Source: Leeuwenhoekiella polynyae (lineage in GTDB: Bacteria; Bacteroidota; Bacteroidia; Flavobacteriales; Flavobacteriaceae). Taken from it: a stretch of 43,463 nt of DNA. The position numbers were made by a program, and so were the translations under genes. Each line of letters starts with the position of its first letter. The stretch's first letter is position 1. Under the pieces are notes generated by a model. It did no database searches. It was given only the letters and a program-made list of their open reading frames with translations, and was not told the origin of the DNA. The stretch is taken from positions 1 through 43,463 of the forward strand of contig NZ_QOVK01000030.1 of the NCBI RefSeq assembly GCF_004104075.1, written 5' to 3'. Of the stretch, positions 1 to 43,463 are shown piece by piece.

Positions 1-171
1 ATCATTAATATTAATACATTCTCAACTTAATATGCTAAAATTTAAAAATATCTTTAATTAACACTTAAGCTTCATTAAATTAACAAAAATTTAAAAAATA
101 ACATCTATTTATTTGTTTTGATTCTTTTTTTTAATCATTTTTAGCGTGGCTAATTCAAATAAATATTAAAC
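1..171 (+). promoter_or_regulatory. AT-rich leader region of the first SusC operon
   Basis: No coding sequence is visible before the SusC start at 172. The region is very AT-rich and has no Shine-Dalgarno sequence. Near its end is GGCTAATTCAAATAAA (148-163), which recurs exactly before the second SusC gene (6684-6699). I found no clean TAnnTTTG box here, so the promoter may be a variant or lie upstream of the window. Confidence 0.5.
148..163 (+). promoter_or_regulatory. 16-bp leader element shared by both SusC genes (copy 1)
   Basis: GGCTAATTCAAATAAA ends 8 nt before the SusC start codon. The identical 16-mer occurs at 6684-6699, ending 7 nt before the second SusC start. The position suggests a translation-initiation or leader RNA element in place of a Shine-Dalgarno sequence. 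It could also be residual identity from gene duplication, because the N-terminal coding regions are also closely related. Confidence 0.55.
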
Positions 172-3100
172 ATGAAAAAACGATTACAAGGATTTCTAAT
201 GCTATTCTTAGTATTAGTTGTGCAGTTTTCTTTTGCACAAACCAGAACAATCTCTGGAACGGTAACCGATGATAGTGGTGTTCCACTGCCTGGTGTTAAT
301 GTCCTAATTTCCGGAACAACTACCGGAACTCAAACTGACTTTGACGGATTGTATTCTATTGAAGCATCAACAGGTGATGTACTTACTTTTAGTTATGTCG
401 GATTTACACCACAGGATGCAAAAATTGGAGCTTCATCTACGGTGAATATTCAGATGCAAGCTGGAGAATCTCTTGAAGAAGTAGTAGTTACTGCACAAGG
501 TATCAAGAGAGAAAAGAAAGCTCTTGGTTATGCAGTTAGCGAGGTTGCTTCTGAGGATTTAGAGCAAAGACCTGAATCTGATGTCGCAAGGGTTCTTTCC
601 GGTAAAGCTTCCGGGGTTGAGATTACAGCTCAAAATGGCACTTCAGGATCTGCAACTAATGTTGTAATAAGAGGTTACACCTCTATTAATGGTAGCAACC
701 AAGCATTATTTGTGGTGGATGGTGTTCCTTTTAGTAGCGGAACTAATACTAGCGGTAGAGACAATGCCGCTGATTTCCGCGATGGTAATGTCGGTTCAAG
801 TCGATTCTTAGACATCGACCCCAACAACATTGCCAGCATAACCGTTCTTAAAGGACTTGCTGCTGCAACGCTTTATGGAACAGACGGTAGAAATGGTGTT
901 ATCTTAATAACCACTAAAGCGAACAGTGGACAAGCAAGTAAGAAGAAAACTGAAATTACATTAAATCAGTCTTTCTTTTTTAATGAAATTGCTTCTCTTC
1001 CTGATTATCAACAATCGTATGGAGGCGGTTTCAACCAATCTTTCGGATGGTTCTTTAGTAACTATGGTCCAAATTTCAATCCTAATGGAGTTGATGGCTA
1101 TCTAAATGATCCTGCAGGAATAGTTGACGCTAATGGGAATGTTCCTCATCCATATTCTACAAACTCTTTTCTAAGTAACTTTCTTCGCGGAGACAATGAA
1201 TTATTTCAATCATTTCAAGGCGTAGATTATGCTTTTAAACCATATGCGAGTGTTAAAAATTTCTTCAGAACAGGAAGCGTAAGTAACACCTCTTTAAACA
1301 TTAGGGGAGGTTCTGATGACGGCAATATGTCTTTCAATGTAAACTTTGGTCACACAGACGACGAAGGGTTTACACCTGGGAACAGCCTTACAAGAAATAC
1401 GCTTTCAGTAGGTGGTCGCGCTAAACTAAGTAATAGATTTACAGTAACCGGTATATTAAACTACTCTAGAAGTAATTTTGTAACCCCACCAGTGGCTGCA
1501 AGTGATGGTAATGCCAACTATGGCCTTTCAGTTTTTGGCCAAGTATTCTTTACACCTATTAGTGTTGACTTAATGAATATTCCTTTTGAAATTCCTGAAA
1601 CAGGAGGAAGTATTTATTATCGTAATGGTAATGATATTGTAAATCCACGATGGATTGTTGCTAATGCTCAGAACGGGCAGCTAACCAACCGTGTATTTGG
1701 TAATGCTCAGTTATCTTATGAGTTTAACGATAATGTAAGTGTTTTATATCGCGGAGGTATTGATATTTATAATGAAAGAAACCACTCGTATTCAAACAAA
1801 GGCGGTGTAAATAGTGATAGAGATAGATTTGGTTATTATGAAACTTGGGACAACAACTCAACAACGTTTAATCATTATGCTGCAATATCAGGAAACTACG
1901 ACCTAACTGCAGATCAAAAGCTAAACGTTAGTTTTCTTCTAGGAGGAAGTTCTTTGGGAGAGTATTTTGACCAACAAGGTGTTGCAAGCTCAAGCCAGAT
2001 AGTATACAATGTTCAAAGACATTTCAACTTTGAAAACCAACTTCCCATTCAGAGTACCACAGAGAGAAATACAATAGGTTTATTCGGTGATTTATCATTT
2101 GAATATGATAACTTCTTATACCTTTCTTTATCAGGAAGAAATGACTGGATATCTAACTTAATTACAGAAAACAACAGTCAGTTTTATCCGAGCGTAAGTG
2201 CCTCTTTCATTCCTACATCAGCTTTTGAAGGTTTTGGGAATGGTAATAGCATAGGCCTTAATTACCTTAAGTTAAGAGCAGGTCTTGGGTCTTCAGCTGG
2301 TTTCCCTTCTAATTACCCAACAGTACCTACTTTACAACAGAGCACCCAGCAAAACGGAGGTGCTATTGGGGGCTCTTCTGGTGTTGTAACAAACACAGTA
2401 AGAAACATCTTAGCAAATCCAGATTTAAAGCCAGAACTCATTAGCGAATGGGAGGTTGGATTCGATGCTCGATTCTTAAAAAATCGTTTGGATATTAGCC
2501 TATCTTATTACGACCGTACCACTAAAAATTTAATTGTAGGCAGACCGCTCTCTCCTTCATCCGGCTATGAAGAAATCCAAGATAATATTGGGAAAGTTGA
2601 GGGTACAGGTTGGGAAGTTGACCTGGGAATTGACATTTTTAAAAGCTCTGAATCAGGTGGTTTCAACTGGAACTCAAGAGTAAATTTCACTACAAACAAA
2701 CAAATTGTTACAGAGCAAGATAGTGACCAAATAGTATATGCAGGTTTCTCAGATCTTGGTAACGCTGCTATTGAAGGAGAGCAATTAGGTGTTATTATAG
2801 GTAGTCGAGTATTAAGAGACGATAATGGCAATTTTGTTGTTGGTAATGACGGCTTTTATTTACCTGAGACACAAATTGCAATTGATGCAGACAACAATGA
2901 AGTTCCTGTAGGAACAGATGGATCTCGAGCTATTGCTCCAATCATCGGTAATCCTAACCCAGATTATGTAATGAACTTCATCAACTCTATTTCTTACAAA
3001 AACTTAACACTAGGTTTTCAAATAAGTCATGTAAGCGGTGGAGATATTTACTCCCAAACCATTGCTACTTTATTAGGTCGTGGTTTAATAAACCCAGATC

Positions 3101-3480
3101 GAAGAGAGCCATTCATACTTCCCGGAGTTTTAGCTGACGGAACACCAAACAGAAAACAATTAGATAACTCTTCATTCTATTTTGATAATGTTCTTTTTGG
3201 ACCAAGTGAATTACAAATTTATGACGCATCAGTTATACGTTTAAAAGAACTTTCTCTTGGCTATAATATGCCAAAGAAATGGTTAGAAAGCACTCCATTC
3301 GGAAATCTCTCTATTACAGCTGCAGGGTATAATCTATGGTATGATGCTTATAACACCCCAAAACGTGCAAACTTTGATCCTAACGTAGCTGGTATTGGAG
3401 TTGGTAATGGACGAGGGTTTGATTACTTAAACGGACCTAGTTCTATAAGATATGGTTTAAGTGTTAAAGCTACATTCTAA
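172..3480 (+). CDS. SusC/RagA family TonB-linked outer membrane transporter
   Basis: 1102-residue TonB-dependent outer-membrane channel of the SusC/RagA family, which imports oligomeric nutrients with a SusD lipoprotein lid using TonB-ExbBD energy. A signal peptide (MKKR, hydrophobic core, FAQ cleavage near residue 23) is followed by a carboxypeptidase-regulatory-like domain at about 26-95 (SGTVTDDSGVPLPGVNV; TDFDGLYSI). A TonB-box-like EEVVVTAQG lies at 102-110, then the plug at about 115-245 (QALFVVDGVP near 176; NGVILITTK near 243). The rest is a beta-barrel ending in the aromatic-terminated strand SVKATF. Length is normal for the family. It is first in an operon with SusD (53-nt gap) and a third lipoprotein. 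The substrate cannot be read from sequence, and no degradative enzyme is adjacent. Confidence 0.95.
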   Translation: MKKRLQGFLMLFLVLVVQFSFAQTRTISGTVTDDSGVPLPGVNVLISGTTTGTQTDFDGLYSIEASTGDVLTFSYVGFTPQDAKIGASSTVNIQMQAGESLEEVVVTAQGIKREKKALGYAVSEVASEDLEQRPESDVARVLSGKASGVEITAQNGTSGSATNVVIRGYTSINGSNQALFVVDGVPFSSGTNTSGRDNAADFRDGNVGSSRFLDIDPNNIASITVLKGLAAATLYGTDGRNGVILITTKANSGQASKKKTEITLNQSFFFNEIASLPDYQQSYGGGFNQSFGWFFSNYGPNFNPNGVDGYLNDPAGIVDANGNVPHPYSTNSFLSNFLRGDNELFQSFQGVDYAFKPYASVKNFFRTGSVSNTSLNIRGGSDDGNMSFNVNFGHTDDEGFTPGNSLTRNTLSVGGRAKLSNRFTVTGILNYSRSNFVTPPVAASDGNANYGLSVFGQVFFTPISVDLMNIPFEIPETGGSIYYRNGNDIVNPRWIVANAQNGQLTNRVFGNAQLSYEFNDNVSVLYRGGIDIYNERNHSYSNKGGVNSDRDRFGYYETWDNNSTTFNHYAAISGNYDLTADQKLNVSFLLGGSSLGEYFDQQGVASSSQIVYNVQRHFNFENQLPIQSTTERNTIGLFGDLSFEYDNFLYLSLSGRNDWISNLITENNSQFYPSVSASFIPTSAFEGFGNGNSIGLNYLKLRAGLGSSAGFPSNYPTVPTLQQSTQQNGGAIGGSSGVVTNTVRNILANPDLKPELISEWEVGFDARFLKNRLDISLSYYDRTTKNLIVGRPLSPSSGYEEIQDNIGKVEGTGWEVDLGIDIFKSSESGGFNWNSRVNFTTNKQIVTEQDSDQIVYAGFSDLGNAAIEGEQLGVIIGSRVLRDDNGNFVVGNDGFYLPETQIAIDADNNEVPVGTDGSRAIAPIIGNPNPDYVMNFINSISYKNLTLGFQISHVSGGDIYSQTIATLLGRGLINPDRREPFILPGVLADGTPNRKQLDNSSFYFDNVLFGPSELQIYDASVIRLKELSLGYNMPKKWLESTPFGNLSITAAGYNLWYDAYNTPKRANFDPNVAGIGVGNGRGFDYLNGPSSIRYGLSVKATF

Positions 3481-3533
3481 GAAAACGTAGAGGCAAATAT
3501 TTTAACTAAAGCATCTACTCAAAAATTTTAAAT

Positions 3534-5321
3534 ATGAAAAAAACATATAATATTTTAGTTATAGTTTTTCTTTTAGGCTTAACCGTCTTTCAGAGCTGTG
3601 AAACAGTTGAACTCGAAAAACTAGAAGACCCAAACTATTTAAGTCCAGATCAAGCAGACCCTTCATTATTATTTAATAATGTACAACTCAGCTATAAAAA
3701 TGCTGTTACCTCTTTCAACAATATCGGAGCTCAGCTTTCGAGAATAGATCAAATGAGTGGTCGAGTATATGTAACAAATTATACTGGTGGATCATTAAAC
3801 GGAGCCTGGAATAATTTATTCAGCACCATGAATCCAGACATAAGCTTAATTGAAAGCTTAAATGAAGATGGGTCTCAAAATTATTTAATAGGAGCATCAA
3901 AAGCTATGCAAGCGCATTTAATGATGCTTTTAGTGGACTATCTTGGAGATATCACTTGGAGCGAAGCTAATATGCCTAAAGATTTTCCCAATCCAGCTAT
4001 TGATGATGATGAAGCTGTTTATCAAGCAGCGCTAGCTCTTTTAAATGACGCGACCTCACTTATGCAAGGCGCAAGTTTAGGCACAGCTACAGATCTTTAT
4101 TACGAGGGAGACTCTTCGAAATGGATTAAGTATATCAACACGTTAAAAATGCGTGCAGCGTTAACGACTGGAGATTACACTGGAGTCATAAATGCCACTA
4201 ATGTTATTGAAACTGAAGAGGATAATTTTGCATTCGCATACGGAACAAATCTTCAACAGCCAGACACCAGACACCCGGATTATGCAAGTGATTACACTGA
4301 TAGCGGTGCTAATCTTTACAGGTCAAATTGGTTGATGAACTTAATGATTGGAGAACTAGGGGATATAAGTGGAGATGACGATCCTCGAAGAAGATATTAC
4401 TTCTATAGACAAGCAGGTGTTACACCAGGAAGTTTTACCAATATGCTTTATGAACTAAATAATCAATTCTATATATACCCGGATGCTTTGGGCCTTTCAA
4501 CAGAAGACGCTCAAACATTAGCTTGTTCTGTTCAAGACACACCTAATCACCTTCAATTTACGGAGGAGGAAAATTATTGGTGCTCTATGAGACTTGGGTA
4601 TTGGGGAAGAATACATGGAAATAACGAAGGAATTCCACCAGATTCATTTGGAAGAACCGCTGTTGGCGTATACCCTGCAGGAGGCCGCTTTGATGACAAT
4701 CAAGACTGGATCACTCTTATTGACCCTAGCGAAGACCCTCCAGTTATTGAGTTTTACGATGCAGCAGTAGGCTTAAGTCTTGGAGCGGGTGGTGCTGGAA
4801 TAGAACCTATTATTCTTTCTTCATTTGTAGAATTTTGGAGAGCTGAAGCTTACACGATGCTTCAACGAGATGCAGAAGCCGCAAGTGCAATAGAAGCCGG
4901 GGTTACAGAATCAGTTAGCTATGTAACTTCTTTTACAGACACAACAGCTGATCTATCGCTAGAACCTACAGCAGAAGAAATTTCTGATTTCATTGGCGCT
5001 ACTGTTCAAGAATTTACTGATGCACCACGAACAACAGGGTTAGATGCTCAAGGCTGGCCAATAGAAAAAGCAAAATTGGATATTTTAGGAGAACAATTCT
5101 TTATCGCAATGTATGGTGGCGGAGCTGACGGCTTTAACTTTATCAGACGCACAGGGTATCCAAGAACTCTTGCCCGAAACATAGATCCAAACCCAGGCCC
5201 TTTCCCTAGAACGTTACTTTACCCTTCTGATGAAGTAAACGCAAATCCTAACTTAAATCAGAGACAGGATAACCTAACTCAGGTATTTTGGGATTCTGGA
5301 GTAACTAATCCTGCAAACTAA
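3534..5321 (+). CDS. SusD/RagB family nutrient-binding lipoprotein
   Basis: 595-residue SusD-like lipoprotein, the surface substrate-binding partner and lid of the upstream SusC. It has a lipoprotein signal peptide with lipobox Cys22 (VFQS-C) followed by ETVELEKLEDP; acidic residues after the Cys are typical of surface-exported Bacteroidota lipoproteins. The N-terminal helical section contains TPR-like helices with family-typical phrases (MQAHLMMLLVDYLGDITWSEA near 125-145; YYEGDSSKWIKYINTLKMR near 190-208). The C-terminal part has the FWRAEAYTML and WPIEKAKLDILGEQFF helices. It best resembles the SusD-like_2 type rather than starch-type SusD. An insertion-rich middle (about 230-400) makes it longer than the second SusD in this window. 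Confidence 0.92.
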   Translation: MKKTYNILVIVFLLGLTVFQSCETVELEKLEDPNYLSPDQADPSLLFNNVQLSYKNAVTSFNNIGAQLSRIDQMSGRVYVTNYTGGSLNGAWNNLFSTMNPDISLIESLNEDGSQNYLIGASKAMQAHLMMLLVDYLGDITWSEANMPKDFPNPAIDDDEAVYQAALALLNDATSLMQGASLGTATDLYYEGDSSKWIKYINTLKMRAALTTGDYTGVINATNVIETEEDNFAFAYGTNLQQPDTRHPDYASDYTDSGANLYRSNWLMNLMIGELGDISGDDDPRRRYYFYRQAGVTPGSFTNMLYELNNQFYIYPDALGLSTEDAQTLACSVQDTPNHLQFTEEENYWCSMRLGYWGRIHGNNEGIPPDSFGRTAVGVYPAGGRFDDNQDWITLIDPSEDPPVIEFYDAAVGLSLGAGGAGIEPIILSSFVEFWRAEAYTMLQRDAEAASAIEAGVTESVSYVTSFTDTTADLSLEPTAEEISDFIGATVQEFTDAPRTTGLDAQGWPIEKAKLDILGEQFFIAMYGGGADGFNFIRRTGYPRTLARNIDPNPGPFPRTLLYPSDEVNANPNLNQRQDNLTQVFWDSGVTNPAN

Positions 5322-5328
5322 AAATTTA

Positions 5329-6273
5329 ATGAAGATGAAAAACATATATAAATACATATTAATGCTCGGGCTTGTCTTCAATGCAATCTCATGTGACGAA
5401 GATCCTGATAATGCAATTTACACAGTATTAGATTATGAGAAAGGTGCCGCTTTGAGAACTATTGAAGTAATCAATGCCTCATTAAATTCAAGCGACCCCA
5501 GCTCTACTTTTGCTGTAACTGTTGAAGAACAGGACGCTCAAGATGGAGGCCTTATGGAAAGTGTAGACATCTACGTTTCTCTGAGAGATCTTTCTCCAGA
5601 CAACGGAACTACAGATCCAAACAGAAGTCTTGTAAAAACAATTGCAGCCTCAGAATTTTCAGAAGGGCCAGTAGGATTACCTAGAGCGACTTTAACCGTT
5701 ACATTCGGAGAAGCAGTTGCAGCCATGGGAATCTCTGATAGTGATTACACCGCAGGTGATGTTTTTATAGTAGATCTTGTTCTTAATCTTACAGACGGAC
5801 GTTCATTAGGCCCTGAGAGTAGTTCCGGAGTGTTAACAGGCGTCTTCTTTAAGGCTCCTTTTCAATACAATGCACTATTAACTTGTTCCCCTGAACCAGG
5901 AGATTACACAGTTAGAATGTTTGATTCGTATGGAGACGGCTGGCAAACAGATTGTGGTAACGGAGGATCTGGTATTACTATAGTTCTTGATAATAGCACA
6001 TTAGAAGTAGGGCTATGCTCTCCTTATAGTGGCTGTGACGGTGCTTTTTTAAATAATAGCACAGGAGGCTGTACACCAAATGATGGATCTTCAGGAGTAG
6101 CAACCGTCACTATACCAGATGGAACATTAAGCGCAGAATGGAATTTCCCAGGAGATAATTATGGCGAAATAAGATTTGAAGTTTATGCTCCTAATGGGGA
6201 TTTAGTTTATGACTCTGGTGACTTTGGCGAACAAGCTTCTGGTTTACTACCAATTACCGTTTGTGCTCAATAG
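5329..6273 (+). CDS. Cys-rich surface lipoprotein of the SusCD operon
   Basis: 314-residue predicted lipoprotein of no family I can name. The signal peptide ends in a lipobox at Cys22 (NAIS-C) followed by acidic DEDPD, consistent with surface export. The N-terminal half looks beta-rich, like domains in other SusCD-linked lipoproteins. The C-terminal 130 residues contain a DSYGDGWQ module seen in many secreted Bacteroidota proteins and six cysteines (LTC, TDC, GLC, SGC, GGC, TVC), enough for three disulfides. It starts 7 nt after SusD, and a strong terminator follows, so it is the third gene of the operon. A role as accessory substrate-binding protein (SusE/SusF-like position) is inferred from context only. 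Met1 and Met3 are both possible starts. Confidence 0.8.
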   Translation: MKMKNIYKYILMLGLVFNAISCDEDPDNAIYTVLDYEKGAALRTIEVINASLNSSDPSSTFAVTVEEQDAQDGGLMESVDIYVSLRDLSPDNGTTDPNRSLVKTIAASEFSEGPVGLPRATLTVTFGEAVAAMGISDSDYTAGDVFIVDLVLNLTDGRSLGPESSSGVLTGVFFKAPFQYNALLTCSPEPGDYTVRMFDSYGDGWQTDCGNGGSGITIVLDNSTLEVGLCSPYSGCDGAFLNNSTGGCTPNDGSSGVATVTIPDGTLSAEWNFPGDNYGEIRFEVYAPNGDLVYDSGDFGEQASGLLPITVCAQ

Positions 6274-6321
6274 ACAATCAAAATTAACCACCACGTAGAC
6301 TATCAGCCAATAGTCGAATAG

Positions 6322-6350
6322 AAAGCCTGCAATCTAGATTGCAGGCTTTT
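6322..6350 (+). terminator. Rho-independent terminator of SusCD operon 1
   Basis: A perfect 28-nt palindrome (6322-6349) with core AGCCTGCAATCTAGATTGCA, followed by a T-rich run. It closes the SusC-SusD-lipoprotein operon 49 nt after its last stop codon. Confidence 0.9.
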
Positions 6351-6706
6351 TTATTTCTAAACATAGTAGTATACCATAAAAAATTAACCTCATTTAATAT
6401 AATATATTCAAATTGACATATTAGTCAAACGAACAGCAAAACGAAATCGATATATACAAGCCTATAATTACCAAAAATTATACGCAGAAAAGTCTACAAT
6501 ACAGACATTTATAAATCCCATTTAACGCTATTTTAAGAATACGCAATTGAACACTTAAAAAACTATATAAAATTGAATTATTCCTACTATTTGAAGCTTT
6601 AAAGCAAATTATTATCAAGGCTTCGTTGAACTTTTAAGAGAAATAAATTGTTTATTGAATATTATTTACACAAATTCGCGATTGGCTAATTCAAATAAAC
6701 AATAAC
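6351..6706 (+). promoter_or_regulatory. Intergenic region upstream of the second SusC operon
   Basis: The gap between the two SusCD operons (6274-6706, 433 nt) is the only one over 300 nt in the window. After the terminator it is AT-rich with no credible ORF. Weak dyads are visible: TTGAC-N6-GTCAA at 6413-6428, and ATTTG-N11-CAAAT at 6589-6609 flanking GCTTTAAAGC (6596-6605). No exact TAnnTTTG box is present. The last 23 nt carry the shared SusC leader element. Confidence 0.45.
6684..6699 (+). promoter_or_regulatory. 16-bp leader element shared by both SusC genes (copy 2)
   Basis: An exact copy of GGCTAATTCAAATAAA at 148-163, ending 7 nt before the second SusC start codon. Flanking bases differ between the copies (TTAGCGT versus CGCGATT on the 5' side), so identity is concentrated in this block. 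Confidence 0.55.
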
Positions 6707-9700
6707 ATGAAAATTAAATTTACTGGATTGCTAACGCTACTTTTAGCGTTAGTAGTGCAAATCTCGTTTGCACAAACGAAAGAAGTAACCGGTACGGTTA
6801 CTGATGGAAGCGGAGTTCCCCTTCCTGGCGTTAACATCGTCATTAAAGGAACCACTACAGGAACACAAACTGATTTTGATGGAAACTATGCAATTTCTGC
6901 TTCGGCAGGAGAAACTTTGGTTTTCTCGTATGTTGGTTTTGGTGACTCAGAAAAGGAAGTAGGCGTTTCAAACACCATTAATGTAACATTACAAGCAGGT
7001 GAAGCACTTGATGAAGTTGTAGTAACAGCATTAGGGATTTCTAGAGAGAAAAAATCTTTAGGTTATGCAACTGAAGAAGTTTCTGGTGATCAAGTAAGCA
7101 CTGTTACACAAGGAGGTAACATTGCAAATTCCTTATCAGGTAAGGTTTCTGGTCTACAGATTAAGCGTAACAGCAATATTGGTGGTTCTACAAACGTATT
7201 ATTGCGTGGTACAAACTCATTAACGGGTAACAACCAAGCTTTGTTTGTTGTTGACGGTGTTATTATTGACAACTCAAACACTAATGGGAGTAATCAACAA
7301 GAAGCTAGAGGTGGTTTTGACTACGGTAATGCTGCGTCTGACATTAACCCAGATAACATTGCTTCTGTCAACGTACTTAAAGGTGCAGCTGCAACAGCTC
7401 TTTATGGTAACCGCGCTTCAAATGGAGCTATCATTATCACCACAAAAAAAGGAGCTAAAAATGAAGGTATAGGTGTTTCTATCAATTCTGGAATTCAGAT
7501 TGGTCGTGTTAATAAAGAGACTTTCGCAAAATACCAAAGTCAGTACGGTGCTGGATACGGTCCTGGTTTTTTATCAGAAGATGTAGATGGAGATGGTACA
7601 ACTGATGCTGTTGCTCCTCTTAACGATGATGCATCTTACGGTTCAGCTTTTGACCCTAGTCTTTTAGTATATCAATGGGACGCTTTCTTTGACCCCACTA
7701 ATCCTAACTTTGGCCAAGCAACCCCTTGGACATTTGCAGGAGACAATGGACCAATTTCATTTTTTGACACAGCTGTTACTTTAACAAACAGTGTAGCTGT
7801 TTCTGGAGGTACTGATAAATCTGCTTTCCGCTTAAACTATTCTAAATTTGACGCTACCGGTATTATGCCAAATAGTGAGCAAAATAAGAATACGATCAAC
7901 TTTAACGGGTCACATGATTTTTCAGATAAGCTTTCTGTTTCTACAAATATTAACTTTATCAACCAAAAAACTTTAGGTCGTAATAGTACGGGTTATAGTG
8001 ATAACATCATTTCTAACTTCCGCCAGTGGGCTCAAACTAACGTAAACTTTGAAGATCAAAGAAGAGCCTACGAAAGAACAGGTCAAAACTATACTTGGAA
8101 TTATACTTCTCCAACTGATGACACTCCTATTTACTGGGACAACCCGTATTATATTCGCAACGAAAACTTTCAGAACGATGAGCGTAACCGCGTTTATGGT
8201 AATGTTGCTTTAACTTATGATGTAACAGACTGGTTCAACATTGTTGGTCGTGTAACAATGGATTCTTATGATGAGCTTCAAGAAGAACGTACTTCTGTAG
8301 GAAGTAATCCTGTCGCAAAATATTCTCGTTTCAACAGAACATTTAGAGAATACAATTATGACTTAATCATGAACTTTGACACTGATATTACAGATGACAT
8401 TTCCTTCAACGGTATTTTAGGAACAAATATCAGAAGAAATGATATTAAGTCTGTTTACGCAATAACTAATGGTGGCCTTGTAGTTCCTGGTGTTTACTCT
8501 CTTGCTAATTCAGAAAATCCTATTGAAGCTCCAATTGAACAAGATGAGCAAATAGGCGTTGACGGGGTTTATGCACAAGCAAGCTTCGGTTTTTACAATA
8601 AGTTTTTCTTAGAAGGTACAATCAGACGGGATGCTACATCTACACTTCCTGAAGGCAACAACTCTTTCTATTATCCTTCTGTAACTGGGAGTTATATATT
8701 TTCTAACGACATAAATGCTAACTGGCTGAGCTTCGGTAAACTTCGTTTAAACTATGCAGAAGTTGGTACGGGTGCAGAATTTGCTCAATTGAGGGATGTT
8801 TTCGCTAAACCTACAAAATTTGGAGATGCAAATATCTTTTCTGTATCAAGCACAAGACGTAATCCTGACTTAAAAGAAGAGCGTTTAACAAGTTACGAAG
8901 GAGGTTTAGAATTAGACTTTTTCAAAAGAAGACTCGGCTTAGACCTGTCTGTTTATAAAACAAACACTACTAATCAGGTTTTGCCTTTACGAGTTTCTGG
9001 CTCTACAGGTTATACTACGAAAATTGTTAATTCTGGTGAGTTAGAGAACAAAGGGGTTGAAGTTTCTTTAAACGCCACCCCTATTCTATCTGAAAACTTT
9101 AGCTGGGATATTAGAGTAAACTTCGCTCGTAACCGCAATAAGTTGCTTTCTTTATTTGAAGGCACAGATAACTTAGTACTTGGTTCTTTTCAAGGTGGTG
9201 TTACGCTTAATGGAACTATCGGTCAGCCATACGGTATAATAAAAGGTACAGACTATGCGCTAGACAATAACGGGAATCGTATTATTGATGAAGACGGTTA
9301 CTATACCACAACCAGCCCTAATACAGTTATTGGTAACGTTAATCCTGACTATACAGGTGGTGTGTTCAACTCTTTTAAATACAAAAACCTCAGTCTTAGC
9401 TTCTTAATAGATGTTCAAAAAGGTGGTAGCGTATTTTCTCTTGATCAGTACTATGGTCAGGCAACAGGCTTATATCCAAATACAGCATTTACGAATGACT
9501 TAGGAAACCCTGTACGTAATTCTCTTGCAGATGGTGGTGGTGTAATTTTTGACGGTGTAACTGCTGATGGTTCTCCAAACACTACTCGTGTTGATGTTAG
9601 TGAATTTGGAGTATTTGGATATCAAACATTTCCTAATTCAGAATTTGTTTATGACGCTTCTTATGTAAAACTTAGAGAAGTAGCATTAAGCTATAATTTA

Positions 9701-9898
9701 CCATCACGCTTTTTAGATAACCTTTTCTTTACTAAAGCAACATTTACATTAACAGGATCTAACCTTTGGATCATTCACAAAAACGTTCCTTATGCTGATC
9801 CAGAAGCTGGTTTAAGCTCCGGTAACCTTCAAGGTTATCAAAGTGGTGTGTTACCAACAACCAGAGATTATGGATTTAATGTAAGTCTTCAATTCTAA
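6707..9898 (+). CDS. SusC/RagA family TonB-linked outer membrane transporter
   Basis: 1063-residue SusC-type channel, paralogous to the one at 172-3480. Signal peptide to about residue 23 (VQISFAQ). The carboxypeptidase-regulatory-like domain at about 26-95 is nearly the same as the first SusC (SGVPLPGVNI, GTTTGTQTDFDGNY). TonB-box-like DEVVVTALG lies near 102-110, and the plug at about 115-250 contains NQALFVVDGV and NGAIIITTKKG. The beta-barrel ends in NVSLQF, with terminal Phe as expected for BAM-dependent insertion. The barrels diverge much more than the N-termini, so the two probably take different substrates. It forms an operon with the SusD 9 nt downstream. No hydrolase is linked, so a carbohydrate substrate is not implied. 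Confidence 0.95.
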   Translation: MKIKFTGLLTLLLALVVQISFAQTKEVTGTVTDGSGVPLPGVNIVIKGTTTGTQTDFDGNYAISASAGETLVFSYVGFGDSEKEVGVSNTINVTLQAGEALDEVVVTALGISREKKSLGYATEEVSGDQVSTVTQGGNIANSLSGKVSGLQIKRNSNIGGSTNVLLRGTNSLTGNNQALFVVDGVIIDNSNTNGSNQQEARGGFDYGNAASDINPDNIASVNVLKGAAATALYGNRASNGAIIITTKKGAKNEGIGVSINSGIQIGRVNKETFAKYQSQYGAGYGPGFLSEDVDGDGTTDAVAPLNDDASYGSAFDPSLLVYQWDAFFDPTNPNFGQATPWTFAGDNGPISFFDTAVTLTNSVAVSGGTDKSAFRLNYSKFDATGIMPNSEQNKNTINFNGSHDFSDKLSVSTNINFINQKTLGRNSTGYSDNIISNFRQWAQTNVNFEDQRRAYERTGQNYTWNYTSPTDDTPIYWDNPYYIRNENFQNDERNRVYGNVALTYDVTDWFNIVGRVTMDSYDELQEERTSVGSNPVAKYSRFNRTFREYNYDLIMNFDTDITDDISFNGILGTNIRRNDIKSVYAITNGGLVVPGVYSLANSENPIEAPIEQDEQIGVDGVYAQASFGFYNKFFLEGTIRRDATSTLPEGNNSFYYPSVTGSYIFSNDINANWLSFGKLRLNYAEVGTGAEFAQLRDVFAKPTKFGDANIFSVSSTRRNPDLKEERLTSYEGGLELDFFKRRLGLDLSVYKTNTTNQVLPLRVSGSTGYTTKIVNSGELENKGVEVSLNATPILSENFSWDIRVNFARNRNKLLSLFEGTDNLVLGSFQGGVTLNGTIGQPYGIIKGTDYALDNNGNRIIDEDGYYTTTSPNTVIGNVNPDYTGGVFNSFKYKNLSLSFLIDVQKGGSVFSLDQYYGQATGLYPNTAFTNDLGNPVRNSLADGGGVIFDGVTADGSPNTTRVDVSEFGVFGYQTFPNSEFVYDASYVKLREVALSYNLPSRFLDNLFFTKATFTLTGSNLWIIHKNVPYADPEAGLSSGNLQGYQSGVLPTTRDYGFNVSLQF

Positions 9899-9907
9899 AA
9901 AAAAACA

Positions 9908-11362
9908 ATGATGATAAAAAAGATAATTTTAATAGGTCTTGGGCTTGTGTTTGCACAATGCTCTAGTGACTTAGAAGGTCTTAACGAAAACGGAAAGGCT
10001 TTTACCGATGTTCCGGGAGAGATGCTAATGTCTAATGCCCAGAGAGAACTTGCTGATCAATTAGTAAATACAAATGTCAATAACAATGTATTTAGATTGT
10101 TCGCGCAACAATGGAGCGAGGCTCAGTATACCGATGAATCTCGTTATAACATTATTACACGATCAATTCCTGAAAGACACTGGAATATAATGTATCGTGA
10201 TATTCTTAAAGATTTTGATCAAGCCGCTATAAATATCGAGGCAGAAGAAATTCTTAATGTTTCTGCAGGTCAATTTGCTGAAGACACCGCTATTAAAGCA
10301 AATAAACTGGCAATTATTCAGATTCAAGAAACGCTTGCTTGGCAAATATTAGTTGACACTTTTGGTGATATTCCTTATACAGAGGCTTTAGATATAGAAA
10401 ACATTAATCCTTCGTATACAGATGATGAAGCTATCTATACGAGTATCATTGATAATTTAAATTCAGCTTTAGATGCACTAGATCCTACTTATGGTAGCTT
10501 TGGTGATCAGGATTTATATTACGGTGGAGATGTAGAAAGTTGGGTTACTCTTGGTAATTCTTTAAAATTACGTCTGGGTATGCATTTAGCAGATGTGAAT
10601 CCTACTTTAGCAGCTCAATTAGTTTCTGAAGCAGCAGATGATGTGATTCTAACAAATGAACAAAATGCAACCATAACTTATTTTACTACAACACCTAATA
10701 CCAATCCACTTTGGGTTGATTTAGTACAGAGTAAGAGAAAAGATTTTGTACCTGCTGATACTTTTGTTGATGTTGTAAATGAATTAGAAGATCCACGCCG
10801 ACCAATTTTCTTGTCAGATCCAGTAAATGGAGAATTTATAGGAGCTCCTTATGGAGACAATATAACTTATAATGATTATTCTCATTTAGGAGCTTTATTT
10901 TACACTCCAGATTTAGAAGGTGTGATTTTTGACGCAGTAGAAGGCAACTTTTTATTGGCTGAAGCCGTAGAACGTGGTTTCATAACGGGTGTTGCTGCTG
11001 ATTATTATAATGATGCCATTACTGCCAGTATGGTTTATTGGGGTGTAAGCGAAGTAGATGCTGCTACATATCTTGCTCAACCATCTGTTGCTTATGCAAC
11101 AGCAGAGGGCAATTACAAGCAAAAGATAGGTATCCAAAAATGGATAGGTCTGTACAATCGTGGTTTTGAAGCATGGACAGAGTTCCGTCGCCTAGATTAC
11201 CCACAACTTGAAGCTCCTGAACAATCTCGTTTCGATGCTGTTCCATTACGTTTTACGTATCCTGTAATTGAACAAAACTTAAATAACTCTGGTTACTCAG
11301 CTGCTGCTTCTGCAATAGGTGGTGACGAATTAGACACTCCTATTTTCTGGGATGTAAACTAA
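9908..11362 (+). CDS. SusD/RagB family lipoprotein (SusD-like_2 type)
   Basis: 484-residue SusD-like lipoprotein, partner of the SusC ending at 9898. Signal peptide with lipobox Cys18 (VFAQ-C), then SSDLEGLNENGKAF, a typical SusD-like_2 beginning. TPR-type helices include QIQETLAWQILVDTFGDIPYTEA and the DLYYGGDVESWVTLGNSLKLR segment. C-terminal landmarks are GNFLLAEAVERGF and KQKIGIQKWIGLYNRGFEAWTEFRRLDYP. Start codons at 9908 and 9911 are in tandem; either gives a good signal peptide. A terminator follows 24 nt after the stop, so the operon has only two genes and lacks the third lipoprotein seen in the first locus. Confidence 0.93.
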   Translation: MMIKKIILIGLGLVFAQCSSDLEGLNENGKAFTDVPGEMLMSNAQRELADQLVNTNVNNNVFRLFAQQWSEAQYTDESRYNIITRSIPERHWNIMYRDILKDFDQAAINIEAEEILNVSAGQFAEDTAIKANKLAIIQIQETLAWQILVDTFGDIPYTEALDIENINPSYTDDEAIYTSIIDNLNSALDALDPTYGSFGDQDLYYGGDVESWVTLGNSLKLRLGMHLADVNPTLAAQLVSEAADDVILTNEQNATITYFTTTPNTNPLWVDLVQSKRKDFVPADTFVDVVNELEDPRRPIFLSDPVNGEFIGAPYGDNITYNDYSHLGALFYTPDLEGVIFDAVEGNFLLAEAVERGFITGVAADYYNDAITASMVYWGVSEVDAATYLAQPSVAYATAEGNYKQKIGIQKWIGLYNRGFEAWTEFRRLDYPQLEAPEQSRFDAVPLRFTYPVIEQNLNNSGYSAAASAIGGDELDTPIFWDVN

Positions 11363-11385
11363 GTTCTCTAGTTATTATTTGATTT

Positions 11386-11416
11386 AAAAGCCATCTGTAT
11401 TACAGATGGCTTTTTT
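11386..11416 (+). terminator. Rho-independent terminator of SusCD operon 2
   Basis: A 14-bp perfect stem, arms 11386-11399 and 11401-11414 (CCATCTGTA / TACAGATGG core flanked by A4G / CT4), with a run of six T (11411-11416). The tight turn would open to a small loop in RNA. Confidence 0.9.
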
Positions 11417-11441
11417 ATTTCTGCATCCACCAAAACAAACC

Positions 11442-11449
11442 TATCTTTG
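11442..11449 (+). promoter_or_regulatory. -7 promoter box, rlmB-like gene (leaderless arrangement)
   Basis: TATCTTTG matches the Bacteroidota consensus TAnnTTTG. It ends 4 nt before the ATG at 11454, so transcription should start at or next to the start codon. Confidence 0.65.
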
Positions 11450-11453
11450 CCGT

Positions 11454-12188
11454 ATGTCAAAAAGCACTCACATTTACGGTACACGGGCGATTATAGAAGC
11501 GATAAATGCCGGTAAAGAAATAGGTAAAATATATCTTCAAAAAGGATTGAATAACCCGCTTTCTAAAGAGTTGGAAGGTTTAATCCGCGAACACGGAATT
11601 TCAGTTTCTTACGTTCCTCAGGAAAAATTATATAAATTATCAGATCAGAACCATCAGGGAGCGATTGCTACAATCTCCCCTATTCGCTTTGCTGAATTTG
11701 AAGCTACTGCTGAAGCTATTTTGGCAGCAGATAAGCCGGCACTGTTTTTATTATTAGACCAACTGACCGATGTTCGAAATTTTGGCGCAATTATCCGTAC
11801 AGCAGTTTGCACAGGTGTTGATGCTATAATCGTACCCAAATCTGGGGGAGCACCAGTAACTGACGATACGGTTAAGACTTCAGCCGGAGCTATTTTCAAT
11901 ATCCCCATTTGTAAAGTAGATCATATTAAAGATGCACTTTTTTACTTACAGGGATCAGGAGTTCAGGTTGTGGCTGCAACAGAAAAAACTGAAAGCTCAG
12001 TTTACGATTTAGACTACACGACTCCCACTGCTTTAGTTATGGGTAGCGAAGGAAAAGGTGTAACTGCAGGAGTTTTAAAACTCGTAGATCAAAAAGCAAA
12101 ATTACCAATGGTCGGAACAATCAGCTCACTTAATGTTTCAGTTGCTTGCGGTGCTTTTTTATATGAAATTGTAAGACAACGAAGCTAA
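11454..12188 (+). CDS. rlmB: 23S rRNA 2'-O-ribose methyltransferase, TrmH/SpoU family (RlmB-like)
   Basis: 244-residue SPOUT methyltransferase that adds a 2'-O-methyl group to an rRNA (possibly tRNA) ribose using SAM. The N-terminal substrate-binding domain (about 5-75) has the RlmB-type opening IYGTRAIIEAI. The SPOUT knot domain carries motif 1 DVRNFGAIIRTA (106-117), motif 2 LVMGSEGKGV (194-203) and motif 3 SLNVSVACGAFLYE (225-238). I chose ATG 11454: the upstream in-frame ATG at 11406 would place translation inside the preceding terminator, and a -7 box sits just before 11454. Its stop overlaps the stop of the convergent rhomboid gene by 4 nt. RlmB against related TrmH-type enzymes cannot be fully settled by eye. 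Confidence 0.85.
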   Translation: MSKSTHIYGTRAIIEAINAGKEIGKIYLQKGLNNPLSKELEGLIREHGISVSYVPQEKLYKLSDQNHQGAIATISPIRFAEFEATAEAILAADKPALFLLLDQLTDVRNFGAIIRTAVCTGVDAIIVPKSGGAPVTDDTVKTSAGAIFNIPICKVDHIKDALFYLQGSGVQVVAATEKTESSVYDLDYTTPTALVMGSEGKGVTAGVLKLVDQKAKLPMVGTISSLNVSVACGAFLYEIVRQRS

Positions 12189-12898
12189 ACAATTGAATCG
12201 TCTTCCGAATCTTCATCAGATTCTTCTGGCGGATCTATAAAATTTCCGTGTTCGTCAAATTGTCGCAAAAAAGGATCATTTTCAGGATTATAAGCTTCGG
12301 TTTCCCAATGATATTTAACGGGTTTTGGTATTTTATTTTTAATCACAAAAGCCAGTAAAAGTCCACCCAGAAAACCAGACAAATGTCCTTCCCAGCTCAT
12401 ACCTTCCTGAATAGGCATCGTTCCCCAAATAAGACTTCCGTAGAGAAAAACAACAATTAGCGAGAAGGCCGTAAGCCTATAATGTTTAGACCAGATTCCT
12501 TTAAAAAATAAAAAGGAAGCCAAACCATAAATTACACCGCTTGCTCCTATGTGATAAGCCTGTCTGCCAAATAACCACGTTCCCAAACCTGAAATAAGTA
12601 TCAAAATAAGTAATACGCGCCAAGCCACAGGTCTGTAGAAGTAAAAAAGGCCACCCATTAGAACTAAAGTAGGAACGCTGTTATGCCACAAATGACTCAA
12701 ACCAGAGTGAATAAATGGTGAAAAAATAATACCCCGTAGGCCAGAAAGCGTTCTGGGCAAAACACCAAAATCTGTAAAATTGTATCCAAAACGAAGTTCA
12801 AACCAAAAGACCAGCCACATGAACAGCACAATTAATACGGGATACAAAACCACACCTGTACTAAATTGAAAACCTGTTTTTTGATCGTTCACACACAT
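12185..12898 (-). CDS. Rhomboid family intramembrane serine protease
   Basis: 237-residue polytopic membrane protein with the rhomboid catalytic dyad: Ser120 in the GASG motif (HIGASGVIYG) and His172 in WEGHLSGFLGG. Rhomboids cleave transmembrane segments of membrane proteins within the bilayer. About six hydrophobic helices lie between 15 and 187. A hydrophilic acidic tail (about 200-237, rich in Asp and Glu) is probably cytoplasmic. HSGLSHLWHNSV at 64-75 matches the conserved HxxxxHxxxN region of helix 2. The natural substrate is unknown. It is divergent from rarA and overlaps the convergent methyltransferase by 4 nt at the stop codons. Confidence 0.9.
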   Translation of the reverse strand: MCVNDQKTGFQFSTGVVLYPVLIVLFMWLVFWFELRFGYNFTDFGVLPRTLSGLRGIIFSPFIHSGLSHLWHNSVPTLVLMGGLFYFYRPVAWRVLLILILISGLGTWLFGRQAYHIGASGVIYGLASFLFFKGIWSKHYRLTAFSLIVVFLYGSLIWGTMPIQEGMSWEGHLSGFLGGLLLAFVIKNKIPKPVKYHWETEAYNPENDPFLRQFDEHGNFIDPPEESDEDSEDDSIV

Positions 12899-13045
12899 AA
12901 TGATTTCTAATATGCAATTGTTTAACCAAAAATCGAAAACAGGAAATACTGGCAGTAATTTGCGCCATTAACTACCAGTTATTAATAATGCCGAAACATT
13001 TCTCAATTTTAAGTTGAGTTTTTGAGTTAATCACCGCTAAATAAA

Positions 13046-13053
13046 TAATTTTG
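13046..13053 (+). promoter_or_regulatory. -7 promoter box of rarA (leaderless arrangement)
   Basis: TAATTTTG matches TAnnTTTG and ends 4 nt before the rarA ATG at 13058. A TTTG at 13021-13024, 21 nt upstream, could be the -33 element. Confidence 0.65.
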
Positions 13054-13057
13054 AAGA

Positions 13058-14335
13058 ATGAATGCACCACTAGCAGAACGTTTACGTCCTAAAACTCTAG
13101 ACGACTATCTAAGTCAAGAACATCTTGTGGGTGATAAAGGCTCACTCACTTCTTCAATAAAATCAGGTATTATTCCTTCATTGATCTTATGGGGCCCTCC
13201 GGGAGTTGGTAAAACTACTCTAGCTTCTATTATAGCCGAAGAATCAAAGCGTCCTTTTTATATTTTAAGCGCTATAAACAGTGGTGTTAAAGATGTGCGT
13301 GAAGTTATTGATAAAGCAAAAAATGCCGGTGGATTATTCACTCAGAAAAACCCATTACTATTTATAGACGAGATCCACCGCTTTAGCAAATCGCAACAAG
13401 ATTCGCTACTTGCAGCGGTAGAAAAAGGCTGGGTGACGTTAATAGGTGCAACTACCGAAAACCCCAGTTTTGAAGTAATTCCTGCTCTCTTGTCGCGTTG
13501 TCAGGTTTATGTGCTCAATCCGTTTTCTGCAGATGACCTGAGAGCGCTTTTAAAACGTGCAATGACTCAAGATGCAATTCTTGCTAAAAAAGAAATAATA
13601 CTCGAGGAGACTGAAGCGCTGCTGCGCATAAGTGGCGGTGACGCACGTAAACTGCTTAATATTTTTGAATTGCTTGTTACTACCACAAATTCTGAAAAAG
13701 TAGTTATTACCAACGAAATGGTTCAGCAAAAGGTGCAACAAAACACGGTGATGTATGACAAAACCGGCGAGCAACACTATGATATTATTTCAGCATTTAT
13801 AAAATCAATTAGAGGTAGCGATCCCAATGCAGCGGTTTACTATCTAGCCCGAATGATTGAAGGCGGAGAAGATCTCAAATTTATCGCAAGACGCTTGATC
13901 ATTCTCGCTTCAGAAGATATTGGCAATGCCAACCCAACCGCTTTAATTATGGCTACAAATGCTTTTACCGCAGTAACAACTATAGGCTACCCAGAATCTA
14001 GAATTATATTGAGTCAATGCGTGACCTATTTAGCAACCTCAGCAAAAAGCAACGCTTCGTATATGGCGATTAACAAAGCTCAGCAATTGGTAAAACAAAC
14101 CGGAGATCTACCTGTGCCGCTTGCTTTACGTAACGCCCCTACAAAGTTGATGAAAGAATTGGGATATGGAGATGAGTATAAATACTCTCACGATGGTACG
14201 GGAAATTTTATTTACCAGGAATTTCTACCCGAGGAGATTAAAAATCAAAAGCTCTATGAACCGGGAAACAATACACGAGAAGACGGCATTCGCAAGTTTC
14301 TTAAAAATCGCTGGGGAGATAAATACAACTACTAA
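13058..14335 (+). CDS. rarA: Replication-associated recombination protein A (AAA+ ATPase)
   Basis: 425-residue RarA/MgsA (WRNIP1-type) clamp-loader-like AAA+ ATPase that acts at stalled replication forks. Walker [10 protein letters not shown] at 46-54 and Walker [11 protein letters not shown] at 100-109 are intact. Sensor I is ATTENPSFE, the arginine-finger region is ALLSRCQVY, and sensor II is in GGDARKLLN. The C-terminal MgsA tetramerisation domain contains [18 protein letters not shown] and [15 protein letters not shown]. Length matches the family. It is monocistronic: a -7 box lies just before it and a hairpin terminator downstream. Confidence 0.95.
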
Positions 14336-14460
14336 GTCTTAGATTGATTCTTTTAACTCCAGTAAACTACCTCGAAGCAAGCTCAAGAGGCACTCATTAT
14401 AAAAAAATCCTCAATTTCATGACAAACCTCGGGATAATAGACCCTTTAGCGGTGCCAATA
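14336..14460. other. Short intergenic spacer between rarA and the next convergent gene
   Basis: 125 nt with no convincing coding or RNA signal. A 252-nt frame starting at 14344 without ATG runs through the terminator and into the antisense of the next gene, so I do not call it. The terminator at 14461-14495 follows. Confidence 0.5.
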
Positions 14461-14495
14461 AAAAACTCCACCCTAAGTTTAGGATGGAGTTTTTT
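14461..14495. terminator. Bidirectional terminator between rarA and the 14514-15401 gene
   Basis: Stem AAAAACTCCA (14461-14470) pairs with TGGAGTTTTT (14485-14494). After one mismatch an inner stem CCTA/TAGG follows. T-runs exist on both strands, so it can serve both convergent genes. Confidence 0.85.
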
Positions 14496-14513
14496 ATTGG
14501 TAAATATTCTTAT

Positions 14514-15401
14514 TTACTTTTTAGTGAAAATCATTTTCACCAATCCGGAAACTCCTTTTATTTCACGTTCTACAGTAAACTCTGTACCATTATAATAACC
14601 AACTCCCGTGAATTCTGAAGTGCTTACTAAATAAGAGCCTGCTGAAGTTTTTACAGCGGTCCCTATTTTAGAACTCCCTTCGTAAACATCAAATCCAGAA
14701 GTTGTGGCTTTCATACTAAATGAACCATCTTCACTAGTTAAAACAGTTGAAATATCTTCTTCTATTACAGATTCATTTGTACTGGGAGCAGTAGTAGTTT
14801 CTGCATCAATCGCTGTGCTCACTTCTTCTTTTATTTCTTTACCTGTATTCTTAACAACGGCAGTCACAGCAACGACCTTAGACTCCTGCTTTTTTCTTAT
14901 TTCCGGCACCAATTCTGCGGCCTCATCTTCATCTTCTTCAATGAGCTCAGCACGGTCTACTATCTCATCAGAATATGTATAACCATATTCTTCTTCAAGC
15001 TCTTCAAACGCATCTCTAAATGCATCCTGATGACCTGCCTTAAACTCCTTTATTTTACTTTTCCCTTCCGGTAAAACAAAGACTTCTTTACCTCTGCAAT
15101 TCACTAAAGAAATCAAGGCTTTAATACTTAAAAACCCACTAACGGTAGCTCTAGCGTATAATGTATTACAACCATTCTCATTTAAATCTGCAGGCAACTC
15201 TTCGTTTTCCATATATGCATCAAAACCATATTTTATAAATAGAAAACGGGTTAGTGCATTTACATCATATTCACCAGCTTCATCTTGAAACTCAAATTTC
15301 TGAGGAACAACGATGTATTTATAATCTCCTAATTCTTGAGCCGAAAGGCTTACAACTCCTAATAGTAATGCCACGGCTAGTATTAAATTCTTTTTCATCA
15401 T
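14514..15401 (-). CDS. Secreted protein of unknown function
   Basis: 295-residue exported protein I cannot assign to a named family. Signal peptide at 1-21 (MMKKNLILAVALLLGVVSLSAQ). Residues about 25-130 form a compact domain starting DYKYIVVPQKFEFQ and containing two cysteines (NGCNTLY, VNCRGKE) and FVLPEGKSKIKEFKAGHQDAFRDAF. A low-complexity acidic and Thr/Ser-rich linker (about 140-225) leads to a C-terminal beta-rich segment with GSFSMKATTSGFDVYEGSSKIG and VSGLVKMIFTKK. The plan suggests a periplasmic or outer-membrane-associated factor. It is apparently monocistronic, with a terminator immediately downstream. Tandem ATGs at 15399 and 15396 are both possible starts. Confidence 0.8.
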   Translation of the reverse strand: MMKKNLILAVALLLGVVSLSAQELGDYKYIVVPQKFEFQDEAGEYDVNALTRFLFIKYGFDAYMENEELPADLNENGCNTLYARATVSGFLSIKALISLVNCRGKEVFVLPEGKSKIKEFKAGHQDAFRDAFEELEEEYGYTYSDEIVDRAELIEEDEDEAAELVPEIRKKQESKVVAVTAVVKNTGKEIKEEVSTAIDAETTTAPSTNESVIEEDISTVLTSEDGSFSMKATTSGFDVYEGSSKIGTAVKTSAGSYLVSTSEFTGVGYYNGTEFTVEREIKGVSGLVKMIFTKK

Positions 15402-15456
15402 GTTTTATAATCTATTAGTCTAACGAACTAAATCTTGTTTTGTTATCGTTCTCAAT

Positions 15457-16149
15457 TTACAAAAATAAGCGAACAGACTTGATATCATCTACTGCAATTT
15501 CATCAACGTGTAAATCTGCTTTGTGATAATTAAAACAGATTGTCTGCATTCCAATATTTTGTGCCCCTACAATATCTGCCTCATAAGTATCACCCACCAT
15601 TATACTTTCAGTCACAGTTGCAGCTGCAGCATTTAAAGCATGGTGAAAAATTTTAGAGTCTGGTTTCTTAACACCAGCAGCTTCGCTACTAGTCATCGTC
15701 TTAAAGAAGTGGCCTATTTTTGAATTCTGAAGCTTTAAGGTTTGAACCTCCTCAAAACCATTGGTTATAATATGCAAATGATACTTCTCGTTGAGTTCTT
15801 CAAGTAGCTCCATAGCACCATCAAAAAGATGGTTATGTTTTGGCAGATAGTCTATATAATCTACAGAAAGTCTATCTATCAGAAAATCATCAATATTTAT
15901 CTGTAAAGCATCAAAAGACTTCTTTAACCTCCCATAACGTAATTGTTCTTTGGTTACGCGAGCTTCTCTATAATATTTCCAATATTCAAAATTAATAGGA
16001 ACGTAAACCTTCAAAAAATCTTCAACACTCACACTGATGTTGTTCTTCTTAAATATATCCTGAAACGCCAATTCTGAATTGCGATCAAAATCCCAAAGGG
16101 TATGATCCAGATCAAAAAAAACGTGCTTAATACCTTTAAATTTAGTCAT
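15457..16149 (-). CDS. yjjG: YjjG family noncanonical pyrimidine nucleotidase (HAD superfamily)
   Basis: 230-residue HAD-IA phosphatase. YjjG enzymes dephosphorylate noncanonical nucleoside monophosphates and help to clean the nucleotide pool. Motif I FFDLDHTLWD (11-20) gives nucleophile Asp13 and acid Asp15. Motif II is the ITNGF segment, motif III Lys is in GVKKPDSKIF, and motif IV is VGDTYEADIVGA. The helical cap lies between motifs I and II. The start codon overlaps the stop of the upstream polysaccharide-deacetylase-like gene by 8 nt, so the two are translationally coupled. The exact substrate is inferred from subfamily resemblance, especially the TLWDFDRNS sequence. Confidence 0.87.
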   Translation of the reverse strand: MTKFKGIKHVFFDLDHTLWDFDRNSELAFQDIFKKNNISVSVEDFLKVYVPINFEYWKYYREARVTKEQLRYGRLKKSFDALQINIDDFLIDRLSVDYIDYLPKHNHLFDGAMELLEELNEKYHLHIITNGFEEVQTLKLQNSKIGHFFKTMTSSEAAGVKKPDSKIFHHALNAAAATVTESIMVGDTYEADIVGAQNIGMQTICFNYHKADLHVDEIAVDDIKSVRLFL

Positions 16150-17446
16150 TGACTAATTCTCTAAAAAATTGTTTCCACTGGCCTTCATCCTGACCTTTAC
16201 CAGTGACTGATTTATTTTTAAAACTGAACACAAAATTACCTTTTACCCGCTCAACTTCTTCTTTCATTTTAAAGAAAATATCTAGTTCATGATTCAATTC
16301 TTTAACATCTACTCTTCGGGATTCAAAAGCACTTGCTTGTGCACAAATAGGATGAACAACTAATGGAGTTATACTCTCATAATCAAGATCATAAAAGTTA
16401 AAAGGTGTGCAAGTACCGGCTCTAAAACCCAAAACATCAGGGTAACCCATTGAATAATCATTCTTGGCTTCCTGCTGAATCATCTCACGGTAATGCATAG
16501 GCAAACTCCCCATATGCGCACTGCAACGTACAGCATTGAGTTCTTTATTAGTAATACCTTCGATTCGTTTCTTTTCTAGCTTCATTTGTTTTTTACCAGA
16601 CAAAGCTTCTTTAGAAAGTAACAAGCCAATCTCACTGTAATCGCCCACCATTTTTATGAGCTCTCTGAAAGTTTTTTTATTGTATCTGATGTTCTTGGTA
16701 TAGGTAGAATAGTTACCTACCATAAAGAAGAAGACAAACTTAAATTTGGCATTTTTCTGAACATTTATCAACCAACTAAAGGTATCGTACGGATCTTTTC
16801 GCAGACCAATATTTACCCTAAAGCGTAACCAAATACGTTGAAACTGAAAATGTACCAAGTCACTTAAAAAACTGGTTAACCAGCGCATTATTCCTATGCC
16901 ATACATTTCATAAGCTTGCTCAACATCAACCAATGCCTGAAAAGAAAATTTCCGCTTCGCAAAATCATAATCAGGATATTTTTCCTCTAGAACTTCTTTA
17001 AAATAACAAGCCCAGATATCAATAACAGGCTGTGTTAAAAACTCGTTCTGAAACCCTAAACTTTCTCCTGCAGGAAACCTCCCTTGCTCGTCTTTTACGT
17101 GTGGTAAAAACTCCTCATACCTACTTAAAAGAACAAAAGCTGCTGCAAAAATATCATAAGGTAAGAAACTCTTAGTACCAGTAACAAAGAAGCATTTTGT
17201 ATCACGCCACTCTTGCACTTTGACTTCCATATCTGTTATTCCCTGCTCAAAGAGCACCTCTTGACTTTTTATATATAATTCTTTACCAAGCGGCTTATTA
17301 GTATAAGAAAGCTTAAGACTGTCATGCACGATAAACTCATCTACCGCAGTCGTAAACTTGACAGGAATCCCTAAAATATTTGTACAAATATGCTTAAACG
17401 TATAACGTAAGCGCGGGGTTACTTTATGAGTATAAATTAGGAGCAT
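16142..17446 (-). CDS. Polysaccharide-deacetylase-like protein
   Basis: 434-residue protein resembling the flavobacterial polysaccharide-deacetylase family proteins with an N-terminal uncharacterised domain (about 1-140, MLLIYTHKVTPRLRYTFKHI) and a C-terminal NodB-like barrel. In the barrel half I see FSFQALVDVEQAYEMYG, where deacetylases bear their metal-binding aspartates, then FFFMVGNYS, EIGLL, RCSAHMGSLPMHYREMI and GYPDVLGFRAGTCTPFNFYD. The classical HxxxH zinc motif is not intact, so catalysis is uncertain. There is no signal peptide. It is the first gene of a two-gene operon with the YjjG-type nucleotidase. A surface-glycan role is plausible but inferred. Confidence 0.7.
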   Translation of the reverse strand: MLLIYTHKVTPRLRYTFKHICTNILGIPVKFTTAVDEFIVHDSLKLSYTNKPLGKELYIKSQEVLFEQGITDMEVKVQEWRDTKCFFVTGTKSFLPYDIFAAAFVLLSRYEEFLPHVKDEQGRFPAGESLGFQNEFLTQPVIDIWACYFKEVLEEKYPDYDFAKRKFSFQALVDVEQAYEMYGIGIMRWLTSFLSDLVHFQFQRIWLRFRVNIGLRKDPYDTFSWLINVQKNAKFKFVFFFMVGNYSTYTKNIRYNKKTFRELIKMVGDYSEIGLLLSKEALSGKKQMKLEKKRIEGITNKELNAVRCSAHMGSLPMHYREMIQQEAKNDYSMGYPDVLGFRAGTCTPFNFYDLDYESITPLVVHPICAQASAFESRRVDVKELNHELDIFFKMKEEVERVKGNFVFSFKNKSVTGKGQDEGQWKQFFRELVND

Positions 17447-17576
17447 CTACAAATTCTTAATGGCAAGTTCTGCAATTTTCCAGTAAAGTCGAAAGAATTA
17501 CAGTTAATTAGATTGAAGCAAGATTCTAAGGATTTAAAGCCCAAAGATTTTATTCTTACTCCAAGCACTGAAGATT

Positions 17577-18275
17577 TTAAAGCAAACCTTCATCGGCAAA
17601 GCTAAAATACGCATTTTCGGTAATGATTAGATGGTCTAGCACTTTTATATCAAGACTTGCTGCTGCGGTTTTGAGTTTTACCGTGATATCTTTATCAGCC
17701 TGACTGGGACGTAAACTACCAGAAGGGTGATTATGTGCTAAAATTATAGATACCGCACCCGTCTCAAGAGCTTTGCGCAATACCAATCTCACATCAACTA
17801 AGGTGCCGGTCATTCCGCCTTTGCTAAGCTGGTGCATCGTCATCACTTTATTAGAGTTGTTAAGATATAAAATCCAAAATTCTTCGTGACCGAGTTCCCC
17901 CAGTATTGGGTTCAAAAGCTCATACACTGCATTACTGCCAGTGATTTTCTTAACGTCTTCGGTTCTCTCTGCTCGACGTCTGCGACCCAGTTCCATCGCT
18001 GCAGCAATCGTTATGGCTTTTGCTTCACCTACACCTTTAAATTCCATTAACTGAGATATACTCAACTTCCCTAAAGCCGTCAAGTTGTGTTCTGCGGAAG
18101 CTAAAATGCGTTTACTTAAACTCACCGCACTTTCATTGCGACTTCCTGAACCTATCAAAATCGCAATGAGCTCTGCATCGGTTAAAGTGTCTTTACCTTT
18201 TTGTAGTAATTTTTCTCTGGGTCGGTCATCTAAAGACCAATTTTTAATTGAAAAATGTTCGGTTTTATGCTCCAT
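17577..18275 (-). CDS. radC: RadC family protein (JAB/MPN domain)
   Basis: 232-residue RadC-like protein. An N-terminal helix-hairpin-helix region (LMEFKGVGEAKAITIAAAMELGRR, about 76-99) precedes an MPN/JAB metalloprotease-like domain with the motif HNHPSGSLRPSQAD: His181, His183 and Asp194 are candidate zinc ligands, and the upstream Glu is at 131 or 132 (GHEEFW). Despite the historical name, a direct DNA-repair role is unproven. Length and order are standard for chromosomal radC. It lies alone, divergent from the DUF1569-like gene, with 130 nt of unannotated sequence downstream. Confidence 0.92.
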   Translation of the reverse strand: MEHKTEHFSIKNWSLDDRPREKLLQKGKDTLTDAELIAILIGSGSRNESAVSLSKRILASAEHNLTALGKLSISQLMEFKGVGEAKAITIAAAMELGRRRRAERTEDVKKITGSNAVYELLNPILGELGHEEFWILYLNNSNKVMTMHQLSKGGMTGTLVDVRLVLRKALETGAVSIILAHNHPSGSLRPSQADKDITVKLKTAAASLDIKVLDHLIITENAYFSFADEGLL

Positions 18276-18410
18276 AAATATGAGTTGGGTTTAAGATCTC
18301 ATCAAAAGACCTTAATGATTGTATTTAATTAAACAGCTGTAAAGTAGCGTATTGAATTCTAAAGTTAAAAAAATGTACCTTTAAATCACATCTTTAAACT
18401 TTTAAAAAAC

Positions 18411-18854
18411 ATGAAAAGTCTTTTTGAATCAGACACTTACAACGCTATTCTAGAACGACTGGCTAATCTTTCTCCTGAAAGTACTGCCCAATGGGGAAAA
18501 ATGAATGTAGGGCAAATGCTCAATCATTGTCAAAAACCTTTGGAAATTGCTATTTATAATAAGGATTTTGGACTCAAATCTAATTTCCTAATTCGTTCTT
18601 TTTTCAAAAAGCCTATGTATGATGATAGTACATTCCGAAAAAATATGCCAACCCCAAAAAGATTTAAAGTATCTGAATTTAAAGATTTTTCTACTGAAAA
18701 AGAACGTTTAAAATCGCTTATCGAGTCATTCTACAGCCTGAAAAATAAAAAAGATTGGACACCGCATCCGGTTTTTGGAAACTTCACTCCAGAGCAATGG
18801 GGTAAAATGCAATACAAACATCTGGATCATCACTTTAGACAATTCGGAGTATGA
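18411..18854 (+). CDS. DUF1569 / DinB-like protein
   Basis: 147-residue small protein resembling the DUF1569 branch of the DinB/YfiT-like four-helix-bundle superfamily. Visible landmarks are WGKMNVGQMLNHCQKP (His at 34), HPVFGNFTPEQWGKM and the terminal HLDHHFRQFGV. The spaced histidines match the metal-binding positions of DinB-like proteins. The biochemical role is unknown; related proteins bind a divalent metal and some act as thiol-dependent transferases. The start is an ATG; upstream TACCTTTA (18376-18383) is one base off the -7 consensus. Its stop overlaps the start of the PaiB-like gene in ATGA, so the two are translationally coupled. Confidence 0.75.
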   Translation: MKSLFESDTYNAILERLANLSPESTAQWGKMNVGQMLNHCQKPLEIAIYNKDFGLKSNFLIRSFFKKPMYDDSTFRKNMPTPKRFKVSEFKDFSTEKERLKSLIESFYSLKNKKDWTPHPVFGNFTPEQWGKMQYKHLDHHFRQFGV

Positions 18855-19477
18855 GTTTATATCCACCTCAACACCATCAGGAATCTCAGTTTAAAAACGT
18901 TATCAAAACGATTGAAACATTTCCTCTGGCTCAGTTGATTTCAGTTTATGAAAACAAACCTATAATTACACATTTGCCATTAAGATATTCCAGAAATGAA
19001 AAGTTCGGGATGCTCAGCGGACATATAGATAACAACAATCCCCAACTCAAAAATTTAAAACAGGGAGTTACGTCTACAATTGTTTTTAATGGCCCTGACA
19101 CCTATATTTCACCCAGTATTTATAACACCAAACAGCTACCTACCTGGAATTATATCAAAGTACATTTAGAAGGAAAAGTAAACCGTATTTTAAGCAATGA
19201 TGAACTTAAAATGGAAATGATAGAACTCACCAAATTTCTTGAGGGCTCTGATCAAAAATATATTCTAGAAAAAGAAGACCCACGGATGGAAGCCTTTGTA
19301 AATTATGTTACCGGTTTTGAACTAGAAATAACAGCCTGGGAAGGTAAATTTAAATTATCGCAAGACAAAAATAAAAAAGATCAAACCGCTGCTAAACAAG
19401 CGCTTACAACAAATTATACAGACGTCATTCCTATATATCTAGATTCGGTCTATACGAACCACATAAAAAAGGGCTAG
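18851..19477 (+). CDS. paiB: FMN-binding negative transcriptional regulator, PaiB-like
   Basis: 208-residue protein of the PaiB/FMN-binding split-barrel family. The opening MSLYPPQHHQESQ resembles the YxPxxF start of PaiB proteins. The core has ITHLPLRY, MLSGHIDNNNPQLKNL, FNGPDTYISPSIY and LPTWNYIKVHLEG (PTWNY-type motif of this family). The C-terminal helix region contains ITAWEGKFKLSQDKNKKDQ. Bacillus PaiB was described as a repressor of protease and sporulation genes, but many homologues are probably flavin-binding enzymes, so regulator is a family label here. The stop codon shares a CTAG palindrome with the convergent mpl stop. Confidence 0.82.
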   Translation: MSLYPPQHHQESQFKNVIKTIETFPLAQLISVYENKPIITHLPLRYSRNEKFGMLSGHIDNNNPQLKNLKQGVTSTIVFNGPDTYISPSIYNTKQLPTWNYIKVHLEGKVNRILSNDELKMEMIELTKFLEGSDQKYILEKEDPRMEAFVNYVTGFELEITAWEGKFKLSQDKNKKDQTAAKQALTTNYTDVIPIYLDSVYTNHIKKG

Positions 19478-20826
19478 AGCATATTTTGCACACTATCAAA
19501 ATCTAACCCACCATAATTACCACTACTCATAAGCAACAACACAGAATTTTTGAATTCCTGCTCGTTTAGATAATTTTTAAAATCAGCGGAATCTGTAAAA
19601 ACAATAAGATCCTCACGCTCAAAAGCTGCTGCTATTTGCTCTTTACTGATCGCATCGAGTTTTTTTACCGCAACTGCTTCCGGTGAATAAAAAACCACCG
19701 CTTCTTCAGCAGCGTCTAAAGCTCCTTTATATCCTTTTATAAATTCGGCGTTAAGGCTACTGTAGGTATGTAATTCTAAGCAAGCAATAAGTTTACGATC
19801 TGGAAATTGATTCTTAACTGCTTGGGTAGTTGCCTCTACTTTACTAGGTGAGTGTGCAAAATCTTTGAAGGCAATATTATCAGCGGTCTCCCCTATTTTT
19901 TCCAGACGTTTTGCCGCCCCTTCAAAACTGGCGATTGCCTCGTAGAAATCATCTTCATCAACACCCATATGCTGACAAATCCATTTTGCGCCGGCAAGAT
20001 TACTCAGGTTATGCTTTCCGAAAACAGATATTGGCATGGGGCCCTCTGGAGTTTCTAACAGCGTTTCTCCATTCTCAATCGTATATTCTGGTGTGGTGTA
20101 AGGATGCTTTCTGGTGGGAGCTGTAGCAGCTTCAGCAATGCGTTTGACCTCAGCATCTTCTTCATTATAAACTAAAATTCCGCCTCGCGAAATAGAGTCT
20201 GCAAAGATCTCAAACTGCTCAACATAATTCTCGTAAGTTGGAAACACATTCACATGATCCCAGGCAATGCCACTTATCAAAGCAATGTTAGGTTTATATA
20301 AATGGAATTTGGGCCTGCGGTCTATTGGTGAAGAGAGATACTCATCACCTTCAAGTAATATAAAATCATTCTCTTCAGTTAAATGAACCATTGTCTCAAA
20401 ACCCGGTAACTGGGCACCAATCATAAAATCAACTTCGCGATCGTGGTAATGCAACACGTGCAAAATCATCGATGTAATTGTGGTCTTACCGTGAGAACCG
20501 CCAATTACAACTCGGGTTTTTTCTTTAGACTGCTCGTATAAAAACTCCGGATAACTGTAGATTTTGAGTCCGAGTTCTTGGGCTTTCAGCAATTCTGAAT
20601 TGTCAGGCTTTGCGTGCATTCCTAGAATAACAGCATCCAAATTCTTTTCAATTTTATCAGGAAACCAACCTAATTCTTTCGGCAACAAATCATAGTTTGC
20701 TAGACGAGATTTAGAAGGTTCAAAAATGGCGTCATCACTTCCACTTACCTGATATCCTTTGTGATGTAATGCTAAAGCCAGATTGTGCATAGCGCTACCG
20801 CCAATTGCTATAAAATGTACACGCAT
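19474..20826 (-). CDS. mpl: UDP-N-acetylmuramate:tripeptide ligase, Mpl-like (Mur ligase family)
   Basis: 450-residue Mur ligase most like Mpl, which attaches recycled L-Ala-gamma-D-Glu-meso-DAP tripeptide to UDP-MurNAc. The N-terminal Rossmann-like UDP-binding domain starts VHFIAIGGSAMHNLA. The central ATPase domain has P-loop GGSHGKTTITSM (109-120), LEGDEYLSSP and SGIAWDHVNVFPTYENY. The C-terminal domain has DFAHSPSKVEAT in place of the DYAHHPTE of MurC. IGGSAMHNLA and the DEYxSSP region favour Mpl over MurC, which acts on L-alanine. The start codon is the first ATG. An alternative label, MurC-like ligase, cannot be excluded by eye. Confidence 0.85.
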   Translation of the reverse strand: MRVHFIAIGGSAMHNLALALHHKGYQVSGSDDAIFEPSKSRLANYDLLPKELGWFPDKIEKNLDAVILGMHAKPDNSELLKAQELGLKIYSYPEFLYEQSKEKTRVVIGGSHGKTTITSMILHVLHYHDREVDFMIGAQLPGFETMVHLTEENDFILLEGDEYLSSPIDRRPKFHLYKPNIALISGIAWDHVNVFPTYENYVEQFEIFADSISRGGILVYNEEDAEVKRIAEAATAPTRKHPYTTPEYTIENGETLLETPEGPMPISVFGKHNLSNLAGAKWICQHMGVDEDDFYEAIASFEGAAKRLEKIGETADNIAFKDFAHSPSKVEATTQAVKNQFPDRKLIACLELHTYSSLNAEFIKGYKGALDAAEEAVVFYSPEAVAVKKLDAISKEQIAAAFEREDLIVFTDSADFKNYLNEQEFKNSVLLLMSSGNYGGLDFDSVQNML

Positions 20827-20903
20827 AGTCTGTAATTGCTGTTAAAATAGAAAACGCAAGTTAAGAAATCAACGGCATCAAAAGCGACCGAAATATAAGT
20901 ATT

Positions 20904-21863
20904 CTATAATTTAGAAATACGTTCTTTTTCCTCTAAAGCTTGCTCAAAATCAGGCTTATCGGTAAGAGCCAGATTGATGTAGTGAATTGCGCGAGTCTTA
21001 TCGCCTCTATTTTTATAGATTTGAGCCATACGATAATGTGCCCAACTAACCGGCACCCCGTCTTTTACAGAATGGTTTTCGATATAATGCTTAAGACTTG
21101 CCAATCCTAAATCGGGCTCGATATTAAATTCTGCAGCAATTTTACCTATCTGATAATTGATCTGGTTACGCTTGTGAAGTTTTAGACTAGAAGCTGCTGT
21201 ATCTAAAGCTTTTTTAGGTTCATTCTTTTTCTCATACAGATTAATTAGCTTTTCATAAGTGGTGGGAGACCCTCCCACTTCAATAGCCTTTTTATAAAGT
21301 GCTTCTGCATTTTTCATGTCCTTCTTATATTCGGCTACATAGCCTCTTGCGATATAACCATCTACCGGAGATATATTTTGAAGTTCCATCGCATAAGCTT
21401 CAGCTTTTTTCTCGCTCCCACCGATGATTCCCGGAAGCTGAAGGTATAATTCTACAAGCGCCCAGCGTGTTTCTATATGTCTAGGATCTAATTCTGCAGC
21501 ACGGGTAAAATGTTTTTTGATATCGTCTATATAAGTAAGCGCACGCAATTTGCTAATATTTAAAGCTTTCATACCCAAAGCTCCCCCATATTTGAAATTA
21601 AAATTAGCACTAGAAGGATTCTCTTCTAAAAGCTCCTCATAATATGTTATAGCATCGTCCCAATTCTCTCTGTAAGAAGCTATATCACCCAGATATTCAC
21701 GCGTTTTAGCATCATTAGGATGTTGTTTTAAGTAAGCTAAAAATATAGGCTTAGCCTTATCAAAATTTTCAGCTTTAAAATATCCTTCAGCTTTTTGAAA
21801 ATCTGTTTTTTGAGCAAATACTGTTGCTGAAAAAAGTAGAAAAAAAAGAATTCTTAAATGCAT
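20904..21863 (-). CDS. Tetratricopeptide-repeat secreted protein
   Basis: 319-residue TPR protein with a cleavable signal peptide (MHLRILFFLLFSATVFAQ), so periplasmic or outer-membrane associated. Repeats run from about residue 22 to the C-terminus: AEGYFKAENFDKAKPIFLAY, DDAITYYEELLEENPSSANFNF, FTRAAELDPRHIETRWALVEL, KNAEALYKKAIEVGGSPTTYE, TRAIHYINLALTDKPDFEQAL. There is no catalytic domain; a scaffolding or assembly role is the usual inference. TAGATTTG at 21880-21887 on the same strand is a good -7 box, giving a leader of about 10 nt. 77 nt separate it from mpl downstream, with no clear terminator. Confidence 0.82.
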   Translation of the reverse strand: MHLRILFFLLFSATVFAQKTDFQKAEGYFKAENFDKAKPIFLAYLKQHPNDAKTREYLGDIASYRENWDDAITYYEELLEENPSSANFNFKYGGALGMKALNISKLRALTYIDDIKKHFTRAAELDPRHIETRWALVELYLQLPGIIGGSEKKAEAYAMELQNISPVDGYIARGYVAEYKKDMKNAEALYKKAIEVGGSPTTYEKLINLYEKKNEPKKALDTAASSLKLHKRNQINYQIGKIAAEFNIEPDLGLASLKHYIENHSVKDGVPVSWAHYRMAQIYKNRGDKTRAIHYINLALTDKPDFEQALEEKERISKL

Positions 21864-21879
21864 ATCTGGTTGTTTGAGT

Positions 21880-21887
21880 CAAATCTA
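21880..21887 (-). promoter_or_regulatory. -7 promoter box of the TPR gene
   Basis: Read on the minus strand this is TAGATTTG, an exact TAnnTTTG match 16 nt upstream of the ATG at 21863. Confidence 0.5.
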
Positions 21888-21933
21888 AACAAAAAGCAGA
21901 CCACTATAATAAATGAATCTTGAAACTGAACTA

Positions 21934-22458
21934 TTATTTCTCAGGTGGAAATTCTGAGAATACTTTTTGAACGATTTTAGTAAAATACGCTACCCGATCC
22001 TGAGGATTCGTATTTACGGCAACATTACTATCGCTAACAGCCTGCCAGACTAACATATCCTTACGTGCATCAACCAAATCAAACGTGATGGTCTGATAGT
22101 CTTTTCTTCCGCCTAGCGGAATACCGGCACCTACACTTACTCCGCCTCCATAACTACCTCCTCCAACTCCTATTCCCACTGAATTTTGAGGTGCAGCGTC
22201 ATACTGTTCTACTACAATATTGATGAGTAAATCTGGAGTTTCAGATTTTGAAAATCCATTTGCTTGCATCACAAGATCAGTTGCATCCATAAGGCGATTA
22301 TCGTCAAGCTGGCTCATACCAGTTTGCATTTCGCCTATGTAGTTATAAGTCTTGTAGGTTGTGAAATCTATCTGCTCATCATAGTCATAAGCCACTTTGG
22401 TACTTCCGCAAGAGAAAAGTGTAGCTGTAAGGACTAAAAATAAAAAATGCTTCATCAT
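21934..22458 (-). CDS. DUF4136 domain lipoprotein
   Basis: 174-residue lipoprotein with lipobox Cys17 (LFSC) followed by GSTKVAYDYDEQIDFTTYKTYNY, the characteristic DUF4136 opening (Y-D-x5-F-x-x-Y-x-T-Y). A glycine-rich stretch in the middle (about 92-115, VGIGVGGGSYGGGVSVGAG) and the closing AVSDSNVAVNTNPQDR ... IVQKVFSEFPP also fit the family. DUF4136 proteins are outer-membrane or periplasmic lipoproteins of unknown function. Tandem ATGs (22456, 22453) are alternative starts. It lies 68 nt downstream of obgE and 70 nt upstream of the TPR gene, which has its own promoter-like box. Confidence 0.82.
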   Translation of the reverse strand: MMKHFLFLVLTATLFSCGSTKVAYDYDEQIDFTTYKTYNYIGEMQTGMSQLDDNRLMDATDLVMQANGFSKSETPDLLINIVVEQYDAAPQNSVGIGVGGGSYGGGVSVGAGIPLGGRKDYQTITFDLVDARKDMLVWQAVSDSNVAVNTNPQDRVAYFTKIVQKVFSEFPPEK

Positions 22459-22526
22459 ATCTTTTCTTTTAAAAATAGATAAAATGAAGCACCTTAAGAG
22501 TCAATAAAATCCTAAAATAAGGAAAG

Positions 22527-23540
22527 TTATTCTTGTACTGCAGGACGATTAAGCATCGCCCACAAGCGATCTTTTAATTGCGTAAGACCTTGCTGAGCCA
22601 CAGACGAAATAAACAAATACTCAACGGGTAAATTCTTGTCTAGTTCGGTTTTAAGCTCTGCTTTTAACTCGTCATCAAGCATATCGCATTTTGTGATAGC
22701 TATTAGTTTGTCTTTATCTAATAATTCCGGATTATATTTCTCGAGTTCGCGCAATAAAATCTGATACTGTTCAGACACGTCAGGTGCATCTGCAGGAATC
22801 ATAAATAGCAAGGTTGAATTGCGCTCTATATGCCTAAGGAAACGGTAACCAAGTCCTTTACCTTCAGCAGCACCTTCAATAATCCCGGGAATATCTGCAA
22901 TTACAAAGGTTTGAAAATCTCTGTACTGAACGATTCCTAAATTAGGTTTTAGCGTTGTAAACTCGTAATTCGCAATCTTAGGTTTTGCTGCTGTGATTAC
23001 AGAAAGTAAAGTCGACTTCCCTGCATTAGGAAAACCTACTAATCCTACATCTGCAAGAACCTTAAGCTCTAACGTCACATCAACCTCTTTACCTCCTATA
23101 CCGGGTTGTGCATAGCGAGGCGTTTGATTTGTAGAAGTCTTAAAATGTGAATTTCCTAAGCCTCCCATACCACCTTCTGCAATGATATACTCTTGCCCTT
23201 CTTCGGTGATCTCTTTAAGTATTTCCTGAGTTTCAGTATCACGTATTACGGTTCCCAGTGGCACATCTACATACATATCTTCACCATCTGCACCGGTACT
23301 TGTTTGTTTACTACCATTCCCTCCGTGGCCAGCTTTGATGTGTCTTTTAAACTTAAGGTGTAACAACGTCCACAAATTAGGGTTTGCACGTGCAATAATA
23401 TGTCCTCCTCGACCACCATCTCCACCATCAGGCCCACCTTTTGTGACGAATTTCTCGCGTCTCAAATGGGCAGAACCTGAACCTCCTTTTCCTGAAGACA
23501 CATGCATTTTTACGTAATCAACAAAATTTCCTTCGGTCAT
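22527..23540 (-). CDS. obgE: Obg family GTPase (CgtA)
   Basis: 337-residue Obg GTPase, involved in late 50S ribosome assembly and stringent-type signalling. The glycine-rich Obg fold covers about 1-158 ([33 protein letters not shown]). The G domain has G1 [10 protein letters not shown]3 DIPGI, G4 TKCD and G5 SSVAQQG. G4 is TKxD rather than NKxD. The C-terminal OCT/TGS-like extension of many Obg proteins is absent. I place the start at ATG 23540 ([12 protein letters not shown]). A longer reading from a TTG at 23570 would add ten residues and run through the promoter box, and is unlikely. Confidence 0.94.
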
Positions 23541-23567
23541 TTTCTGTTTATTGTTTAATTCAAAATA

Positions 23568-23575
23568 CAAAAATA
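23568..23575 (-). promoter_or_regulatory. -7 promoter box of obgE
   Basis: On the minus strand this reads TATTTTTG, an exact TAnnTTTG match, with about 20 nt of leader before ATG 23540. It overlaps the T-rich tail of the upstream hpt-adk terminator. Confidence 0.55.
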
Positions 23576-23600
23576 AACCGCTCTTGACAAAAGCGGTTTA
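23574..23600 (-). terminator. Terminator of the hpt-adk gene
   Basis: Stem TAAACCGCT (23574-23582) pairs with AGCGGTTTA (23592-23600) around a 9-nt loop. On the minus strand it is followed by ATTTTTG. It lies 26 nt beyond the hpt-adk stop and directly before obgE. Confidence 0.85.
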
Positions 23601-23625
23601 TAATCAACTTTATGTTATTTAGCCT

Positions 23626-24732
23626 TTAAAGCTTATCTATAACTGAGCTTAAACGTGCAGTGATCTCATTGATTTCACCTACACCGTCCACTCCGTAATA
23701 TTTATCTTGTTTCTGGTAATAGCCTTTTAAAATAGCGGTCTCCTCATAATAAACCTTGATACGATTGCGTATCACAGCCTCGTCTGCATCATCTTTTCTA
23801 CCAGAAGTTTTTCCGCGCTCTAACAAACGCTTTACTAAAATCTCATCATCTACTTCTAGGGCAATCATTGCTGCGACCTGAGTTCCTTTCTCTTCTAAAA
23901 GCACATCTAAAGCTTCAGCCTGTGCAGTAGTTCTTGGGAACCCGTCAAAAATAAATCCGTTAGCATCTGGTGCTTTATCTACTTCAGCACTAAGCATATC
24001 AATGGTAACCGTATCTGGCACCAACTGACCTTTATCAATATATGATTTTGCCAGAGTACCCAATTCGGTAGTATTTTTAATATTGTATCTAAAAACATCT
24101 CCCGTAGAAATATGAATTAGATTGTATTTTTCTTTTAAAAAAGAGGCTTGTGTACCCTTACCTGCTCCCGGAGGGCCGAACAATACCAGATTTGTCATTT
24201 TTGTGGTTTTAAGTTTATAAATCGCATTGAGGTTACGCCCCAAGCCGTTATAATCTAAGCCATAACCTACGATAAAATCATTAGGAATTTCAAGGCCTAC
24301 GTAATGTATTTTGTATTCTTTTGTATACGAACCGGGTTTAAAAAACAAACTCGCAATGCGGTATTTGTTAACTCCGGCACTTACCATCATTTGCGTGATT
24401 TTCTCAATGGTATTGCCGCTATCTACAATATCTTCAATAACAATAACCTCACGCTCTTCAAGATCTGCTTCAAGCGGAATATGTGTTTGCACATGCCCTG
24501 TACTTGCCGTACCATCGTAAGAACTCATCTTGATGAATTCTATCTCACAATCCCCTTCAAAACGGCTTAGAAGTTCTGTTGCAAATTTGTAAGCCCCGTT
24601 GAGTACTACCAAAAAAACAGGTCGCTTATCTTTAAAGTCTCTGTTGATGGCTAACGCAACCTCATCTATTGAATGGAGTACTTCTTTTTCAGAAATATAC
24701 TCTTGAAACTGGAGTCCGTTTAATGTAATCAT
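23626..24732 (-). CDS. adk: Bifunctional hypoxanthine phosphoribosyltransferase / adenylate kinase fusion
   Basis: 368-residue fusion. Residues about 1-176 are a type I phosphoribosyltransferase (Hpt-like): LNGAYKF at 44-50, and PRPP-loop VIVIEDIVDSGNT at 96-108. Residues 179-368 are adenylate kinase: P-loop GPPGAGKGT at 186-194, STGDVFR, FDGFPRTTAQA, and a short LID (RGKTSGRKDDADE) without the zinc cysteines. The first half salvages hypoxanthine/guanine to IMP/GMP; the second balances ATP, ADP and AMP. The Met at the junction (MTNLVLFGPPG) could allow internal initiation of a free Adk. To my knowledge this fusion recurs in flavobacteria. TATCTTTG at 24764-24771 is a good upstream -7 box. Confidence 0.93.
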   Translation of the reverse strand: MITLNGLQFQEYISEKEVLHSIDEVALAINRDFKDKRPVFLVVLNGAYKFATELLSRFEGDCEIEFIKMSSYDGTASTGHVQTHIPLEADLEEREVIVIEDIVDSGNTIEKITQMMVSAGVNKYRIASLFFKPGSYTKEYKIHYVGLEIPNDFIVGYGLDYNGLGRNLNAIYKLKTTKMTNLVLFGPPGAGKGTQASFLKEKYNLIHISTGDVFRYNIKNTTELGTLAKSYIDKGQLVPDTVTIDMLSAEVDKAPDANGFIFDGFPRTTAQAEALDVLLEEKGTQVAAMIALEVDDEILVKRLLERGKTSGRKDDADEAVIRNRIKVYYEETAILKGYYQKQDKYYGVDGVGEINEITARLSSVIDKL

Positions 24733-24763
24733 GATTGGTGTGGTAGTCGTTTAAACTAAGCCG

Positions 24764-24771
24764 CAAAGATA
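24764..24771 (-). promoter_or_regulatory. -7 promoter box of hpt-adk
   Basis: Minus-strand TATCTTTG, an exact TAnnTTTG match 31 nt before the hpt-adk start. It lies in the 242-nt divergent region shared with purK. Confidence 0.55.
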
Positions 24772-24894
24772 CATATTGTTAATGAATATCATTGTGAGCC
24801 TCTTTCAATTACACAAGGAAGCTCAAAATAAAAATCTACTGGGTTTAAATCGAAGTATTTCGGTAAGCGCTTCGGCAATCTGTATGTAAAAAGT

Positions 24895-24902
24895 TACTTT
24901 TG
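24895..24902 (+). promoter_or_regulatory. -7 promoter box of purK-purE
   Basis: TACTTTTG, an exact TAnnTTTG match, leaving an untranslated leader of about 65 nt before purK. The leader contains the short dyad CTCGA-N3-TCGAG. No purine-riboswitch fold was recognised. Confidence 0.45.
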
Positions 24903-24974
24903 TAAGATAAATTCTAGACGATTAACCCCTGATTATTTAAATCTCGAGTATCGAGTAAAAAAGACACTATTTTA

Positions 24975-26132
24975 ATGACATCTTATTTTTCTTCAGATTT
25001 TAAACTTGCCATTCTAGGCGGTGGTCAACTGGGCAAAATGCTCCTTTACGAAACACGCAAATTTGATATTCAAACTCTCGTTTTAGATCCCAATCCTGAA
25101 GCTCCTTCTCGACTTGCTGCAAATTATTTTGAGCAGGGAGATTTGATGGACTTTGATACAGTTTACAATTTTGGAAAACAAGCAGATGTGGTAACTTTTG
25201 AGATCGAAGCTGTAAACGTAGATGCGCTTGAAAAACTGGAAGCAGACGGAATCAAGGTTTACCCCAGTCCACAAACTTTGCGCAAGATTCAGGATAAAGG
25301 AATTCAAAAAGATTTTTATACTGAAAAAAATACACCTACGGCCCCTTACAAACACTTTGCAAAACTAGAAGACTTGAAGCTTGCTATTACTGCAAATCAA
25401 ACGAGTTTTCCTTTTGTATGGAAAAGCTGTCGAGGGGGTTATGACGGTAAAGGAGTTCAAGTTGTGCGCTCACAAGCGGATCTTGAAAAACTTGTGGATA
25501 CACCTTGTATTGCAGAAGATATGATCCCGTTTAAAAATGAACTGGCTGTTATTGTTGTTCGTAATCCCAAAGGCGAAGTAAAAAGTTATCCGGTTGTAGA
25601 AATGGAATTTCATCCCGAAGCCAATCAGGTTGAATATGTGATTTGCCCGGCCCGAGTAGACGATAAAGTTGCCGCAAAAGCACGAGAAGTTGCCACTCAG
25701 GTTTCTGAAGCTTTTGAACATGTAGGTTTGCTAGCTGTTGAGCTGTTTCAGACCGAAGACGATCAGATTCTGGTTAACGAAGTGGCTCCAAGACCTCACA
25801 ACAGTGGTCACTACAGCATAGAAGGAAGTTATACCAATCAATTTGAGCAACATTTACGTGCGATCTTAGACCTTCCGCTAGGAGAAACCGAAAGTAAAAT
25901 TGGTGCTGTAATGGTTAATCTTGTAGGTGAAGAAGGCTTTACAGGAGACGTCTTCTATGAGAAAATCGAAAATATTTTGGCGCTTAAAGGCGTTACTCCA
26001 CATATATACGGAAAGCGCGAGACCAGACCCTTTAGAAAAATGGGGCACGTGACCATAGTGAACAGTGACTTAAGTGAAGCACGTAAAATCGCTGAAGAAG
26101 TTAAAAAAACAATACGAGTAATTACAAAATAA
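24975..26132 (+). CDS. purK: 5-(carboxyamino)imidazole ribonucleotide synthase
   Basis: 385-residue ATP-grasp enzyme converting AIR, bicarbonate and ATP to N5-CAIR in de novo purine synthesis. The N-terminal nucleotide-fold motif is LAILGGGQLGKML. ATP-grasp landmarks include FPFVWKSCRGGYDGKGVQVV, FKNELAVIVVRN and the metal-binding stretch LLAVELFQTEDDQILVNEVAPRPHNSGHYSIEG. The C-terminal domain ends HIYGKRETRPFRKMGHVTIV. Length and motif order are normal. It is the first gene of a purK-purE operon; purE starts 6 nt after the stop. Confidence 0.96.
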   Translation: MTSYFSSDFKLAILGGGQLGKMLLYETRKFDIQTLVLDPNPEAPSRLAANYFEQGDLMDFDTVYNFGKQADVVTFEIEAVNVDALEKLEADGIKVYPSPQTLRKIQDKGIQKDFYTEKNTPTAPYKHFAKLEDLKLAITANQTSFPFVWKSCRGGYDGKGVQVVRSQADLEKLVDTPCIAEDMIPFKNELAVIVVRNPKGEVKSYPVVEMEFHPEANQVEYVICPARVDDKVAAKAREVATQVSEAFEHVGLLAVELFQTEDDQILVNEVAPRPHNSGHYSIEGSYTNQFEQHLRAILDLPLGETESKIGAVMVNLVGEEGFTGDVFYEKIENILALKGVTPHIYGKRETRPFRKMGHVTIVNSDLSEARKIAEEVKKTIRVITK

Positions 26133-26138
26133 AAAACA

Positions 26139-26618
26139 ATGGTAGGAATCATAATGGGAAGCACCAGTGATATGCCGGTGATGCAAGCTGCAATAGATAT
26201 TCTTGAAAATTTTGGTATCGCTACTGAGATAGACATCGTGTCTGCTCACCGTACACCAGATAAACTTTTTGATTATGGCAAAAATGCGCACGAACGCGGC
26301 ATACAGGTAATTATTGCAGGTGCCGGTGGGGCAGCGCATCTTCCGGGAATGATTGCTTCATTATCACCGTTACCGGTAATTGGCGTTCCTGTAAAATCTC
26401 GTAATTCTATTGATGGCTGGGATTCTGTACTTTCAATATTACAAATGCCAGGCGGCGTTCCTGTAGCAACCGTTGCATTAGACGGAGCACAAAATGCGGG
26501 TATTCTTGCTGCTCAGATTCTTGGAGCTTCAGATGCTGTCGTTCGTGAGAAAGTGATTCAGTATAAAACCGGCTTAAAAGATAAGGTTATACAAGGCGCG
26601 GCTTCGATTAAGAAATAA
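26139..26618 (+). CDS. purE: N5-CAIR mutase (class I PurE)
   Basis: 159-residue class I PurE, which rearranges N5-CAIR to CAIR and so uses the product of the adjacent PurK. Signature segments are GIIMGSTSDMPVM (3-15), IVSAHRTPDKLFDY with the catalytic His, and IAGAGGAAHLPGMIASL. The presence of PurK next door supports the class I (bacterial mutase) rather than class II (AIR carboxylase) role. A GC hairpin follows 4 nt after the stop. Confidence 0.96.
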   Translation: MVGIIMGSTSDMPVMQAAIDILENFGIATEIDIVSAHRTPDKLFDYGKNAHERGIQVIIAGAGGAAHLPGMIASLSPLPVIGVPVKSRNSIDGWDSVLSILQMPGGVPVATVALDGAQNAGILAAQILGASDAVVREKVIQYKTGLKDKVIQGAASIKK

Positions 26619-26622
26619 AAAA

Positions 26623-26641
26623 GAGCCGCTAAAAGCGGCTC
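26623..26641. terminator. GC hairpin after purE, T-run on the opposite strand
   Basis: Stem GAGCCGCT (26623-26630) pairs with AGCGGCTC (26634-26641) around AAA. On the plus strand the hairpin is followed by AGTATAG, not by T. The T-run lies on the minus strand (plus-strand A7 before the stem). It may act as an RNA 3'-end stabiliser for purE, or terminate antisense transcription. Confidence 0.6.
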
Positions 26642-26826
26642 AGTATAGAAATGTCAAGGTAAATTAAAGTATTTATTAACCATTCTAAATATTATTAATC
26701 AAACCCATCTACAAATCTATTCCAGTTTTTTCGTGTATTAAATTTAAACGAAATTAAGTATAATACTCGACAAAGACATCACAACTCTAGCTTAAATGCT
26801 TATTCTTTAAAAAACACTATACGAAA

Positions 26827-28860
26827 TTGAAAGATTCAGAAAATATATTGCTTAAAAATTTTGATATCGCACCTTTTGATGCAATTCAAGATACTGACTA
26901 TAAACCGGCTATTGAACAAGCTATACTAGAAGCTCGTAAGGAAATCGACCTAATTGCAAATTCTAGTGAACCTCCAACTTTTGAAAATACGATAGCTGCT
27001 TTAGATTATGCGGGCTATAAGTTAGATCGTATTACCAGCGCTTTTTTTAACATAAACAGTGCAGAGACGAATGAGACTATTCAAAAAACAGCTCAAGAAG
27101 TATCTCCGCTATTATCAGAGTTTTCTAACGACATTACACTAAACGAAACCCTATTCAAACGTGTAAAACACGTTTTTGATACTAAGGATTCTCTAGAACT
27201 CAGTAGAGAGCAACAGGTTCTTCTTGAAAAGAAGTACAAAGGTTTTTCTCGAAATGGAGCAAATCTTCCTGAAGATAAAAAAGCACGCTTACGTGAAATA
27301 GACACTCAACTTTCTAAACTCGCGTTGACTTTTGGTGAGAATATTTTAGCCGAAACGAACAAATTTGAGCTCCACATTACTGATGAAGCTGATCTTGCCG
27401 GTTTGCCGGAAAGCACTATAGAGAGTGCTTCACAGACTGCTGAAGAAAAGGAAAAAGAAGGTTGGATCTTCACACTAGAATACCCCAGCTATATTCCTTT
27501 TATGAAGTATGCCGAAAATCGTGAACTACGAAAAAAAATGGCGATTGCTTTTGGCGCAAAAGGTTTTCATAATGACGAGTTGGATAATCAGGACAACGTT
27601 TTAACTATCGTAAACCTGCGTCACGAACGTGCAAATTTACTGGGCTATAAAACTCACGCCCACTTTGTACTTGAGGAGCGTATGGCTAAAGCTCCCGAGA
27701 ATGTTGAGCGATTTTTAGAAGATCTACTTGAAAAAGCAAAACCTGCAGCAGAGCTGGAATTTAAACAGCTGGAAAACTTTGCTAAAGAACGAGACGGGAT
27801 AGAGCAATTACAAAAATGGGATAGCGCTTTTTATTCTGAAAAGTTAAAACAACAGCTTTTTGAATTGGATGATGAATTGCTGAAACCCTATTTCAAACTT
27901 GAGAATGTCATAGACGGTGTATTTAATGTTGCTAAAAAATTATACGGACTACGTTTCTTGGAGGTTTTTGATATCCCAAAATATCATAAGGATGTAAAAA
28001 CCTATCAGGTATTTGATGATAAAGATAATTTTGAAGCTCTTTTTTATGCTGATTTTCATCCGCGCGCCGGCAAACGTGGCGGAGCCTGGATGACCCAATT
28101 TAAAGGGCAATTCATAAAAGACGGCGTTAATGAAAGACCACACGTTTCTAATGTGTGTAACTTCACCAAGCCTACCCCTTCTAAGCCTTCTTTACTAACG
28201 TTTAATGAGGTTACCACTTTATTTCACGAGTTTGGTCACGGCTTACACGGGATGCTTGCAAACACTACATATCCTAGTTTGTCCGGTCCTTCTGTATTTT
28301 GGGATTTTGTAGAGTTACCGAGTCAGGTTTTAGAGAACTGGTGTTATGAGCCTGAAGCTCTGGCGCTTTTCGCAAAGCATTACGAAACCGGAGAAACCAT
28401 CCCGATGGTATTGATCGATAAAATTAAAAAGGCTGCAAACTTTCAAGAAGGAATGCAAACCTTGCGTCAATTGAGTTTTGGTATACTAGATATGTCCTGG
28501 CATGCAACAGATCCTAGCGGAATTAAAAATGTAAAAGCTCACGAAACAGCAGCTTTTGAGGGAACAAAATTATATCCTGATGTAGCCGAAAACTGCATGA
28601 GTGTAGCATTTTCTCACATTTTTCAAGGAGGGTACTCAAGTGGCTATTATTCTTATAAATGGGCTGAAGTTCTGGATGCAGACGCTTTTGCATATTTTAA
28701 AGAAAATGGTATTTTTAATAAAGAAGTTGCAGATAAGTTCAAAAATCATATCCTTTCTCAAGGAGGCACCGAAGATCCTATGGTGTTGTATAAGCGCTTC
28801 CGCGGAAAAGAACCCAATCCTGAAGCACTATTAAAAAGAGCAGGGTTGATTAAATCCTAA
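26827..28860 (+). CDS. M3 family oligopeptidase / peptidyl-dipeptidase
   Basis: 677-residue zinc metallopeptidase of family M3 (oligopeptidase A / Dcp type), degrading cytoplasmic oligopeptides. The active site is HEFGH (His467, Glu468, His471) with the third ligand Glu496 in FWDFVELPSQ, the spacing expected for M3. ADFHPRAGKRGGAWMTQF, HVSNVCNFTKP and FSHIFQGGYSSGYYSYKWAEVLDADAF are family hallmarks. There is no signal peptide. Translation starts at TTG 26827 (MKDSENILLKNFDIAPFDAI); I found no in-frame ATG that preserves the family N-terminus. A small membrane-protein gene follows after 3 nt. The 208-nt upstream gap holds an inverted repeat TTTCGT/ACGAAA (26729-26753) but no clear -7 box. Confidence 0.92.
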   Translation: MKDSENILLKNFDIAPFDAIQDTDYKPAIEQAILEARKEIDLIANSSEPPTFENTIAALDYAGYKLDRITSAFFNINSAETNETIQKTAQEVSPLLSEFSNDITLNETLFKRVKHVFDTKDSLELSREQQVLLEKKYKGFSRNGANLPEDKKARLREIDTQLSKLALTFGENILAETNKFELHITDEADLAGLPESTIESASQTAEEKEKEGWIFTLEYPSYIPFMKYAENRELRKKMAIAFGAKGFHNDELDNQDNVLTIVNLRHERANLLGYKTHAHFVLEERMAKAPENVERFLEDLLEKAKPAAELEFKQLENFAKERDGIEQLQKWDSAFYSEKLKQQLFELDDELLKPYFKLENVIDGVFNVAKKLYGLRFLEVFDIPKYHKDVKTYQVFDDKDNFEALFYADFHPRAGKRGGAWMTQFKGQFIKDGVNERPHVSNVCNFTKPTPSKPSLLTFNEVTTLFHEFGHGLHGMLANTTYPSLSGPSVFWDFVELPSQVLENWCYEPEALALFAKHYETGETIPMVLIDKIKKAANFQEGMQTLRQLSFGILDMSWHATDPSGIKNVKAHETAAFEGTKLYPDVAENCMSVAFSHIFQGGYSSGYYSYKWAEVLDADAFAYFKENGIFNKEVADKFKNHILSQGGTEDPMVLYKRFRGKEPNPEALLKRAGLIKS

Positions 28861-28863
28861 TGA

Positions 28864-29166
28864 ATGGCACAGCGTCTTAATTGTAATAGCAATTTAAACT
28901 CAATAAGTATTTACAAAAGCTTTCTGAGTTACAAAGGCTACTCCAATATTGAATGTAAAAGCTGTGGTTCGTTAATAGTTCACAGTGCGAAAAACAGATT
29001 ATATGGCGGTTTAATTGTTGGAACATCAATATTAATGTCTTTTCTATATTTTGGTTCTAAAAATCCAAGCGTAGAGAATGTATTAATAGGGATTGGCATA
29101 GCAGCTATTATATTTTTATTGGGCTCCTTACTCATAACTCCGCTTTTGCAATTTGAAAACAAATAA
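28864..29166 (+). CDS. Small membrane protein with CxxC motif
   Basis: 100-residue protein of no family I recognise. The N-terminus has NIECKSCGSLIVHS, a single CxxC knuckle (plus a separate NCNSN), possibly half of a zinc ribbon. Two hydrophobic segments follow (about 47-65 and 74-95, LIVGTSILMSFLYFG and VLIGIGIAAIIFLLGSLLI). It starts 3 nt after the M3 peptidase stop, so is probably cotranscribed, and ends in a bidirectional terminator whose stem includes its last stop base. Coding is supported by the tight spacing and the coherent two-TM topology. Confidence 0.65.
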   Translation: MAQRLNCNSNLNSISIYKSFLSYKGYSNIECKSCGSLIVHSAKNRLYGGLIVGTSILMSFLYFGSKNPSVENVLIGIGIAAIIFLLGSLLITPLLQFENK

Positions 29167-29206
29167 AATAAGCCTTCTAGAAGTTATACTTTTAGAAGGC
29201 TTATTT
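29166..29206. terminator. Bidirectional terminator shared by two convergent genes
   Basis: A 14-bp perfect stem, AAATAAGCCTTCTA (29166-29179) with TAGAAGGCTTATTT (29193-29206), loop 13 nt, with T-rich flanks on both strands. It includes the last stop base of the upstream plus gene and the stop codon of the minus-strand glycosyltransferase. Confidence 0.85.
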
Positions 29207-30427
29207 ATTCTTCTCCTCAATCCATTTACTCATAAACTTTGAAGCTTGTAGCGATTGATGCCAAAGCATTGCCCCTGTAAAATTTGCTTGACGATGCTGT
29301 TCTAAATTTTTCAGAAGCTCATTTATTTTTGAATGAAATAGGGGTTGCCAATAACTTTGTAGAAAACGCTCATTTATAATTTTAACTCCATTTTTTTGTG
29401 CTTTTGACCAAGCTTTGGAGTCTTTATAAAGGCTGACTGCAGCATCTGCAAAATCATTAAAATCATCAGTTACGCTTCCGTTAAAAGGCAATGTGCCGTG
29501 CATGCCTTCAGCACCAACTTTTGTAGTTACAGCAGGAGTACCACACTGCATCGCATCTAGCAATTTTCCTTTTAAACCGGCTCCTGTAAGTAATGGGGCA
29601 AGTAAAACACGTGCATCTTCAATAACCTCGTGTGCACTTTCGGCTCTGCCTAAGACATAGAAATTTTCTTTAGGATTGTGTAGCTGGGTGTGTTTTTCTG
29701 CGGGGTATGAACCGTAAACACGCATTTCTGCATCAGGTAACTGTTTACGAATTATGGGCCAGATTTCGGTTTTTAAATACCGTACTGAAAGCCAATTGGG
29801 TTCGTGTCTAAAATTACCAATGGTCACAAAATGCTTTCGTTTCTCAAAAGGCTTCCAAATAGAAATCACCTCATCAGAAATAGGTTCCACCAGAAAAGGC
29901 AAATAAAACAATTGTTGATCAGGAACATTAAAAAAATCGTTCAATACTTCCATCTCAAATTCTGAAATAACCAGGGTCAAATCACAGCGATATATACTCG
30001 CCAATTCGCGCTTTGCAAAATCGTTATGGAAATACTTTTCAGAAAAAGACTCTCCGGCTTTTAAAGCTGCTTCGCGCCCTTTTCTAAGTCCGTGCAAGTC
30101 TATCGTTTCTAAAATCCGTACCGCATCTGGACACTGCTCTTTTACACGCCAGCCAAATTGTTCTTCAATAACAAACTTGTCAAAAACAACCACCTGGGGA
30201 TTTAAATCTTTAATGTAAGTATCAAAACTGCTGTTATTAAGTTGGATGATCTCTTCTGCCACATTAATTTTTGATAAGTCTTCAGACAATGGTGTTTTAC
30301 CGGCTGCGCAGGCAAAATGCACTTCAGCGCTCTTATTCTGAAACGCTTTGATCAATTGCATAATACGGGTTCCTGCAGCAGAAGAAACCGGCTCTGGCCA
30401 TACATTACCTAAGAAGAGTACTTTCAT
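29201..30427 (-). CDS. Glycosyltransferase family 4-like protein
   Basis: 408-residue GT-B fold glycosyltransferase. The N-terminal domain opens MKVLFLGNVWPEPVSSAAGTRIMQLI, with an SAAG acceptor-side loop. The C-terminal nucleotide-sugar domain has KRKHFVTIGNFRHEPN, DAEMRVYGSYP, NFYVLGRAES and the GT4-type donor motif LLTGAGLKGKLLDAMQCGTPAVTT. Acceptor and sugar are not predictable; no glycan cluster surrounds it. Its promoter box TATATTTG (30432-30439) ends 4 nt before the ATG, and it diverges from the GbsR-like regulator across an 83-nt region containing an operator-like palindrome, so it may belong to that regulon. Confidence 0.85.
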   Translation of the reverse strand: MKVLFLGNVWPEPVSSAAGTRIMQLIKAFQNKSAEVHFACAAGKTPLSEDLSKINVAEEIIQLNNSSFDTYIKDLNPQVVVFDKFVIEEQFGWRVKEQCPDAVRILETIDLHGLRKGREAALKAGESFSEKYFHNDFAKRELASIYRCDLTLVISEFEMEVLNDFFNVPDQQLFYLPFLVEPISDEVISIWKPFEKRKHFVTIGNFRHEPNWLSVRYLKTEIWPIIRKQLPDAEMRVYGSYPAEKHTQLHNPKENFYVLGRAESAHEVIEDARVLLAPLLTGAGLKGKLLDAMQCGTPAVTTKVGAEGMHGTLPFNGSVTDDFNDFADAAVSLYKDSKAWSKAQKNGVKIINERFLQSYWQPLFHSKINELLKNLEQHRQANFTGAMLWHQSLQASKFMSKWIEEKNK

Positions 30428-30431
30428 AACG

Positions 30432-30439
30432 CAAATATA
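30432..30439 (-). promoter_or_regulatory. -7 promoter box of the GT4 gene (leaderless arrangement)
   Basis: On the minus strand this reads TATATTTG, an exact consensus match. The 4 nt CGTT separate it from the ATG at 30427, so the mRNA is predicted to be leaderless. Confidence 0.65.
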
Positions 30440-30464
30440 GTTTTACCGCAGCAATAAAAATAAG

Positions 30465-30482
30465 TTTCAATAAATATTGAAA
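30465..30482. promoter_or_regulatory. Operator-like inverted repeat, copy 1 (GbsR-type regulator)
   Basis: TTTCAATAAATATTGAAA: 8-bp arms TTTCAATA / TATTGAAA around AA. It lies between two divergent promoters and covers the TTG at 30477-30479, which sits 19 nt upstream of the regulator's -7 box, so binding would block RNA polymerase. A related copy is at 31033-31050. Assignment to the adjacent regulator is inferred. Confidence 0.65.
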
Positions 30483-30498
30483 TTTTAAAAATAAATAC

Positions 30499-30506
30499 TA
30501 TATTTG
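30499..30506 (+). promoter_or_regulatory. -7 promoter box of the gbsR-like gene (leaderless arrangement)
   Basis: TATATTTG, an exact consensus match, with TTG at 30477-30479 as -33 element (19-nt spacer). AAAC separates it from the ATG at 30511. Confidence 0.7.
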
Positions 30507-30510
30507 AAAC

Positions 30511-31014
30511 ATGGAATTCAAGGAAGCAAAAGATCAATTTTTACAAACCTGGGGAGCATTAGGTTCTCAGTGGGGCATTAATAAAACGATGGCTCAGATT
30601 CACGCGCTATTGATGATCTCTCCAGATTCGCTTTCTATGGAAGAAGTGATGGAAGAACTGCAAATCTCCCGCGGAAATGCAAGTATGAACCTTCGAGGTT
30701 TGATTGATTGGGGAATTGTTTATAAAGAGTATAAGCCCGGTGAACGCAAAGAATATTTTAAAGCAGATCAAGATGTTGACTCGCTGGCACGTAAAATTGC
30801 CATCGAACGCAGTAAGCGAGAAATCAAACCTGCATTGCGTGTACTCGCAGATGTTAAAAACTTTAACGACAACCCAAGTAATGAAGCTCAAAAGTTTAAA
30901 ATGAAGACCGAAGAGCTTTATGAATTTGTGAGTAAGGCAGATACGATGCTTGGTAAAATAGTAAACCAAAAAGAAAACTGGATTACTAAAACTATCATGA
31001 AACTGATGAGTTAA
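30511..31014 (+). CDS. GbsR/MarR-family transcriptional regulator
   Basis: 167-residue winged-helix regulator of the GbsR branch of the MarR-like family. The helix-turn-helix and wing span about 40-85 (SMEEVMEELQISRGNASMNLRGLIDWGIVYKEYKPGERKEYFKA). C-terminal helices (about 90-165) probably dimerise. GbsR homologues control osmoprotectant genes in Bacillus, but no such genes are here. The operator-like palindrome in its promoter suggests autoregulation, and a second copy follows the gene, before the membrane-protein genes. The first ATG lies 4 nt after the -7 box, so it is probably translated from a leaderless mRNA. Confidence 0.85.
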   Translation: MEFKEAKDQFLQTWGALGSQWGINKTMAQIHALLMISPDSLSMEEVMEELQISRGNASMNLRGLIDWGIVYKEYKPGERKEYFKADQDVDSLARKIAIERSKREIKPALRVLADVKNFNDNPSNEAQKFKMKTEELYEFVSKADTMLGKIVNQKENWITKTIMKLMS

Positions 31015-31032
31015 TATTTTTTTAAATAATAA

Positions 31033-31050
31033 TTTCAATATTTTCTGAAA
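31033..31050. promoter_or_regulatory. Operator-like inverted repeat, copy 2
   Basis: TTTCAATATTTTCTGAAA, an imperfect dyad matching copy 1 in outer arms. With the following TTTAAAAATAA, 25 of 30 positions agree with the block at 30465-30494. It lies in the 52-nt gap between the regulator and the first membrane-protein gene. No TAnnTTTG box follows this copy. Confidence 0.6.
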
Positions 31051-31066
31051 CTTTAAAAATAACGAG

Positions 31067-31414
31067 ATGAATTATAACCTTCTTTCTTATAGTATTTATA
31101 TAATTCTGATGGTGATTATTATCTACAGCATCGGCAAGGTATGCTACACAAACGGCAAAGCTTTTATTTTAAATGCAATCCAAGACGAAGAACTTACTAT
31201 CAGAACCAACAAATCACTTTTAGCAGGTTACTATTTAGTGAATATTGGGTTTGTAATATATACAGTACAGGGATGGCCAGAAATTGTGAGTTCTCTAGAG
31301 ATAATAAATAAGATAAGCACATACGTAGGCTCTTTATTAATCGCACTCGCGTTACTTCATTTTTTCAACATTTATTTTATAACCCACCTACTCAAAAAAA
31401 TTATTAATCATTAA
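31067..31414 (+). CDS. Small three-TM membrane protein, paralogue of the next gene
   Basis: 115-residue predicted inner-membrane protein of no named family. Hydrophobic helices at about 7-27, 51-68 and 86-105. It aligns with the following gene along its length: NGKAFILNAIQ-DEEL-TNKS-GYYLVNIGF here against NGRLFMIDIFKGKEE-TNKL-GFYLLNIGF there, plus a shared FFNI near the C-terminus. The NG-x-x-F loop and TNK-x6-YL-x-NIGF are thus the conserved features. It lies downstream of the GbsR-like regulator in an apparent operon. Confidence 0.7.
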   Translation: MNYNLLSYSIYIILMVIIIYSIGKVCYTNGKAFILNAIQDEELTIRTNKSLLAGYYLVNIGFVIYTVQGWPEIVSSLEIINKISTYVGSLLIALALLHFFNIYFITHLLKKIINH

Positions 31415-31425
31415 TTCAATTACTT

Positions 31426-31806
31426 ATGGAAACTTCAAAAATTCTAGTCGGCTATTTTATCTACTTACCCATCACCATTGCATTAACGCTTTTCGTATCA
31501 AACATACTTTTCAAAAACGGCAGGTTGTTTATGATAGATATCTTTAAAGGGAAGGAAGAAATTGCTTTAGCTACAAATAAGCTATTTAAAGTAGGATTCT
31601 ATCTTTTAAACATTGGTTTTGCTCTTTTAATTATGGAGATTCACGACTATGGCTTCGATGACACCTATCAAAATCTAGCCGAAGTTTTAAGTTCTAAAAT
31701 TGGTGGATTTACGATCTATTTAGGCTTAATGCTATTCTTCAATATATTTTTATTCTTTAGAGGAAGAAAAAAATCAAGACAAACTTTGAAAACTCAACAG
31801 TTATGA
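31426..31806 (+). CDS. Small three-TM membrane protein, tandem paralogue
   Basis: 126-residue predicted inner-membrane protein, a tandem duplicate of the upstream gene (11-nt gap). Hydrophobic helices at about 8-28, 55-71 and 93-112. Conserved block: NGRLFMIDIFKGKEEIALATNK followed by VGFYLLNIGFALLI. A basic tail (RGRKKSRQTLK) is likely cytoplasmic. Its stop overlaps the next start as ATGA, indicating translational coupling. Function unknown; a heteromeric membrane complex with its paralogue is a reasonable guess. Confidence 0.7.
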   Translation: METSKILVGYFIYLPITIALTLFVSNILFKNGRLFMIDIFKGKEEIALATNKLFKVGFYLLNIGFALLIMEIHDYGFDDTYQNLAEVLSSKIGGFTIYLGLMLFFNIFLFFRGRKKSRQTLKTQQL

Positions 31807-32243
31807 AACTCCAAGAGAAAGCTGTAAAAGGAGGAGTTTTATTGGCAACATTTGGTATCATATCGTTTTTAGCTATTATGCATTTCTTTTTTGATTCTTT
31901 CAAATATGCATTTAACAATGATATTATAAACTTCTTTTTGATTGCCTGTATAATTAATTACACTGTAAGTATTTGTGTAAGCAACTGGTGCTTAAAAGCT
32001 ATTTCAAATGGAAGAAATTCAAAGTTAATGGGCTTAGTTTTTACATTGTTGTCGTTAATTATATTTTCTATGCTCTTCAACATTCCTTATTTTATATATG
32101 AATGCATTACTAATACCAAATACATTACTGATCACTTAACCATTCTATGGGTCTCTCCCATATATTGTTTTATTATGGGTTTTATTCCCGCCGTTATAAT
32201 CGGGGTACCATACGGACTTTATCTTGATGACGATTTGTTGTAA
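31803..32243 (+). CDS. Four-TM membrane protein in the GbsR-like operon
   Basis: 146-residue predicted inner-membrane protein, not recognised as a known family and not obviously homologous to the two before it. Hydrophobic segments at about 11-30, 41-62, 77-98 and 115-139 (VSPIYCFIMGFIPAVIIGVPYGLYL), ending in acidic LDDDLL. It overlaps the upstream gene by 4 nt, and a strong terminator follows, marking the end of the regulator-membrane protein operon. Confidence 0.65.
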   Translation: MKLQEKAVKGGVLLATFGIISFLAIMHFFFDSFKYAFNNDIINFFLIACIINYTVSICVSNWCLKAISNGRNSKLMGLVFTLLSLIIFSMLFNIPYFIYECITNTKYITDHLTILWVSPIYCFIMGFIPAVIIGVPYGLYLDDDLL

Positions 32244-32246
32244 AAC

Positions 32247-32274
32247 AAAAACCCCCGCAAATGCGGGGGTTTTA
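32247..32274. terminator. Bidirectional terminator between membrane-protein operon and gcvP
   Basis: A GC-rich hairpin AAAACCCCCGC / GCGGGGGTTTT around AAAT (stem arms about 32248-32258 and 32263-32273), flanked by A-rich and T-rich runs. It can serve both convergent units. Confidence 0.9.
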
Positions 32275-32293
32275 ACATTATTATCATAATAAA

Positions 32294-35143
32294 TTATGCT
32301 TCCATATATTCTTCTATAGGAGCACAGGTACAAATTAAATTACGATCTCCATATGCATCATCAACACGACGTACCGCAGGCCAGAATTTATTGTCTGCAA
32401 CGTATTCTAAAGGATAAGCTGCTTGCTGACGGGTATACGGGAATTCCCAGGTTTCTGCAGTAAGCATATGTAATGTATGTGGTGCATTTTTAAGCACGTT
32501 ATTTTCATCATCTGCAGTTGCTGAATCAATCTCTTTTCTGATGCTAATCATCGCATCACAAAAGCGATCTAATTCTTGCTTGCTTTCACTTTCTGTAGGT
32601 TCAATCATCATTGTGCCAGCAACAGGAAAAGAAACTGTAGGTGAATGAAAACCGTAGTCAATTAAACGCTTGGCGATATCAACCACTTCGATCCCATTTT
32701 CTTTAAACGGACGACAATCTATGATCATCTCGTGAGCGGCACGACCTTTTTCACCAGAATACAATACCTCAAATGCTCCTTTTAAACGCTCTTTAATATA
32801 GTTTGCGTTCAAAATTGCAGCTTCTGTAGATTCTTTTAAGCCAGCTGCTCCAAGCATTTTTATATATGCATAACTAATTAAACAAACCAAAGAAGAACCC
32901 CAAGGCGCAGCAGAAATTGCAGAAATTGCCTGTTCTCCTCCTGTTTTAATTACAGGGTTTGTTGGTAAGAAAGGCTCCAACTGTTCTGCCACACAAATAG
33001 GACCTACACCAGGACCACCTCCTCCGTGAGGGATAGCAAAGGTCTTATGAAGATTAAGGTGACAAACATCTGCACCAATCTTTCCAGGATTGGTCAAACC
33101 TACCTGAGCATTCATATTAGCACCGTCCATATAAACCTGACCGCCGTTATCGTGTATGATTCCGGTGATTTCTTGAATAGCACTTTCATAAACTCCGTGA
33201 GTTGATGGATAGGTTACCATCAATGCTGCTAGATTGTCTTTATGCTTTTCGGCTTTTTCACGCAAATCATCTACGTCAATATTACCTGTATCTGTTGCTT
33301 TAGTTACTACTACCTGCATACCCGCCATTACAGCACTTGCAGGATTGGTTCCGTGTGCAGAAGAAGGAATCAAGCAAATGTTACGATGTGCCTCTCCTCT
33401 ATTTTCGTGATATGCCTTGATCACCATCAAACCGGCATATTCACCTTGAGCACCCGAGTTAGGCTGCAAAGATGTGCCTGCAAAACCGGTGATCTCAGTA
33501 AGTTGGTCTTCTAACTTCTTCAATACTTCCTGATAACCGCCTGCCTGCTCCACCGGTACAAATGGGTGAATTCCTCCCCAGCGTACATCGCTTAACGGAA
33601 GCATTTCTGCAGCAGCATTCAATTTCATCGTACAAGATCCTAATGAGATCATACTGTGATTAAGCGATAAATCTTTACGCTCTAAACGCTTGATGTAACG
33701 CATCAATTCAGTTTCTGAATGGTAGCTGTTAAAAACCGGATTGGTCATAAATTCCGTTTTACGACTTAAAGCTTCCGGGATTGCTATATTTCCAGCTAAA
33801 CCTTCTAAGTGGGTAAACTCTTTACCTAAAGCTTCCGCAAAAACAGCAATAATTTTATTCAGATCAGCTAGACTGGTGGTTTCATTTATTGAAACCGAAA
33901 CCGTACCTGCATCCGGATAATAGAAATTAATTTCGTTAGCTTCTGCGAACTTGCGTACATTTTCTGCATCTGTCTTCACTCTAATGGTATCAAAGTAGGC
34001 AGAGTTCAACTGATATAGACCTATGTTTTCTAAAGCATCTGCTAGCGTCGCTGCTGTTCTGTGAATTTTTGTAGCAATATATTCTAGCCCCTTAGGACCG
34101 TGATATACGGTGTACATACCGGCCATAACTGCTAATAAAACCTGTGCAGTACAAATATTTGAAGTTGCTTTATCTCTCTTAATATGCTGTTCACGGGTTT
34201 GAAGCGCCATACGCAAAGCACGGTCTCCATTACGGTCTTTGGTCACTCCAATAATCCTACCCGGAATGTTTCTTTTAAATTCTTCACGCGTTGCAAAGTA
34301 AGCTGCGTGTGGCCCACCATATCCTAGCGGTATACCAAAACGTTGCGTAGTACCTACAACAACATCTGCTCCTAAATGACCCGGAGCTTCCAGTAAGACC
34401 AAACTCATAATATCTGCAGCAACAGCTACTTTGATATCTGCTTCTTTTGCTTTGGAAATAAAACCTGCATAATCGTGTATCTCTCCTGAAGCTGAAGGGT
34501 ATTGCAATAAAGCACCAAAAAAGTCAGAACCAAATTCAAATTCTTGCGGGTTACCTATAACTAACTCTACACCTACAGGAAGTGCTCTGGTCTCTAACAC
34601 AGAAAGGGTTTGTGGTAAAACTTCTTTATCTACAAAAAACTTAACTACATCATTCTTCTTCTGAACCCGGCTGCGTACTGCTGCAATCAAAGTCATTGCT
34701 TCTGCAGCTGCTGTAGACTCATCTAATAAAGATGCGTTTGCCAGCTCCATACCGGTTAGGTCGCTTATCATCGTCTGAAAATTCAATAATGCCTCAAGAC
34801 GCCCTTGAGCAATCTCTGCCTGATATGGAGTGTAAGCGGTATACCAACCCGGATTTTCTAAAATATTACGTTGAATTACCGCAGGAATTTTTGCCTCGTG
34901 ATACCCTAAACCTATATAGGTTTTGAACAGTTTATTTTTGTTTGCTAGCGCATTTATATGCGTGGCATACTCATACTCACTTAATGCAGGCTCAAGATTC
35001 AATGCCTTTTTTAACCTAATTCCGTCAGGAAGTGTTTCATAGATTAATTGGTCTATTGTATCAACGCCCAAAGCTTTCAGCATTACATCCTTTTCCTCTG
35101 GTCTTGGCCCTATATGCCTTAAAGCAAAAACATCTGTTCTCAT
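32294..35143 (-). CDS. gcvP: Glycine dehydrogenase (decarboxylating), P-protein
   Basis: 949-residue full-length P-protein of the glycine cleavage system: decarboxylates glycine with PLP and passes the aminomethyl group to GcvH lipoate. Both halves of the single-chain form are present: MRTDVFALRHIGPRPEE at the start, YTPYQAEIAQGRLEALLNFQTM, then SLGSCTMKLNAAAEMLP and the PLP-lysine Lys700 in HLNLHKTFAIPHGGGGPG. I chose ATG 35143; the longer frame from a TTG at 35149 adds only two residues. GcvT and GcvH are not in the window. The promoter region holds a TAATTTTG box (35173-35180) and a perfect 18-bp palindrome upstream. Confidence 0.96.
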   Translation of the reverse strand: MRTDVFALRHIGPRPEEKDVMLKALGVDTIDQLIYETLPDGIRLKKALNLEPALSEYEYATHINALANKNKLFKTYIGLGYHEAKIPAVIQRNILENPGWYTAYTPYQAEIAQGRLEALLNFQTMISDLTGMELANASLLDESTAAAEAMTLIAAVRSRVQKKNDVVKFFVDKEVLPQTLSVLETRALPVGVELVIGNPQEFEFGSDFFGALLQYPSASGEIHDYAGFISKAKEADIKVAVAADIMSLVLLEAPGHLGADVVVGTTQRFGIPLGYGGPHAAYFATREEFKRNIPGRIIGVTKDRNGDRALRMALQTREQHIKRDKATSNICTAQVLLAVMAGMYTVYHGPKGLEYIATKIHRTAATLADALENIGLYQLNSAYFDTIRVKTDAENVRKFAEANEINFYYPDAGTVSVSINETTSLADLNKIIAVFAEALGKEFTHLEGLAGNIAIPEALSRKTEFMTNPVFNSYHSETELMRYIKRLERKDLSLNHSMISLGSCTMKLNAAAEMLPLSDVRWGGIHPFVPVEQAGGYQEVLKKLEDQLTEITGFAGTSLQPNSGAQGEYAGLMVIKAYHENRGEAHRNICLIPSSAHGTNPASAVMAGMQVVVTKATDTGNIDVDDLREKAEKHKDNLAALMVTYPSTHGVYESAIQEITGIIHDNGGQVYMDGANMNAQVGLTNPGKIGADVCHLNLHKTFAIPHGGGGPGVGPICVAEQLEPFLPTNPVIKTGGEQAISAISAAPWGSSLVCLISYAYIKMLGAAGLKESTEAAILNANYIKERLKGAFEVLYSGEKGRAAHEMIIDCRPFKENGIEVVDIAKRLIDYGFHSPTVSFPVAGTMMIEPTESESKQELDRFCDAMISIRKEIDSATADDENNVLKNAPHTLHMLTAETWEFPYTRQQAAYPLEYVADNKFWPAVRRVDDAYGDRNLICTCAPIEEYMEA

Positions 35144-35172
35144 ATACAAATTATCTGTGTTTAGAATGGCGC

Positions 35173-35180
35173 AAAATTAC
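35173..35180 (-). promoter_or_regulatory. -7 promoter box of gcvP
   Basis: Minus-strand TAATTTTG, an exact TAnnTTTG match, leaving a leader of about 24 nt. No glycine-riboswitch fold fits in such a short leader. Confidence 0.55.
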
Positions 35181-35197
35181 AATATCAGTTAGGAATA

Positions 35198-35215
35198 TAA
35201 TCACATGTGATTATG
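35198..35215. promoter_or_regulatory. Perfect 18-bp palindrome between gcvP and UbiA-like promoters
   Basis: ATAATCACATGTGATTAT, two-fold symmetric without mismatch. Its near edge is 17 nt from the gcvP -7 box, so it overlies the gcvP -33 region, and it ends 39 nt before the -7 box of the divergent gene. It is a strong operator candidate for an unknown regulator, probably acting on gcvP. Confidence 0.65.
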
Positions 35216-35254
35216 AGTTTTTCAACCACTTAAAGCACTTATCAACACATAACC

Positions 35255-35262
35255 TATATTTG
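35255..35262 (+). promoter_or_regulatory. -7 promoter box of the UbiA-like gene (leaderless arrangement)
   Basis: TATATTTG, an exact consensus match, followed by CTAA and then the ATG at 35267. The same 4-nt spacing occurs at four other genes in this window. Confidence 0.65.
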
Positions 35263-35266
35263 CTAA

Positions 35267-36094
35267 ATGAAAGGCCTTAAAAGCATTTTTGATTTTTATA
35301 TCAACAGTAGTATTCACGTGGCTTTGTCTGTTGTCTGCCTCTCGTTTATCAGTCAAGAAGAATTGAATCTTCTACACGAGCAAACCTTTGACTGGTTCAT
35401 TTTTTTTGGGACAATAACCGGTTATAATTTTGTAAAGTATGCTGCGCTTGCAGGTTTGCATCACCGCAACCTAACAGAGCGCTTAAAAAGCATTCAGGTT
35501 TTCTCTGTTTTTTGTTTTATAGCGATGATTTATTTTGGAATTCAGTTTGAATTTCAATTTTGGATTTTTTGCGTACCGCTGGCACTTTTAACTCTACTCT
35601 ATGCATTGCCTTTTTTACCGCATAAGAAGAATTTACGGATGGTGCCTTCGCTTAAGATTTTTATAATTGCAGCAGTATGGGCGGGAGTGAGTGTATATTT
35701 ACCGGTAGTTTATGATTTTACAGACTGGTCAACAGATGCGACATTATTAACTGCTCAACGGTTTTTACTCGTTTTGTCGTTAATAATTCCGTTTGAGATA
35801 CGTGATTTTAATTATGATGCCTCAAGTTTAGGGACGCTTCCGCAAAAATTAGGCATAAAAAAAACCAAACTATTTGGCCTTTTGATGGTTACAGGATGTG
35901 TAATCTTAGAAATTTTTAGAGAAAGTTGGTTTAGCTCTGCCAGCATTCTTCACTTTATAATGTTAGCGTTAACAGCTTTCGCTATACTAAAAGCTAAAAC
36001 CGTTCAACCTTCATATTATTCGTCTTTTTTTGTAGAAGGAATTCCTATTTTATGGTTTCTGCTCAGTTTTGTTTTTAGCGAGTTCGCGTTCTAA
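35267..36094 (+). CDS. UbiA-prenyltransferase-like membrane protein
   Basis: 275-residue polytopic protein (about seven hydrophobic segments) that I read as a divergent member of the UbiA superfamily. The second Asp motif region is recognisable: FEIRDFNYDASSLGTLPQKLG (Asp180, Asp184), matching the UbiA pattern RDxxxDxxxGxxTLPxxLG. The segment MVPSLKIFIIAAVWAGVSVYLP resembles the mid-protein PxLKxxxxAxxWxxxxxxLP of the family. The first motif NDxxDxxxD is degenerate, GYNFVKYAALAG, with Asn54 but no aspartates. Catalysis is therefore uncertain. The 3' end overlaps the convergent anti-sigma-like gene by 45 nt. It diverges from gcvP. Confidence 0.65.
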   Translation: MKGLKSIFDFYINSSIHVALSVVCLSFISQEELNLLHEQTFDWFIFFGTITGYNFVKYAALAGLHHRNLTERLKSIQVFSVFCFIAMIYFGIQFEFQFWIFCVPLALLTLLYALPFLPHKKNLRMVPSLKIFIIAAVWAGVSVYLPVVYDFTDWSTDATLLTAQRFLLVLSLIIPFEIRDFNYDASSLGTLPQKLGIKKTKLFGLLMVTGCVILEIFRESWFSSASILHFIMLALTAFAILKAKTVQPSYYSSFFVEGIPILWFLLSFVFSEFAF

Positions 36095-36313
36095 CTCTTC
36101 TCTTATACGCTTCTTACATTCTTCGGGCATTTGCCTGCATTTAGGATCTTTAAGAAGCTTTGTCAATTTTGCATTACGCTCTGAATAATCAGAGCAATGT
36201 TTACAAATAAGGTTATGAAAACGCACATTAAGCTTTTCAAAGAAAGAAGCATCTTCATATTGACCTTTATCACAAAGGTGCCCGGCTTTTTTACAATCTA
36301 CAAATAGTTTCAT
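36050..36313 (-). CDS. Small soluble ZAS-type putative anti-sigma factor
   Basis: 87-residue protein without membrane segment. It carries FHNLICKHC, the HxxxCxxC zinc anti-sigma (ZAS) signature: His33, Cys37, Cys40, with Cys14 (GHLCDKG) as a candidate fourth ligand. The C-terminal tail is charged and helical (CKKRIREELERELAKNKTEQ). It starts 3 nt after the stop of the ECF sigma gene, the classic sigma/anti-sigma order. Thiol-based zinc release, as in RsrA-type redox sensors, is possible but inferred. It overlaps the UbiA-like gene antisense by 45 nt. Confidence 0.7.
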   Translation of the reverse strand: MKLFVDCKKAGHLCDKGQYEDASFFEKLNVRFHNLICKHCSDYSERNAKLTKLLKDPKCRQMPEECKKRIREELERELAKNKTEQKP

Positions 36314-36316
36314 CTC

Positions 36317-36868
36317 TTATAACCAGTTTTCTTCTAAGCAACTTGCTAGTGCTGTGCGGGCTCTGTGTATGATAACCCACAAGTTAGACGGTGTAATATC
36401 AAATTCTTTACAAATAGTTTCGGTATCCTGACCCTCAATGGTTTTTTTCTTAAATATAGCCGCTTGTTTTTCAGGCAATTTATTTAAACATGCATAAATA
36501 GCCACGCCCAGCTCAGTATTTTCTAAGTCATCTTCTGCTGTACGATCAAAGGGGTCTGCAACCCGTTCTTCTAACCAATCCCCGGTTTCCTCATCGCTAG
36601 AATAATTCATTCTAACCTCAGCTTTGCCTTTATTAGAGTTTATCTTTCGGTAATAATCAATGATCTTACGCTTAAGAATCGAAATCAACCAGGTTCGCTC
36701 ACTAGCTTCTCCTTTAAAATTTTTCATAGATTTTAACCCGGCTAAAAAGGTCTCTGAGATGATATCTTCAGCAACCTCTTTATCATTCACCTTAACAATC
36801 GTGTAATTGTAGAGGTAATCTGAATATTTGTCCACCCATTTTTGGGGATCAAGTTGGTGGTTTGCCAT
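36317..36868 (-). CDS. ECF-type RNA polymerase sigma factor
   Basis: 183-residue sigma-70 family factor with only regions 2 and 4. Region 2: VNDKEVAEDIISETFLAGLKSMKNFKGEASERTWLISILKRKIIDYYRK (about 27-75). Region 4: LNKLPEKQAAIFKKKTIEGQDTETICKEFDITPSNLWVIIHRARTAL (about 128-175), with a complete helix-turn-helix. It should direct polymerase to a small stress or envelope regulon held in check by the downstream ZAS protein. Upstream minus-strand sequence has GTAAATTTAC (36898-36907) and TGTTG-CAT-CAACA (36881-36893) dyads but no exact TAnnTTTG box, so it may use a promoter for itself or another sigma. Confidence 0.9.
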   Translation of the reverse strand: MANHQLDPQKWVDKYSDYLYNYTIVKVNDKEVAEDIISETFLAGLKSMKNFKGEASERTWLISILKRKIIDYYRKINSNKGKAEVRMNYSSDEETGDWLEERVADPFDRTAEDDLENTELGVAIYACLNKLPEKQAAIFKKKTIEGQDTETICKEFDITPSNLWVIIHRARTALASCLEENWL

Positions 36869-36999
36869 AATTGTTAAATCTGTTGCATCAACAAGTGGTA
36901 AATTTACACAATTCTCATCAGCAAGCTTCAGCTAATTTAAGATTCCCCTTTTACTCTTTATTGTCTTTTTAAAATTTTAGAGAAACACTAAGAATCACT

Positions 37000-37007
37000 T
37001 ACTTTTG
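37000..37007 (+). promoter_or_regulatory. -7 promoter box of the methyltransferase-glycosyltransferase pair
   Basis: TACTTTTG, an exact TAnnTTTG match, 24 nt before the GTG start at 37032. Confidence 0.5.
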
Positions 37008-37031
37008 CGAGATCATTAAATTAAAACATTC

Positions 37032-37553
37032 GTGTACGAAAAAACATTCCCTAATAAGCGCTACGCCAAAACAGTCCAATTTCTAAATGAAGTTTTACCA
37101 CAAGGAAGTGCTGTTTTAGATCTAGGTGTTGCCAATCCTTTTTCAGAAATAATGAAAAAAGAGGGCTACACGGTGACTAACACCAGCGGTGAAGACCTGG
37201 ATCTAAATACTACTGCAGTAAAAAATACAACAGTTGATGCGGTAACCGCATTTGAGATTTTTGAGCATTTATTAGCACCTTTTAATGTTTTGAAAGCTAT
37301 TGAAACAGACAAACTAGTTGCCAGCATTCCGCTGAAATTATGGTTTTCTCCGGCTTATCAAAGTAAAACAGATAAATGGGACAGACATTATCACGAGTTT
37401 GAAGATTGGCAATTTGACTGGCTTTTAGAAAAGGCCGGCTGGGAAATTAAAAAGCGTGAAAAATTCACGCATCCTGTAAAAAAATTAGGTTTTAGACCCA
37501 TACTAAGACTTTTTACACCCAGATATTATTTAGTTTACGCAGAGCGGAAATGA
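37032..37553 (+). CDS. Small SAM-dependent methyltransferase-like protein
   Basis: 173-residue protein resembling class I methyltransferases (Methyltransf_11/23 type). Motif I is VLDLGVANPFSE (28-39), altered from the usual GxGxG; the acidic residue after beta2 lies near GEDLDL (53-58); the post-motif VDAVTAFEIFEHL (68-80) matches the D-x-x-E-x-x-E-H-L pattern. The C-terminal half has the YHEFEDWQFDWLLEKAGWEIKKRE segment common in glycan or lipid methyltransferases. Start is GTG 37032: no earlier ATG is in frame, and the next Met would remove motif I. Its stop overlaps the glycosyltransferase start (ATGA), so the two are coupled. Confidence 0.75.
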   Translation: MYEKTFPNKRYAKTVQFLNEVLPQGSAVLDLGVANPFSEIMKKEGYTVTNTSGEDLDLNTTAVKNTTVDAVTAFEIFEHLLAPFNVLKAIETDKLVASIPLKLWFSPAYQSKTDKWDRHYHEFEDWQFDWLLEKAGWEIKKREKFTHPVKKLGFRPILRLFTPRYYLVYAERK

Positions 37554-38398
37554 GAATTGTTATCATCATACCGGCGTATAATGAAGCCGCACTAATTAGC
37601 AAAACGCTAGACTCATTACTTGCACAAACTTTTTCTGCGGAAAAGATCGTAGTAGTTGATGATGGCAGCACAGATGAAACACTACAGGTTGTAGCATCAT
37701 ATGCCGCAAAAAATAATAGCATACAACTTGTTCAAAAAAATTCTGAAGCGGCACACCTACCCGGAAGCAAAGTTGTACAAGCCTTTAATTACGGGTTAGA
37801 ACATTTGAATATAGATTATGATTTGCTTTGTAAGTTTGACGCAGACCTTATTTTTCCTGAAAATTATTTAGAGACGGTAGTTAAAGCATTTCAACACAAT
37901 GAAAAATTAGGTATGTATGGCGGCTTTTGTTACGTAGATCAAAATGGCTCATGGAAGCTGGAAAATCTCACTAACAAAGATCACATTCGTGGTGCTCTTA
38001 AATGCTATCGTAAAGCTTGTTTTAAAGCTATTAGCGGACTCAAAACAGCTATGGGTTGGGACACTTTAGACGAACTGTTGGCACAGTATCATGGCTGGGA
38101 AGTTCAAACTAATGAAAGCTTACAGGTAAAGCATCTAAAACCCACAGGTCACACCTACTCTGCTAAAGCCAAGCATAAACAAGGTGAAGCCTTCTACGGC
38201 ATGCGCTACGGGTTGTTATTAACTGCGATTGCTTCAGCTAAACTGGCTTTTAGAAAGAAAAGCTTCACGCTCCTTAAAGATTATCTCACCGGTTATTTCA
38301 ACGCACAAAAAAAACACCTTCCCTTTTTAGTGACTCAAGAAGAAGGTGCTTTTATACGTAAACTTCGCTGGAGTAAGATCAAGCAAAAGTTACTCTAA
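37550..38398 (+). CDS. Glycosyltransferase family 2
   Basis: 282-residue GT-A family 2 glycosyltransferase. N-terminal nucleotide-sugar site: MRIVIIIPAYNEAALISKTLDSLLAQTF and KIVVVDDGSTDET (33-45). The metal-binding DxD-like motif is in LCKFDADLIFPENYL (DAD). Acceptor-side features are YGGFCYVDQNGSW, RGALKCYRKACFKAISGL and MGWDTLDELLAQYHGW (acidic ED-like catalytic position). There are no membrane helices except a short hydrophobic stretch, so it is cytoplasmic or peripheral. It is coupled with the methyltransferase upstream, suggesting action on the same glycan or glycolipid. The last 9 nt overlap the convergent pafA gene. Confidence 0.88.
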   Translation: MRIVIIIPAYNEAALISKTLDSLLAQTFSAEKIVVVDDGSTDETLQVVASYAAKNNSIQLVQKNSEAAHLPGSKVVQAFNYGLEHLNIDYDLLCKFDADLIFPENYLETVVKAFQHNEKLGMYGGFCYVDQNGSWKLENLTNKDHIRGALKCYRKACFKAISGLKTAMGWDTLDELLAQYHGWEVQTNESLQVKHLKPTGHTYSAKAKHKQGEAFYGMRYGLLLTAIASAKLAFRKKSFTLLKDYLTGYFNAQKKHLPFLVTQEEGAFIRKLRWSKIKQKLL

Positions 38399-40036
38399 AA
38401 CTTCTGTAATTACAGTTCCTGTTGTACCATTAGGATCTTGTATTCCTAAAAGTGCTGCAACTGTAGGAGCGACATCAGTAATAACGGTTTGGCTATACGT
38501 GTGCCCTTGCTTAATTCCGTTTCCGTAGAATAATAAGGGTACGTGCGTATCATAACTATATGGAGTACCGTGAGAAGAACCGGTAGGTCCTCCTGTTAGA
38601 TAACCGGGATCAAGAATAAAAAACACATCCCCGCTACGTTCTTGGTCAAAACCTTTTTGAACAAGTGAAGCAACTCCGGTTTCATACGATCCTTGTTCCA
38701 TTTGAGCGCGTGTATAAACTTTACTAATTCCTTTATATTGTAGTGTAAAATGCTTGATATCTTTTTGTAAAGCTTCTGCGTCTATACTTTCATCTGCTAA
38801 AACAGTATATCTAAAAAACACCTGATCGTTAGAAATATCTTCAATCAAATCATCACGACCGTATTTTTGTGAAATGAAGTCATTCAATTCGTTTCTAAAG
38901 CTGCGAATATCAAAATATCCAGAAGGAATTTTCACACTGCTTAAAAATGCAGGAACGTGAACCGCGGCATGATCTGCCGTTAAGAATACTGAGTAATTTC
39001 CTTTACCTACTTTTTTATCCAACGCTTCAAGAAGTTTTGCGATCTCTAAATCTAATCGAACATAAGTATCTTCAACCTCTTTTGAATTAACACCGAAGTT
39101 GTGCCCCACATAGTCTGTACAACTATAGCTCACCGCAAGAAAGTCTGTATCGGCATCCTTACCCAAATCTTCCCCATCAAGCGCTGCAATAGCAAAATCT
39201 GTAGTAATGGAGTTTCCGTAAGGAGTAGATTTTAAAATACTATAGCCTCCGTTTTCTTTTTCTAATTTTTTTAAATCATAAGGAAATGTAGCAGTCTCTT
39301 TTCCTCTAAAACCACCTTCAAAATCATTAAGATCGCTTCCGCTTTCAATGTATTCTTTTATTGGCTTGTACGTATCCCAGTCTTTCATATAAGCTTTAGC
39401 AGGTTTCTTTTTATTAAAGTCATTTACCCACTTTGGCAATTCATTCATATAATAGGTGCTCGTGATAAAAACACCTTCATCACCGCCTTGAAACCAATAC
39501 GCTCCATTTGCTGTATGCCCGGCAGGCAGGATAGCCCCACGGTCTTTAATAGAAATTCCAATTGTTTTACCACGCATTTGGGTGTGTAGTCTATTCTGAT
39601 CTGTAATCGTCGAAGTACGCATACGTCTTGGAGACATTTGACCAACACCAATATCATCTGTACCCACTGAAGCTACCGTTGTATCTTCGGCACAATACAC
39701 ATCTTTTTTCTCAAACTTGTTATACCAACTATTCGATATAATCCCGTGATTTTGCGGTGTCGTCCCTGTATAAATAGAGGTATGACCGGGAGCCGTTTTA
39801 GTAGGCATATAATTATAATGGTTATTCTGGCAATTGAAGCCTTCACGCTCCAAACGCTTAAACCCGTCTTTACCATATTGATTATCAAACCTTGTGAGAT
39901 AATCGTAACGCATTTGATCTACAACAATCCCCACGACAAGCTTGGGTTTTTCTGATGTTTTTTGACCAAAAGAAGATACACTTGCAAAAGTCATTAAACC
40001 AAGTGTCAGTGATTTTAGGGAAGATAATTTCATCAT
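38390..40036 (-). CDS. pafA: PafA-type alkaline phosphatase
   Basis: 548-residue secreted metallophosphatase of the alkaline phosphatase superfamily, PafA type, releasing phosphate from organic phosphomonoesters in the periplasm. Signal peptide to about residue 25 (SVSSFGQ). Metal and catalytic residues are visible: Asp40 (IVVDQM), nucleophile probably Thr81 in PTKTAPGHTS, Asn102, Lys164 and Arg166 in SIKDRGA, Asp308 and His312 in CTDYVGHNFG, Asp355-His356 in TADHAAVH, His489 in SSHGTP. The Lys/Arg pair two residues apart is the PafA signature that distinguishes it from NPP-type diesterases. Tandem ATGs are alternative starts. A TAGCTTTG box lies upstream at 40053-40060. Confidence 0.92.
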   Translation of the reverse strand: MMKLSSLKSLTLGLMTFASVSSFGQKTSEKPKLVVGIVVDQMRYDYLTRFDNQYGKDGFKRLEREGFNCQNNHYNYMPTKTAPGHTSIYTGTTPQNHGIISNSWYNKFEKKDVYCAEDTTVASVGTDDIGVGQMSPRRMRTSTITDQNRLHTQMRGKTIGISIKDRGAILPAGHTANGAYWFQGGDEGVFITSTYYMNELPKWVNDFNKKKPAKAYMKDWDTYKPIKEYIESGSDLNDFEGGFRGKETATFPYDLKKLEKENGGYSILKSTPYGNSITTDFAIAALDGEDLGKDADTDFLAVSYSCTDYVGHNFGVNSKEVEDTYVRLDLEIAKLLEALDKKVGKGNYSVFLTADHAAVHVPAFLSSVKIPSGYFDIRSFRNELNDFISQKYGRDDLIEDISNDQVFFRYTVLADESIDAEALQKDIKHFTLQYKGISKVYTRAQMEQGSYETGVASLVQKGFDQERSGDVFFILDPGYLTGGPTGSSHGTPYSYDTHVPLLFYGNGIKQGHTYSQTVITDVAPTVAALLGIQDPNGTTGTVITEVLE

Positions 40037-40052
40037 ATTATTTTTAGACGCA

Positions 40053-40060
40053 CAAAGCTA
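40053..40060 (-). promoter_or_regulatory. -7 promoter box of pafA
   Basis: Minus-strand TAGCTTTG, an exact TAnnTTTG match 16 nt before the pafA ATG. No recognisable PHO-box-like direct repeat was seen in the 111-nt divergent gap with mlaE. Confidence 0.5.
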
Positions 40061-40113
40061 AAACATAACAGGCAAGATGTAAGTTTAAGTTAATCTTAAA
40101 TATGCATCCCACC

Positions 40114-40121
40114 TATTTTTG
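40114..40121 (+). promoter_or_regulatory. -7 promoter box of mlaE-mlaF
   Basis: TATTTTTG, an exact TAnnTTTG match 26 nt before the mlaE ATG at 40148. Confidence 0.5.
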
Positions 40122-40147
40122 CTATTTTTAGACCTGAAAAAATAACT

Positions 40148-40885
40148 ATGGGATACCTGAGAGAGATAGGTCTTTATATTATGATGCTTAAGGGTGTTTT
40201 TATCAAACCCACTAAGACATCAGTCTTACGTAATTTGATCCTAAAAGAAATAGATGACCTTATCATAGGCTCATTAGGTATCGTATGTTTTATTTCTTTC
40301 TTCGTAGGGGGTGTTGTAGCCATACAAACAGCCTTAAATATGGATAACCCTATTCTTCCTAAATCGTTAATAGGTTTTGCGTCAAGGCAATCTATAATAC
40401 TAGAATTTGCTCCTACATTTATTTCCATCATTATGGCAGGTAAAGTGGGTTCATTTATCACCTCAAGCATAGGTACAATGCGCGTTACTGAACAAATTGA
40501 CGCATTAGAAGTAATGGGAATCAATTCGTTGAACTATTTGGTTTTTCCTAAAATAGTGGCGATGCTTTTTTATCCATTTGTTATTGCAATCGCTATGTTT
40601 CTGGGAATCCTAGGCGGGTATACCGCAGCAGTATTAGGCGGTTTTGCAACAGGAGATCAATTCATACAAGGGCTTCAAGAAGATTTCGTGCCGTTTCAGT
40701 TGGTTTATGCCTTCATTAAAACCTTCGTTTTTGCACTATTGCTCGCAACCATTCCTTCTTATTTTGGATATTATATGAAAGGTGGAGCTCTGGAAGTAGG
40801 TAAAGCTAGCACCACATCTTTTGTGTGGACCAGTGTATTTATCATTCTTTCAAATTATTTAATAACCCAATTACTCTTAAGCTAA
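40148..40885 (+). CDS. mlaE: MlaE-type ABC transporter permease
   Basis: 245-residue inner-membrane permease of the MlaE/YrbE family, part of MCE transporters that move phospholipids between the membranes. Five or six hydrophobic segments are visible. Family landmarks are RQSIILEFAPTFISIIMAGKVGSFITSSIGTMRVTEQIDALEVMGINSLNYLVFPKIVAML (about 80-140) and YYMKGGALEVGKASTTSFVWTSVFIILSNYLITQLLL at the end. Its stop TAA shares one base with the ATG of mlaF. The MCE-domain partner MlaD is not next to it. Confidence 0.93.
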   Translation: MGYLREIGLYIMMLKGVFIKPTKTSVLRNLILKEIDDLIIGSLGIVCFISFFVGGVVAIQTALNMDNPILPKSLIGFASRQSIILEFAPTFISIIMAGKVGSFITSSIGTMRVTEQIDALEVMGINSLNYLVFPKIVAMLFYPFVIAIAMFLGILGGYTAAVLGGFATGDQFIQGLQEDFVPFQLVYAFIKTFVFALLLATIPSYFGYYMKGGALEVGKASTTSFVWTSVFIILSNYLITQLLLS

Positions 40886-41652
40886 TGATTGAAGTAAAAG
40901 AATTGAAGAAAGGATTTGGCGGAGATGAATTGGTTCTAAAAGGAATTTCTACAACTTTTGAGAAAGGAAAAACAAACCTAATTATTGGCCAAAGTGGATC
41001 GGGTAAAACCGTGTTTTTAAAATGTCTTTTAGGACTTTTTAGACCCACTGAAGGAAAAATACTGTATGATGGTCAAGCGTATTCTGAACTTTCTCCTGAA
41101 AATCAGAGAACCTTACGAGAGCAAATGGGAATGGTTTTTCAAGGAAGTGCTCTTTTTGACTCTATGTCTGTTGAAGAAAACATTATGTTTCCACTTAAAA
41201 TGTTTACCAAACAACGCAAAGCAGAACGTAGAGAACGAGCTAATGAAGTAATAAAAAGAGTAAACCTCATTAATGCGAATAACAAACTACCTTCTGAAAT
41301 ATCTGGAGGGATGCAAAAAAGAGTTGCAATCGCCAGAGCGATTGTAAACAACCCTAAATATTTATTCTGTGATGAACCCAACTCAGGATTAGATCCGCGT
41401 ACAGCAACACTTATTGATAACCTTATTCAGGAAATCACGCACGAGTATGAGATCACCACGATCATCAACACGCACGACATGAATTCTGTGATGGAAATTG
41501 GAGAGAAAATTGTTTTCCTTCAAAAAGGGCACCTTGCCTGGGAAGGCTCTAAAGACACCATTTTTAGAGCAGACAACGATGATGTCACAAACTTTGTATA
41601 CTCTTCAGATTTGTTTAAAAAGGTTAGAGAAGCGGTTATTAAAGACTCCTAA
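40885..41652 (+). CDS. mlaF: MlaF-type ABC transporter ATPase
   Basis: 255-residue ABC ATPase powering the MlaE permease. Walker A GQSGSGKTV (about 34-42), Q-loop FQGSALFDSMSVEENI, signature SGGMQKRVAIARA, Walker B YLFCDEPNSGLDP, and switch His in INTHDMNSV are all intact. I place the start at ATG 40885 (MIEVKELKKGFGG). A longer frame from 40825 would run 20 codons into mlaE and lacks family similarity. The NSGLDP (not SSGLDP) after Walker B is a minor variant. The stop is immediately adjacent to the stop of the convergent DUF389 gene. Confidence 0.94.
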   Translation: MIEVKELKKGFGGDELVLKGISTTFEKGKTNLIIGQSGSGKTVFLKCLLGLFRPTEGKILYDGQAYSELSPENQRTLREQMGMVFQGSALFDSMSVEENIMFPLKMFTKQRKAERRERANEVIKRVNLINANNKLPSEISGGMQKRVAIARAIVNNPKYLFCDEPNSGLDPRTATLIDNLIQEITHEYEITTIINTHDMNSVMEIGEKIVFLQKGHLAWEGSKDTIFRADNDDVTNFVYSSDLFKKVREAVIKDS

Positions 41653-43086
41653 TTAATAACGTGCAATTGCAAGCGTGTCTAGTTTGTATTTGAGTTTTAA
41701 CCAGGCTTTAAGCTTTGCCTCTTCTTTACGCTTTGAACTTTCTGACAAAGATGATTTCCAAGCTACCATGAATGTAGGTATGGTATCAGACTTCTCAAAA
41801 TTGGTGTTTATCGTATTAGAAAAACCAAAACGGTCGATATCATCATAATTAATATGCACTTCCTGACTTAAGCTATTAAAAGGCAATGCTGAAGCCTTAA
41901 TCCTCGTAAGTTCTTCCTCTAACAATTGAATCTGTTGATTTTTATCTGAAAGAGCCTGCTGATTATTCACATACAGATCCTCTAAAATACCTGACCGCAC
42001 CGCACTTGACAATTGTTCAGCCATTTGAGAAGATTGATCAGAGCCCTGATGGATTTTAAGCTGTGCATCACTCAAGAGATTATCTTCTGTCAATTGAGAA
42101 TACCATTCGTTGATTTTATCTTTAGGAACGAGCGCTCCAATCAAATAGACATCTATTCTTTTTGATTTATAATCCTGAGAAAACTTCACTACTTCAGCGC
42201 CTTCATAGCGAATTACATTCGTCACATACTCTTTAGTCGCTGAGGTAAACACTTGCTCTTTATATAATTTGTAAAACAAATACAAACTAGGAATCATCAC
42301 CACAAGCGCAATCAAAGATGCCATTTGAGTCACAAAGCGACGACGTCTTGAATTTGCATATTTCACCATCGGAAAACCCAAAAACTTTGCTACGATAAAA
42401 GTTGACAGGGCGATAAAAACTGCATTGATAGAGAACAGATAAAATGCCCCTGCGTAGTATTGCCATTCTCCCATCGCCAGACCATACCCCACAGTACATA
42501 GCGGAGGCATTAAAGCAGTCGCAATCGCAACACCAAAAATAACACTAGCAATCGTGCCTTTTTTGGTCTTTGCGACAATCAAGGCAAGACCACCAAAAAT
42601 TGCTACAAGCACATCAAGAATTGTTGGGTAGGTTCTTGCTTCAAGCTCTGGGGTTAATTCTGAAATAGGCGAAACCGCAAAATAAAGTGTAGCCGTAAGC
42701 ACACTCAAAACAATCATTACAGCCAGATTGATAAGTGAGCGTTTTAAAGTCTCTATATCATTGATAGCTAAAGAAAGTCCGATACCTACGATAGGACCCA
42801 TAAGAGGAGATATAAGCATCGCGCCAATAACAACAGCCGTACTGCTTACATTAAGCCCTATAGAGGCTACAAAAATTGAAAATATAAGAATCCAGGCGTT
42901 ATGCCCTTTAAAAGATATATCCTTCTTAACTGCTTCAATCGTAGAGTCTCGATCTGTATCGCTACGAATATCTAGAAGCTCTGATAAAAAAGTTCTTCCA
43001 CTCTTAAAAAGACTCTTGACATCTCTGCGAACAGCCTCGTTAGATACAGAACCTGCCGTTTCTGGATTTTGGCCTTTGTTTTCCAT
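41653..43086 (-). CDS. DUF389 / TIGR00341-type membrane protein
   Basis: 477-residue membrane protein of the DUF389 family. An N-terminal cytoplasmic segment (about 1-65) is followed by about six hydrophobic helices between 68 and 275. GAMLISPLMGPIVGIGLSLAIND is the family's most recognisable motif, and ATALMPPLCTVGYGLAMGEWQYYAGAF is also conserved. The C-terminal 190 residues are soluble with a coiled-coil-like stretch (SDKNQQIQLLEEELTRIKAS, about 369-388). Function is unknown; a transporter or channel role is only suggested by topology. It begins 6 nt after the stop of the manC-like gene, so is probably in one operon with it. Confidence 0.88.
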   Translation of the reverse strand: MENKGQNPETAGSVSNEAVRRDVKSLFKSGRTFLSELLDIRSDTDRDSTIEAVKKDISFKGHNAWILIFSIFVASIGLNVSSTAVVIGAMLISPLMGPIVGIGLSLAINDIETLKRSLINLAVMIVLSVLTATLYFAVSPISELTPELEARTYPTILDVLVAIFGGLALIVAKTKKGTIASVIFGVAIATALMPPLCTVGYGLAMGEWQYYAGAFYLFSINAVFIALSTFIVAKFLGFPMVKYANSRRRRFVTQMASLIALVVMIPSLYLFYKLYKEQVFTSATKEYVTNVIRYEGAEVVKFSQDYKSKRIDVYLIGALVPKDKINEWYSQLTEDNLLSDAQLKIHQGSDQSSQMAEQLSSAVRSGILEDLYVNNQQALSDKNQQIQLLEEELTRIKASALPFNSLSQEVHINYDDIDRFGFSNTINTNFEKSDTIPTFMVAWKSSLSESSKRKEEAKLKAWLKLKYKLDTLAIARY

Positions 43087-43092
43087 TAAATA

Positions 43093-43463
43093 TTATACTA
43101 AATCATCTCCATATTTCTCCTGAACAAGCGCTCTCATAATTTTCACATCTTGTTCGTTAGCCTTCGGCATAATGACCAACACCTCTTTACTATCTACCAC
43201 TATATAATCTTGAAGACCATCAACCACAACCACTTTTCCTTTTTCAGAACGAATAAGGTTGCCTTTTGAATCTCGATTAACAACACGGGCATTAACAACT
43301 ACATTATTTTCTGCATCTTTCTCCAAGTTGTCATATAAAGCACCCCAGGCACCAAGATCACTCCAATCAAATGTTGCAGGAATAACACCTACGTTCCCAC
43401 TTTTCTCTAAGATACCATAATCAATACTGATGTTTTCAGCCTGCTCATAATGCTCCTGAATAA
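43093..43463 (-). CDS. manC: Mannose-1-phosphate guanylyltransferase, C-terminal part (cut by window end)
   Basis: The 3' 123 codons of a GDP-mannose pyrophosphorylase, which makes GDP-mannose from mannose 1-phosphate and GTP for surface glycans. The reading frame is open to the window edge; complete codons run from 43461. Visible are SIDYGILEKSGNVGVIPATFDWSDLGAWGALYDNLEKD, matching the GMP family end of the catalytic domain, and the beta-helix-like tail GKVVVVDGLQDYIVVDSKEVLVIMPKANEQDVK. The N-terminal GxGTRLWP motif lies outside the window. A TTG-initiated short frame from 43326 is only part of this gene. Confidence 0.9.
   Translation of the reverse strand, partial: IQEHYEQAENISIDYGILEKSGNVGVIPATFDWSDLGAWGALYDNLEKDAENNVVVNARVVNRDSKGNLIRSEKGKVVVVDGLQDYIVVDSKEVLVIMPKANEQDVKIMRALVQEKYGDDLV

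Follow-up and report, generated by a model that had tools for sequence, protein, structure and literature searches.

Five genes in the window, meaning the whole 43,463-nt stretch of Leeuwenhoekiella polynyae DNA analysed here (from an assembly of 4.79 Mb in 47 contigs), have a TAnnTTTG box that ends exactly 4 nt before the start codon. Are these boxes promoters that sit so close to the gene that the mRNA has no leader, and does this amount to a separate way of initiating translation? In Bacteroidota, translation proceeds largely without Shine-Dalgarno pairing, the ribosomes hide their anti-Shine-Dalgarno, and leaderless messages have been reported there as a small percentage. Bacterial leaderless mRNAs are translated via the initiator tRNA on the ribosome, which meets the AUG at the 5' terminus. 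The best explanation, which I regard as very probably right, is that the five boxes are ordinary sigma-A promoters of leaderless mRNAs within a class of about 39 genes, and that the layout has been selected at rlmB, rarA, the GbsR-like gene, the UbiA-like gene and, outside the window, rbfA.

Boxes and start codons in the window

All five boxes and their 4-nt spacers were found where the original prediction had placed them (Table 1), and a home-made gene caller that relies on codon usage only and is blind to the box chose the same five starts. For rlmB, an ATG at 11406 would give a longer reading frame, while the alignment of relatives begins at 11454, the A of which is the predicted +1. A sixth match to TAnnTTTG-N4-ATG, at 38862, lies within a called gene on the minus strand (38390-39994) and was rightly left out of the original prediction.

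Table 1. Predicted -7 boxes of the five window genes, the genes themselves and a palindrome, in window coordinates
Feature	Coordinates	Strand	Start chosen by caller	Remarks
TATCTTTG, predicted -7 box of rlmB	11442..11449	+		4 nt 5' of ATG
rlmB (23S rRNA G2251 2'-O-methyltransferase)	11454..12188	+	11454	TIGR00186 over cut-off
TAATTTTG, predicted -7 box of rarA	13046..13053	+
rarA (AAA+ ATPase RarA/MgsA)	13058..14335	+	13058	Pfam MgsA_C
TATATTTG, predicted -7 box of GT4 gene	30432..30439	-
Group 1 (GT4-type) glycosyltransferase	29201..30427	-	30427	Pfam Glyco_trans_1_4
Palindrome TTTCAATAAATATTGAAA	30465..30482			between the divergent GT4 and GbsR-like predicted leaderless promoters
TATATTTG, predicted -7 box of GbsR-like gene	30499..30506	+
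GbsR/MarR-like regulator	30511..31014	+	30511	weak: MarR_2 slightly under cut-off, CudC model far under
TATATTTG, predicted -7 box of UbiA-like gene	35255..35262	+
Membrane protein, 'UbiA-like' in the original prediction	35267..36094	+	35267	no family matched in Pfam or NCBIfam

Since these starts are predictions, and a caller might accidentally favour an ATG near a box and so create a spike at one spacing, the true starts could lie downstream, in which case the mRNAs would have ordinary leaders. I consider this very unlikely: the box is no input to the caller, and in the alignments most orthologues of rlmB, the GbsR-like gene, rbfA and rarA begin at residue 1 or 2.

Among the 34 genes called in the window, 15 boxes lie at most 92 nt from a start. 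Five of them stand at exactly 4 nt and the other 10 at 16-81 nt, which leaves the range 5-15 nt empty. The original prediction had listed eight other boxes at 9-72 nt; other boxes do exist, but there are ten of them within 92 nt and none is closer than 16 nt. All five boxes at 4 nt fit the narrower pattern TAHHTTTG, in which the middle two bases lack G.

Box-to-start spacing across the genome

With many AT-rich boxes in the genome, five could land at 4 nt by chance and then be picked out by the original prediction, and raw counts are in keeping with this. The window holds 61 TAnnTTTG boxes against 58 expected, which is unremarkable, and TAnnTTTG-N4-ATG occurs 88 times genome-wide against 122 times for the reversed control. 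The raw genome-wide count was rejected as a test, given that the reversed control was higher and 35 of 58 examined matches lay away from gene starts. The window was moreover picked for its cases, and its enrichment (5/34 genes, against 10/697 in the sample described below) is to be read with this selection in mind.

Box-to-start distances were therefore collected from a sample of 60 stretches of 20 kb, drawn irrespective of the box. In these stretches 897 genes were called, of which 697 were kept, those preceded by an intergenic gap of 12 nt or more, and the rest dropped. The original prediction had offered the distribution of distances as its check, and this distribution was not flat: TAnnTTTG stood exactly 4 nt before the start of 10 of the 697 genes, while the other spacings from 0 to 15 nt had a mean of 1.07 (P about 2e-7). 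The counts at 0 to 15 nt were 0, 1, 1, 1, 10, 2, 2, 3, 1, 0, 0, 0, 2, 0, 2 and 1, followed by 55 boxes at 16-25 nt, 28 at 26-40 nt and 39 at 41-80 nt. Boxes were thus at background at 8-15 nt and rose from 16 nt, in agreement with the proposal of two classes of transcript. The figure of 10 counts one gene that starts with GTG and omits an ATG gene that shares 2 nt with its neighbour, so that the start codons at exactly 4 nt in the sample comprise 10 ATG and one GTG, a preference for AUG as expected of leaderless genes.

Four permuted motifs gave no case at 4 nt, the close variant TAnnTTTA gave 7, and among all patterns of the form XXnnXXXX TAnnTTTG was the most over-represented at 4 nt (10 against 0.91 expected). 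It was also top-ranked at 17, 18 and 23 nt, distances at which it serves as the promoter of messages with a leader. TAHHTTTG was fitted by 8 of the 10 sample boxes at 4 nt. This spike, together with the conservation of four of the five window cases in other genera (see below), makes chance an extremely improbable account, as the original prediction had argued.

Of the 88 TAnnTTTG-N4-ATG matches genome-wide, 38 fall at called gene starts: the window contributes 5 (of its 6 matches), the sample 10 (of 24) and the remainder of the genome 23 (of 58). All 38 are ATG starts because the search pattern itself demands ATG, and the GTG start in the sample adds one more case. The rate varies along the genome: the first 40 stretches yielded 9 cases among 458 genes and the last 20 only one among about 239, the latter figures obtained by subtraction and with slightly different edge filters. 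In four other genera (five stretches of 20 kb each), 4 of 262 genes had a box at 4-6 nt, and this number of genes is too small to show a spike.

Conservation of the layout among relatives

Orthologous loci were searched for in mostly one genome per genus, and the box played no part in assigning their starts. The reading was confined to the loci that matched best, a bias towards nearer genera: in most cases these were the best 29 besides the gene's own locus (the best 29 of 59 loci in searches of 60 genomes, and of 119 genomes for rlmB). For rarA, 80 of 465 loci were kept, in named genomes that include many Aquimarina and Flavobacterium. The GbsR-like gene had 12 strong matches, and 14 weak ones (L233-L246, E above 1e-10) were excluded as probable non-orthologues.

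Among these best-matching loci of the family, TAnnTTTG lay exactly 4 nt before the start in 24/29 for rbfA, 21/29 for the UbiA-like gene, 10/12 for the GbsR-like gene, 7/29 for rlmB and 16/80 for rarA. Allowing TAnnTTT[GA] at 4-6 nt raised this to 25/29 for the UbiA-like gene, 22/29 for rlmB and 67/80 for rarA, and left rbfA (24/29) and the GbsR-like gene (10/12) as they were. The background in the genome itself is the 10/697 given above for the exact layout and 27/697 for TAnnTTT[GA] at 4-6 nt, and the leadered control MlaE showed 1/29 and 2/29, respectively. The 4-nt spacer, which had been called invariant, is so within the window; the relatives mostly have 4-6 nt, and of 11 GbsR-like loci within the genus, 6 have exactly 4 nt and another four 3 nt, TAnnTTTA being the box in one of these four. 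Some relatives have a GTG start at 4 nt.

Four of the five window genes thus keep the layout in many genera, so that it looks real and selected; with rbfA added, selection would have maintained it in numerous genera of the family at rlmB, rarA and the GbsR-like and UbiA-like genes as well. In the loci read, the spacing persists while most of the flanking DNA has diverged. For rbfA, mean identity was 0.78 over the box against 0.34 and 0.32 in two upstream 20-nt blocks; upstream of the GbsR-like and UbiA-like genes the DNA is partly conserved as well (0.47-0.55). Outside the family but within the same class, rbfA had a box at 4-6 nt in 16 of 48 loci, 6 of them exact (78 genomes searched), and rlmB in 1 of the 21 loci for which a start was found, out of 23.

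The GT4 gene was rejected as a family-wide case: within the genus 10/11 loci are exact and 11/11 fall at 4-6 nt, against 0/28 and 1/28 in the family. The TruA paralogue likewise failed as a conserved case (1/29 in the family). For rlmN, 6/29 loci had a box at 4-6 nt and the spacing in relatives was mostly 6-8 nt, which points to a very short leader rather than a strictly leaderless message.

Leaderless transcripts, their known counterparts and the gene set

In Flavobacterium johnsoniae the box occupies -12 to -5, and in probable promoters 4-5 nt separate it from the start site (PMC6847099). With a 4-nt spacer, this published distance would place +1 at the A of the AUG or at an adjoining base. 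The five boxes would then be ordinary -7 elements for sigma-A (sigma-ABfr), and transcription would start on or adjoining the A of the start codon, a position carried over from other species. In an mRNA of this kind, without a leader, the ribosome-bound initiator tRNA would recognise the 5'-terminal AUG directly, and translation would begin there. A box at 8-15 nt would correspond to a leader of about 4-11 nt, and the low number of such boxes would fit poor translation of messages with leaders so short. Additional promoters may lie further upstream of the near-start boxes. With the spike at 4 nt, the spacing conserved across genera and the published distance all in line, the leaderless prediction for the five genes is a strong one.

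The box might instead be a translation element, a Kozak-like context within a longer mRNA whose promoter lies further upstream. Flavobacteria do tune translation through the bases directly 5' of the AUG, chiefly an A at -3 (PMC6847099), and A is common at -3 in the 18 genes with a box 3-7 nt from the start (0.56). However, leadered genes have a similar share (0.49), TTTG at -8 to -5 differs from an A-at--3 context, TAnnTTTG is also enriched at 16-25 nt, which is a promoter distance, and in several relatives the rlmB box comes immediately after a terminator-like hairpin and T run (judged by eye). A role in translation of this sort is very unlikely indeed.

The original prediction had gone on to suggest a dedicated leaderless initiation mode in this lineage, and this part is not supported. 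Leaderless mRNAs are on record for two Flavobacterium species, according to the parts of the papers drawn on here, so the phenomenon is already known rather than a new mode, and nothing seen in the sequences around the starts points to special machinery. The sequence after the start is not clearly different from that of leadered genes: A at +4 to +15 was 0.50 in near-start genes (n=18) and 0.45 in leadered ones (n=84), and the folding energy from +1 to +40 was -2.59 and -2.17 kcal/mol, respectively. Upstream, TTG in the -33 zone was found at none of the 18 boxes 3-7 nt from a start and gave 23 hits at the 84 leadered boxes; the -33 element is also weak in F. johnsoniae (PMC6847099).

The closest counterpart is F. 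psychrophilum, of the same family, where promoters carry the same TAnnTTTG box at -12 to -5 and, of the 890 CDSs whose start sites were mapped, 5.5% are leaderless; supplements aside, the parts of that study drawn on here do not name the leaderless genes or address their conservation (PMC9723704). In F. johnsoniae, 87% of predicted leaders exceed 10 nt, so a minority are short or absent; the authors held that leaderless translation cannot account for the lack of Shine-Dalgarno sequences, and the portions of their paper used here describe no conserved leaderless set (PMC6847099). Bacteroides thetaiotaomicron, of the same phylum and with the same promoter type, has 5' UTRs of less than 10 nt in about 3.7% of cases, but the examples given in the part of the paper considered are transposases, sensor kinases and transporters, other kinds of genes than here, one sensor kinase type excepted (PMC7366714). 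Zheng et al. (2011) took a promoter-like signal about 10-12 nt 5' of the start as a sign of leaderless genes, as is done here; as far as the text consulted goes, they compared signals with the E. coli Pribnow box, so that a leaderless class with TAnnTTTG would be missed, and Bacteroidetes genes came out as largely 'atypical' (PMC3160421). In the literature searches, conserved leaderless genes in Bacteroidota were not found as the subject of any title or abstract, and neither the gene list below nor its conservation, with rbfA reaching into other families of the class, was met.

Among the other starts with a box at exactly 4 nt are those of rbfA, a thioredoxin, a TruA paralogue, a DUF4230 gene, a histidine kinase, an ABC transporter, a pyrE-like gene, RlmN (GTG), a SpoU methylase, RlmH, a topoisomerase IB, a bioF-like gene, LipB, a UmuD-like peptidase, RuvB, a DinB-type polymerase, an Asp/Glu racemase, DXP synthase, an MVD-like enzyme and a Crp-type regulator, where several assignments (TruA, bioF, UmuD) are under the NCBIfam curated cut-offs. 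This list seems to hold many genes for RNA modification, ribosome maturation and DNA repair, an impression formed from the list itself and not from comparison with a background. A named set whose layout survives across genera makes selection for leaderless starts, and their purpose, testable, as well as whether leaderless mRNAs respond to ribosome state differently from leadered ones.

One such purpose can be put forward, albeit as an unlikely one: the lack of a leader may be a selected regulatory trait, in which a set rich in ribosome maturation and RNA modification (rbfA, rlmB, rlmH, rlmN, the SpoU methylase and the TruA paralogue) and in DNA repair and recombination (rarA, ruvB, the DinB-type polymerase and the UmuD-like protein) would have its mRNAs loaded by 70S or immature ribosomes. 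If so, these factors would be produced exactly when 30S assembly or normal initiation falters, and rbfA, which has the layout in other families of the class too, would represent an ancient instance.

Some further observations concern the window genes themselves. RarA is 98% identical to its counterpart in Leeuwenhoekiella marinoflava and 99% to that in L. aestuarii. The UbiA-like gene has gcvP as its divergent neighbour, and a TTATCAACA motif 5' of it was considered as a DnaA box or origin and rejected: a motif cluster was absent and the turn in GC skew was not clear. Inverted repeats resembling the palindrome TTTCAATAAATATTGAAA precede most of the displayed GbsR-like orthologues (judged by eye), and the palindrome is a possible operator of the GbsR-like regulator.

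Predicted leaderless and leadered starts

rbfA is the clearest predicted leaderless case: among 29 relatives in the family, 24 place the TAnnTTTG box exactly 4 nt before the start codon, and 16/48 genomes from other families have a box at 4-6 nt. Upstream of the MlaE start, a variant box like TTTACTTTAGCA, which deviates from exact TAnnTTTG, lies at ~15-20 nt and is common to many relatives (L311-L336); this is a conserved leadered promoter.

Locations of the features discussed (G000:C1, host genome contig; L-numbers, loci in the host genome or relatives)
Feature	Location	Strand	Context
rbfA	L014, G000:C1:520411-520800		outside window
Hairpin T run abutting rlmB box	L123, L129, L139, L143, L191, L195		
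Palindrome TTTCAATAAATATTGAAA	window 30465-30482		between divergent GT4 and GbsR-like promoters
Two AAC-ending motifs	window 35214-35247		UbiA-like gene promoter
Promoter module, UmuD-like gene	L536:1471-1512	+	host genome
Promoter module, DinB-type polymerase gene	L540:1504-1545	-	host genome

A common module at the UmuD-like and DinB-type promoters

The UmuD-like and DinB-type promoters have a near-identical module in common (~26/31 bases when compared by eye), TCCGTT..GGAA..ATTCCATA.TTTTG, that ends in an identical box 4 nt upstream of the ATG in both. This module is a candidate damage-response operator.

Elements adjoining the boxes of window genes

In several genera a terminator-like hairpin precedes rlmB, and its T run passes directly into the box of this predicted leaderless gene, so that terminator and promoter almost overlap in bases. 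Inverted repeats resembling the GT4/GbsR-like palindrome were found upstream of most GbsR-like orthologues, and the palindrome is possibly an autoregulatory operator of the GbsR-like gene. The motifs at the UbiA-like promoter resemble GTTTTTAACC and TTATTAACA, are spaced ~20 nt apart, and were found again 5' of many orthologues; reading them as an origin or as DnaA sites was without support.

Flavobacterial-type rarA, at 78-79% identity to the query, was also found on contigs labelled Bifidobacterium breve and Rhizobium (L083, L107), and these assemblies are probably mislabelled or contaminated.
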